DNA from: Hydractinia symbiolongicarpus
Taxonomy: Eukaryota; Cnidaria; Hydrozoa; Anthoathecata; Hydractiniidae
DNA length: 64,000 bases
NCBI RefSeq assembly: GCF_029227915.1
Contig: NC_079876.1
Location: 15,562,001-15,626,000, forward strand
Direction: 5' to 3'
The first letter of the stretch is position 1, and each line of letters opens with the position of its first letter. The translations under genes and the position numbers were made by a program. The notes under the pieces were generated by a model. The model was not told the DNA's origin. It saw only the letters and a program-made list of their open reading frames with translations, and searched no databases. Below are positions 1 to 64,000 of this stretch, in pieces.

Positions 1-689
1 CTAAAATTGTTAAAGAACGTGATCACACTAAAAAAAGGTTAATACTCAATGTAAAGAGCACATTTTTAAAATACACACGATCGAATACACTAATAGTTCA
101 ATTGATACACATTGAAAAGTAAAAAAAATGATACATCTTATGATGTAACTTACTCAAGGCCCAGCTCTGTCATTTCCATACAGTATGAAAAAAATTTATA
201 ACATTTGTAAATAAAATTTATCATGTTAAAATCCTACATTTATTTAATTAGATTCTTACAAATAAGTGAGTGTCAATTTCACACTACACTTTCACACATA
301 CTATCATGCAACAAGTAAGAAATAACATATTTTCCCACGATCAAATACACTAATAGTTAAACTAATAGACATTGAAAAGTAAGAAAATGTTACATCTTTT
401 GTGATTTCAATCTTACCTTTATTTAATTATATTCTTAATAAAAATTTTGAGTGTCAATTTACACTACACTTTCACAAACACCATCAGGTAAAAGATAACA
501 TTATCAACGCAATGATAAACCTTAGAATTTGTCACAATATTTCATACTTCAAAAATAGGACTAAGAAATTTATTTTCTTATTCTTTTTAAGTGTATCAGA
601 TAGTAGACTAAGCTCTTCAAATAATATTTATACCTGATTATTATTTCTTCGGATTTTAGAAAACATATAAAATGTTAAATAATACTTGC

Positions 690-796
690 CAGATATTGTT
701 TTAAAATACCATTAATATGAAGTGAATTTTTCCAAATCAATTTTACATGACTGGGTGACATGATGATCGCTTTTAATTCTCTTGGTTGTGACGGTA
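690..796 (-). CDS. Gene C next FN3 domain, first-half exon
   Basis: Starts VPSQPRELKA, carries SHVKLIW and ends KQYL, 107 nt. The matching exons in gene A (57624-57730) and gene B (14746-14852) have the same length. The donor that keeps phase 0 is CTG|GCAAGT, a GC donor also found in gene A. The second half of the domain lies left of the window. Confidence 0.7.
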
Positions 797-3700
797 CTAA
801 TATTAAAAATGCTCTTCTATAAATTAAAAATAAAAAAATAAAAATTGCTTTACTTCCTCTCATTAATTTAAATCAAATTTAAGTTCTAACATTATGGGGA
901 GGTATTATGATATTTATTTAACAGTTCTGTAAATAAACTAGTGATAACCAATTTAAAATAAATTTGTTATCTTGTTTTAAACTTCTTTTACAAAACCAAC
1001 TAGTTAATATCACTAAATCATTATCATTACAATAAAATTAAAAAGCTTATGGTTATTACAATTAAATGTTTTTACTGAAAAAAATGTAGATATAAATAGC
1101 TAAATATAAATTTTTTCATTACCTATCCTTATACTTTTTTTTCACATTCCATGCTATTACTTCTATTAAAAAATTTGTTACTTATGAAAACAAAAATCAA
1201 CTAAGAATAAAACTAAGCTAAATTAATACACAATGTCTAGTAATTTATTAAAAGAAAAAATAATTCATTCATAATTAAAAGCTAAACTGTATTTACAAAT
1301 TGATTACCTGTTGTGTCAGTTTTTACAGCAACTACAGAATTCAATAGTACTGCCATGTCTGATGCAAATGAGAAAAAAGTTTTCATCTAAAAAACAAAGC
1401 AAGGAATTAATTCTTTAATTTTAAACAACTACACCTGATAACCTACACTTGTTAATCAGTATGTGTCTTGCAGAAGCATTCAGCAACTGTATTGGTAAGT
1501 CTAATTTACACGCATACTGTGTTCCTTTAAATTAAGAATTGGATAAATAAGAAGTTTTAGCTAACTTAAAGTCACACTCTACGCAGGTAGCAGTATTGTG
1601 CATAGTGGATAATTGTGGGTGTACCAACATGTTAGATTACCTTACATTCATACATTGTAAATGGTAATAATGGATGAACTGTGGCATACGCTTTTGTGCT
1701 TGATATGTTGTCAATAAAAATAATCTTTGCACATCTTATTTGGCAACATTCAATTCTATATTTAGATATTTATTCTTTTCCATTTAAAATCCATCCAAAT
1801 GTTACAGATGTTGCATTTTGAGTAAGTACAGAAAAGTTTTTTGGTGCTAAAAACAGGAAAAAAATTATTGAAACAGTGTGTAAAGTGTGTATAACAAAAC
1901 ACAGAACATAACATAACTGGAATCAATACAAAACTCACGCCATTTTTAAATAAATTTCAAATTGCGTTTCACTGCAAAAACAGAAAACTATCTTAAGAAA
2001 GAGCAAATTTTCAAACTAAGGAGTGTAACAAAAGAGTTGAATCTGATATTTGCTAACTATTTTTAAGATGCAAAAACAACAGAAGTGTATACAAAAAATT
2101 TATGTAATAAAATGTTAGTTTACAAACATTCTAACCTTCGTAAACTTTTGACAGAACAAATGACGATATTTTAGCAGGGAGAAAATAATTTTGAAACATG
2201 TACTGATATGCACACATATATTCTTTGGTACACTTCAATTTTTTATTCACTTGATTATCACATTCACCAAATCTCAACAAAAACTTGTCAATATTACTCT
2301 TAAAAGTGAGTAATGACTTATATAATGTAGTTGGGCTTTGGTTCCAAATCTCAGTGATTGTATAATTTCCATCATTTGAAATTGTTTTGTCATTCAAACT
2401 CCATTGTATGTTTGGATGAGTGCCAAATGCTGCACATTGTAAGCTGTTGTTTACTCTGTTAATTACAACACCAGGAAGTTTATCTAACACAGGAAGATAA
2501 TCTAGTTTGTAAAATCTACCTTTGCTATAAGGTTAAGGTTAATATTTTTATACAGAGGAAGTTCAGATATTGTACTGAAAAAACGGAAAAGATAAACCCT
2601 ATTTACGAAATATGCTAATAATACGAAATTTCATAATGGATTATTAAATATACTATGTTAATTTAAACATGTTATGTGATCAGAAAATTTTATATGCTCA
2701 GCGGTAAAGTAGGTTTTTATTTTGTTACTGGCTACATGAGTTAAAAGTCCAAACTTTTGTTCTCATTGACATAAAATTTTAAGTCGTTTGGAAGAATGTC
2801 TAACAAATTCGAAACCAAATCAAATCTGCTTTGTTATAAGTAATAGTACCAGCCTGATTCCCCTTTATTTTTTAATGGTTTTTTAGGTTGTGTATATTTA
2901 TTTCAAGAAATTTAGTCCTGCACAAACCTCCATTGCTTCCCATAATCTCCAATCTTCCACCACATCCTTGATCACCATTTACTTTATTATTACAATCCAT
3001 TTCATGCAATCTAATGCAGTTTGCTTTTAACATAGTTGGAAGAGTAGCTAGTTGTGTTTTGTATCTATTGTTGCTCCCTGTGAATTCCTGAAGAATAATC
3101 AAAACTATACCAAGTGAACTCTTTAAGCCTATTTGGTATGGGGCGTTTTGATTCATGTAAGAATGGGGGCATAAACTGCCCGCGGACTGTAACTTTAGAT
3201 CTGTTTGGTTTTTATTGGCGAAAATTGGCACAAACATTATTATAATTCCTTTTTTAGTTATAGCCTACTTTATAAGGACTTTTAGGTTCACATTGGCCAA
3301 ACATGAATAGCACTTGACTTGTTGAGCTTCAACCATGTTTTATAGATTAAAAAAAAGTATAGATCTTATGGATGCAAATAATATTGGTTTAAACTTAGCC
3401 TACCATTACACAGAATAAAAACTGTTTGTGTTTTACAAAAAATAGTTAAAACTCTCTGCAACTTCTAACATTAAGCCTTTTGATATTTTATTGTGTTTTA
3501 CAAATAAAGTTATCCCATTTGCCAACATGGTCGTTATAGAAGCATAACAGTGATAAAAAAATGCACCGAATTTACAATATGCACTAAAAAAGCTAAAGGT
3601 ACTGTCCGATTAAAAAACGATAACTTTTCAATTATTTTATTAAGTATCAAAAATAATGAAGATTGCACTCTTAAACAACAAAGATATAACCATTACTTAG

Positions 3701-6700
3701 CACCATGGTTTGTTCGTTATGATCTTATTACAATCGCCTACCACCTTCATGAACTTTCCAACATGGCAAATGGACTGGGTAAATTTATTATTCAGCTTGT
3801 GACCTAGTTACCTGCATTCTTATTAGGCGAACCCCTGACTTGCAAATCGAATGACTAATTGTTTATTTATAATTTTTTTCCTTTTCTTAAAATAAGTTTC
3901 TCGTGAAATAGCAATGAGTAAAAAATAATTGGCAGGTTCTATGATTTCAAAAAAAAGCAGTGAATGATAAGCTAGTTCCGACTTTTCCAGACATAGACAA
4001 ACATAACATTGACAGAGATCTTGGGGCAACCCTACTCGCCTAAATGTTGAAGTAGCTCTATGGTGCCTGTGTGATAAATGTGATAGGATGCCTTCTGAAG
4101 TAGAATGCTTTTACTGTCACGAGATAGACTCTATTATATACTTTTAATTACATGGTATAAAATTTTCTAGCTTTGGTGGCACTCCATCACAGAGAGAGCA
4201 AATGATTGGCAAAACGTTTTGATCCTTGGGCAGGGAAAAAACTTTTAACTTGTTTTTTTTACTGTTGTTGTTAGTGCAATTCACAACAGCACACCACATT
4301 ATTCTGCCTTTCAACCCTACTGAATGTGCAATCTGAGTCTAATCTCTCTGTGGCGGGACATCTAGTAAAGAGGAAACTAATTCTTCACTTTTGACTGGTT
4401 AGCTTTATAGTAGCTGGAAACAACTATGTAAACGTAAGGCCGAAGACATATTGGACCTTAAGTTTTATTAGCGAATGTGTACAGAATTGGCACAATGTGT
4501 GTTAAACTTAAGGTCTAGACACCTCTCCCGCCTTCGATTTTTAATTCATACTAGTCGACAAAGCCCGTGGAAAAATCCACTGAGGCAGGATAAATATGAA
4601 AAATAAGCGTCATTCGAATTTTGCTGGCCCGTCTAGACCTTAGAATTAAAATTTTTTTTGGAAATTTGTATACCTGTTGCCTTCATCGTATAGATCTTGA
4701 AACGCTGAGCAAGAAAATGTATAGGATCATGTACTTTTGACAAACGGTTGCAGAGATATTAGGGTTTAAAGGTTTTTTGATGACGTCATCAACCCGTCCA
4801 TTCCGAACGAATTCGGGGACCCAGGTTTGGGAATATAACCCAAATTGGTCCTAGGTGGTCCCTAGTTTCCCACGCGGTGAAAAATCATTGACGTCACCAC
4901 CTCGTTTTCAAGTTATTTGGCCTCAAAGTTTTAGGTGCACTGTAATGGCTTCATTAATTTAATATAGAATATTGACGTTAAAGTAGTGTTATTTTCATCG
5001 CGCCGTAACGTCAGAAAATTTGACATATTAGAGATGCATTTTTCGGCAACATCAAAGGAAAATAAAGAAATCCACTTTGCCTGTCACAGACACACAGACA
5101 GACACACTTAGCGTATTATTATATAGATGAATAATTCATGAAAAACGGTCTTTCACAATACAGAGGGTAAGATTTTTAAGCATATAATACAAGTATAAAC
5201 CTAGTCCACGTTTTATCTATTTTGGAGAGTTCGGCACGCTACGGGTAAATACGCCACACGCTACATATTATTTTAGCCTTAGGTTAGTGCCTATCATCCA
5301 CCATCCATATAAACAATCGAAACGAGAGATCACATGCTCTTTTTGTAAACAAGAATGAGATGTTGTTCAGTTGGTTTTAGGTAAGAAAACAAATAACTAT
5401 TTACTTATTTTATAGAAATTAGTTACAAATATGAATTTTTTGTCACAATGGTAGTTGATTTTTAATCAAACAGTACCTTTAATTAGCAAGAAGAGTAGTT
5501 TCCTGTGCATTTTAACTTCCAGAGATAAATTTCATGTGCAGTAAAAATTGATTCAAAATAAGAGCACATATGAGGTCAATCACATAAGGAATTTTATTTC
5601 AGAATGGTAGGCTAACTTAATTAAGTAATTTTAAGGGTACACAACATTTTAAACCACATATACAAAATGCTATGCTAGAAATATAAGTAACACACATATA
5701 AAAGTATAAAAAGATTAGATTTACCCTCTTAACATTACGGTAATTTACAATCTCTTCTTGCCAAAGATCAACTAAATCATTTGAACTTGTTATACCATAT
5801 TTGATGTTTACATATGGCACATCCTCTGTATCACCTTGTATTGCAAGACCAGTAATTGTCATAATTCTTCCCAAATCAATCTGAATGGATGCATTTCTAC
5901 TGCACCAATTGAAAGGACTGTTCAATCGAACAGAAGAAATATTTATATTTGTAAAAGGAGCAAATGATTTTAACCTGTTATCAGGTATTACGTTATTTTC
6001 CATCCCAAGCGGCTGCAAACATGGTGCTAAAATTAACAAAATAATCTTAAGGTATTTTCATAATTTAGCAGAATTTGTATTGCAAAGGATACAAACCTCC
6101 TTTCAATGTTTTCTGGATAACTGACGCACTCCAAGTTCCATTCGATGTAGCTTTTACCTGAAAGATGATACTTTAACTAGTATTCTTTTTATTGCTCTAA
6201 TTATAAACATACGTGCTTTCAAAGGTTTTCACGTTCCAAATAACTCGAATTGCACAATATGTTGTATTAAAAATGCAATAAATAAAGGTAAAAACACCAT
6301 ATGGAAATTTAATAATTACATGTGCAACACTATCAAACCTTGCAAGAGTAGGTACTGTATACAGCAAGTCCATGCACAGTTCCTCCATTTACATTCCCAG
6401 AAAAGTCTGCAACTATAATTTCTCTGCCATTTCTTCTAGAGCATTCTATGTAATACTTGAGATTGTTAACTCCAGGGTAAGATGGAGATTTCCATGCAAA
6501 TGTAAGGCTTGTTTGACTCTGATTTTCGTTTTTGAAATTTATAGGTGCATCCAACGCTAAACAAAATAGAACTAGAAATGTGTACATTACAAAAATCATA
6601 CTAAAAACTAGGGAAAAAAACATGTCCATGGTTGACTCTAAATATTGAAAGTAAAGTACGAAAACCTACCTGCCACTGATATGAGAGCATATGTAGCAAA

Positions 6701-6724
6701 GAAAAATAAAGGTATATACACCAT
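690..6724 (-). CDS. Gene C: paralogous receptor, 5' part, possibly degenerating
   Basis: Exons: signal peptide 6670-6724; FN3 6339-6556 and 6097-6157; F5/8C first half 5725-6026; F5/8C last exon 2928-3087; Ig 2136-2483; FN3 1641-1846 (with a stop) and 1308-1386; FN3 first half 690-796. The rest lies left of the window. Phases agree throughout. Compared with gene B, the exons for the end of the first F5/8C, the whole second and the start of the third are missing, so two half domains meet in frame. TAA at 1770-1772 interrupts one FN3 exon. That exon and its partner form a phase 1-1 pair, so skipping both keeps the frame. C may be a pseudogene or an isoform-restricted gene. Confidence 0.7.
1308..1386 (-). 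CDS. Gene C FN3 C-terminal exon
   Basis: 79 nt, phase 0 to 1, with a good acceptor (T-rich tract then TAG) and donor CAG|GTAATC. It encodes MKTFFSFASDMAVLLNSV and ends AVKTDTTG. It takes the place of the exons 34496-34562 and 20553-20628 of gene B, which close the equivalent FN3. Divergent, so called mainly from position, phase and splice sites. Confidence 0.55.
1641..1846 (-). pseudogene. Gene C FN3 exon with in-frame stop
   Basis: 206 nt, exactly the length of the FN3 exons 35818-36023 and 21490-21695 of gene B, with intact acceptor and donor and the right phases. It reads APKNFSVLTQNATSVTFGW, then a TAA (1770-1772) where gene B has a tyrosine codon, then ISKYRIECC and MYECK. Everything else is in frame, so the lesion looks recent. 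Confidence 0.7.
2136..2483 (-). CDS. Gene C Ig-like domain
   Basis: A single 348-nt phase 1-1 exon. Ig hallmarks: NSLQCAAFGTHPNIQWS (first cysteine and tryptophan) and CTKEYMCAYQY (second cysteine). An extra cysteine pair (FGEC and LKC) is shared by all copies of this Ig type in the window. Confidence 0.8.
2928..3087 (-). CDS. Gene C F5/8C domain, C-terminal exon
   Basis: Begins in phase 0 with EFTGSNNRYKTQ and ends GGRLEIMGSNG in phase 1. It is the counterpart of the last exon of the third F5/8C domain in genes A and B. Relative to those it lacks 15 nt (five residues, KNGIV region), and the final domain cysteine is serine (MGSNG instead of MGCNG), which may weaken the closing disulfide. The intron beside it matches the gene B intron closely for ~150 bp. 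Confidence 0.75.
3127..3234 (+). mobile_element. Truncated copy of the TIR element at 41280
   Basis: About 108 bp match the first part of the element at 41280-41885, from GCCTATTTGGTAT onward, in the equivalent intron and at the same site. Similarity stops near 3234, a candidate deletion junction. Confidence 0.6.
4025..4146 (+). pseudogene. P2X7 C-terminal-like domain fragment
   Basis: The frame encodes VEVALWCLCDKCDRMPSE and then VECFYCHEID, ending in a stop. The W-C-x-C-x2-C-x2-M-P and E-C-x2-C-x-E pattern matches the cysteine-rich domain known from the P2X7 tail and from many free-standing invertebrate proteins. No rest of the domain is readable, so it is a relic. Confidence 0.45.
4551..5128 (+). 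repeat. Interspersed repeat family, copy 1 (~580 bp)
   Basis: Starts CTAGTCGACAAAGCCCGTGG with a small hairpin (GTGGA/TCCAC), and ends with ACAG-type short repeats, then an AT-rich TATTATTATATAGAT. Related copies lie at 33782-33930 and 51423-51994 in the opposite orientation. No coding capacity. Confidence 0.65.
5725..6026 (-). CDS. Gene C F5/8C domain, N-terminal exon
   Basis: It encodes the first two thirds of a discoidin/F5-8 type C domain: CLQPLGMENNVIPD start, then QIDLGRIMTITGLAIQG, the core strand. It ends in phase 0 after NVKR. In gene B this exon is followed by one starting NFAYP; no such exon is visible here before the domain-end exon at 2928-3087. Confidence 0.8.
6097..6556 (-). 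CDS. Gene C FN3-1 (2 exons)
   Basis: Exons 6339-6556 and 6097-6157. The first starts ALDAPINF, carries the LTFAW core and ends YSCK in phase 0. The second supplies the last FN3 strand (GTWSASVIQKTLKG) and ends in phase 1. The same split occurs in gene B at 45567-45784 and 45329-45389. Confidence 0.8.
6670..6724 (-). CDS. Gene C exon 1: signal peptide
   Basis: Start codon at 6724. It encodes MVYIPLFFFATYALISVA, a hydrophobic secretion signal, and ends in phase 1 at a GTAGGT donor. It is nearly the same as the gene B first exon, including ~40 bp of upstream sequence. This supports the start and marks a gene boundary between genes B and C. Confidence 0.8.
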
Positions 6725-7232
6725 CACAGCTTCTTTCTCTCATAATCTAAGTCATACTTTTCTGCAATTTTTAAAAAGAATATTACATTTTTATACGAAA
6801 AATAAAGACACAAAGTCTAAAGCACATTATAACAGTATCACACTGCTATTTGATAAAAATTGTAGATTCCTATAACTCATACTCAGCTTAGTTTGAATTG
6901 TTCTAAATTCATAAAATTTGGAATAACAACTAAAACAAATATTTTTTTTCTTGTAATAAATCTTGCAATATTGAAGAGTAAAACATATATAAAATCACAA
7001 ACAAACAGTAAAACAAAATTTAATATTTTCAGGATCATAATGATAACCCTTAACAATAAAAACTCTCTCTATAAATTCTCAATAAAAATTTACAACTACT
7101 GAATATGGTATTTGTTAAAATTATATTTTATTTAAAAAAGTAAAAAACAGGACTCATGATACAAAAATAGTACAAACTGTACATTATTTAATAAAAATTT
7201 GTGAGTTATAAAATCATGACTACAAATTGTTG
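6725..7232 (-). promoter_or_regulatory. Gene B/gene C spacer with conserved promoter-like block
   Basis: 508 bp from the gene B stop to the gene C start. The ~40 bp before the start and a TATAAAAA at 6788-6795 (64-71 nt upstream of the ATG) recur at the gene A/B junction at the same distance. Near the gene B stop, TTTATT at about 7127-7132 reads as a minus-strand AATAAA. Promoter function is inferred from conservation and position only. Confidence 0.5.
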
Positions 7233-7573
7233 TTAACTGTTTACATAATATTCTGACTTTTTATTCTTGTTTGATGTCAATTGAGAGTAAGCTACCTCTT
7301 CTTCAGTAGGTACTAAACCAGTGTAATGTGTCTGTAACTCTATTGATTCTTTCACATCTTCATATGTTTCATCAGTAACAGGATTTTGAACCACAGATGC
7401 ATTGGTAACATAAGGAAGATCAGTGTAAACAGGTTCAGGAAGCGATTTGTCTGCAGACTTCGTTTCCTGCAGTCTTTTGAATTTCACAATACATACAACA
7501 ATAATTATTAATAAAATAATGGTGACACTGATAACAGCTATGATGGTATAGGATTGGCTATTCCTTTTTTCCA
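7233..7573 (-). CDS. Gene B TM helix and ITAM/ITIM cytoplasmic tail
   Basis: Last exon. About 23 hydrophobic residues (within YTIIAVISVTIILLIII and on), then a basic stop-transfer KFKRLQ. The tail has seven tyrosines: PVYTDL, LPYVTN, ETYEDV, THYTGL, VAYSQL and EYY. VAYSQL fits the ITIM rule (V-x-Y-x-x-L). YTGL and YSQL are eight residues apart, which fits ITAM spacing. Expected partners are SH2 proteins such as Src/Syk-type kinases or SHP-type phosphatases (inference). Confidence 0.88.
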
Positions 7574-10500
7574 CTAAAATAGAGATTTAGTTGTTAAATA
7601 GTGCAAAAATTAGGATTTGGAAAAACAAGGTACACTTATATTTCAACAGGTAATTTTTACAAACGCTTTATTTTCTTAATCTGCATATTGTTGTTATAAA
7701 CAACATAATCAATGTAAAAATATAAGAACACCAATTAATCCTAAATTGCAGTAGTGGTTACACTCGACTACTACCCCCCAAAAAACACCGGAGCAGTGAT
7801 GTTATACTATTGTATAAGAACCTAGTGACAATATGTTAATGATAGCAGAGAAGAAACCAGAGGTATATTATATGTATATGTATGTCAGAACATAATGCAT
7901 AGCTTAAAAATATGTGAAAGTAATACACCCTCTTTACCTTTTCTGACACAAGTAAAACCATTTCCTTGATAATCTTTAGAACAAGAACAGGCATATGAAA
8001 GCCAATCAGGTAGATTCATACATACAGCATTATCATCACAGTATTTAGTAGCTGAAGGTTCACACTCATTAAAATCTACAAGAGTTATAAGGCATTAAAA
8101 GTGAAAAACCTATATTGTTCTTCTTTAATAAATACAATTCTGGTTATTTACCAGAACATGATCTTTTGTAAAGGTTGTAAAGTAGAAAAACTATTGCTTT
8201 TATATTTAATAACTAAAAAATGAATTACCATGCACAAGTAGGGATGATTTCACAATATCCGCTTGAAAAACTGAGTTTTTTAGAAAAAGGTGATACTGAT
8301 TCTTCTTGACAACTCCATGAAGAGCTTTTAAAACCTCTTTTACGTCAAGTGGAACAGAGCTTCTCAGAGTAATGACACACTGAATGGATTGTCCTGTTCT
8401 AAAATGCATAGGCAAAAGGTCGTTATTAACAAGCAAAATTTTAATAATGGACGGATGCGTGAACGCACAATATGCTTAAAAATATTTCAGCATTACATAA
8501 ATATTGTCTAAAAGCATAAAATATGTAAGTACAAATCTTACACAGAATTGTTCATTTGAATTAAATCACTTCCCACTGCCATGACGTTCAAAAACAAAAG
8601 TTTTACCTAAGAGAAATATTGTTACTTGTACAAAGCTTATTTTAAAAAACCAAAAACAAAAAAACATTCTGGAAAAGCATTCTGCAGTATCACCGAAGAC
8701 AGTAATGGAATGCTATGAAAAATTTCAGTTTAAGTTTTATGAAATAAAACTTTGCTTGCAAAACTACCAACCAAGTTTAAAAATATTTAGCATCTTAATA
8801 CATCTAAAACTAAGAGCAGGTCACTATATAGAAATATACAAACCCTGTCATAGGCGGCTTCAAGAAAACTTGATTTTAATTGCTTTAGATGTTCTTTTTC
8901 CAGGACTTTACCATTAAAGTACACATTGATATAGTCAAAGCGAATCACAATATTACGTTGAGCTAAAGGTAAAGAACGTGAAATTAAACATTTGCAAACA
9001 ATTTGTTAAAACAACTAGCCATGAACCTGTGAAAAACCAAACATTTCTATTATGTGTATGCTTGAAATTTACTTGAATAGGGGTTATTACTTTGATCATG
9101 GATGTGACATCATAGTGTTTTTGATCTCCAGGCTCCCAATTGTTTTAAATTAACTTGCAGGCAAACAAGAGTATTATAAAATAAATACATTGAGTCTGTG
9201 TCTTTAGAAAGTTTTTTTCCGTAATTTTCTTTAACAATGTTAATAATTTCCAATCTGGAAACACCATCTACTATAATTTGTCTAATACAAAGTAAATTGC
9301 TTTTTATTATTTGTTTTTACAACTCTGTTTGTGGCTTAAAAATTTAGAACCTCATAATTCCGTTTCATAAGAAACGTTCTTTTTTCCAAAAGAATTACCT
9401 AAAAATACATGCCAATTATGGTAAATGGTCATTTGAACATTTTCATCAATAAAATGGATTGATATCATTACATTGTACCTGCAACTCCATAATGCATATG
9501 GAATCTGTATAAATATGTACAAACAAGCTAAAATCAGAACATTGGTCATTTTTCCCTGGACAGGGCACACATTTCAATTCTGCACACGTGGGGTAATGAC
9601 ATCAATAAAACCTTGAAGCTTAAAACCAATATATTATAAGATGTTAAGCTTTAGACAATGGAGGAAATAGTAAAACATGTTTTCTGCAAACTAATTAATG
9701 ACAACGTGAAACTATGCTCATTGGTTGCCCTATAAAAAATGTCCTCTTCCACGGAGCTTACATCTCGTAACCAAATAGTTAAATTTTCACTTACTAGATA
9801 TGTTATAAGTTCGTGGTATATCTAAACAAAAGCATTCGATGGAAAAATATTGTTATAACGTTTTTAAAAATTAATTCATGGGAAAAAAAGTAAACTATTA
9901 GTACCTGTTACAATAACTTTAATGTTCTCAATATATTTACGGGAATTTGAATGTATTGTCTCTAAAACTGTGCATGTGTACAAACCAGTGTCTTCATTTT
10001 TTGCATTCTTTATTTCTATGTTATAGCTGTCATGCTTTAACAGTGTTACAATACTGTCCCCAAATTTTTTGCTTGGAGAAAAAACCTTGTTTGTTCCAAA
10101 TGCTATGAGCACACCATCCTTTGTACAACTGATTGTGTCTATGTTACCAGTTCTGTATATATTCCAAGTCAAAACAGCTACCATACCAGCACGTAACAAC
10201 ATCAAATTTCTATCTGCTTTAACTAAAGAGAAAAAAAAATTGGGTTTACTTAAATAAAACCATCTTTGGCTCGTGTCCTTACACAAAAATATATTTACAC
10301 ATTTTTTCAAAATATTCCCATCCCCAACATAAAATATTATTAAGTGCACTAAGAACAAGATTTTTAAATGTAAATCCACACAAACATGGTTGTTATTAAA
10401 ACAAAAATCATCTGAAAATGTAAATATAATAACACTAAAGTCTAAAACCATACTGATTCGAAGTGATGTCTTGTCATGGAACCAAGGAGTTGAATAGTAA

Positions 10501-13500
10501 CCTCCCTACATAAAAATTTTTCTGAAAAGTGTATCTAAATTTAAATAATTTTTTAAAAGTAAAAATTCATTTGTGAAGAAAGTTCTAGTGATTCGGTCAT
10601 GTAAGATATTTTTTGCAAATCTCATATTAATAATAGCTTTATTTTCTGTCTCCATGCAAAGTGGTATCACAGTAGCGAGACACACAAAATGCAGTATATA
10701 AAGGACAGGCAAACAGGGATTTCCATGGGTCATTGACCAGTAAACAATTTATTTTTTGCAAGAAATTCTTTCTGTGAATGTACTAGTACTTTTTGTGCAA
10801 TTTAAGTTATTAGAACAGATTATTGAGGTAAAGTGGTCTTTAATAAAACTTATTCATATCACAGAAGATATGAGTAAGTTTTAATTTTTATCAGCCTTTA
10901 ATAAAACTTACATTACAGAAGTTGATTATCACTTTTATCAGTTACAAAGAAGAGAAGTTACCAGAAAAACAGGAAAATAAACTTCTTAAAAGGTTTGTGA
11001 TGGTTAGTCAACAAATTAGTAATTATTGTTACATATTGATCTTTCAAGAAATTTGGGTGCTGACAGACAAAATTTGTAAATATAGTTAAAATCAGAAAAG
11101 AAAATTAGCATAGGCAAGAAATAGGCAAAAATAGGCAAGTTGCACAAACATTTTATGCCAATTTTTTATGTTGGAAAAATATTTAAAAAGTAATTTTTGA
11201 AAGTAACAAACTTTTTGAACATAATCAAAGTAAAGAAAAATATTTTAATGTTGTAAGCATGTTAAAGCTTAATAAACAACAACAACAAGTAGTGATGTAT
11301 ATTTAAATTTATACCAAAGTAGGATAAAAATAAAGTGTTTGCTCTGCTGCATAAATGCTTAGGGATAATCAGAGATTGATTGTCTGATTATTGCCAAAAC
11401 AAAAGAACATTAAACTTAATGCAGATCATTTGCTCAGCTAAGAAATCAATTGCATAGTTTTCATATGTTTTATTTATTGTTTAAAAAAACAACCTCTCGT
11501 CACCACACTTATTTTTTAGTAGCAAAAGAATCCATATTCTAATTACTTTTACGTTTAAGGATTATAAAGATCACAAGCTACCTGATAATATGCCCTCTGT
11601 AATATTGAATACTCAGTACCAGGTTTTAGTTTCACATTCAAAAATAAGAAGAACTTGTCTGTTAAATCTATTTTCTGTCTTAACCTTCTTCGAGTGTATT
11701 CTTTTCCATCTCCTAATTTGAACTTATAATAATCACTGAACTGTTCAGCACGAAATTCTGCCGCAACATAAAGATCTTCATTGTTTTCGCCATATGGTTT
11801 TAATGAATCATTCGGAGGATCAAGTGATGTTTCTCTGCTTTTAGTTACAATTATTTGATAGTACCTAAATCATTTAAGACTTATAAGAATCTTTCTGTAA
11901 TAAAAAATGTTTAGGCAGAGTAAATTGAGTTGAGTTATGAGTTAATTGTTACATAGCTTAAATAGGTGAACATTACAAAGCAAATTTAAACTGTAAAAAA
12001 TGCAAGGAGTTTCGCAATGACCAGATACAAAAAAGTATTTATTTTATCAATAGAAAGTATAGAAAAAAAGTAAAAAAGGTACAGTAAAATAAGACATACT
12101 TAACATTGTCTGGACCTTTTGATAATTGAATTGTTATTGAAGCCTGTGTTCTTGCTGAATTGTTTTTATCAATTCTTAAAAGATCTCTCCGTTCTGAAAT
12201 TAAAGATATAAAAGTTAGGCTTTATTTATAGCCATAAAATTAAGTTATCTATAATTGTCATAAAAAATGTTTTAAAACAAGAACAAGAAGAAAACACACA
12301 CTTGATAAAGAATAGCAAAAAACAGTTTTTTATTTACAGCGGTAGTTTTTTAGTCAAAAGATAAAGTCATAAACAAGAAAAAACATAGTTTTGATGCTAA
12401 ATACGAATAACATAATCACTCTCTTGGATAATACAAAGTACCAATTAAATTACTTATAGTTTTGCTTGAAAAGTTGCCATACAACTTGGTACCATTCTAA
12501 ATAATAATAAAAGAAAATAGTGTTCACAACAGATCTGGTAGCAGATTGTTTATTAACTAGTACAGTAGAGTAGCTTCAAACACTGATGATACAATATATT
12601 ACTTTTAGTGCTTAGCATGTGACGTAATATCAGTCCTATGTTTGCATACCCTAGTATCTTAAATGGGAACTGAAAAATTCAATAGCCCTTAGAAAACATC
12701 CTATATTCTGCATTTTATAAAACTTTTGTTTATATTTTTATCAGGCTAGAACAATTGATGTAATGAAAATAAAGTGATTTGATACACTGGGAATTGTATT
12801 TTATGCCAATTTAACTTTACCATGGCAGATTTAAAACGATGATATTGATTTGTTATAAATTAATGTTGTCATTGTTGTATATTTCGTTAAAGACGCTATA
12901 TTTACAGCCTTTTTAATAAACAACAAACCGTTCTTTGATAAATGGCACTATTTTTTTCAAATATTTTGTCAGTGGACTGTTTCACGGGATTTAACAACTA
13001 GTAATCTTAATAAGTGACGTAACCTGCAAACAATACTTGAGCAATACTTGATGAGCTGTATATAAATTTTTGTACCAAAATTAAGAAAGAATGTTAAGGA
13101 ATATATATAGAATATATGGATGAAATATCATCATTTTTGTACTTCTTTGCACAACCAGAAAAAAAGTCTACATCAAACAAAAATTGTTAAGCGATTTTCA
13201 AAAACATTGTCAATGTCAACACAATGAAAACCTTACCTTTGATGTAACTACAGCACGGAAACAAAGGATGAAATTTCCAATCAAAGGGATGTGTACAGTT
13301 TTATCATGGATAGTAGGATTTTCTATTCCTTTAAAAATGGTCACATTAAAGTTATGAGGAACTTCTTCAGGATTCAATGTTATAATCTCTTTAGTTAAAA
13401 TGCATTCTGATCTTGAAACAGCAAATTCATATGCACTAAAAATACATGTATCATTAATCTCCTTAAAATTCGTGACAGTTGAAGTTTGCTAAAATATTTT

Positions 13501-16500
13501 ACAAAAAGAATGGTCTATTTTAGTTTCAATTTTATGCTTTGACAATAAAAGAACTCATTGCGGTAATTTGTAAGAGTTAATTAATGCTCGTGAAACTTGC
13601 TAAGATAACTACTTTGCAAAAATTTCCATCCGCAAGAGTTTCTTTACTGGAAGTATGTGCAACAGTTTGACGGCTGCTAATCAAACCTATTTATATTTAT
13701 TTAGCCAACTAAAGACATTGCAAATACACGCATAGCAAAGTCCACTTACTGTAACACGAGTCTTACCTGATAGGACCTGTATATGATTGCACTGAACTCA
13801 AAGAAAGAACCTCCTTGATCATTGGATATTTGAACAAAGACACGCTTGGAGAATATGGTCCTGTTAAAAGTAAAAATTGCATTATAATTGTGATACATAG
13901 TAAAATATTTATGTACTATACTTATGCTTATTATGTTGTTATATACTTATGTAATATACTTATGCTACCATCAGTTGGAATAAAATACTTTAAGAACATA
14001 TATACATTAACAAAATAAAGTCGTTAAACAAAAAGTAAAATAAGTTAATTTCATTAGTGATCTGCCGGTACTGCCTTATAATTTTTGATAATATATTCAT
14101 TAACATGATGGCACTTAGAAACAAGTTTATTAACTTGTTTTTGAGTTGACAATGTGGACCTTTTCTGTTAATATTTCTTTTAACAACTTTATTTTATTAA
14201 TGTACGCATGTTTTAAAGTATTTCATTCATGAAAGATAATCGCATACTGCATTAAACTTGCAGTTTTGTAAATACTTTATCCATGTATAAAAATTAAAAA
14301 AATATCTAACCCACTTGTCAAAAACACGTATTAAGGACTTTTGTCCGACTTAATCATTCCACATGCATATATAGTAACTAGTATGTATTAATGTGTTAAT
14401 TTGAAACCTTAACTGTAAATAACTGAAATAAAACAACAACTAGATAAATAAAAAATCCATGCATAATAAACGTCACTTACTATCATAGTCAGTCTCAAAC
14501 TTTTGTTTTTTCGACAATGGGCCTGCTCCACCACCAGTGGTGGCATGTATACGAATTGTATAATTTGTTCCTGGATATAAATCTTTCACTGTTAAAAACG
14601 TAGCATTGGTGTGGCCTGAGACATCATGAGCAAATTTTTTGTAGTAAGTCTTTTGACCAATGAGTGTAATCTAAATTTTAAAATGAAACATTAAACAGAA
14701 TGAAAGTGGTTCCAGTACAAAACATAAAAAGTAAGCATTTCTTACATTATAAACTTTTATAATTCCATTTATTTGATAAGGTTCTTCCCAATTTAAATAA
14801 ATTGTAGTGGGTGATTTCTTTTGAACACTGATATTTCGTGGTTCAGTGGGCTCTAAATAATCAAGAGGTAATAAAACAGAAATACAATATTTGATTTTTG
14901 GTTTTAGAAGTAAACAGAGTTTGAAGCCAGGGTCAAGACTTAACAATAATATGGAATATAAATTACAATAACATAAGTAATAAAAACGCTAAATTAAAAG
15001 AAGTTTATGACTATAGAATACCAAAAATCTCAGGAAACACCATGTAAAATCAAAACAAAAATTAAAAACACAAAAATAAGAAAATAGATAAATAAACAAA
15101 AGAACTATACATAATCACCTCCTTCCAGTGTTTTTGTTTCTACAACATCACTCCATGGTCCAATAAAAAAGTTTTCTTTTGTGTTAGCTCGAACCTGTAC
15201 CAAAAAATTTTTAAAACAATTGAAACTGTAAAAAAAGGCAAACCTGAAAATCTTCCACTCAATTTTGATAAATTAACGGAAGTATATGCTACAACGGGCA
15301 CGTACGAAACTAATTACCTGAACTTCATATTCTTGGAAATTACTTAAGTTTTTAATGGTGAAAGACATATTCTCTGAAATGCTTGTAACATTTAAAACAG
15401 CTTGTAAATTGTATTTTTCTTTATATTTTATCTCATATTTACTGATAACTCCACCAACAGGTTCAGGTTGAAGCCAAGAAACCAAAATTTCTTCTTTGGA
15501 CTTCGGCATTAATGTAACATTTCGAGGTATTGATGGAACTGGAATATATAAATGTAAACAGTCAGAATTATCGTAATCCTTCCTAACTATATGGCAAGCA
15601 AAATGCTTTCTAAATTATGTAAATAAACAACATGTTTTACCTCCTTCAGCAGTTTTAAAAGATACATTTTTCCTAGTAGATTCAGTCAGCCGATTGTAGC
15701 TAGAAACAGTTACAGCGTAATCCGTATAGGGCGTTAGTTTGTCAATAATTTGATTCGATGCCCTACCAATAATGGATGTGTTTCCCTTAAACAATAATTT
15801 AATCCCAGTTGTGGGAAAGTCGCCAGTTAATTGTCCAAAAGATACAGAGATTGTAGCTGTGGTATTCGTCGATGTGATATTTACATTTGGTGGACTAACA
15901 GTTGCTGAAACAAAGAATATAAAGTCACACCAGGCTCTTCTCTCTGTTGTAACTAATACTCCAAAAACGGAAAACATTCTATCACGATTTTACAAACTAT
16001 ACTAGTATATTTCTAGCAACCAAATGTTGTGAATTAACTATTATTGTGCCCATCTAAACATAGGGCACTAATTTTTCTTTCGTCAAAAATTATAAAGTGT
16101 AGATTTCATATTTTATCTGAATGAAATTTTAAAAAGGCTTTATGTTGAGTTCCACCGGGTAAAAATTACTTAGTTTTAGCTTACATAAGAAAAAAGGAAA
16201 ATTAAATTTAGAAAAGCATACCATTAAAACCAATATAACTTGCTGTCACAATTTGTTGTCCCTTGTTTGTTGAATCACCAGGATAGTATGCAGCACAAGT
16301 ATAATTTATATAACATGTTGTGTTACTGATATTACTAAAGTCACATGAAATATTGTTTTCAATAATCCAATCAGTCATGTTTCGATGAATTTGTAAGTTG
16401 GAGATGTAAGTACCATTGACGTTATTGTAAGACCCATTTATATTCATGTTATGATAAGCAGATAAATCTTCTGTAGGAAAATTCCACTCCTGTTGACACC

Positions 16501-19500
16501 CAGGTTGAGCTTCAACAAAACACTTGATTGATTTACTGGTGTTTTTTACAATTGCAACTGATTTAAGAACTTCTACTTTAGGATGAGTAGCTAAAATACA
16601 AACATATATGTTACAAAATAAATCTGATAAACACAATACGACAATTTAATGCTGTATCAATTTTCCCAATTTTAGGCAACTTCCCTTTCATTTTTATTTT
16701 AATATTTAACAATTTTTAACTATTGTGTGGGAAATACAACAAAATACCCAAACACTAAACCGGTACATTAATTCATAAAATTTTCTAGGCTTGAAATTTT
16801 CAGATATAAGTTGCACGTGTACCTGACACAGGTATTTAATTTCTTATATACAAAAATGCTTTATCAGTACTTCGATGTCTTGCACAACTGTCAAAATTAA
16901 AAGTTTATAAAGTTCTATTTGTGTTTTTATGTAAACGGAACGTTCGCATGGCTAATTAGCATTTGAAGCCGCATTAATGTTTATTACGCAATTAACGCTG
17001 CTAATATTGTGATTGTTGGTGATATTAAACTATATGAATAATTTTGTAAAGAAAAAACAAAACAAAACTTAAAGTATCATTATTCGTTTTTTCCAATTTT
17101 TCCAGTTCTTGAGTAATAAAATTATTGAGTCCAATTTAAAAAAATATTCCATTTCAAATTTCCGTGCAGGGCAAAACGCAAAAAATTGGCTTTTCCGCAC
17201 AACCAATTATTCGACCAGGCCTTTGTGCAAAAATTAAATGTGCTAAGTTACGCTATCTAGTTAGTATCAAAGCAATGATAACCTTTATGACAGCCAAGCA
17301 ATTCCCAACGCATGCTGCAACCATGTTTGTTCCAAGATGTTGGATGCAAACGAACACATTTAGCAGATATTGGAACGGGAAATTTTCTTACTACTGTACC
17401 ATATCTACTTGTTGCTCCACTAGACATCTAAAATTAAGACAGAGAATTTTAATAATCTTATCATAAATACACCATAGACAAATTCATCGATTCAATTTAT
17501 TCAATACTACATATGTAAAATAATAAGTTTTAAATTTTAAATAAATATAAAGTAGGTATAGATCAAGGAAAAACACATACCGTAACAATATTGCTCAAAG
17601 TATAATTATATAAAGTTCTGTTTCCTTGATATCCATATGATATATAATATGATAAAACTCTTCCATCATTGTAATATCCTTGTCCTTGTATTGCAACAGC
17701 ATTAATAAGTTTATGTGAATCAAAGCATACTTGAATCCAAGGTTGATGATCTGCAAAAACAGAAGTCTTATTAGTCTTATTTTCTTAAAAAACTACCTTG
17801 GGAACAATAACTTAGGTATTTCAACGACAATTTTCATATACCATGCATGGCATGCTTTCGTTAATAATGTTAGAATGGTTAACCTAATGACATGGGACAA
17901 TCCGTCGCTGATTTTTATCATTTTGGAATGGAAACACAAACACTTTTTAGCAGGTGGTATATACCGCCCATTTTCAAAAGCTATCATTATATTGATGTCT
18001 TGTCATTACTGTTTGTTTTTTCATTTAAGTTCTATACTATAATTTGTGCGTTGTAAATAGTTTGAATATTTAACATCCTTTGATACAAAACTCATTAACT
18101 GCCCCGCGTGTTATGTTTTTTAAAGTTACACCTTAAAAGTTTTGTTTGTTAAAATTGTTTATTTTGATCAAAAACAGTAAAAAAAAGACTTATACCCAAT
18201 ATGGACTAAATAAATTCTACCTGTTTCGAATAGTACAGCTAGTTAAAAAAGTTGAAACTCACAAAAAAAGATATTAACCTTTATTTTCATATTTTGTCCA
18301 ATCTCCAATCATGTTATTAAGACCGCTATTTTTTGGCCCATTTGCTGCATCTACACTACCATTAGCATATACAGACGACGAGCTCAATGTAACACCATAA
18401 TTACCTTCTATACCAAGTTTGTGCATACAACCTAAACAATTATATATGACGAAAATGTGAGATAATTTAGACAAACACACATCAATATCGGGAAAAATAA
18501 TTACCATTATCACATCCAACAAACTGAATTTCTCCACACACGTTTGTTGACGATGTTACTATATCAATAACTTTACAAATAATTTCTTCGTCAAACCAAA
18601 ACATCAATGTTGAATCATCACTTCTAGGCTGCGACAACTAGAGAAAAAATCAATATAAAAATTCAAGAAACAGAACATTTAATGGAAAAGTTTGATGTAC
18701 ATATAATAAACTTTATCACCCAACTATCACAAGATGGCAATATAATTTTTTGAAATCTACGACTATGATGAAACTTGTAGAAGGAGGAAATTTGCAAAAA
18801 AATATTATTTTTATAAACATAAACTACATAAACTAGCCAAAAGTTGCCCTTATAGTTAAAGGATTAATTCATAAAACCTAATCTTTTATTGTCTTCATTT
18901 TCTTCATGTTGAAAAAAATTTCGCATCAATATTCTTGGAAAATTTGACGACATAATTTCTTTTAAATTCGACCAAAAGTAAACAAAAACATAGTGTTTAA
19001 ACTTTTTTAAAAAAACTAAATATTTAAAGGCCACAACGCATTTGGTTATGCTGCAATTAAAGTTACGAAAACAATCATAGTTTATTTTATCTAATCTGCA
19101 AACCATGAAAGCTTTGCAAAAATAGCTTCTTACCAATTTAATTAAAAAAAATAAGAAAGGATGTAAAAAGTTGTTTGATTATTAGTCCATGTTAAAGATA
19201 AATGAGTGATGCTTTGATTAACATCAGAACTGTGAAACCTAAAATTTTTAGTCTTTAAAATTAATGAAAATTACGAAATGCTATTTTGCATAATAGCCTT
19301 AATACACAATCACTGATATTATGTTAAAATAACACTTTATGTAAATTATCCAAAACATTACCTTTGTTAGCTTAATTTTCTCTACTTCAGTCATGTTTTT
19401 AGGTGACTGCCCATATCTAATGTGAAAATCACTAAAATTGTTGTTATTTAACCTAAGTCCTGTCAACGTAACCCTTTTCCCAAAATGATAACGGATGTAT

Positions 19501-22500
19501 GATAAGTTTTTGCTGCAGATTTGTGAAAATGGTTTAGATTGTGGCAGGTTCAAATGCACAGGAAAGACAGGAGATGAACAAGCTGAAAATAAATAGTAAC
19601 AAAAATTAGGACAGTAGACAAACCTAACAAAGCACTGAGTAACATTACTACTTACTTTCAGCACATCCATACAATTCAACCTTTAGACAAGCTTGGTTAT
19701 CTCCAACAAAATGGAATTCGATATAACGTAATGTTATCTCTTTGTTTTTAAACCAGTATCGTCTTGTGTATTTGCTTCGTGGATAATCATACGTCTAAAA
19801 AAAGGTTTAATGGTCACAACTTACATTTCACACGGCACATATCTCACATTTTTATTACGGTAGATGTCAACCTTACCCTACGAGTGCCACTCGAGGTATC
19901 ATCCATTTTTACTATTTCAGTGTTGTTCATACTAGATACACTGTATTTGAACCAGACTTGATGAATGGCAAATGAGTATCCTTGTAATGCCATCCCAGTC
20001 ACTGTCATAAGTCGACCAAGATCAATCTTTAACCAAATTATGCCTGAACTTGCACACCAAAATTTATCACTGTTAAGACGAGCATTTGATGCCTTTAAAC
20101 CACCATCGGGTTTGGATGATGTGAATTGAATATCATTGATAATCCCATTCTCAAATCCCAGGGGTTGCATACAAGGTCCTAAAGGGAGCTATACATTTTT
20201 GTTGTGTCCTTTTTAAATTTTATTATAAAAGTGCTACCTTTTAGTTAAGTTTTAAAGTTGTATTTTGCATATATTGCTGTGTTTACTAAAACTTTGTTTT
20301 GGCAAACACCGTTATCAAATAAAGGATTAAATTAAGACAGAAAAAAATGTCAAAATGTCATTAACCGCCACTGTCTAAACACTAACACAAAACAAAAAGT
20401 CACATACTATAAACGCTAAATTTTAATTTACAAAATAAAACACTGTACAAATTACGGCTTCCGTGAATTTATTAATTTCCGGTAGTTTCTTTTAACTACG
20501 GCAATAGGTTTTCTGAATAAAACAAAACTTAAATAAAGGTTAATGTTCAAACCTGCCGGAGAAGTCTTAACTGAAATTTCAGTACTCCAATTGCTACTGG
20601 TACTGGGTGATAATAAAAGAAACCGCATCTATATGAAAGCACAAAATAAGACATTATGTAATTTTATTTATATAAAAAGGGTAAAAATAACCCATTACAA
20701 AAACTAATATACCATCCTACCCTGTCAGTTTATCTAACCTATCCTTACCTTCCCTTGTTGTAAAAAAATTAAAAGGGTTTTGGAATAATTTATAAAATCT
20801 TTCAGCCGGCATCATTTATACATTAATTTTTTGCAACACTAGGTTTACATTCACTACTATATTTTTAACTTTATCATTTACTTTACAATAAAAGGCAAGT
20901 TTATGTTATTTGTAATTATCTTTCTATTTAATGAAAAAAAGGGAAAACGAATCGGTTTAAACACCCAAAATTACACTTAAGAAATTCTCAACTCTATAAA
21001 AGTTTCTCTTCCAATTGCAGCCCTATGATTTGGGACTATTTATTTACCATGAGCACCTTTGCTCTGCATCTTATTCTGAAATCCATGTCAGTTATATAGA
21101 AATCGGTTTTGCATTGCTTTGAATATAATGTTCAAAATTCGCGCTCGTTTTTATATAAAAAAACACACAAGACTATCTTACAATTCTAGGTATATATATA
21201 TAAGCTTTCACCCTACACATTGATAAATTACAAGTAACTATAAGCCAGAAAATGAAAATACCACTGGATCCTTCATATATATTTTATGGGTAGCTTTTTC
21301 AACAACCTTAAAAGAAATATATTTAAGATTTGTACGAACTACCAACGTTCAGATTTACAAAAAAATAAAAAGAGGGGCAAAAAAAGCAGAAAAATCTGTA
21401 AAATAAGGATCTGTAATAGACAATGAGAAAACTCATGGTGCTTTTAGTTTTTTGTTGTTCAGAAATTAAGTAACCATAATAAGTTTTACCTTGCACTTGT
21501 ATGTAGTAAAGGGTGCAAGCTCGTAAACTGTAGCAGACGTAGCTGTGTTTGGTATGTTGTCCGTAAAAACGATTTCTCTACAATTCTGTCGACAACATTG
21601 AATTTCATACTTTGTTATGTGCATATTCTTAAGTGGTATCCATGAAAAAGAAATTGAAGTTGCATTCTGTGAAATAACTGAAAATTTTTTTACGGCTAAA
21701 TCTAAAATAAACAAATATTATACTTCTTTTGCTGCACTTTTTTAAGTTAATACGTTAAGAAAACAATTACAACAAATATAAAAATTTTTTTTTTATTAAT
21801 TTATAATAAACCAATTCAGAGGTAACATGCTACTAGAATATATGGGTTATACCTTGATATGACCAAGTGAGATTAAAAGATGTCTTGACAGGAACAGAGG
21901 AGTTTTGAAAGATGTAATGATATGCACACACAAATTCTTTAGTACACTTGAAATTCCCGTTTGCTTGTTTATTACATCTGCCAAATCTCAGCAAAAACTG
22001 ATCAATATTATTTTTAAAAATTAGAAACGATTTATATATTGTAGTTGCATTTTTGTTCGACATCTTGGTTATCATATAATTTCCATCATTTGTGATGATT
22101 TTGTTATTTACACTCCATTGTATATTTGGATGTGTACCAAATGCTGCACATTGTAAGCTGTTGTTTACTCTCCTTATCACAACATTAGGAAGTTTATCTA
22201 AAACAGGAGGATTGTCGTAATACTAGGTTGTATTATACACTTTGTGAGAAGTTCTTAACCCTCAAACAATTTGTTGAAGGTTAAGATTACTATATTTATA
22301 CAAAAGAAATTCAGACTATTGAGAAGACATAAGGAGTGATGAATATGAACAATAAAAACACATTGAGTTAGACCCCAATTTAGCCTATTTGAAATTAGTT
22401 TTATGATAACATTTATAAAGGGGTTGATATTTAATTATCTGTGTTAAAATTATTTATTTACGGATCAACTTCACATTAAACTATAAAAATATTACTCTCT

Positions 22501-25500
22501 CCCCTTTTGATGTATTCTCGTTCACATTAAAGAAAATGTATTCTTTTTCTGTTTTGTTTTTCATAGCCTCAATCATAGAAATAAATGACAAAAAAAAAGT
22601 TTATTATGCCAATCAAGACTTCGATTTAAATCCCATACCTTATTAGCTTTTACAGATTTTAGGTTCGCATGGTTAGCAGTTAATAAGAATGAAAGCTAAA
22701 CCACAAACAGGTCTCTAATCTCTTCTTAATAAAATCTCTTTTCTCGAATCTTCTTCCCGAAATCTCATTTTCAAAACAATCCTTTTCCAAAGTGTAAAAC
22801 ACTTCTCTTTCAAAAATCTCAATAAATTCTCAGATCCAATTCTGGTTCACAATATTAGAGTTAGATTTTGATTACTCACGTTTTTGTAAAAATGACATAC
22901 TAGTCTGATATTTTTACAAAGCACTTTCTTAAAAAATAATCATGCAGTTTGCTTTGTGGAATCTACCATAAATTTGAGGACTCTGGACGGCCTTTTTTGC
23001 CATTTATTGTGTTTAGTCCTCTCCTACTAAGCCAAATTGAGTCGGGATATTACTTTATTCATGCAAATGCCTTGTGAACTGCCACGACATAAAGTTGTTG
23101 GTAAATTGAGCACGTGTTTTGGGCCACTTGCAGAGAAGTGTCAATATACAGAAGAGAAGTGTGAGAATACAAAAATTGAAAGAGAAGTGAGCCATAGATG
23201 CATCGGCATTGTCAACTTTTTTTGTAATATGTAACATGTAAAGGTTAATATATCGCCCCATATCTTAAACAAACCCATCTAAAGATTTTGGCTACAAACA
23301 AAGATTTTTCTGGAAAATTATCTCGCAACCCGGTTATGGTCCTATGCAGCTTAATTCCGGAATTGCGCCAGAACCGGATAAACAACATAAACATCTTACA
23401 GAGGCCATTTATTGTCACGTTTTCAAATCTGTTTGACCATTTTGTCTTCCATAAGCTTTTCTTAATTTTATAGTATTTGTTTTCACATGTTAAGGCACAT
23501 ATATTTTTATGGTTTATTTTACCCACGTATAAATCTAAATCACTAATTTTAAAATTTTGACGAAGAACATAGATTTTGAACTAGCTTGTGGCTAGCTATA
23601 CTGAGTTGTACTTAGTCCTATTCTTTTAAAGTTTATATTCAGTTCGGCATCCTATTATTCATTTGTGTATGGTGTTGTGGCTATCTAGCTACAGAGTTAG
23701 CTGCTTTTAACTAAAAAGTGAAAAAAGCAAAGTTGCATGAATGTTTTTGCTATGATGGGGCAACAATGGGTTGCAAATGTTTTTGTTTTTGATAAAGTTT
23801 CAGCAACATTTTTTTTAAAAAATATATATTTCACCTGAGACATTTTAAAAATATTTCGACTTGAGTAAAAAAGGTTTGTAAACTCTATTTTTATTTTAGC
23901 TATCATTGCGGTAAAGTTATTTTTCAAAAAAATATGTTGCAACACTATAATGGTGTGGGCGCTTCAATTGATTTACGACATATCTGTACTAAAGTGCTCC
24001 ACCTGATTGTGTGGCACATTGTACGGCTCTTATGTAGTGCTCCACAGAGTATAAAACATTGGGTCACACAGTTACTTGTAGCTTAAATCCGCGCTTTGAC
24101 GCTTCCGGCTAGCCATAAATTTCTTACATAGAAAAAGGTAATAAAGGCACTACCCGACTATTACCAGCATCCAATATTCATTTTTCCATTATTAGGGCGA
24201 TGATTCATCAAATACCCGTCTACATTGATAACTATATGGCAAATATCAACTTGAAAGCGTATGTATCAATAAAAATGATGAATTACCAAAATTTCGAAGA
24301 AATGAGACAATAGGCTCTAAAAGTCAGACCTTTGTTGAATGAAGAACAACTTACTATAGTAGATTCCATTCTAAATGTTTTGATAATAATCACAATAATT
24401 ATATTATTATGGAAGTTATTACAAGAAATCTGTGTGTTGCTACTTGTGCATGGACAGGTATTGCTGCTACATTATTGCAAAATGGTAAGACTGTCACTCA
24501 CTTTTCAAGTTACCAGTCTCTGTTTTAGACGGCTCTACAAGTACTGTTAAAGTCAATAGTTACAGTATGATAACTAAATATTCTCTTAAGGCGATTGATG
24601 ACATGTTTAGGGTTATATGTAATAGCAACACACCTTGCGCTGGTAAAGTTATTGCTTTGAGAGGAATTTTCTTCAAGTATTTTCAGTTGTAGAGAGAACT
24701 GGACGAGCACAATTTTTAAAAGTCTGCTTGAAGAGTTCCACTCTATTGCTCTTGACTAGCATTTTTCACCTACATACTCACTAAGAGCTAGATAAGGAGA
24801 ACAAGTGTTTTCAGAATTTCTTTTAAATCTTGGCAGATGTCTTAACTCCAACTAATGAAAAAGCGTTGGAGATTAATAAACACATTTTGAATCAAATTCC
24901 TGGCGATACAAATACGTACCACAGTGTTGATTCTGTTGTGTCAGACAACTAAGAGGAAATTAATATATACCCTATTGAGTTCACGTATGCCACCACACCA
25001 CTTCAACATGACAATCAGATGTGTTGTAATGCTTTTGAGAAATCTGTGTCTCAAGGATGGCCTTTGCAATGGTACAAGACTAATCGTTCGTAACCACCAT
25101 GCCAATGTTATTAACTGTGTAATTGTTACTGTTATTTGTAGAGGTGATTGTGTTCTAATTTAATTAAAGAGTTTCACTCTGCCCAAATGATACGAATCTA
25201 CCCTTTCAAATTAAGCGAATACAGTTTCCTTTAACATTGTCTTATGCATTGACCATAAAAAAAAGTTAGGGTCAAACTTTTGAGAGGGTTGGTATATACT
25301 TGCGCAGACCTTGCTTTACCAATGGCGAATTGTATGTTGCTTTTTCCCAAGCACGGTCATTTGCTGCAGTAAAGGTAAAAGTTGTCAGTACTTATCAACA
25401 AGTTTATGTAGGGAATAAAGATTCACAAAGAAATATCGTTTTTCCACAAGTGTTGTGAATATTTTAGTTGTCAATTACTGATACAATGTTGACAGCAGGT

Positions 25501-28500
25501 TACTGTTACCTCTTGAAAGGTATGTGAGCTGTGTTGCGGCAAGTTATTGTATACCTCTTAAAAAGAATGCGTTTTGTGTGCCAAGTTACTGAGGACCTCT
25601 TTAAAGCTATGTTTTCCATATTAATATAGTTAATAGAGTTAGTTTATATATAGTTAGTTAGTATTTTACCTCAACTTCCTAAGATTTAGTCAAAAATTTA
25701 GCCAGCATTTAAATAACTCTTACATAATAGTTTGCAATGCTAACTTTTTTAGTTTAATAATTCTTTAAAAAAAATTCTAGTCACCAAAACTCTGTAGTGC
25801 GTTGGTGTTTACAGAATTGTCTAAACCATTCAGTTATTGTGTTAATAAAACACACAAAAGATTTCATATTTGTGAAAAAATTATTAAATGTTATCCCTGC
25901 TACATGTCAAAGTTTGTGTATCACTTGTTGCACATGTTTCAAAGCTTGTTACAATGAGGTTGAAGATTATCCAAAAATTTGGCCTTTGGATAACCTTTTG
26001 GCAAAACTGACACCCCTGCAGGTAAAACGAAGGGACCAGCAAGCCTGAATCTATTATACATGGTGTTAATTTTTTTCTTTTTCTCTAGAAGGATTAAAAA
26101 ACGGAGTTAATAACTGAGCTTTTATTTTGGAAACGTTGCTCCTGCTCTACTTTAAAGTCCGCACATTATTTCATCCTTGTGTCTCTCCATCCGGCGTTAT
26201 CGTTATCTTTTGACTCGTGTACTTGCATGGCAGGAAAACAGATGGTAAGATTTAGTGAAAAGAAGTTTTCCCCTTTGGATTTCTTTTTACAGAAACATCG
26301 ATGAGATTAATACTACCACTTACCTGTTCAGTTATTCTAGGCTTGTTTTAACAGCTACAGCTGTCATCGACGGATAATGATCGTAATCATCTTTGGCTAT
26401 TTGTCCGAAAGACAAAATTTGTCTAGAGAGCCAATGTAATATTGTCTACGAAATCCAGTGTAAGGATTGTGACGCTTTTTATGACGGCGAAACGAAACGA
26501 ATGCTCAAGCAACATGCTTAAGAGCACAAAAAAGCCGTACACAACGCAAATACAGACAAAAATGACATTGTGGACCATTGCTGGAAGAATGATCATATTA
26601 TTGGCTGAGAAAATAAAAGACCAAACTAACGCTTACAGAAACACATTTACAAAATTTTTTTTACAAATAGCAGCAGTCTGATTATCCTTTATTTTCTTCA
26701 GTGTTTTCTTAGGTTGTGCATATGAATTTGAAGATTCTAATCAGTATTACCTGCATTTTCTCATATTTTTACACTTATTTTACATATATCAAATTTGCCA
26801 ACACATTTTTTTAATATTTCCATTTGGTTTTAATTTCATGCAACAGAAAAATCTAACCCATTATTATCGATTGTAAAAATAAGTTTAACAATTTTAGAAT
26901 TAAAAAGATTTAAAGAGATTTATGTTCTTTGCATTAGATTAATGAAGTAGAAGATTGTAAACTGTTATTATACCTTATGACGCTAATGCTGTCATTATGC
27001 CTAAAGTCAGTCAACATAAATGAAAAATCATTTAAAAAAAGACTTAATCTCAGAAACATGATCAACAACTTACTAGATTTTGGTAATTTTTTGGCAATGT
27101 AGACTGACTAATTATACAAGAAACTAAAAGATGTCTCCTCAAAATGTCGTTAATAAAAGATAGCTGTATGAATATTTTTCATGCTCGCAATTTCTTGTAT
27201 GTCATGCAAAAACATGTTAATAGCAATCTTATGTACATTATGGCTTCAAGCTTTCAGTTAAGTAAAACACATTTTGTTTTAATTTCATGTAACAAGTATA
27301 CCAGAAAAAATCTAACCTATTAAATGAAGATGTAAATAAATGTTAAGGAATTAAAGTTAGAACATTAAAAAAACTAATGAAATTTAGTCTTGCACAAACC
27401 TTCATTACATCCCATAATTTCTAATCTTCCACCACATCCCTGATCCTCCACAATACCATTTTTTTTAACTTTATTATTACAATCCATTTCATGCAATCTA
27501 ATACAGTTTGCTTTTAACATAGTTGGAAGAATAGCAAGTTGTGTTTTGTATCTGTTGTTGCTCCCTCTGAATACCTGAAGAATAATCAGAACTACATGAA
27601 GTATACACTTTAAAGCAAATTTACACTTATGCAAAAAACAATTCTCAAAATATCTTATAAAAATAGAATACTTTACTAACATGTTTGATACTATTTATTT
27701 TGTAATCATAAATGACAGAATCATGTTTATAACCATATTTTATTTTGTAGGTTTCAATTCTGTCATTCCATATAAAACCAAGACCTTGCAGAGCAACTCC
27801 AAAAATGTATTTTGTTTCATTAAAGCACACCTGAAGCCAAATGGTTTGATAACCTAAACATATAAAAATATATAAAAAATATCCTACTTCATGAAAAGTT
27901 AAAAACTAAAATTTAAAATTAACAAAAACGTGTTTAGGTTTGCCAGCTATTATTTTTTGTGAACAATAAGTAAGAAGTAATGCAATAACATTTTGTCTGT
28001 TGAAATACATTTGAAACGCAAAACTGTTATTCACCAAGATCTGGAAACTCACCATGGAAATATAAAATCAACAATAAAATATAAAAAGGAAGTCTGTTAA
28101 AAAAAATCACAGAAAAGCTAACAAATATGAAGTGACTTGGAAAGTACGAGAAGTAATTAGCTTTTTTAACATACCAACTTTTCTTGCCCATGCATTTCTA
28201 AGACTATTCAATCGAGCTTTATCTGGCAAATTATTATTTGAAGACGAACTAGAAGCAGATAAAGTTATTCCTGGTTTTCTCCTTTCAACTCCAAGTTTAT
28301 TCATGCAACCTAAACACAATAGGAACTAAAGTTTTGTTCAAATTGATCATCAGTACTTTTTGTAATAACTGGATAGTTGGTGAGGAGGCTTTATATATTA
28401 ACAAAACTATGTAAAACTTTACATATCCACAATCCATACATTTTCCAAGTGTGTGTATTTAAAATATTTAATCAGAAACAACTAACTTGTTAAACAACCA

Positions 28501-31500
28501 GTAAAACCAATCTTTATACATCCTCCATTTGATTGAGGAATGATATCAATAATGCTGCATATTAATGGAATGTCGAACCAATGTGTTATTATGGAATTAT
28601 TAGCTCTGTTCGCAATAAACGTCTAAAAACAATATGTTACTCAACACAAAATAGTGAAGTTGTCACTTAGATCGCGATGATTTATGACTTAAAAAGTGTT
28701 ATCCTTGAAATTGTTATATCGATTATAGAAACTTTTAAATTCTTAAGAAACATGACGCCCTTGTGTCCTAAAAAACTTAAAACAGGTTCATCTCCTCCAG
28801 CGTACTTTACAAATCGTCTTAGAAACAACATATTGTTCTTAAAATATATTATGAGTGTTTACTTTGACGGATGCTCAAAAAAGGAAATAGCTCTAAATAT
28901 GCATGTTGCACACCATCAAGACTTTTTATATAATAAGTATACTGTAACTATAATTTTCCTTCAAATTATATTCTGTTTATCATACCTAAGCAACAAATAT
29001 TATTTAATAAGAAATTATAAAAAATTAAATTTTTTTAGGCCATATATGTTGCTAAACTAAACTTTAACAATTTTAGAATTAAAATGTTTTTAGGAGGTTG
29101 TATGTTCTTTGCATCAGATCAATAAAGTAAAAGATTGTAAACAATATGAATATAGCTTGCAGCTCAAAGATGTATTATTAGTATCTTGTTTTATAGATTT
29201 TTTTCTGTCTTATCAATGCTTTTATTATGCCTTAAGTCACCTAACATAAATAAAAAAAAACATTTTGAACTAATCAAACAAACATGATCAACAACTAAAC
29301 TAATACATGTTTCCTTAAAATAGTGTTAATGATTATTAACATAGTATCTACGCATTTTAAAGCTAGCTGTATAAATATTTCTTATGCTCCCAATTTCTCA
29401 CATAGCATGCCAAACATGTTAATAGCAATCTTTTGAACTAGCTAATACACGGTGCCTTCTACAATAGACAATACAACAATAGAGTTAAGTAAAATTCCTG
29501 CAAAGGTTGAATCATGAAAAAAATGTCATTTGAATGTTTTAAGTTGAATATATATGTTTAAAATAAAACAAATTGTTAAAACACAAGGCATTTCAAGGAG
29601 CCCATATAATATTAATTTAATCTTTCTTGTGACAATTTAGAACTACAAGGTGATAACTGATAACAACTAAAGCAAATTATATTCATCTGCCTTGATTGAC
29701 CACTTACTTTGCTGATATGTTGTGAGGTACAAAATAGTTTATTTTTAATAATCCTTTGTGTTTTAGCCCTTTGTTTTCACCTGTTTCACCATTATAAGCT
29801 ATTCAATGCATTTATCTTAGGTTTCTCCTAGCCAATTAAGCTGGATTAATTTTTAATGCTAAAGATAACAGTTGCATTTTTGCGGTGTTTACATTTTTGT
29901 AGTGTGTGTATAGGACGGAACAGTCAGTGATAGAAGTAGGTTACAGCTGTTAACGTTACAAAGAATTTAATACCTTGTTAGATGCTCCCCTTGTGACAAT
30001 TCTTAAAGACTTTAAATTATTACCAAATCGCACTTGAAAATTATGCACAGCTTTTGTTGCATTGGCTTGAACAAATATACCAGTCAATGTAACCTCCATG
30101 CCAAAATCATATCTTAAGAACTCTCCAGCTGATGAACACCAAGAATTAGAAGAGTATAAGTTTGGTGACAACACTGTAGTGGTATCATTCATTTTTGGAT
30201 TAAAGTCTGATTTCATAGAAGAGGAACATGCTAAAAAAGATAGCAAGATTTAAAACAAAAATAAATAAACAAGGCAATTTTACTTATCAGCTAATAAAAT
30301 ATAGTACAAAAAATCTGTTAGTACTTTGCTAAATTATTAAAGGAACCATAGATATAAAATAATTTTGAAAATTCAGTCTAGGACAAACACCTTCCTTGTC
30401 ATGTATTTATTCGGATAAAACATTATCTATATAGGGATGCTGTACTGAAGTCCAATTTATAAAGTTATAATAAAGTAAACTACTTACTCTCTGAACATCC
30501 ATATAATTCAACTTTTATACACACAACTTTGCTTTGCTCAACTGGGTAGATGAGAATATGACGAGCTGTAAATGCATTTTGATAAAACCAATGCCGTTTT
30601 GTGTTTTTGCTGCCTGGATATGCAAAGTTCTATAAAATATGCCGTCTACAAATTTTTCATGAAAACATAGTTGGAATATAAAGGCGAAACCTGAATACAA
30701 GGTAGTCTATAAAAATGATAGGTTTGCATTAACACAAAGTACACTAACTATAGGGTTAGTGAATCAGTGCATAAAAAGTTTTAACTAGACTTAAACCTAG
30801 GGAAAAAGTTATTGTTTGTATGTAGGGGAAATAATTTTTGCGGATAAAAACTAGTCTTTTAAGGAAACTAGACATGTAGCAGTAATATGTTAAGTATTTT
30901 AGGCATACTTTAAGATATGCTGCATTATGCAATTTGGCTCATACTGCTAACAGCGCAGTTAAATTGTTTTGTACACATAAGCATGCTATAAAATGAAAAG
31001 AATTCAGACCTGATATGAAATACGTTTTTGGATAAAGCTTGGTTAAGGCGAACAAGAAATTTGAGTATGACATAATAAAAAAAATCATTTTTTAAAAAAC
31101 AATTAAAACGGTAGATAGGTTGGACAATACCACTGCTAAAACAACAGTATGTTACACTCGCAATAAATTTATTTTTATCTGAACATTCAGCATTTTAAGT
31201 GGAATTCTTAATTTTAATATTAATGATGCCATTAGGTTACTAAGGTAATTATTTTTCCATATATAAACTTTTTTTTAAATTTACTTCAACAGAGTGCAGG
31301 TAAAGTTCCACACGCAAATTGTAGCCAGAATGGTAACAATTTCCCAAGTGAAAGCATTTTCTATTTCTAACATCTTTCTGATAGCGAAAATTTATCCCGA
31401 ATTTACCATGTAAACAATTAATTTGCCGTCGGAAAATTATTATTAAAAATAAAATGAGTTAGGGGTAGTCTTTACTTGTTTACGTTCTTAATGTGTTGCG

Positions 31501-34500
31501 ATTACAGTTTTTAACTTTATTGTCAATGTCAGTGGTGTTAAGAGTGTGTCTGTAAACAACCCAATGACTTGAAATAATAGCAGACATTTTTTAGGTAACA
31601 AGGGGCCATATTTATCTTTTTATTTTCTAAATGCTCCGTGTTTGTGAAATATTTGTTGTCTATACGTTATTACACTTTTAGGGAATATTACACGTTATTA
31701 TCTACGTACAAACACTTTTAGCCACGTATAAATCTTAAACAAGCTGTTGGTGTGTGTGTTAAAAATCAAAAATCGAAGTTATTAGAGGAAATGTTAGGAA
31801 TTTCATTTATAGTGATCAAGAAAATCTTTCTTAACATTGTTGATATTAGGTACTAATGTTCCCAACTTGTTACTATTTTCAAGGTTTTCAAACAATGGCC
31901 TAAGTTTAATCAAATTAATCAAGTGTGACTGTGTCTATAACAGGAAAAGTTAATCATGTTTCTAATGCTTTTCTTAGATAGCGTCTTTAAAACATCCCCT
32001 TTTTGCATTTTATAAAAGTTATTATTGAAGATATTATTTCGGTTTGTCTGTTCAGTATTCATGTTACTGTGGAAAGTTTATCATTTCTTGAACATGATAG
32101 TTTAGTAGGCGACATTTCGGGAGATCCTTCTCCCATCAACTTACTGAGATTTGGTTACCAGCCCTACAGAAAATATTAATTACCGTAATTAACTGTAATT
32201 ATCAGCTCGTTTCTGATTGGTTAATTTTTATGAATTTCGATCCTCTGCAATTATATAAATACCTGATCAACACAATTATACTTTGCCCGATGATGGGAGA
32301 AGGATCTCCCTAAACGTCGCCTACTAAACTATCATGTTCAAGAAATGATAAACTTTCCACAGTAATATAAAAGTTATGTTTCTTTTTTTATGTGGCTAAA
32401 AAAATCATGGGAGAAAATAGAGTAATTTCATTAGTTAGGAATAGTTGCCAATCTAAACAATCACGTTAATATTGTTGTCTATTTTGTACAAAAGTTTCAA
32501 CTGATGGTTGGTGTCTTTTTAATGAAATTGATAACATGGGAGTTATTGTATGCAGACGATTTGGTTCTCATAGCAGAGTCGATGAAAGAATTAGTTGAAA
32601 AGTTTGAGAATTGGAAGAAAGGACTAGAGTAGAAAGGGCTAAGGGTGAACACAGCAAAATCTAAAGTCATGATTAGTAGCATTGCAGCCAAGTATGACCT
32701 TGTAGTTGCAAAGTGGCTTGTGGAGTTTGCAGGAAAGGGGTTGGTAGTAACTTAATTTTTTGTCAGACTTGCAAGCATTGGGTACATAAGAAGTGCAGTA
32801 TTATTGGTTGAAGGTTAAGAGCTTACATTTAATTTGTATGCAAGCGTTGCAAAGGTAAGATTACAGAGAATGAAGTAATTCCAGCTTCAATGATGTACAA
32901 CAGTGGCTCGTTAGAAATAGTTGAGAAATTCTGTTACTTAGGTGATATGTTGGGCAGTAAAGGGGGTTTTGGAAGAAGTGTTACTTGCAGGATAGGTTCT
33001 GCTTAGAAAAAGTTCAGAGAGTTACTTCCTTTGTTGACTAGCGTCTTGTCAACTGAATTAATAGGTAGATTGTATGAGGCCTGTGTAAGTGTTATGTTGT
33101 ACGGTAGTGAGACATGGGCAGTGAAGCAGGACGATCTTGACCGTTTAGAAAGGAATGATTTGAGAATGGTTAGGTGGATGTGTAACGCCAGTCTAAGAGA
33201 TCGAAAGAGTTCAGATGAGCTAGGAAGCAGGCTAAGTACCCATAGAATTAAAGATGTTATCCAGATAAGAAGATTGAATTGGCTGAAGCACTTGGAAAGA
33301 ATGGAGGGGGATAATTGGGTAAGAAAGTGTAGAGACTTGATAGTTCCTGGGACAAAGCCCAGAGGCAGACCGAGAAAGACTTAGCAGGAGGTTATAAGGA
33401 CAGACTTGATACAGAGGAAGTTAAGTTTAGATCTAACACAGTCTAGATCAGATTGGAAGAGGGTCATTAATATACCCCGTCCAACCCATGCTAACATGGA
33501 AAACGGACGTTAAGCCGAGAATGATGAATGATGATGACTATTAATACTATTACTATTATTAATACGTTCCAAAATTATCACCACAATTTACACATCATTG
33601 TAATTGAGATGTAAGAAGTAATATTGATTTATCAAATGATGTTTTAAGTAAATTATTTTCAAAGAGGAAATATATTAGTTGTGAGCTGACATTGCGAGTA
33701 GATTTATGAAAAGGTAAACATTTGTTATTTGAATTTTATGATTCGCAACATCTATATTATAATACTACAGGTATTATAACATAGATCGTATAATGATATT
33801 ATATGTACGTCTGTCCGTCTGTCTGTCACGCAAAATAGTAGCCTAGCTGCGCAATGAGCGAGACGCACGCAATGCGGTATAAAAAGGACGGGCGAACCCT
33901 TGGATTTTTCCACAGGCTAACAACGACTAGTTATTTCGAAGACTATCAAAAAATAATCCAGCTTATCTATTTTTAAATCTAAAATAAAACTTTGGGACTG
34001 GATGAGTGTGTTGTATTTGTGTAATTAGTAAACATTTTAGTTAGACCACTGCAAAGTCGAATATTTAATACTACATGAACACACGAAGAAAAATATATTT
34101 AAAAAGAATTTACCCTTTTTTTATTCGTATAATCAATTATCTTTTCTTCCCACAAGTCAACTAAATCATTCGGATCTGTTATACCATACTTTATACGCAC
34201 ATTTGTGACTCCTTGCGTACTACCTTGTATTGCAAGACCGGTAATTGTCATTATTCTTCCCAAATCAATCTGTATGTAAGCATTTCTACTGCTCCACTTG
34301 AAAGCACCATTTAATCGAGCAAAAGATACATTCATGTTATTTGAAGAAGGAGTAGATGTTTTCAATCTGTCATCAGGTATTACATAAGTTTCCATTCCAA
34401 GTGGCTGCATGCATGGACCTTAAAATTGTAATACAAAAGTAATACAAAATTGCCTTACGCCTTACTCTTGAAAAAAAAATTTAAGCAACACAAACCTCCT

Positions 34501-37500
34501 TTTGTTGTTCTTACAATAATCGATCTACTCCATATCACCCTTGAAACAGTAAAAACTTGCACCTAAATATAAAGATATATAAAATAAAAATTACTTTAAA
34601 AAAACCTTTCGGAAAAGTTATAATTCATGATTCATAGTTGTATGAAGCATAAAGAGTGAAATATGATACATTGTCAAAACAAATATGGCGCAACATTTAC
34701 ATAAAGTAAAATTTCCCCCAAAAAAACTAAATGTACAAATTAAAGAGAAGGCTAAGTTTTTGTTTGATTTCGTGAAGCCTAAAATAATAAATAATAGACA
34801 GTTCTTTATTGCATGAATTAAGCTTGGAGAACTGATCGATAGTATAAAAAGAGTGGTTACAAATATATTAACATTGTCATGAGCCTGGCGGTTTTGACAC
34901 TGGTGGGTTGACCTAGCTTTAGGGAATTAGATCAATATTTATCTAGTGGTGTCTGGTAACTAAATAACCAAATAAGTTATTTTAATTATTAATTTTAATT
35001 AATTCATTGACCTCTGTCCGACAAATTCCTTTCTTTGTGGTAACATTATAAAACTTAACTTCAGTTTTTACATAACGCGAAGAAAAATAATTATATCCTG
35101 TCACAAGAGTTGTATTAACCTAACAGATCACAGTCTATCAAACTGTGTACTCGTGAAAGAATCAACAGATTTCTTTTTAAATTAATATAACCACTAGCTA
35201 ATGTAAAGAATACTAGTTACCACAGCTTGCTTGAGGAAATATGGCATAGATCATTTCGATTTTATTAACTCTTGCAGAAAATTACTTTACAAGCCTTAGG
35301 GTCAAGGATCTTTATTGTTTTAAGTCATTTTAACTTAAACAAAGCTGCGTTCCTTTAAGACTTAAGTTAAAGCTGATCATACAAGAATAAATGTTCTCAC
35401 AACTTTATTCCCAAAAAAACAAATAAGAAAGAAAAAAAAATTCAAAGTCCACTAATACCTGTACTTTTTCCAAGAAATTAACATAAACATTAACATAAAG
35501 TGAAAGAAAAAGCTTAAACGAGGTATGCTAAGATTTATATTAACCTGTATGCTCAAGTATATTAACCTGTGTGTATAAAAAAACTTAAATAGGCTGCAAC
35601 TGATTTTTACAATTTTGAAAGTGAGGTAAGTTTTATATGTGACCCAAAAGTCATAGATAAGCTCATTTCCTGAAAAATAAAAATTAATAATGTATATTTT
35701 AATAGGACACACTTTAATATATTAAACTTCATTTGAGAATAAGAAAAAACTTTTGATTCTTTCTACTTAAATTTTTTCAAAAGACACTTTATGCTAGTAT
35801 TAATAAAAGCGCATTACCTTGCATTCATAAGTGGTATAGGGAGTCAATTCATTAACAGTGGCAGACGTGCTTGTATTTGGTATCACATTTGTAACAATCA
35901 TTTCTCTGCAATTAAGTCTGCAACATTGAATTCTATATTTTGTTATGTACCTCTTTTCATTAAGAATCCACGAAAAATTAATGGAGGTTGTATTCTGAAA
36001 AGTAGACGAAAAATTCTTCGGAGCTAAAAATAAAAATAAAATGTTATAAGGAAAACTTAAGAAAATTAGGACACAATTAAAGCCCATTAGCAATAGCTAA
36101 ATCTATTATGAGGTGTTTATGATAGAAATTAATCTTACATAATTAGTTAAAGTTAAATATTCTGAGTATATCTAGGATGTCTAACCTTGGAATGACCAGG
36201 TAAGATTAAACGTTTTCTTCACAGGAACGAGAGTACTTTTAGACATATACTGATATGCACATGCATATTCTTTGGTACACTTTAACTTTCCATTCTCTTG
36301 ATTACCACATTCACCAAACCTCAATAAAAACTCTTTAATATCCATCTTAAATGTGAGTAATGATTTATATAGTTCATTTGTATTGTGATTCCTGATTTCA
36401 GTGATAGTATAATTTTTATCATCATTTGTGATATTTCTGTCATTTGAACTCCATTGTATATTTGGATTAGTACCAAATGCTGCACATTGTAAGCTGTTGT
36501 GTACTCTCGTCATCACAACGTTAGAAAATTTATCTGAAAATAACATCAAAAAGGCATTAAAATGTCAACCAAAACATCTATCTGCTCACATTTTGCTATG
36601 TATATTTCTTCCAACTAAACATAAAGATTAAGATGAAATCTGGTTAATCTTTAAGTATAAACTATGAGAATAAAAAGTATAAAAAGTATATGCATACCGT
36701 AAATGATGGATTAAGCTCAATAAGCGCCTCTGTCAAATAAGCGCCCTAGGGTTAGGGGAAAATTGTAAATAAGCGTCCATGCTCTAATAGGTGCCCCCAC
36801 CCCACCCCAGTTACGAACAAGCCTTTTGATTTGTTTGTGTAGCTGATACAGTGACTTTGTGAGTCCAGCACCACTATGTTTTAAATGATCTATTATTAAC
36901 CTTAGTTTAGCATGCGCGTACCGTATCTCACAAAAACAAGTTGTTTATCAACTAAAAAGAAAAAACCAAAGCTGGTTGTCTCTTTTGAAATCTTTTGAAC
37001 TCATTTCCTCAAAATATCCTAAAAAAGTATTTTTTAAACAAAGGATGCCAATGTTTACTCATCACGAGGTTAGTTATGTTTGTTTTTCTACATCTTCCAT
37101 TGTTGTGTTCTGGGACCGAGGTTGCTACTTTTATAAATCTATTGTATTCGAATATCACCTGCAACAAAACCTTTGTTGTAGAGTATAAAAAGTTGATGTT
37201 GTTAGAAATATTTTTTATTAAGAAGAAATTTGTACCATGATATAACGTCACAATGAAAACTGATTGGAAATACATCAGACAATTGCATACATTTTCAATT
37301 CAGTCTCTTGAAACCAAGCAAAGTAAAAATTTAGTTGGACCTTATCCAGAGAACACTAGTTTCTAAAAAGCAAATGTGGTTATTTGGAGTATCTGGTAGA
37401 TAGATGCACTTTTTTATAAGTAAATACTCTAAAATTGGATCAGAGGTTAAGAATATACAAGCTCAATTGTTTGTTCTAAATATAAAGTTTAATTCTAAAA

Positions 37501-40500
37501 TTAGAAGTTTAATTTCTAAACTGAACTTCTTTATCTCTCGAAAGCAACAATGGATCCGATTCACGAAGCAGAATTTGTTATTAGCAAAATTATAGCAAGT
37601 TTTTTTTATTAAGGCATTATATATTTTCAGATCATGCTAAGAATATATTAAGAATACTGAGGATGATATTTGTCAAAAAATATCGATTAATAATTAAAAA
37701 GGAAAAATAAAACCTGGACATACGCATTTATAACAAGAAAGTAGAAAAGGTGTAAACCCATAATCTGGAGATAAATAACACTTTGTGTAAAATTTTATGT
37801 GTAAAAATAAAATAATTGATCTTTGTTGATTAGGGTTTGTGTTTGTTAGGCAAACCGTTCTTTTTAATATTTCAGATTACAATATTGCGGTAGGGGGGCA
37901 ATATACCAGAATAAATAAAGTTTTTATATTTCTATTCTGTGTCATTAACATTTAATTTCTTACGTTGATTACTAGTGTATAACTTTAGGACAGTTACTGT
38001 ATGCAAAATGTATGACTAAATATAAACAACAAACAGTAGATTATAAAAATTTTGTAATAACCTTGCTTGTATGACTTAACGAGTTATGATGGAGTTTGTG
38101 AATGACTTGGGTATACTTTTTTCTCTGATGTACTTTTGGCATGGGCATAGCAAGTTTATACCCAGAGGAAAAAATATTTCGTAGGAAGAAAACTTCATGA
38201 GTTTTTGGGCATTATCCTTGAATTCGTGAAATAAAATTCTTGCGAAAAAATTGATTTTTGTATTTCGCGTAATACACTTTTCTCGAAAAATCATAATTCT
38301 TGCAAAAAATCACTTTTTTAGATTACAATGGCAAAAGTACGAGTTTTTCATAACTAAAAAGTGGAGAATACGAAATCAGTTACAGAATAAAATACTCAAT
38401 TTCATTAGTCAGTTAGATCTATTTCCACTATTTTCTTTTTATTTAAATTTATGCGTGAATCTGACATTAACACATGCGTTGGTGATAGGTAACAAAAAAG
38501 AGCAAAAAAATTAGAATTAGATTTATTTGCCCACTTTTCAACTCTTGTTGGTGGAGATGAATTAGCAGATTAATCACCACCAGATGAGGAATATTTACAA
38601 TCACAAGAGTAGATTTAGATGATTCAGACTGCGAAGAGGATTTTGATAGAAATTTATTTGAAGATGCTTTAAATTTATTTTAACAAAAACAAATGAAACC
38701 GTCTTTTATTTCATTTTAAGAACTCCAAAATTACTTTACTCAAAATTTTTATTTCTTCTAGATTGCAAAGAAAAATTTAAAGCTAAAAATTCGTTTTAAA
38801 AAATTGTAATTTTCTAAATTCGCAAAATAAATTCCTGCAAAATTTTTACCTAATGGTTGTTGGACAACTTTAATTTCGTTGGATATTTTGCTTTTTTTAA
38901 TAATATTATCTTTTTTTTTTATCCGCTTATATTTTTAGACCTTTGTTTCAGTAGGTATTTTGGAATAATACAGATGTGACTTTTAAAAATTCAAATTACT
39001 GTGTTCTGTGTTTTTGCAACACTTTGGTATCCTTTACATGATTCAATGAGAGATTCAGTGGACTTTTTCACTAGCATACGGCTAGTTTTGAATATTTTTC
39101 AAGGGAAAATATAACAAGAAATTGGTTATAGCAACAAACAAAGATACAAACGCCTGTTTTAGAACACAAGATTTTCAAACATTATTGTAATTTTTGATAG
39201 TGTTCTAAAAAAAAATAGCTAAATATCATGAAAGGAAGAACAACAATAAAGTGTGTCAGCCATATTTGCAAGTTCACAAATGCATATAGGATAGTTTTGA
39301 AATGTACTCACTGTATTCAGTGTGTTAAAAAATAGCTAGGTAGTTCATTTTGTCAAGAAGATGAACCTAAACTAAATTTTTGTCTAAGATTTAAAATGAA
39401 ACATGGTATCTTAGGTCACATTTGCAAACAAAATGTACAATAATCATCTTACTACCTAAGTAGAAATAAACAAACTAGCATTATTTTATCTATTTCAAGT
39501 TTCTTTAGGTAAATCTTGTATAAAAAGAGGCCAGGTTGTTGCTTTTTTGTTTTTTTCTAGATATCATTTCTGCTTGCTGATAATTGGAATTTCTTTTTTT
39601 TAAAAAAAATCTTTAGCATTGACTCAGAAACCATTTTAAACTAGGGTAAGCTGTATGAAACTCAGTATCGTCAACTTTTTGTTCATGTCAACTAAAGATG
39701 TTCTATTCTCTTTGTTGATTTTTTTTTTACTATTACTTCCTTAGTATTGAAATTATAAAAGTATTTCTAAGTCGCTTGGTATACTTCACATATATCCCAC
39801 CTAATATCCTACACAATAATGTTAACAAAATCGATCACAGTGAAAAGTAATTACTCGTACCGAAAAGAAGTTTAGCCACGTTTTTCACTATTTTTTTTTT
39901 TTAAATAAGTCATTCAGAGGTCATATAATTAGGCTCTTTGTAAAAAGGAATAGTAAAAAAATTAACTTGCGCTGATTTTTTCTTGTGTAGTAATATCAAA
40001 CTTATTATTGTCATAGCTTGTTTTAAGCCAACAAAAATGTTAATAAAAATGTTTTAAGACAAACAGTTTTATAGAATTTATAAACTTTATAAAACTTCCT
40101 TCACTCAAAGGAAGTTTTAAAAAGCAAAATAAACTAGTCCTTCAACAGTAAAAATCCACAGGTAAAGTTTGTGCTTTCACAGCAAAGTGGTGATTTGCTC
40201 TGTGAGATATTATTATTATTATTATTAATAACTGTATACCCGTGGAAGAATCCACTGTATCTCTCATTAAATCTATGTAAAGTAGACCAAAGTGTTTCAA
40301 AAATGTACAACGCAGAATTTGAGTTTGTGAAACCCACTGACACACAAAAAAAATAAACAACAAAATTAAAATGCAAAATGAAGAACAAAATAAGAGGTAG
40401 TATTTTTTCGTTTCAGCCTCAATATTCTTAACTTGTTGAGAAATATTATCCTTATTATTATAAACATATTTTTAGCCTGACTATGGCCTAAAAATATATA

Positions 40501-43500
40501 ACGCCCTAATAAAATAAAACTTCCTATAATTTGCTAATGAAAAATTCTACTACGTGTAATGGATCAATTGTTCCTTTGGACGAATAAAGAGGTTTAGTTT
40601 ACTTGATATATCAAAATCTGTGCATCATACAAATGTTCATACTTAAATCAAACAATCAAGTGTTGACATAACCCTAACGTCTGACCCATTTTTCAGAGTA
40701 TGTTGTTATTAAAAATGTGCGAAAGCAAACCTGTTGAAGCTCAGACACTACAAGAAATTAGATATAAGTTGAAAGGAATTGTTACTGCCTCATGTGGCTG
40801 TAACATGATTAGACAGTAAATCCCCTGTTTTGCGATTTTTTTAATTTAGTAAATATTCTGGCATATGCATATACAAATGTATCTTTGTTTAGAAATAATT
40901 AAAATCGAAATAATACGGATTGAAATAATATATACATGATACTTATACTAAAAACAGGTTCAAATACAAAACAAATATTCAAAATAAACCTTTTTGTTAC
41001 CTTGTTAAAACACAAGATACGAATGTAACAATAGAAATAGATAGCATAAACTATATAACACAAACCTCCATCACATCCCATAATCTCCAATCTTCCACCA
41101 CATCCCTGATCCTCCACAATACCATTTTTTTTAACTTTATTATTACAATCCATATCATGCAACCTAACGCACTTCGCTTTTAACATAGTTGGAAGAGTAG
41201 CTAGTTGTGTTTTGTATCTATTGTTGCTCCCTGTGAATACCTGTAGAATAATCAAAACTATACCAAGTGAACTCTTTAAGCCTATTTGGTATAGGCCGTT
41301 TTGATTCATGTAAGCATGGGGGCATAAAGTGCCCGCGGACTGTAACTTTTGATCTGTTTTGTTTTTATTGGCGAAATTTGGCACAAAGAAGCATCAATAT
41401 GTTGTGACTTAATTAGTGACAAAATGTTTGTGTTGATATGTCATCACAGGAAGTGATAACGTAACATATTGGTAATTCTCATTTTTTATCTTTTTTAAAA
41501 CCATTTACAGTACTAGTCATTAAAAAAAGTACTATAAGAATGTAAGATATTATCAGAAACATTTACAGGTGTTATGAAGACAAACGATTTCTCTGCGAAG
41601 AAAATGAAAATCGATTAGAATTCAAACCCTTTTAAAAAATCGATATTTGAGAACCTTGGTAGCTGTCACGGAGTAACACTTGGTATATCTATGCGCATTA
41701 ATATCAGTAACTACACAATCAAGACAAATTGGATTGACAAGTAACAAAATGACCTATGACGTCATGACAATAGAAAATTCAAATATTCAGTTCTGTAATT
41801 ACTAATATTCCGGTCGATTATATATACTTTTGTCACTATAACATACATAATCAATTTATTTTTAACTCTCCATACCAAACAGGGCTAAAACAAATATACA
41901 CTTGTGCAAAAAAAATAAGTTTAAAAATAAGTTTAAGCACTTTAAAACCAGAATACATTACTCACATGTTTGATATTATTTATTTTGTAATCATAAATGA
42001 CAGAATCATTTTTATATCCATATTTTATTTTGTAGGTTTTTATTCTATCATTCCATATATAACCCAGACCTTGCAGAGCAACTCCAAAAATGTATTTTGT
42101 ATCGTTAAAGCACACTTGAAGCCAAACGTTTGGATCACCTAAACATAGTATATAAAAGTATATAAAAAATAAATTGGCCATCATGAAATATTTAAAAGCA
42201 AAAATTTAAAATTAACAAAACATATCAGGTATGTTATTTATTATTATCTGTCAAGAATGGGTAAGAATTAATGTAATGTATAAACATTTTGTCTGTTGAA
42301 ATGTATTTTAAACATAAAGATGTTGTTTGCCAAGATCTCTAAACTGACCACAGAAATACAAAATCAACAACAAACAACAAAATGTATCAAAAAAAGTATG
42401 GTAAAAAAAGAAAGCTTCCAAATATGAAGTGACTTAAGAAATAATAACGTACCAGTTGCTCTTGCCCAGGCATATTTAAGACTATTTAATCGAGCATTAT
42501 CTGGCAGATTAGCTGTTCTTAAAGTTTTATCTCCATTTAAATAGGAACTAGATGCAGATAAAGTTATTCCTGGTTTTCCACTTTCAACTCCAAGTTTATT
42601 CATACAACCTAAACAGAATAGTAGCAAAAAAATTTTCCCTTCAAATTTATTATCAGTACTTTCTGTAATAACTGGATAGTTGGCGTGGAGGCTCTATACA
42701 TAACAAAATGCATTTAGAAGTTTGAGCTTATTTTATAAAACTTTATATATCCACAATCCATACAATTTCTAAGTGTGTGTATTTAAACTATTTAATCAGA
42801 AACAACTAACTTGTTAAACAACCAGTAAAACCAATCTTCATACATCCTCCACCTTGTTGAGGGATGATATCAATAATACTGCATATTATTGGAATGTCAA
42901 ACCAATGTGTAATTACAGAATTATTTGCACTGTTTGCAATAAACTGCTAAAGAACAAAATGGTAAGTAACACTCTTCATACGATCAATACTAATAATAAT
43001 AATAATAATATTAAAACAGATTTTTTGCTAAATCAAATAAATTGGAATCCAAAATAGAAGTTCACTGTTTGGGTAATACATATATACAGTGTTACACTGT
43101 TAAGTTTCTCTATTGAAACTTAATTGCATTGGTTAATGCATATTGTTCAAACATAATGCAAAGTAGCACGACAGAATTTATTGGTCTGGCACAACAGATA
43201 TTAAATCACTTACATACTGGCGGGGTTTTTTCAAAACCACAAAAAAATCACAAATTCACTCGAATTACATATCATTATATATTTTAGGAACTGGATGTCG
43301 AATGCTGCTTATATGGGAATGTTAGCATTCACAAAATAAAAAAAAAAACATACCTAGGCAAAAAAAAAATTTAGATTTAATTTGATAAAAAAGTTAGTTA
43401 AATAAAAAATACCAAAACTAATCAAATATGCACTGAGTTATCTTAACCAAGGCATTTCTTACAAAAACTGACATCATACCTTTTCAGATTTTCCTCTTTT

Positions 43501-45957
43501 AACAAAGTTTAAATACTTCACAGAATCTCCATAACGGACTTTAAAATTAGGTATTGATTTTGCTTCACTAGTTTGTACTAGCATACCAGTTAACATAATC
43601 TTCATACCAAACTGATATCGTAAAAATCCTTGAGTAGATGAACACCATGATCGCGAAGAATAAATATTTGGTGGCAACAGCGAAGTTGTGCCATTGATTT
43701 TCGGGTATAATATTGACTGGATTGAAGATGAACATGCTAAATACAAACAAAAATCAAGATTTTAGAAAAACAGAAATAAATAGTAGCGATATACAAACAA
43801 GAAGAAATCAAATATATCAAAAAAATCCATTCACCAACGCTCATACATATAAATTTAAAAAAAAATGGTCTGAAAAAAATGTCCCATAAACAAAAACCAA
43901 AAAGATCAATTGTGAATGATTTCTTTGAGAAAAAAATTATGTTAATTTAATTTTCTATGCTAGCCCTTCAACAATATGAGTAATAATCATCCAATCTTTA
44001 CTATTAAAATCAAAAACTAACTATTTTTATTATATTAGTAATTCATTGGTTTACTTCGTCTTTATTATTATCAATCTAGAAATGTTTCGTTTTTATTGGA
44101 AAGGGCTATATTTTGTTTTAAAATGAAAAATGTTTAAAAAAGTCAACAGTATGTGGGAATAGACACACTGAAACAAATGTAGAGGATTAAAATCAATAAC
44201 TTACTTTCTGCACATCCATATAATTCAATTTTCAAACACACAACTTTGTTTGGATCTGTCACAACTGGAGAAATACGAATATGACGAACAGTAAATGCAT
44301 CCTGCTCAAACCAATGTCGTTTTGTGTATTTACTTGCAGGATATGCAAAGTTCTATTAAATATGCACAAGGTCTTTTTTTAAAAAAAGTAATAGGTTAAT
44401 CGTTATCTTACGTAACTACAACGTATGTTAAGGTAATTAGGTTTTAAAAAGTTACAATGAATTTATACACAAAAGTTTAGAAAAAAGCAAAGAAGACAAT
44501 CAGTATCATTAATCATTTTATAATCCAATCATCAAGGAAACATTACACTAGATTTTTAAATCCCATAAAAAAAATACCGGGAGGAAATTCTTATAAAGCA
44601 GCATGAGCGATGAAATTTGTTGTCCACAGTGTAACCTATGCTACGTAGATCAACCAAGACAACATTTGCCTGTTTTAATGATTACTCTCCATCTCGAGCC
44701 TGGTTAGTTTACATTTTAACAGCTGCAACTGTATTTTGTCAATTAATGTTATTAAAATTCTTTTAACATCTAATTATTCTCTAAGGCAATTACTGATTTT
44801 GGAAGTTTTGGTTATAAATGTTAAACACTGCCATTAAACATCAAAGATTAATTTAATTGTTTTTATTAAAGCCTTGTTAAAATAGAATACCATAAACAAA
44901 CTAACAGAAGGAATGTTCTGTGAAAATAAGCAAATGAAAACCGGAATTGAAAATTAACTTACCCTTATTACCCGTCCCCCACTTTCCTCCCACAACTCAA
45001 CTAAATCACTTGGACTCTTTATACCGTACTTGATGTTCACATTTGACACACCTGCTGTATCACCCTGTATTGCAAGACCAGTAATTGTCATAATTCTTCC
45101 CAAATCAATCTGAATGTAAGCATTTATACTGCACCATTTGGAAGGACTGTTTAACATGACAGAAGAAATCTGCATATCACTTGAAGCAGCAGCAGATGAA
45201 GTCAATCGATCATCAGGTATTACATTGTTTTCCATTCCAAGTGGTTGCAAACATGGTGCTAAAATTAGCAAAATAATCCTAAGGTATTTTCATAATTAAG
45301 GAGAATTTATATTACAAAGGATACAAACCTCCTTTCAATGTTTTTTGGATAACTGATGCACTCCAAGTTCCTGTTGATGTAGCTTGTATCTAAAAAATCA
45401 TACTTTAAACAACATGTATCACAATCACTGCAACTAAAAGTACGGCGTGTTGTGGAAACCTTTCACTTTAATAAACTAGAATTCCACAAAATGTGGTTTT
45501 AATAACAAAGGTTCAAACACAGTTTTAACAGAAAAATTAATAATACTCAGTGCAACACTATTTAACCTTGCAAGAATAACTGCTGTATACAGCTAGTCCA
45601 TGGACTGTTCCTCTCCTTAGATTTCCAGAAAATTCTGCACATATAATTTCATTGTCATTTCTTCTAGAACATTCTATGTAATACTTGTTAATGTTTATTC
45701 CAGCATTTGATGGAAGTTGCCACGAAAATGTAAGGCTTGTTTGACTTTTATTTTCATTTTTGAAATTTCTAGGCGCACCCAAGGCTAAACAAAATAAAAC
45801 ATTAAGAATTAACAATGTATATTTTACAAGAATCATATTAAAAAAGTAAGAAAACAAGCATGCCCATGGTTGACTCTAAAATATGCTAAAAAGACCTACC
45901 TGTCACTGATATGACAGTGTATGTAGCAAAGATAAAAAAAGATATATACACCATCAT
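7233..45957 (-). CDS. Gene B: giant F5/8C-Ig-FN3 receptor with ITAM/ITIM tail, complete (48 coding exons)
   Basis: Predicted single-pass surface receptor of 2,884 residues. Approximate residues: signal peptide 1-19; FN3 20-112; F5/8C 113-559 (three); Ig 560-675; FN3 676-766; F5/8C 767-1207 (three); Ig 1208-1322; FN3 1323-1416; F5/8C 1417-1837 (three); Ig 1838-1960; FN3 1961-2246 (three); two membrane-proximal FN3-like domains 2247-2501; Ig 2502-2607; SEA-like 2608-2725; EGF 2726-2771; TM ~2780-2803; tail to 2884. Each exon has a plausible donor and acceptor, phases agree throughout, and the sum is an exact multiple of three. Domains join mostly at phase-1 introns. Introns of 3-5 kb hold decayed transposons. 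The alternative, several genes each missing ends, is less likely because only one signal-peptide exon and one TM exon lie in the span. Function (adhesion or recognition with tyrosine signalling) is inferred. Confidence 0.85.
7938..8075 (-). CDS. Gene B EGF domain
   Basis: Calcium-binding type EGF in one 138-nt phase 1-1 exon: DFNECEPSATKYCDDNAVC start, then YACSCSKDYQGNGFTC. Six cysteines in EGF spacing and a D-x-N-E-C start. Confidence 0.88.
8229..8962 (-). CDS. Gene B SEA-like region (exons 8844-8962, 8542-8606, 8229-8398)
   Basis: Reads NIVIRFDYINVYFNG, LKSSFLEAAYDR, VKLLFLNVMAVGSDLI and QSIQCVITLRSSVPLDV. The strand-GS-helix layout before an EGF and a TM helix resembles SEA domains, but no GSVVV cleavage motif is seen. 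The last exon starts in phase 2. Confidence 0.55.
9905..10222 (-). CDS. Gene B Ig-4 (membrane-side)
   Basis: 318-nt phase 1-1 exon with WNIYRTGNIDTISCTKDG, then the classic NEDTGLYTCTVLET Ig motif (D-x-G-x-Y-x-C). The gene A partner at 49383-49700 has the same length. Confidence 0.82.
10454..12193 (-). CDS. Gene B membrane-proximal FN3-like domain 2 (exons 12100-12193, 11582-11864, 10454-10505)
   Basis: Carries LSKGPDNVKYYQIIV, LYVAAEFRAEQF, KLGDGKEYTRRR and LKPGTEYSILQRAY. The YQ-V, Y-AAE, GDG-x-Y and G-x-x-Y order is characteristic of the region just outside the membrane in R2B-type receptor tyrosine phosphatases. No phosphatase domain exists in this gene. Confidence 0.72.
10846..10883. 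repeat. Short inverted repeat
   Basis: 16-bp arms (AAAACTTATTCATATC and its near-complement) with a 6-nt loop and one mismatch, in a 1.08-kb gene B intron (10506-11581) that otherwise shows nothing recognisable. Confidence 0.5.
12454..13860 (-). CDS. Gene B membrane-proximal FN3-like domain 1 (exons 13767-13860, 13237-13435, 12454-12496)
   Basis: Reads SPSVSLFKYPMIKEVL, SYTGPIRSAYEFAV and IPLIGNFILCFRAVV. It follows the pattern of the membrane-proximal FN3 repeats of receptor tyrosine phosphatases (GPI-S-YE strand, then a PL-x-Y-like strand). The 43-nt exon 12454-12496 is called from phase and from its gene A partner 50681-50720. Confidence 0.65.
14481..14852 (-). CDS. Gene B stalk FN3-6 (exons 14746-14852, 14481-14670)
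   Basis: EPTEPRNISVQKKSPTTIYL start, NWEEPYQINGII, then KDLYPGTNYTIRIHATTGGG in the second exon. The first exon ends with a normal GTAAGA donor. Its relatives in genes A and C have a GC donor at this place. Confidence 0.83.
15119..15538 (-). CDS. Gene B stalk FN3-5 (exons 15318-15538, 15119-15194)
   Basis: VPSIPRNVTLMPKSKEEI start with SWLQPEPVGG turn and NFQEYEVQ; the second exon closes with GPWSDVVETKTLEG, a typical FN3 end. Phases 1-0 and 0-1. Confidence 0.83.
15641..15904 (-). CDS. Gene B stalk FN3-4 (single exon)
   Basis: A 264-nt phase 1-1 exon encoding one FN3: ATVSPPNVNITSTNTTATI start, DKLTPYTDYAVTVSSYN toward the end, closing NVSFKTAEGG. Confidence 0.8.
16222..16590 (-). CDS. Gene B Ig-3, heavily N-glycosylated
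   Basis: 369-nt phase 1-1 exon. Cysteines at SIKCFVEA and INYTCAAYY frame an Ig-like fold. Eight N-x-S/T sequons lie in about 122 residues (NTS, NGS, NGT, NMT, NIS twice, NTT, NYT). Divergent from the other Ig copies, and the boundary between the repeated modules and the FN3 stalk. Confidence 0.75.
17283..18431 (-). CDS. Gene B F5/8C-9 (exons 18279-18431, 17581-17750, 17283-17427)
   Basis: CMHKLGIEGNYGVTLSSSS start, WIQVCFDSHKLINAVAIQG core, closing exon SSGATSRYGTVVRKF to CSMRWELLGCHK. This is the most canonical F5/8C of the nine in the WIQV and WELLGC strands. Confidence 0.82.
18505..19582 (-). CDS. Gene B F5/8C-8 (exons 19362-19582, 18505-18637)
   Basis: CSSPVFPVHLNLPQSKP start, YHFGKRVTLTGLRLNNNN core, closing exon LSQPRSDDSTLMFWFDEEI to CGEIQFVGCDN. 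A small, divergent F5/8C, called from position, phase and the closing GEIQFVGC strand. Confidence 0.7.
19656..20178 (-). CDS. Gene B F5/8C-7 (exons 19877-20178, 19656-19794)
   Basis: CMQPLGFENGIINDIQF start, KIDLGRLMTVTGMALQGYS core, closing exon TYDYPRSKYTRRYWF to CLKVELYGCAE. More divergent from the module 1 and 2 equivalents than those are from each other. Confidence 0.8.
20553..21695 (-). CDS. Gene B module 3 FN3 (exons 21490-21695, 20553-20628)
   Basis: Reads VKKFSVISQNATSISFSW and ends APFTTYKCK; closing exon ends NWSTEISVKTSPAG. Two acceptors 6 nt apart are possible for the first exon (right edge 21695 or 21701). The nearer one gives 206 nt, as in its relatives. Confidence 0.76.
21853..22197 (-). 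CDS. Gene B Ig-2
   Basis: 345-nt phase 1-1 exon with NSLQCAAFGTHPNIQWSV, CTKEFVCAYHY and a FNLTWSYQG end. One codon shorter than the 348-nt copies. Confidence 0.82.
24325..25420 (+). pseudogene. Helitron-type PIF1-like helicase relic
   Basis: Fragments of a helicase in several frames: LNEEQLTIVDSILNVL (start of the helicase), CAWTGIAATLLQNGKTV (after Walker A), NEKALEINKHILNQIPGDTN, then FQIKRIQFPLTLSYALTIKK, a stop where NKSQGQTF is expected, GQTFERVGIYLRRPCF and GELYVAFSQARSF. The last motifs are diagnostic for the PIF1/RecD-like helicase of Helitrons. Frameshifts and stops show it is dead. No rolling-circle Rep domain is visible here. Confidence 0.8.
26400..26620 (+). pseudogene. GIY-YIG endonuclease relic, Penelope-like element
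   Basis: Reads CNIVYEIQCKDCDAFYDGET, KRMLKQHA, stop, EHKKAVHNANTDKNDI and VDHCWKNDHII, stop. The VY-x-I-x-C-x2-C-x2-x-Y-x-G-E-T pattern followed by an EH-x(n)-H-x(n)-H region is that of the GIY-YIG endonuclease at the end of Penelope-like retroelements. The reverse transcriptase part is not seen. Confidence 0.65.
27400..28309 (-). CDS. Gene B F5/8C-6 (exons 28175-28309, 27681-27853, 27400-27574)
   Basis: CMNKLGVERRKPGITLSAS start, CFNETKYIFGVALQGLGF core, closing exon VFRGSNNRYKTQ to GGRLEIMGCNE. Same three-exon plan as F5/8C-3 and the gene A domain at 58859-59763. Confidence 0.8.
28487..30230 (-). CDS. Gene B F5/8C-5 (exons 29974-30230, 28487-28622)
   Basis: CSSSMKSDFNPKMNDTTTV start, YDFGMEVTLTGIFVQ core, closing exon NNSIITHWFDIPLICSIIDI to GGCIKIGFTGC. 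The intron between the two exons shares a stretch (about 28870-29185) with gene A upstream of 60073. Confidence 0.78.
30488..34418 (-). CDS. Gene B F5/8C-4 (exons 34114-34418, 30488-30629)
   Basis: CMQPLGMETYVIPDDRL start, QIDLGRIMTITGLAIQG core, closing exon NFAYPGSKNTKRHWF to CIKVELYGCSE. The intervening 3.5-kb intron has a foldback element, a non-LTR relic and a repeat copy. Confidence 0.82.
32064..32365. mobile_element. Foldback MITE with 75-bp inverted arms
   Basis: Left arm 32064-32138 and right arm 32291-32365 are inverted copies with few mismatches, starting TTACTGTGGAAAG. The ~150-bp centre is AT-rich with no coding frame. Its ends (AT-rich flanks) do not show an unambiguous target duplication. 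Confidence 0.85.
32505..33560 (+). pseudogene. Non-LTR retrotransposon relic (3' part of reverse transcriptase)
   Basis: ELLYADDLVLIAESMKELVE is the RT catalytic YADD region, then a stop, KGLRVNTAKSKVMIS, a broken cysteine-rich segment, EIVEKFCYLGDMLG, and an open stretch 33031-33384 with LYGSETWAVKQDDLDRLERN and KPRGRPRKT. The 3' end has CGGACGTTAAGCCGA followed by TGATGA-type short repeats, as in 3' tails of such elements. Stops at several places show it is inactive. Confidence 0.85.
33782..33930 (-). repeat. Interspersed repeat family, copy 2 (short, inverted)
   Basis: Reverse orientation relative to copy 1: (CTGT)n-type repeats near 33810-33830 at one end and GGATTTTTCCACAGGCTAAC toward CGACTAG at the other. 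It lacks the ~400-bp middle of copies 1 and 3. Confidence 0.55.
34496..36023 (-). CDS. Gene B module 2 FN3 (exons 35818-36023, 34496-34562)
   Basis: APKNFSSTFQNTTSINFSW start, PNTSTSATVNELTPYTTYEC toward the end; short closing exon VQVFTVSRVIWSRSIIVR. It matches the FN3 of module 3 and the stop-bearing FN3 of gene C much better than the module 1 FN3. Confidence 0.78.
36186..36533 (-). CDS. Gene B Ig-1
   Basis: 348-nt phase 1-1 exon with NSLQCAAFGTNPNIQWS, CTKEYACAYQY and a FNLTWSFQG end. The end differs from the gene A and gene C Ig exons (SSFVLSK ending) and matches Ig-2 of the same gene. Confidence 0.82.
36697..36806. repeat. AATAAGCG-type repeat block
   Basis: Four spaced copies of a motif like AATAAGCGCC (one as AATAGGTGCC) in ~110 bp. 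Such blocks occur at ends of DNA transposons in marine invertebrates. Its family is not identified. Confidence 0.4.
38160..38870. mobile_element. Possible decayed DNA transposon with CGAAA-rich ends
   Basis: Several inverted short motifs (TTCGTGAAAT, TTGCGAAAAAA, TTTCGCGTAAT, TTCTCGAAAAATC, TTCGCAAAATAAATTCC) surround a broken frame with acidic text such as LDLFAHFSTLVGGDELAD and DDSDCEEDFDRNLFEDALNL. Weak: ends and target duplication are not resolved. Confidence 0.35.
40208..40260. repeat. (ATT)n microsatellite and short repeat fragment
   Basis: ATT triplets at about 40208-40228, then CCCGTGGAAGAATCCACTG, the hairpin found at the start of repeat copy 1. Confidence 0.5.
41066..42608 (-). CDS. 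Gene B F5/8C-3 (exons 42453-42608, 41966-42138, 41066-41240)
   Basis: Three-exon F5/8C: CMNKLGVESGKPGITLSAS start, LQVCFNDTKYIFGVALQGLG core, closing exon from VFTGSNNRYKTQ to GGRLEIMGCDG. The intron between the last two exons carries a 606-bp TIR element. Confidence 0.82.
41280..41885. mobile_element. 606-bp TIR element (MITE) in gene B intron
   Basis: Ends GCCTATTTGGTAT and ATACCAAACAGGGC are imperfect inverted repeats, flanked by TTAA on the left and TAAA on the right. The insertion point is exact: the intron sequence on both sides continues the sequence seen uninterrupted in gene A (59041-59095) and module 2 (27575-27640). No coding frame. TTAA-like flanks hint at a piggyBac-type origin. 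Confidence 0.7.
42811..43736 (-). CDS. Gene B F5/8C-2 (exons 43480-43736, 42811-42946)
   Basis: Second, more divergent F5/8C: TCSSSIQS start, YQFGMKIMLTGMLVQ core, then NNSVITHWFDIPIICSIIDI and closing GGCMKIGFTGC. Phases 1-0 and 0-1. The last exon is nearly the same as 59938-60073 in gene A and 28487-28622 in module 2. Confidence 0.78.
42989..43011. repeat. (AAT)n microsatellite
   Basis: About seven uninterrupted AAT units in the intron between the two exons of F5/8C-2 of gene B. Confidence 0.8.
44205..45258 (-). CDS. Gene B F5/8C-1 (exons 44963-45258, 44205-44352)
   Basis: A complete discoidin-type domain: CLQPLGMENNVIPDDRL, core QIDLGRIMTITGLAIQG, then NFAYPASKYTKRHWF and closing CLKIELYGCAE. 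Known family members bind phospholipids, glycans or protein ligands through loops at one end of the barrel. The ligand here is unknown. Confidence 0.82.
45329..45784 (-). CDS. Gene B module 1 FN3 (exons 45567-45784, 45329-45389)
   Basis: Starts ALGAPRNFKNENKSQTSL, with FSW core and YSCK end; the short second exon gives the last strand, GTWSASVIQKTLKG. Phases 1-0 and 0-1. Closest to gene C FN3-1. Confidence 0.82.
45900..45957 (-). CDS. Gene B exon 1: signal peptide
   Basis: Encodes MMVYISFFIFATYTVISVT and ends in phase 1 at a GTAGGT donor. Two ATGs are in tandem (45957 and 45954). Gene C keeps only the second, so the second may be the ancestral start. Confidence 0.85.
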
Positions 45958-46498
45958 AGCTTCTTTTTCTCATAATCTAAGTCATACTTCTCTACAATTT
46001 ACCAAAAAGATATTATAACATTTTTATACAAAAATAAAGATGCAGAGTTTAAGGCAAAATATATTAGTATCACAACTACTATTTGCTAAATTGATATTTC
46101 CAATACCTTAAACAAAACTTTGTTAATAGATCCAGAAACAATTCAACAAAACTTGAAATACATAGACCTAATTTAAATTCACAACTAAAACAAATAATTT
46201 TTTAAGGACAACCCTTTTAAAAATCGCAATATTAAAGAATAAAAATCACAAGCAATGAAACATAACATTTTAAAACTCAATTCATTTAAAACAACAAACG
46301 TAATATTTTCAGGATCATATAATCATAACCATTAACAATTAAAACTCTATAAACTCTAAATAAAAATAAGGTATTCCTATGTAAAAAATAATATATTATT
46401 TAAAAAAGTGAAAAACAGGATTTAGAATAAAAAATTAGTACAAACTGTACATTATCTAATAAAGATTTTTAAATTATAAAATCATGAATAAATTTCTT
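45958..46498 (-). promoter_or_regulatory. Gene A/gene B spacer with conserved promoter-like block
   Basis: 541 bp between the gene A stop and the gene B start, similar over its ends to the gene B/C spacer. TATAAAAA at 46021-46028 is 64-71 nt upstream of the gene B ATG at 45957. The 3' flank of gene A resembles that of gene B for ~100 bp. Confidence 0.5.
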
Positions 46499-46839
46499 TT
46501 AACTGTTTTCATAATATTCTGACTTTTTATTCTTGTTTGATGTCAATTGAGAGTAAGTTACATCTTCTTCAGTAGGTACTAAACCAGTGTAATGTGTCTT
46601 TAACTCTATTGATTCTTTCACATCTTCATATACTTCATCAGTAACAGGGTTGTGAATCACAGATGCATTGGTAACATAGGGAAGATCAGTGTAAACAGGT
46701 TCAGGAAGTGATTTTTCTGTAGACTTCGTTTTCTGCAGTCTTTTGAATTGCACAATGCATGCAAAAATTATTATCAATAAAATAATGGTCACAATACTGC
46801 CAGTGATGATGATGTATTGTTTGCTGCTTTTTTCCTTTT
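46499..46839 (-). CDS. Gene A TM helix and ITAM/ITIM tail
   Basis: Same 341 nt as gene B. Hydrophobic core IVTIILLIIIFACIVQF, basic FKRLQ, tail with PVYTDL, LPYVTN, EVYEDV, THYTGL, VTYSQL and EYYENS. ITIM and ITAM spacing are unchanged, as is nearly every tail residue, despite larger changes outside the membrane. Confidence 0.88.
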
Positions 46840-49800
46840 CTAAAATGGTAATTTTAAAAACACATTATTTTAAGGATCAGTGAAGACTTGTTTAAAAAAA
46901 TGCCATTCTGCTAAAGACTCTCTTTTATTTCTAAGATATTACTAGTCAAACAGAACAAAACCGCAAAACAAGAAGTCAAAAGCAAATATTGTCCACTGAC
47001 TTTGGGATGTTGTGGAGCTCACAAGATCTTATTTCCAATTTTATTATAATTTTATTAAAATAGCATTATAGCCAGTAGAAAATTGATATACATATACAAC
47101 ACCTGAGAGCCCCTGACTCAGTTAAGTTTTTTAATTAGTTATTAGTTATTGTTTTCAACATTTTATATATATTTTATCTACACATCATTGTTATCATGGC
47201 TTACATTCGACTTGAAAGTCATTTAACTAGCTTTATAATCATTTTTATAAACAAAACAGGAGAATTGGTTCGACATACACCTTTAAATAAATATGCATAA
47301 AAATTGCAGCAAAATAACCTTTACTTTTATACATTGGATATATATCTTTTGTTTGGATTTGGTTGTTCTCTGTTTCATCAAAGTTAATAGTGTGGAAAAG
47401 CAATGGGCATGTATTATGGTTTTGCGTGAATTTGTTATTGGGAGCAAAACAATTTATTCTTGAAAACTACAAAACAATATAATTGGGTCCCCAAGCGCAG
47501 AAAATAAGTATAATAATGCCATGCCTTTTTTCACACAGCTAAAACCATTTCCTTGATAATCTTTAGAACAAGCACAAGCATATGATAGCCAATCAGGTAG
47601 ATTCATGCACACAGCATTATCATCACAGTATTTAATAGCTGAAGATTCGCATTCATTAAAATCTGAAAATGTCAAAAAATGTTTTTATATATCTTTCTGC
47701 CCCCAAAATAAAATAACAAAAAATAGAAAAAGAGGGCATTTTTGGTTACAATTCAAATTAAATGGTGTCAGGAGTAAAATACATTATCAAAGATAACAAA
47801 AACAAAAGTTTAAAAGAAAATATATGGAAAATATAAAAAAACTGTTACCCTTTACAACCATTGATGTCATGATAATATCTGCTTGAAAGTCTGAACTGTG
47901 TAAAAAAAGCTTATATCTGTTTCTTTGCAGAATAAAGTGAACCAATTTCTCAATTTCTTTCACATCAGCTGTTATATTGTGTTGCAAGGTAATGACAAAT
48001 TCAATTGAATTTTCGGTCCTGAAATGGAATTAGGTCTAAATTTCACGATTAACAAAAAATATGTTATAGACGTATGATATAAGTAAACCAGCTTCCAAAA
48101 CACACACATTGACAGTCATAATCAATTTCAAGCAATCAAAAATGGCGTTCAATCTTTACAATTCGTGCTACTGCGCTTGCGTAACTTTGGATCTCCTCAA
48201 AAATGTCACGTTGATACTTTAGGACTGTAAAAGCCCCAGGTAACTAATCTAGCTCAATAGTTTCATCACAATGTGTATAATTAGCGAAGTGGTAATGTTC
48301 CCGCTTGGAAAGTTGATGATCCTGAGATCGAAACTGATGACGTTACATTCCCACATCTTTATACAGACTTTTCAATACATGCAGCTGGCCAGACTATTTT
48401 ACTCTTTTTGCTTTTTACTATTCACAATTAAACGAACCATTTCTTTGCATACCAAAAAAACTCAGGTGTAGTACAGTTGTGCTAGGCTACGAGATTATTT
48501 TGATTAGCGCGTGCTAAACCGACTTTGTTCCCTGTTATGGCCCAAACTATAGCAAAAGCAATGACCAACCAACACAGGCGTAACTTTTAGTACCAAAAAA
48601 TTGTACATTTGTTGAGGTGATTTAAAAATAAACACTTCTAATTACTGCCACAGTGGTCAGGCAGCTAGAAATGACAATAAATTTCTTCTTCTCTTTTTCT
48701 CATTTTTTTTTGCTTTATGATTCAGGAAACACATTGTTAAACCAAATAAAAATTAATCGCGACTTTCTGATAAAATCCTAGCAAAATTGACCTGGGTGGG
48801 GTTCAAACATACGTCAAACACGGGAGGCACTCAAAATCAGTGAAAAATCCCATTGTCAGACACCTTAGCTCCTTATCAATATCTAGTTTCTACTAGTAGA
48901 TAAAAAGACTAATAATATAGTGCTTACACAAAACCTTTTTCTGTTAATATATTACTTCCACTTGCAGACAATTCATAAAACAGAATTTTCACCTAAAATA
49001 AGTTTAAAAAATGTCAAAGTTAGATGAATTACAACGTATTAACTTTCTAAGATGGAAATAAATGTACAAATAGTAATTACTCTAGTAAAAACAGCTTCTA
49101 CAAAACTTGAGAAAAGTTTCTTTAATTGGTCCTTTTCTAATTTCTTACTATTAAAATAAACATTTCTGTAATTGCATTTGATCCTCACATTACATTGAGC
49201 TAAAAGAAAAAAAATATTGTGTTATATAAATTTAAATTGCCATGTATAAAATAACCTTGAAATATTAAAAACAAAATAAACATACCAGATATGTTATATG
49301 AAAGAGGAATGTCTAAAGAAAAGAAAACCAAGACGTAATAGCACATTAGAAAAGAAAATATTCCTAAGAAACAAATTACTACCTGTTACAACTAATTTAA
49401 TACTTTCAGTGAAATATTTCGGTTGCGATTGTATCTTTGCTAGTACTTTACAGTTATATGTACCACTGTCTTCTAATTTTACATTTTTTATTTTCAATTT
49501 GTAAGTTTTATCTTTAAGTTGAGTTACAACTTTTTTACTGAATCCATTACTTGATATAAAGATTTTGTTTGTTCCCAGTGCCACAACAGAGTTGTTTTTT
49601 AAACAGCTAATTGTATCGATTTCAAAATCTCTACATATACTCCAGCTTATAAAAGTTTCCAAACCAGTACGAGCCAACACAATGCTTTGGGTAGCTTTAA
49701 CTAAACAAAGTCAGATAAAATGTATTAATTGTGATTAAGGACTGCCTTGCATCGACAATACAACTTGTTTTTCTATAAGTATGCAGTTTTAATTTAAGGT

Positions 49801-52800
49801 ATATTTAAATCTTAAAACACAAAATATTCTTTCTTATAAGTAAGAATGTTCCAAAATATTAAATTCATACCGACTTGAGGCAATGTGATAAAGTAACTCC
49901 AAGGAGATGAAAAGAAGATGGTCTAAATAATATTTAGTAGTATTCTATGTGAATAATATTATGGGTAAAAAAATGATATACATGTATTTAGATTGTTTGT
50001 ATAACAAACTCTTACCTCGTTATAAAGAGATTTCAGATAGATAGAATAAGTGGTCCCAGGTTTTAATTTGACATTAAAAAATTTAATATCATGAACAGAA
50101 GATACATATGTTTTTTCATTGCCAACAACAAAGTTTCTCAGCTCGTTAAACATAGCTGCAGAAAATTCAGATGTGATGTATGGATGACTAGGCTTTACAG
50201 AATCAAAATAAGGTGTAAGATTAGTTGGTTCAGGATAACTAGAGTTGATAGAGTCTTCTGCTACTATTATTTGATAGTACCTGAAAATAGAAACTATTAG
50301 TTTACAAAGTTTGTAGTTCGTCAAACTTCCCTTAGGATCATTTTCTTCATGACAATTTACCTTATGTAGCTTGGCCCAGCGGATAATTTTAATAAAACAG
50401 TGTTTGAGGTAACCATTGTAGCCTTACCAATTGCCCTTAAATCATTTCGTGCTAAAAGACAAATAAACAAATATATATAGCAGCAGGTAATGTACTGTAG
50501 TAAACATCACAGCACATGAAAGGCACTCTCCCAATAACAAAGTACGATTATTCACAAAGGAAAATAAAAACATCAAACATCTTTAAAATATATGTACTGT
50601 GTACTAAGCTAACTAAAGACAGGGTGTCTGCAATTGTAAAATGAAAAACAATAGCACTGGTTAACAAAATAAGCACAAACCTAGTAAAACACCCTTATTG
50701 ATACTATACAGCAACACGCCCTAAAATAATAAACAAATTAGTGTACGGAAATTACTTTATATATACATAATTTAAGCCACATCTTTTGTAGTACCTTCTG
50801 CAGTAAGTTGTTATTATTGTATTGGTCTCTATAATAATAGCTGTATTACAAATTGACTGTGACAGCTTTATTCCAGACATCTCCAATACAAGTGTAAATC
50901 ACCATACCATACTGACAAGCAATTTAGTGGATGTTTCATTATAAAAGTTTTCGAGGCAATCCCCAAAGATTCTGTTCTGTTCAGGACAGGGTTATCTACA
51001 CTTGTGTTTGCATAAATCTGTTTTTTAATAATAAGCACCACTGTGCAAAAATTCATCTTATTTAATTGGTCTCTTATAAATTCCAAGCTTTATAAGGGAT
51101 AAATAACGGGGAATGTTTGTGGAAAATAATACAAAAACTTCCTTAGTCAAGCCTTGAAAGAAGAAACTTGCATGGCAAAATGTGTTTTAGGTTGACATTA
51201 AAGTTGAGAACGATATGTACTTACCAAAATTTTAAAGAAGAAGTCCTTGAGTAACCAGTACTTATTTAGTATAGAGGAAAATTAGTTTATACTTGTAATG
51301 GCTAAAAAAATATTATTTCTTTAACTTCTTACCATTCATACACAAGTTAACCAATTAAAATTTGCAACATATGTTTTACATCTCTTATAATAATATGATT
51401 AGTCAATTTCAACATGTATGCATTTTTTGTGACGTTGCTGAAAAAGTGTTATGTCTCAAATGTTAATATTTCTGACGTTACGGCACGACATTAATAACAC
51501 TAATGTAACGTCAATATCTTAATTTAAATAAATGAAGCCATTAAAATGCACTCAAAACCTTAGGTTTAAATAACTTGGAAATGAGGCAAGGGCGTCAGTC
51601 AATTTTCACCGTGATAAGTTGACGGCATTAACAAACCTTTGTCAAAAGTACATAATCCTATACATTTTCTTGATCAGCATTTTAAGATCTATACCATGAA
51701 GGCAAGTGATACACAAAATTCTGATTTTTTTCCCGTATTTTAGCAGGTCCTTGCTGATGTCACCAGAACTGCAACCCTTATATCTCCTTAATCATTCGTC
51801 AAAAACCCACATGATTCTGTACATTATTTTGATCAGAGCTCTACACAATAGAGGCAACAGGTAAAAAAATTTTGGAAATTTTTTGGTGTATTGTGCTGCT
51901 CCTTGTGCTGCAAATGTTATCAATATTTAAGCAATGGTTCTCTTTTCCATTGTTCTCCTCCCTAGGTGGATTTTTACACAAGCCTTATCTAGTAAATATA
52001 TAAATATAACCGACTGCTTACTGTTTCATTTAAAACTGCCCTCCAGCAAAACAGATATGTTTCTGTGAGGGAGAACTTTATAATAGTACCAGCAATAGTA
52101 ACATCTTCAACACCTTTGTGTATGTCGACATTTAGAGGCACATGGGTGAACGCTGTTGCAATCAATAATGTGGTATTGTCTGGTATATATGAACAATGTA
52201 TCTTCCTGTCTTTTTTAATGGTTAGTTGATAAAAGCTAAAAATGCAAAAATATAATGTTAACTTAAAATGATTAACAGATGCCCTACTTTCGTATGAATA
52301 TTTTAAAATAACCTAACATTTTCTATAGGTTGGTATAAGTCTTTCCCATAAAAAATAGAAGGAAATTTGGCCCCCTTCTTTACGTTTAAGGTAACATTTG
52401 AATTTTTTTTCTTAAATTTTTGATACACGAAAGTTATTTGTCTTTGTAAATGGAACTTAAAAGTCCTACTACATAAAAAATGAACATAGAGGAAATGAGC
52501 TTTACATAATTACTCATACTGATTTCGAAAGTGTTATAAATGTCTTATGTTTTAAGTTAACAAGTAAACGTTATAGGTAAATAAAAAAACATAGATGCAA
52601 TTTTAAAATAAAAATTTCATCAAAAAACTTTGTTTTCTGATAAATAACGATAAAATTTAGTTTTTTAAAAAAAGTGTTCTTTTCTAAAAAACTCTACTTT
52701 TTACTTTCATCGACTCCATTGGAGTGGTAATTTTTCAAAAATTTAGTTAAATTTAATAGTTATAACTCTGTTAATGTTGTTCCAAATGAACTTGACTTTG

Positions 52801-55800
52801 GGTCATTTAATGTAGAATTTAACAAAAATTTCAGAAAATATTATGCAATGCACTGTTAAATTTTTAACTGTGTCAAAGTTACAGGAAGTACGGGTAGGAG
52901 AACATATATACTTTTAAGACTAAGTCTAAATATTGCAAGCAAGTTACAAGATAACTAAAGAATTAGATTTAAACACCGTTATTATAGAGTTAATACCTCA
53001 CGTTAAAAATTTCTATGTGTTATAAAAAATGTTAAATAACACAAAGGGTAAAACTATTTTATGATATACTTTAACCATGCCTACCGAATTGGTCCAGTTT
53101 CATCTGACACTGAATGCAATGTTAAAACAGTTTTTTGCATCCCAAGCTTTTTTACAGTTATGGGTGGTCCATGTGGCTCTAAAGTATGACAAATATAAAA
53201 TAAACAAAGTAGTTCTACAAATACATGTAAGCAAGTTTCTCAAACTAAACTTATGGTCTGACTAACATGTTTTTAACATCTTTTACACAGAAAATAAACT
53301 CAAAAACGTACTGTCATATGGAGTAACTACAGTTGTTATATTGGAAGCAGGTCCTACAAAAGCATTGTTTTCTGTTTTGACATTAAAGAAGTATGTTGTT
53401 CCAGGATAAAGATTTTGTACATCAAAGTGTGATAGTTGGCAGCGATAGTTTTTTGCTGTAAAAAGGATGAGTTGTATGTCTTTAATCCCTTCAAGGTAAC
53501 CTACCAAAGCAACAAAAAATCAACTTTCAACATACTCAAAAAAAAATTCTATAAAAAACCTTTCTCCAGCAAATAGTTATATTAGCTGGAAATACATAAG
53601 CCAATATGTTTTTATAACTTTCTTAATCAGAAGCCACTTAGTCAGATTAAAGCAATGAGGAAAACTAGCAGAATAGTTTAACTAATGGAAATTGAAAAGT
53701 ACCTTCAACTTTGTTTAGTGAACAAAATCATATGTCTTAGCCTGTAAAGTAAACAAGGCCAAACCTTCTCATTTCCATACAGAATAAAAAATACTTATAC
53801 ATAAATGAATGGTTCCAGAATCATCTGTTCAAAATATGTAAATAAAAATTAAAATACTAGCTGAGTATATTGTTATACAAAAAATTTATCATGTTTCTAA
53901 CTTATCCAAAGTAAAAACATGAAATAATACTTGCCAGATAATGTTTTAAAATACCATTGATATGAAGTGATTGTTTCCAAACCAATTTTACATGAGAGGG
54001 TGACATAACGATTGCTTTAAGTTCTCTTGGTTGTGATGGTGCTGTAAAATGAAAAAAGCATTTCTTTAAATAAAAACAAAAAATTTCCTGCTGTACTTCC
54101 TCTAATCAACTTTAAGTTGCAACATTATAGGGAGGTAACCTGATATTCTTAAGCATTTTGATAAACAAACCAATGTTTACCCATTTAAGGTGGTAGCAAT
54201 CTTGTCAAAGCTGTCCAAACAGCTGCATTACTCTTTTAGTGTATATGTATCCAAATTTCTTAAATACTTCTTTAAAATATGGACCTTACGAATTAAGAAA
54301 ATGATTTTGACTTAATATCAAAATTGCTTAATCAGCAGGATTTTTTAGTTAAAAATGCATAAAAAATTGGCTTTTACAAGCTTCAACCTTTTACTACATC
54401 ATGATTTTTAATTAGCTTTTTTTTTAAATGGATTTAGGGTTAACCATGTTGGGTGTGCAGAGTTTTTTTATCATTTATATTTTGTAAACGAAAGGCTTTT
54501 GCATCTTTTGAAAGATGCATAAAACAATGTTGAAAGAAGAAATATCCAGAGTAAAAATTTCAAAGAAAAATAAAAAGGATCGAAAGTTAAAGTTCACACA
54601 GTGCAGAACTTAAATATGTAAACATTGGAATTGGATAAACAAAGTAGCCTAAAAAAAAAGGTGGAGCAAAATGTTTCCCAACCTGCAATTATTAAGATTT
54701 GGCAAATATGGTTTTAGCATCTATTAAGGAAAAAAAATAAAAACGTACTGTCATATGGAGTAACTGCAGTTGTGACATTGGAAGCAGGTCCTACAAGGGC
54801 ATAGTTTTCGGTTTTGACTTCGAAGAAGTACGTCGTTCCTGGATAAAGATTTTGTACATCAACTTTGGTATATTTCACAACAATAGTTTTTTGATGTAAA
54901 AAAGACAAGTTGTATGGTTTAAATCCATTCAAGGTAACCTACAAAAATATCAAAACATTAACCTCAAAAATACTATATTTTAGGGATGCATTAGCAACCT
55001 CAACCCCAGGGGCTTTTGCCTTTTTGACATCAAGGCCAGCAGCGAAAAAAACCTGGTACATGCTGGTGAGTTTTGTATTGTTTACATTCAACATAGATAA
55101 TTATTTGCATGTCATGATATATGCAACGATTTACTATAAAGATGGTGGATTTTGATACAAAAACATGGAAAGATAAGAGGATTCTTGAGTATAAGAAATG
55201 TTCAAAAAGATTGACTAAAAAAAGGTGATCCAAACAGTAAAGATTTTTATGAAAAACGTTATTTTTGCAGATTTGCATTATTGATATTTTGAATAAAAAA
55301 AGGTTCTTTTTAAGCTTTGTAAAAAACATGACTTTCGGCTATTTTAGCTGGATAACAAAAACATGTAGCTAACTAAATTACTTTCTTGATAACATTTACA
55401 ATAGCAGACGTAATAAGCCATTACTAAAAAAAATTAAGTTTATTTTTATTCATTTTTCTACTTAAAAAAGCAAGTGTTCTTCCAAACACATAGTTTTAGT
55501 CAAACCAGCCAAATGCATCTCCCAATTTGAAACAACAAGTTTAAAATTTTGTTGCTCTGTCAAGTAAGTTTTATAAGCAAAGCTACTACCTCTGCTTATA
55601 ATAATTTTTTAGCCAACATTTATAACAGTCCTGGTCATATGAATTTTATCAGCTGAGTGGTACTTCACTCGCCTCGATTGTTGTAGGTGTGTGATAAATT
55701 TCATGTGTCTTACCTTAATTGAGGAGAGCGATTATTCAGTTTTCATAATTTGAGGTGTGTGATAACACGTATGAAAAGTGTGGTCGTCTGGTAGGCCTAC

Positions 55801-58800
55801 TGAGTAATTGAATGTATTTGCATCTTTATTAAAGGACCGTCTCAAAATTTCTGTACGTAATTCGTATAATCCGTATCAAAACTTTGTATAAATGAATCAG
55901 CCCTTAAAATTAGCGTGCGGACGTAATTTCCAACGTAAAATACGAAGATTGCAAAAAAATTGCCGACGTAATTTTGTTGTGAAATTTGAATGAATGCCAC
56001 TATTAAAACCAGTCTGTGTTATTATGAAGAACGTAAAGTATAGAAAACATTTAAGTCAGCCCCTTTCCTTAATGCTGACACTCTTATGCTCCGTTGGTGC
56101 ATTACACTCAGACTCAAACGAAAGACGGAAGACCATTTGGAATCATGCCACAAGTCAGTCAGACCTTCATCTTCACAGAGAATACTGCGAGAAGAGAGCG
56201 CACCCATGCAAGTTAAATATAAGCAGAACATGGGAGAGGTTAGGTGTCCTGTACCTTAATACAGCTTTTGGACAAATGTTCTTGTGATGTAATACCAAAG
56301 AAAAAACATGTTGAATAAAGTTTAAAAAATCTTTTTAAAAGGGGAAAGTGAAATCAAATATATTTAGTAATAATAATCGAAAAAATTGTATATTGTATTA
56401 AAAAGAAGTCAAGAAGTTCTGTCTCCCACACGACACAGCAGGCAATAAGTCAGCCCTGCCCTCGGTTTTGTGAGAAGAGATGTTCTGCGAAGACTCTAAC
56501 AATTGAATCTGCTGTACAGTTTTGCTTCCTGTTAAGCTGTGCCAGTGACAAGCATTTTCGAAGCATGCCACTGGCGACTTCTGCGATATATAACCTAATG
56601 ATGCCCTAACCTAATGAATTCATCTTGAAACATAAAAAGGCAGCAAAAGAATAACAGGTGTTATTACACAATGCAAGTATTCAATTTATAAAAATATTTC
56701 ATTTTTAAATGCAAATGTTTTTTCATTCAAATTCCGAACTTTAAGTCATTTTTTTCTTTGATTATTAGTATAGTAAATAATTACTTTATACAAAAGACAT
56801 TTCAGGTGCGCATTATTGAAGTGACTAAAGTGCTTTCGGTGCATGATTAAAAAATGCTGCTCCATTGTTGCAGGAGCAGGCTGAGACCAGGACTGCATAA
56901 GACATTGAAAGCATATTATATATTTACCTAGCCAACTATCTAAGCAAGTTTTGGTTTTATTTCCTTATTGAATATATAACTAGCTAGATGTCACAATCTA
57001 AGGCTTACACAAAAAGGTCCTAAACTTGCAAAGCTACCAAGCTAAATTGAGCTAGGTTATTATATGTATCAGTATATCCCAACAAAATCAGCCACAAGTT
57101 ACCACACTTTGTTGATACATAATGCTTCTTAAAAACTTTCATAACTAGAAATTATAGTTTCAGGTAAACAAATAATAATTTGGTTGAAAAGAAAACTTTC
57201 CAAGTCAAAAACCTCAACAACCAAAATACATCATCCTTGCGCCTCAAGTTGTTTTTTACTTGCTGCAAAAACTGTAACAGCAAGGCAAATCTTTAATTAT
57301 TCATAAAAACCAATATACCAGGGTCTTGTTAGCCATCAAGTAAGCGCTAGTGGCTTTGACATATGCAACAAATCCTGAGGACAAAGATGGATGCATCCAC
57401 AAACAGCGGTCAAAGGTATCAGGCAGAATCCATTATCAAGAGCTACAGAAAATATCTCCAACTTTATTTAATAAACAATATCATTTATTAGGTTGCAATT
57501 TACACAACATTATTTATTTATCAAAATAAAGAGACAGTTATCATGATATTTATAAAAAAAGGATTTATAGGATTTTTTTTTTTGGAAAAGTTATCCAAAG
57601 TAAAAACATGAAATAATACTTGCCAGATAATGTTTTAAAATACCATTGATATGAAGTGGTTGTTTCCAAATCAATTTTACATGACTGGGTGACATAACAA
57701 TTGCTTTCAGTTCTCTTGGTTGTGACGGTGCTGTAACATAAAAAAAGCATTTTTTTTTAAATTAAAAGCAAGAAACTTAACTTAATCAATTTAATCATGT
57801 TAAAACATTATAGGGAGGCACAATAATATTTTTCTACCAGTTTTGTAAACAAACCATTGTTAACCAATTTAAAACAAACATTTAATTCATTATCAAAAGC
57901 AAAGCTGCATTGACATACGTGTGAGTACATATTACAACTAAGCTAAGTGTGTATTAAAACACACAGAACAACAACAGGAATTGAAGTAAAACTCATGTCA
58001 TGTTTAAATATTGTTTAAGTTTCATTGCAAAAACACAAAACTGCTTTAAGAAATAGCAAATTTTTAAACTAAAGAGTGAAACAAAAGAGTTGAATCTGAT
58101 ATTTGCTAAAAATAGAAACTTTGTAAAGTACAAGCAGTCATTTAAAATTGTATACAAAAGATTTATGTAATAAAAAGTTTGTTTAAAAACATTCTAACCT
58201 TCGTAAATCTTAGAGAGAACAAATGAGGATTTTTTAGCAGGGATAAAATAATGTTGAAACATGTACTGATATGCACACATGTATTTTTTAGTACACTTCA
58301 ATGTTCCATTCCCTTGATTATCACATTTACCAAATCTCAACAAAAAAATGTCAATATTACTCCTGAAGGTGAGTAATGATTTATATAATGTAGTTGCGTT
58401 TTGATTCCCAATCTCAGTGATTGTACAATTTTCATCATTTGTAATTACTTTGTCATTCAAACTCCATTGTATTTTCGGATGTGTACCAAATGCTGCACAT
58501 TGTAAACTGTTGTTTAATCTGCTAATCACAACACCAGGAAGTTTATCTAAAACATAAATACTAGCCTGTAAAATCCACTTTTGCTACAAGGTTAAGATTA
58601 TTTTTATACAGAGGAAGTTCAGATATTGTACTGAAAAAAGGAAAAGAGTTGCATACTTTAATTAACTGTTGGCTTTAAAACCAATAATGATAGACCCTAT
58701 TTACGTAAATATGGTAATAATGCAAAATTTCTCAACAGATTATTAATTATACTATGTTAATTTAAACATGGATGCATGTTGTGTGATTAAATTTCTTACT

Positions 58801-60073
58801 GCATGAAGATGTGAATGAATGTTAAGAAGGTAGGGTTAAAAATTAGTCCTGTACAAACCTCCATTACATCCCATAATTTCTAATCTTCCACCACATCCCT
58901 GATCCTCCACAATACCATTTTTTTTAACTTTATTATTACAATTCATTTCATGCAATCTAATGCAGTTTGCTTTTAACATAGTTGGAAGAATAGCTACTTG
59001 TGTTTTGTATCTGTTGCTGCTCCCTGTGAATACCTGGAGAAACATTAAAACTACACCAAGTAAACTCTTTAAAGCAAATATACACTTGTGCAAAAAATAA
59101 CTTTAAGCACTTTTAAAATATATTATAAAATCAGAATACTTTACTTACATGTTTAACATTATTTATTTTGTAACCATATATGACAGAATCATGTTTATAT
59201 CCATATTTTAATTTGAAGGTTTCAATTCTATCATTCCATGCATAACCAATACCTTGCAGAGCAATTCCAAAAATGTATTTTGTTTCATTAAAGCACACTT
59301 GAAGCCAAATGTTTGAATCACCTGCAAAAAATATTCGACTACATGAAATGTTAAAAACAAAAATTTTAAAATTAACAAAAATGTTTTCGGCTATGCCAGC
59401 TATTATTTTTTACAAACAATAAGTAAGAAGTAATGCAATAACATTTTGTCTGTTAAAATACATTTGAAACGCAAAACTGTTGTTCACCAAGATCTGGAAA
59501 CTGACCATAGAAATATAAAATCAACAACAAAATGTACAAAGAAAGTATGTTAAAAAAACAACACAGAAAGGCTTACGAATATGAAGTGACTTTAAAAGTA
59601 CAAGAAGTAATTAGGTTTTTTAACATACCAAATTTTCTTGCCCAGGCATTTTTAAGACTATGCAATCGAGCTTTATCCGGCAAATTATTATTTGAATAGG
59701 AACTAGAAGCAGATAAAGTTATTCCTGGTTTTCTCCTTTCAAGTCCAAGTTTATTCATGCAACCTAAACACAATAGGAACTAAAGTTCTGTTCAAATTGA
59801 TCATCACTACTTTTTGTAATAACTGGATAGTTGGTGAGGAGGCTTTATATATTAACAAAACTATGTGAAACTTTACATATCCACAACCCATACAATTACC
59901 AAAAATGCATAATTATATTTAATCAGAAACAACTAACTTGTTAAACAACCAGTAAAACCAATTTTCATACATCCTCCACCTTGTTGAGGGATGATATCAA
60001 TAATACTGCATATTAATAGAATGTCAAACCAATGTGTTATTATGGAATTATTTGCTCTGTTCGTAATAAATGT
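46499..60073 (-). CDS. Gene A: paralogous receptor, 3' part (5' end beyond window)
   Basis: Twenty-one exons are visible: end of an F5/8C, one full F5/8C, Ig, two FN3, two membrane-proximal FN3-like domains, Ig, SEA-like, EGF, TM and tail. Exons: 59938-60073, 59629-59763, 59149-59321, 58859-59033, 58199-58546, 57624-57730, 54749-54938, 53931-54041, 53312-53500, 53085-53178, 52022-52235, 50681-50720, 50361-50451, 50016-50280, 49871-49922, 49383-49700, 49081-49199, 48928-48992, 47849-48018, 47525-47662, 46499-46839. Order, lengths and phases copy the 3' half of gene B. The sum (3,471 nt) is in frame only if the second FN3 uses a GT donor 4 nt beyond the GC donor used by the first. Upstream intron sequence matches gene B, so more F5/8C exons should lie to the right, beyond the LTR retrotransposon. 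One GC donor follows the EGF exon. Confidence 0.8.
47525..47662 (-). CDS. Gene A EGF domain, GC donor
   Basis: DFNECESSAIKYCDDNAVC start and YACACSKDYQGNGFSC. 138 nt if the donor is AAG|GCATGG, which matches the gene B exon length (donor AAG|GTAAAG there). If that GC site is not used, the transcript would read through into the intron. Confidence 0.78.
47849..49199 (-). CDS. Gene A SEA-like region (exons 49081-49199, 48928-48992, 47849-48018)
   Basis: AQCNVRIKCNYRNVYFNS, VKILFYELSASGSNI and TENSIEFVITLQHN. Same exon lengths (119, 65, 170 nt) as gene B. The intron between the last two exons is ~910 bp against ~140 bp in gene B, because of SINE-like insertions. Confidence 0.58.
48270..48345 (+). 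repeat. tRNA-like SINE head 1
   Basis: A-box-like TTAGCGAAGTGGT at 48281-48293 and B-box-like GATCGAAAC at 48325-48333, ~35 nt apart, as in a tRNA-derived Pol III promoter. It lies in the enlarged gene A intron 48019-48927. It cannot fold to a proper tRNA and so is not a tRNA gene. Confidence 0.55.
48790..48880 (-). repeat. tRNA-like SINE head 2 (opposite strand)
   Basis: On the minus strand: A-box-like GAGCTAAGGTGTCTGAC, then B-box-like TTTGAACCCC (plus-strand complement at 48797-48808). Length between boxes resembles Leu/Ser tRNAs with a long variable arm. Sits in the same intron as head 1, facing it. Confidence 0.5.
49383..49700 (-). CDS. Gene A membrane-side Ig
   Basis: 318-nt phase 1-1 exon with DTISCLKNNSVVALGTNK and LEDSGTYNCKVLAK (D-x-G-x-Y-x-C). 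Aligns with 9905-10222 of gene B without length change. Confidence 0.82.
49871..50451 (-). CDS. Gene A membrane-proximal FN3-like domain 2 (exons 50361-50451, 50016-50280, 49871-49922)
   Basis: ARNDLRAIGKATMV, YYQIIVAEDS, PYITSEFSAAMF and KLKPGTTYSIYLKSLYNE, then the short exon TIFFSSPWSYFITLPQV. Equivalent to 12100-12193, 11582-11864 and 10454-10505 in gene B. Confidence 0.72.
50681..53178 (-). CDS. Gene A membrane-proximal FN3-like domain 1 (exons 53085-53178, 52022-52235, 50681-50720)
   Basis: PHGPPITVKKLGMQKTVL, SFYQLTIKKDRKIHC, LFCWRAVLNET, and the 40-nt exon GVLLYSINKGVLL. Same exon plan as 13767-13860, 13237-13435 and 12454-12496 in gene B. A repeat copy sits ~25 bp beyond the donor of the middle exon. 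Confidence 0.68.
51423..51994 (-). repeat. Interspersed repeat family, copy 3 (inverted)
   Basis: Matches copy 1 over nearly its whole length in reverse, including TTTCTGACGTTACGGC and the GTGGATTTTTACACAAGCC end, but lacks the ACAG tract. It ends ~25 bp from the donor of the exon 52022-52235 of gene A. Confidence 0.65.
53312..54041 (-). CDS. Gene A FN3-b (exons 53931-54041, 53312-53500)
   Basis: A duplicate of FN3-a: SQPRELKAIVMSPSHVKLVW and DVQNLYPGTTYFFNV. The second exon has 189 nt, one fewer than FN3-a, by a 1-nt deletion before DVQNLYPG. The frame is open if the GT of GCAAGT serves as donor (exon edge 53931). With the GC donor (edge 53935) it is shifted. Confidence 0.7.
54749..57730 (-). 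CDS. Gene A FN3-a (exons 57624-57730, 54749-54938)
   Basis: APSQPRELKAIVMSPSHVKL start, KHYL end; second exon VTLNGFKPYNLSF and DVQNLYPGTTYFF. The frame requires the donor CTG|GCAAGT (a GC donor). Using the GT four bases on would give an immediate stop in the second exon. Confidence 0.78.
54939..57623. other. Gene A 2.7-kb intron inside FN3-a
   Basis: Much longer than the matching gene B intron (14671-14745, 75 bp). The segment ~55600-56640 is less AT-rich than its surroundings and looks inserted, but its frames match nothing I recognise. Confidence 0.5.
58199..58546 (-). CDS. Gene A Ig domain
   Basis: 348-nt phase 1-1 exon with NSLQCAAFGTHPKIQWS and CTKKYMCAYQY. It ends KKSSFVLSKIYEG like the gene C Ig, unlike Ig-1 and Ig-2 of gene B. 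Confidence 0.82.
58859..59763 (-). CDS. Gene A F5/8C-3 (exons 59629-59763, 59149-59321, 58859-59033)
   Basis: CMNKLGLERRKPGITLSAS start, CFNETKYIFGIALQGIGY core, closing exon VFTGSSNRYKTQ to GGRLEIMGCNG. Nearest to F5/8C-6 of gene B. Confidence 0.82.
59938..60073 (-). CDS. Gene A F5/8C-2, closing exon (domain partial)
   Basis: TFITNRANNSIITHWFDI start and GGCMKIGFTGCLT end. Same 136 nt and phases as 42811-42946 and 28487-28622. The first exon of the domain is not seen to the right within the window. Confidence 0.78.
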
Positions 60074-60109
60074 CTAAAAACAATATGTTAATTATTATCA
60101 TTCTATTTT

Positions 60110-60524
60110 ATACTTAAAATTAAAATATTTTTACTTAGTAACTAGACAACAGCTAAACCCAACCCACAAGGCCGAAGCCACTACTAGGCTGGAGGCTATG
60201 GGAAGAAAATACAGAGTTACAGAGACAGAGAAAGGCCTGGAGATAAAGTCCAAAGGAAAAAACAACTACGTGGTAGAGTTCCACAGATAAGCCGTGCAAG
60301 AAAAAAAGGTTGATGAGCAAAAATTTGTATAAAACCTAGGAACCTGAACCATCAAAGAATAACAGTTGGATAAGAGCTGAGTATTCCGTTAGAAAAACTA
60401 AGAGAAGTTGTCAGTCTATGCAAGTCATCCGAACAGTGTCCATGTATGTACTATAAAAGAGCCATAAAGAAGCAACAATTGACACAGATGAGGCCACAGT
60501 ATCACCAAATATTTTCTTTAAATG
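60110..60524. repeat. Unidentified insertion, less AT-rich
   Basis: Purine-rich plus strand with broken frames (for example KAEATTRLEAMGRKYRVTET), bounded by gene A intron on the left and the antisense LTR relic on the right. Probably part of a mobile element. Family unknown. Confidence 0.35.
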
Positions 60525-60730
60525 GTGGTGGTGGGGGTACTCAACTTTTCGACATTTCGCTATGATCCTTCGCAATTTTTTTCCTCTGCTACCATTTGTT
60601 AAACTCGCAAATTACTACTAAACTAACCTGTAGGTTATCTTTACAGTTCTCCGTATAACGCAACACCAAATAAATCCAATTGATCAATACAGAGCATAAT
60701 GGAACACCACTATATTAAACACAAAGGCTT
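60525..60730 (-). mobile_element. Antisense relic of the same LTR retrotransposon family
   Basis: The minus strand reads the end of the LTR (GTGGTGTTCC, GTTGCGTTATAC, AGATAACCTACAGGTTAG), a primer-binding site at 60583-60594 identical to that of the 61438 element, then an ATG and a broken gag start with the PPPP-type N terminus. It shows an older, truncated insertion in opposite orientation. Confidence 0.7.
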
Positions 60731-61437
60731 GCCCAATTCTAAGAAATGAGAAACAATGCCAAAAAAAAGGTTTTCTGGCTGAGCAATATCACTTCGTCTC
60801 ACATGGAAATCAATGTTCTCTTTCTTATTATTACCGGAAAAAAGAACCAAAATACATAAAAAAGATAAAATAAAATAGAGAAAAAGACTTTGTGATAAAA
60901 TATGCGTTCATAAACTTATTCTATTTATTCAGATTGCTCGCCCAGTTTAAATTATTGTAACTTTGAAGGAGCAATTTATTGCTTGGGTGTTATTTTCTCA
61001 TTGATAGGCCTGTGCATGCTCAAAAAAGAAAATAGCTCTAAAAAATTCTTGTGTTTCTGGTTAAACCTTTTTTGCAGATTTTATGTTGCACACCATCAAC
61101 AGGACTTTTAGTATGACTGTTAGTGAGCAACAAGACATGATGATCTTCTGTTGCTCATTAAAAAATTATATTTGCAAAATAATAATTTTTTAAGATAAGT
61201 TTATGACCATAATTTTTCTACAAGCTAAATTCTGTTTATCATATGTAAGCCATTAGGGTAAATAAAATTTTAGAACTACAAAGTTTAAATGAAGCAAAAC
61301 ACTGTAAACAGTATAAATATAGCTTGCAGCTCAAAGATGTATTAATAGTATCATTTAGAGACTTTTGCCGTCATATCTGTTGATCTTCTATCTAGGCGAT
61401 TACTAATAAGAATCACTTGGTGGTGGGGCTTTAATTG

Positions 61438-61599
61438 TGTTGAACCAGTATCATTGGTAATAAGTTGTGTTTAGTTAAAGTGGTGTTCCGTAGTGTTGAG
61501 TTGAATCAATCACACTAATTTAGCGTTGCGTTATACACAGAAAGAACTAGTGCGAAGATAACCTACAGGTTAGTCTTATATATATATTCCTATTTAACA
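61438..61599 (+). repeat. 5' LTR
   Basis: Starts TGTTGAACC, ends TTTAACA next to the primer-binding site, ~162 bp. The start is set by the TG consensus. The 3' copy needed to confirm it is outside the window. Confidence 0.6.
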
Positions 61600-61600
61600 A

Positions 61601-61612
61601 TGGTAGCAGAGG
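61601..61612 (+). promoter_or_regulatory. Primer-binding site, initiator tRNA-Met
   Basis: TGGTAGCAGAGG is the exact complement of the 3' end (with CCA) of animal initiator tRNA-Met, the usual primer of Ty1/copia elements. The same 12-mer occurs on the other strand at 60583-60594. Confidence 0.8.
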
Positions 61613-61624
61613 AATAAAAGTGAA

Positions 61625-62460
61625 ATGTCAAAAATTTGGGTCCTCCCACCATCATTAGACAAAAAGACGAGCTACAAAGATTGGAAAAAAGAAGTGCAAA
61701 TATGGCAAGCACTGACAGAATTAAAGGCAGAAAAACAAGGGCCAGCTGTATTCATGGGCTTAAAAGGGAAGGTAAAGAATCAGTTCTACAATTAGACATT
61801 GAATAGCTAAGTGCAGCAACTGGAGTAAAAGCAATTACTGACACATAGGACAAAACATATTTAAAAGACGAGAATCAAACTGCTTACATAGCTTATGAAA
61901 ACTTTGAAAGATTTTAGCGACCATCTGAGATGAGTATGAATCAGTATCTTATAGAGTTTGAACGGTTATACAAGATCCAAGAACATCATATGGTACTTCC
62001 TGATGGATTGTTGGCATATAGAGTTCTACAAAGTGCCAAACTTTCACCAGAGCAGCAACAGTTAGCAAGAGCAACTTTAAATCAATTACGGTATGATGCA
62101 ATGGTTTGGCAGTTAAAGAAAATAATTAGGGATACTGTGGCCTCATTAGGAACAAATACTGAAGTAAAGATAGAACCAGTTCTTCAGGTAAGTGCAGATA
62201 CAATTGAGCAAAATTACTTCACTCAAAGAGGGGGATATCAACGCTCAAGAGAAGAGGAAGACCTGCAGGTGCTTCAAATCAGAGATATGCAGGAAGAAAA
62301 AACAGACCCAACAATAGAAGAATGAATGCACCCAATCAATCTGGAAGTCCATGAAGATGCAATATTTGCCAATCTATATATCACTGGGCTCTTATGAGAA
62401 CCAGGAACCTGAGGATGTTAGAAAAGATTACAGTCATTCTAAGGTTACGTAAAATTACGC
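61625..62460 (+). pseudogene. Retrotransposon gag relic
   Basis: Starts MSKIWVLPPSLDKKTSYKDW, typical of copia-like gag, then a frameshift and stops near 61780-61910. It is open again at 61930-62325 with MSMNQYLIEFERLYKI and LSPEQQQLARATLNQLRYDA. A degenerate zinc knuckle (CNICQSIYHW) follows near 62355. Confidence 0.75.
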
Positions 62461-62489
62461 AAAAATAAGAGAAGATGAAATGCAATCTC

Positions 62490-62780
62490 TGGTCGGTGAA
62501 ACCCTGTCATATGCAGTTTTAGACTGTGGTTGCACAAAGACCGTTTGTGGTCATACTTAGTATCAATGTTTTATCGATAATCTTGAAAATGATAGATTGC
62601 CCAAAGAGCATCCCAGCCAAATAAGATTTAAATTTGGAGATAGTGAAGCAATTTGTTCTATGGAAAGAGTGTTCTTACCTGTAATTATTAGCTCGAGACA
62701 GAAATTGTCCCAAATGAAATTCCTTTGTTAATGAGGCAAGCTTCCATGAAAAGCAGAGGTAGTTTTAGATTTTAGCAATG
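62490..62780 (+). pseudogene. Retrotransposon aspartic protease relic
   Basis: YAVLDCGCTKTVCG is the protease active-site region with the aspartate in the D-x-G position. IRFKFGDSEAIC follows. Stops at several positions. Confidence 0.65.
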
Positions 62781-62791
62781 ATTCGGTTACA

Positions 62792-63972
62792 ATGTTTGGA
62801 GAATACCATCCTTTAAAATTTAACACTACAGGTCACTATTTCATACCTTTAAACAACAACATAATAGAGATGGATAGAAATAGACATGACCACTTGTTAC
62901 CCCAGGTTGCCTTTGTTTGGGCAAGTACAAAATCAAGAAAAAGTAAGATTTTCAAACTTCATCGTCAATTTTGCCATCCAAGTGCTGAAAAATTAAAATC
63001 TCTCATCAGAGCATCTAATTCCTTCTTACCGAAGTGAAGTTATGAAAGTCATCGATGAAGTCTCAAATTCTTGTGAAATGTGCATCAAATACAGAAAACC
63101 AAGACTGCGCCTATTGTTGGCTTACCAATGTCATCAGAATTTAACCAGTGTGTGGCTCTAGATCTTGTGCAACTTTCGCAATCATTATGGTTTATCCATA
63201 TCACAGGTGTTTTTACCAGATTTTCATCAGCAAAATTGACGGAAGACAAAGATGTAATAACAGATATTATTTTTGAAATTTGGTTAGCCCGATTTGGTCA
63301 ACTAAGGAAGTTTCTAGGTGATAATGGTGGAGAATTTGTTAACAAAGTGTATGAAAAATTTGGTGAGCAGCTTAACATGGAGTTTTCAACAGATGCAGCT
63401 GAAAGTCCTTGGTCAAATGGACTATGTGAACGACACAATGGTATGATTAAGGAAATGTGAAAAAAATTATTGAAGACACAAAATGTGCCCACAATCGCGC
63501 ACTATTCTAAGCTATAACTGCAAAGAATTCTTTATCAAACAACAAGGGATTCTCACCAAATCAACTTGTTTATGGTAAAAATCACAACTATCCCGGCATC
63601 CTCACTGATCATTTGCTAGCTATGAATGACACAGTTTCAAGGAAAACCGTGGCCCATAACCTTGCTGTAATGCATGCATCACGAAGAGCCTTTATAGCAG
63701 CAGAGTCTTCTGAGCGTATACGAAGAGCATTGAGGCATAATATTCAGTGTTACAATGATGAGCGATATATCAATGGAGATAGAGTTTTCTATAAGAGAAA
63801 AGACAGTGAAAAATGGCATGGACCAGGCACTGTAATTGCACAGGAGAATAAGCAAGTCCTTGTAAAACACGGTGGAAGTTATGTTGCAGTACACATGTGT
63901 CGCTTGCAGAAGTTGGACCACGTTTTGCATTCACAAAAACCTTTACAAGACACGGAAGGAGTACTGAAGTGA
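62792..63972 (+). pseudogene. Retrotransposon integrase relic
   Basis: Zinc-binding part with LHRQFCHPSAEKL and CEMC (~62960-63090); then, after a frameshift, the catalytic core: ALDLVQL (first D), FLGDNGGEF (second D) and WSNGLCERHNG (E), with 35 residues between the last two, a DD35E triad. The C-terminal part 63613-63972 has DRVFYKRKDSEKWHGPG and KHGGSYVAVHMCRLQK. Stops near 63040 and 63458 break it. Confidence 0.8.
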
Positions 63973-64000
63973 CAACTACACAAGTGAACAATTGCATTCC

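Follow-up and report, generated by a model that had tools for sequence, protein, structure and literature searches.

The window, by which we mean the whole 64,000-nucleotide stretch analysed here, carries on its minus strand one complete gene (gene B) flanked by two partial paralogues, gene A above it and gene C below it. The A-B spacer is 541 bp (A stop at 46499, B start at 45957) and the B-C spacer is 508 bp (B stop at 7233, C start at 6724), which upholds the original prediction of three minus-strand paralogues separated by about 0.5 kb. The GC content of the window is 30.5%, below the 35.85% given for the H. symbiolongicarpus genome (PMC10411563), and Rfam returned nothing at the gathering threshold in the window.

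Structure of gene B and its neighbours

Gene models were obtained with a splice-aware gene finder trained on conserved minus-strand ORFs, and the output was refined by hand. Three acceptors of gene B, which initially measured 8,667 nt, were shifted by 6, 6 and 9 nt to fit the predicted protein P0001 described below; all the shifted acceptors are AG on checking. The resulting coding sequence of 8,688 nt including the stop forms one open frame of 2,895 aa. Thus the open phase chain proposed earlier persists, while its 48 exons and 8,655 nt are replaced by 49 exons and the length given here. All 48 introns are GT-AG (28 in phase 1, 17 in phase 0 and 3 in phase 2, counted before the shifts). The score of the gene finder is 537.5 for the minus strand, against 8.6 for the plus strand and 0.0 for each of 10 dinucleotide shuffles; this comparison is biased towards the minus strand because the parameters were learnt from it.

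The receptor domains predicted for spliced gene B (F5/8C, Ig, FN3, phosphatase-type stalk and EGF) are all present. In a Pfam search of the model, split in two halves and in its version preceding the acceptor shifts, F5/8C (9e-47), fn3 (2e-31), I-set (3e-05) and EGF_3 (4e-07) all exceed the cut-off. The order could be refined to three cassettes, each with one FN3, three F5/8C and one Ig domain, followed by three FN3 domains, two phosphatase-type FN3 stalk domains, an Ig domain, an undefined region, an EGF domain, a transmembrane stretch and a tail. The features of gene B, all on the minus strand, are as follows.

7233..45957, minus: complete gene B with 49 exons, encoding a receptor of 2,895 aa (splice chain, P0001 agreement, control scores)
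45900..45957, minus: exon 1, putative signal-peptide-like start (MMVYISFFIFATYTVISVT), from sequence reading; the start of gene C is similar
36186..45784, minus: cassette 1 (Pfam, home-made profiles, splice model)
45567-45784 and 45329-45389, minus: cassette 1 FN3
44963-45258 and 44205-44352, minus: cassette 1 F5/8C-a
43480-43736 and 42811-42946, minus: cassette 1 F5/8C-b
42453-42608, 41966-42138 and 41066-41240, minus: cassette 1 F5/8C-c
36186-36533, minus: cassette 1 Ig
21853..36023, minus: cassette 2 (Pfam, home-made profiles, splice model)
35818-36023 and 34496-34562, minus: cassette 2 FN3
34114-34418 and 30488-30629, minus: cassette 2 F5/8C-a
29974-30230 and 28487-28622, minus: cassette 2 F5/8C-b
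28175-28309, 27681-27853 and 27400-27574, minus: cassette 2 F5/8C-c
21853-22197, minus: cassette 2 Ig
16222..21701, minus: cassette 3 (Pfam, home-made profiles, splice model)
21490-21701 and 20553-20628, minus: cassette 3 FN3
19877-20178 and 19656-19794, minus: cassette 3 F5/8C-a
19362-19582 and 18505-18637, minus: cassette 3 F5/8C-b
18279-18431, 17581-17750 and 17283-17427, minus: cassette 3 F5/8C-c
16222-16590, minus: cassette 3 Ig-like; the exon searched alone has no Pfam match
14481..15904, minus: three FN3 (15641-15904; 15318-15538 and 15119-15194; 14746-14852 and 14481-14670), Pfam fn3
10454..13860, minus: stalk 1 and stalk 2 together
13767-13860, 13237-13435 and 12454-12496, minus: stalk 1, phosphatase-type FN3
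12100-12193, 11582-11864 and 10454-10505, minus: stalk 2, phosphatase-type FN3
9905..10222, minus: membrane-proximal Ig, start of the module replacing the phosphatase
9795-9821, minus: 27-nt micro-exon after the membrane-proximal Ig
8229..8962, minus: undefined region between Ig and EGF (8844-8962, 8542-8606, 8229-8398), with a counterpart in gene A
7938..8075, minus: EGF (PF12947, 4e-07)
7233..7573, minus: hydrophobic transmembrane stretch and tyrosine tail (YTDL, YEDV, YTGL-x8-YSQL, YVN)

The solved sequences closest to the three FN3 domains are FN3s of LAR-type phosphatases (best 60 of 158 matches), and the top solved match of the stalk is PTPRM FN3-4. For the membrane-proximal Ig, V-set and I-set stay below the cut-off in gene B and both exceed it in the gene A copy. 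The SEA domain expected at 8229..8962 was not confirmed: Pfam gives no hit there up to E 0.1, and folding the region from its sequence alone was uninformative (pLDDT 35). Pfam found no Y_phosphatase in gene B, which reaches its stop at 7233 after an 83-aa tail.

The tails of A and B have four YxxPhi motifs in common, two of them in ITAM spacing, and the ITAM-spaced YTGL-x8-YSQL occurs in A, B and P0001. The predicted ITAM/ITIM tail survives in this spacing, as YxxL-x(6-8)-YxxL arises in 0.8% of 10,000 tail shuffles; the strict ITAM, which also requires an acidic residue three positions ahead of its first tyrosine, has no match in the tail, and the ITIM match is weak, with [SIVL]xYxx[LIV] matched by VAYSQL or VTYSQL and expected in 32% of shuffles. 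Hydractinia possesses ITAM/ITIM-bearing alr candidates together with associated signalling proteins, according to a review (PMC12065747).

The two partial genes extend beyond the window and contain the following features.

46499..60073, minus: gene A, 5' end beyond the window; F5/8C-b (second half), F5/8C-c, Ig, FN3, two stalk domains, Ig, SEA-region, EGF, transmembrane stretch and tail
690..6724, minus: gene C, 3' end beyond the window
6670-6724, minus: gene C putative signal exon
6339-6556 and 6097-6157, minus: gene C FN3
5725-6026 joined to 2928-3087, minus: gene C hybrid F5/8C, the first half of one F5/8C and the last exon of another, in frame
2136-2483, minus: gene C Ig
1635-1769 and 1773-1922, minus: adjacent ORFs, a gene C FN3 exon broken by a stop
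690-796, minus: gene C FN3 first exon, at the window end

Gene A has an open frame of 1,065 aa only when a damaged pair of FN3 exons (about 53312-54041) is left out and GC-AG boundaries are allowed for two introns. In two copies within A and another within C, the FN3 first exon keeps its GC donor. Protein searches spanning about 810-5,054 aa returned no counterparts of A or C, and the two may be either working genes or decaying copies.

A phosphatase with the same ectodomain order

The whole of gene B was searched against about 5.8 billion proteins. Among the 5,253 candidates, its only close relatives are P0001 (LOC130629668; 94% over 91%) and P0002 (LOC130629666; 89% over 86%), two Hydractinia symbiolongicarpus proteins encoded on one 39,956,072-base contig. 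The remaining two matches are distant FN3 matches (P0003, 27% over 9%; P0004, 31% over 7%). With E up to 1e-6, a set of 5,349 candidates yielded no further members of about 810-2,576 aa; the three matches there are FN3-based (an echinoderm sortilin-related receptor and two insect Dscam2). Since both protein searches used at most 100 short words each, distant relatives may escape them.

P0001, an uncharacterised predicted protein, is most likely the product of gene B itself, and it is on this match that the window is assigned, most probably, to the colonial hydroid Hydractinia. Over exons 21-49 their alignment is gapless and shows about 13 differences in 1,707 residues (split codons counted twice), and this agreement lends independent support to our splice model. 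Over exons 6-10, 219 of 291 aligned residues are identical. P0001 and P0002 are both predicted models; P0001 (isoform X2) begins within an F5/8C domain, and its first cassette may be mis-modelled.

P0002 has the three-cassette ectodomain, the FN3s and the stalk of gene B, followed by two PTP domains (Pfam Y_phosphatase, 1e-147, two stretches). Its D1 carries the catalytic motifs WPD and HCSAGVGRTG, and its D2 carries WPN, as inactive D2 domains do. The gene for P0002 lies outside the window. Gene B tracks the plan of P0002 as far as its own final stalk exon (10454-10505, phase-1 intron), beyond which it is wholly different. In cassette 1, FN3 and F5/8C-a, -b and -c are 96, 90, 100 and 98% identical between the two, and the first Ig is 71% identical; within the stalk, the final two complete blocks of the common part have 81 of 100 and 58 of 94 residues identical. 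The pair thus shows the near-identical ectodomains on different cytoplasmic parts that characterize paired receptors, with the likeness weakest in the first Ig and the stalk, and this divergence makes a common ligand uncertain.

The original prediction that no described family has this domain order turned out half right, because the ectodomain also occurs on PTP domains in P0002 and in phosphatases of Hydra and Clytia. Home-made profiles built from gene A and B domains were run on 17 of 126 proteins and on the three genes of the window, where A and B are bound to match as the source of the profiles; stray cross-hits (geneA_1 under F58a, geneC_1 under F58b, P0013_2) are omitted from the identity comparison. 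The order FN3-F58a-F58b-F58c-Ig-FN3s-stalk1-stalk2 was found with three cassettes in P0002 and likewise in P0001, whose first cassette is cut at its start. With one cassette, it was found in Hydra P0013 and in Clytia P0010, where the first FN3 was scored by FN3m, the other FN3 profile. Gene B therefore has the ectodomain order of the medusozoan F5/8C phosphatases and lacks their cytoplasmic PTP domains.

A search with the phosphatase region of P0002 found, among the best 120 of 4,275 matches, phosphatases with F5/8C domains in Clytia, Hydra, Rhopilema, Nematostella and Montipora. One clam phosphatase, P0008, also matches an F5/8C-like Pfam model, and the home-made profiles found nothing in this protein. 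In a PTP tree of 24 of the 126 proteins, ten F5/8C rows, six of them named Medusozoa, fall on one side of a branch with an SH-aLRT of 99. The tree does not firmly join the F5/8C phosphatases of Anthozoa to those of Medusozoa, and the F5/8C label needs two changes on it. The rows of camel, Mercenaria and sponge sit on long branches. In the open literature, none of LOC130629665 to LOC130629670 is named in any paper, and none of the papers listed for the subject names this family in its title or the start of its abstract ('F5/8' not being a searchable term). Zarate-Potes 2019 (Gene) may list such genes.

Patchwork and constraint within the array

Identity varies abruptly along the array. The cassette-1 F5/8C-b of gene B is identical to that of P0002 and 66% identical to that of P0001, and the P0001 copy is 96% identical to the partial copy in gene A. 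The first Ig exon differs between P0001 and gene B over roughly its first third and is nearly identical beyond. Synonymous changes between gene A and cassette 2 of gene B number 10 of 94 sites in F5/8C-c and 32 of 67 in Ig (Fisher 2e-7, rounded counts); between A and B they number 22 of 98 in tail and EGF and 104 of 153 in Ig, stalk 2 and the SEA-like region (Fisher 1e-12, rounded counts). By these counts, the tail and EGF shared by A and B are young, and the Ig, stalk 2 and SEA-like region are old. The array reads as a mosaic, which gene conversion or unequal exchange explains best; part of the patchwork may also come from an assembly that switches between haplotypes or from a faulty first cassette in P0001.

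No positive selection was seen in 54 exon pairs from 13 exon sets, which are a subset of the exons and are non-independent. In all 48 pairs with a defined ratio, dN/dS is below 1 (0.12 to 0.70), and dS is saturated in the other six; these are whole-exon averages, in which single positively selected sites would stay hidden. As judged from these ratios, the array genes are under purifying selection.

A proposed tail swap and its possible meaning

Taken together, the sequence comparisons make it fairly probable that gene B and its array sisters descend through a tail swap from a medusozoan F5/8C receptor tyrosine phosphatase, with opposed paired signalling as a proposed consequence. The phosphatase form would have come first, because it is present in Hydra, Clytia and Rhopilema. 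Its cassette would have been tripled in Hydractinia or its recent ancestry, and one copy would then have exchanged the phosphatase for the Ig-EGF-TM-tail module while keeping the outer part.

We then propose how such a pair could work. Upon contact with a common ligand, a Src-type kinase would phosphorylate the tail of gene B, and the phosphorylated tail would recruit SH2 proteins of the Syk or SHP type. The phosphatase sister on the same ligand would strip the phosphate, so that the ratio of the two receptors would set a contact threshold, and gene conversion would hold both ectodomains matched. A matching ectodomain on opposed cytoplasmic parts suggests such a system, in which kinases write on the tail and the sister phosphatase erases; gene B and P0002 would then probably respond to one contact signal in opposite ways. 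It is tempting to extend this to a second contact-recognition system beside Alr, in which a receptor phosphatase serves as the brake and both partners carry a giant F5/8C-Ig ectodomain that is conversion-matched and haplotype-variable, although we hold this wider picture to be somewhat unlikely.

What the receptors recognize could be read in several ways, two of which are compatible with a tail swap. It is quite possible, if short of probable, that they serve ordinary adhesion or guidance, a LAR/PTPRM-like phosphatase and its tail-type sister acting in epithelial or nerve-net contact without identity recognition. Purifying selection, the resemblance of the FN3 and stalk domains to LAR and PTPRM, and the single-cassette relatives in solitary Hydra all fit such a role, which on its own leaves the cassette triplication and the patchy differences unexplained. 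A self/non-self system separate from Alr, with polymorphic F5/8C-Ig cassettes as readers of identity and two tail types that report match or mismatch, would account for the tandem arrangement, for the signs of interlocus exchange and for the patchy differences between gene B and the reference model (exons 6-10 against exons 21-49), and Hydractinia alr candidates are reported with ITAM/ITIM motifs (PMC12065747). However, dN/dS never exceeds 1 (highest 0.70; 48 of 54 pairs defined), and the known Alr complex is placed on chromosome 3 (PMC13119343, PMC11876637), the contig of P0001 and P0002 not being matched to a chromosome. We therefore regard this reading as unlikely, and a role of the array in allorecognition as a possibility.

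Pattern recognition, with F5/8C binding microbial glycans and the tail activating cells, would suit the several F5/8C domains of gene B and has a parallel in an oyster IgSF receptor with an ITAM that recognises microbes (PMC11999971). Against it, the solved relatives of F5/8C (60 of 158 matches) are neuropilins, coagulation factors, a venom cofactor and CASPR2, with no lectins, and we judge it quite improbable. That the whole picture comes from a chimeric splice model or a mis-assembled haplotype is very improbable: genes A and C are indeed damaged or incomplete, but the control scores of the gene finder, the exon-by-exon match to the independent NCBI model and purifying selection all argue otherwise.

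The proposed tail swap would represent a route for a one-step inversion of signalling polarity, in which a phosphatase retains its ectodomain and a phosphorylatable tail takes the place of the catalytic part. If the ligand is common to both, the pair would offer genetically tractable opposed receptors outside vertebrates, in an animal of allorecognition genetics. It also makes testable whether cnidarian ITAM-type signalling is tuned by receptor phosphatases.

Among known systems, the phosphatases of Hydra vulgaris and Clytia (P0013 and P0010, annotated as RPTP delta or S-like) come close to gene B in ectodomain order, but have a single cassette and a PTP cytoplasmic part, whereas gene B has three cassettes and no PTP. 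LAR-type phosphatases have N-terminal Ig domains and then FN3s, and gene B departs from them in starting with FN3 and F5/8C. The Alr1/Alr2 family resembles the array in its clustered receptor genes, Ig domains and ITAM/ITIM motifs (PMC11067881, PMC11876637, PMC12065747). Alr proteins are described as IgSF members with V-set and I-set domains (PMC11999971), whereas gene B begins with FN3-F5/8C and has its Ig further in, a distinction made by description. The numbers of LOC130629668 and LOC130629666 lie far below that of Alr1 (LOC130635943), an order not relied on for chromosome assignment. Vertebrate paired receptors such as KIR, PIR and SIRP combine near-identical ectodomains with opposed tails and are homogenised by gene conversion. 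Their inhibitory partner recruits a phosphatase, whereas in the Hydractinia pair the partner would be the phosphatase itself.

Exon features shared among the paralogues

Two small exon features recur between the complete receptor gene (gene B) and its flanking paralogues (genes A and C).

FN3 exon with a GC donor: 57624-57730 and 53935-54041 (gene A, two copies); 690-796 (gene C)
27-nt micro-exon at the junction of Ig and SEA-like region: 9795-9821 (gene B); 49286-49312 (gene A)

The donor CTG|GCAAGT is conserved at the end of the FN3 exon in both gene A copies and in the single gene C copy, whereas the counterpart exon of gene B (14746-14852) is of equal length, 107 nt, and has a GT donor instead. 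The micro-exon, common to genes B and A, is placed between the Ig domain and the SEA-like region that precedes the EGF domain.

Candidate mobile-element sequences

4153-4314, minus strand: weak THAP domain within gene C (Pfam 0.0025, below cut-off)
4875-5035 (gene C) and 51451-51611 (gene A): inverted repeat pair, 161 nt, 76% complementary
33003-33384, both strands: overlapping ORFs of 125 aa in an intron of gene B
61918-63972, plus strand: pieces of LTR-retrotransposon-like ORFs (integrase core rve, 1e-05, under the Pfam cut-off)

The THAP match occupies the place in gene C that is without F5/8C exons, and this stretch is perhaps a transposon remnant tied to the loss of those exons. The inverted repeat pair perhaps represents a small mobile element. 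By eye, the plus-strand ORF in the gene B intron resembles the terminal part of a non-LTR reverse transcriptase; a Pfam search with this ORF returned no matches. The LTR-retrotransposon-like ORFs extend past the window edge and may be sited in an intron of gene A or in its vicinity.

Related receptor phosphatases

A search with the phosphatase region of P0002, a predicted Hydractinia protein (LOC130629666), retrieved P0008, a clam receptor phosphatase (Mercenaria mercenaria), whose Pfam models include F5/8C-like PF22633 and sushi PF00084. Since our home-made profiles of the gene A and B domains gave no match in P0008, its ectodomain may be an independent combination. In P0019 (eukprot), a related phosphatase, the F5/8C domains are followed by 10 tandem matches to FN3m, one of these home-made profiles; module expansion has occurred elsewhere in the family too.
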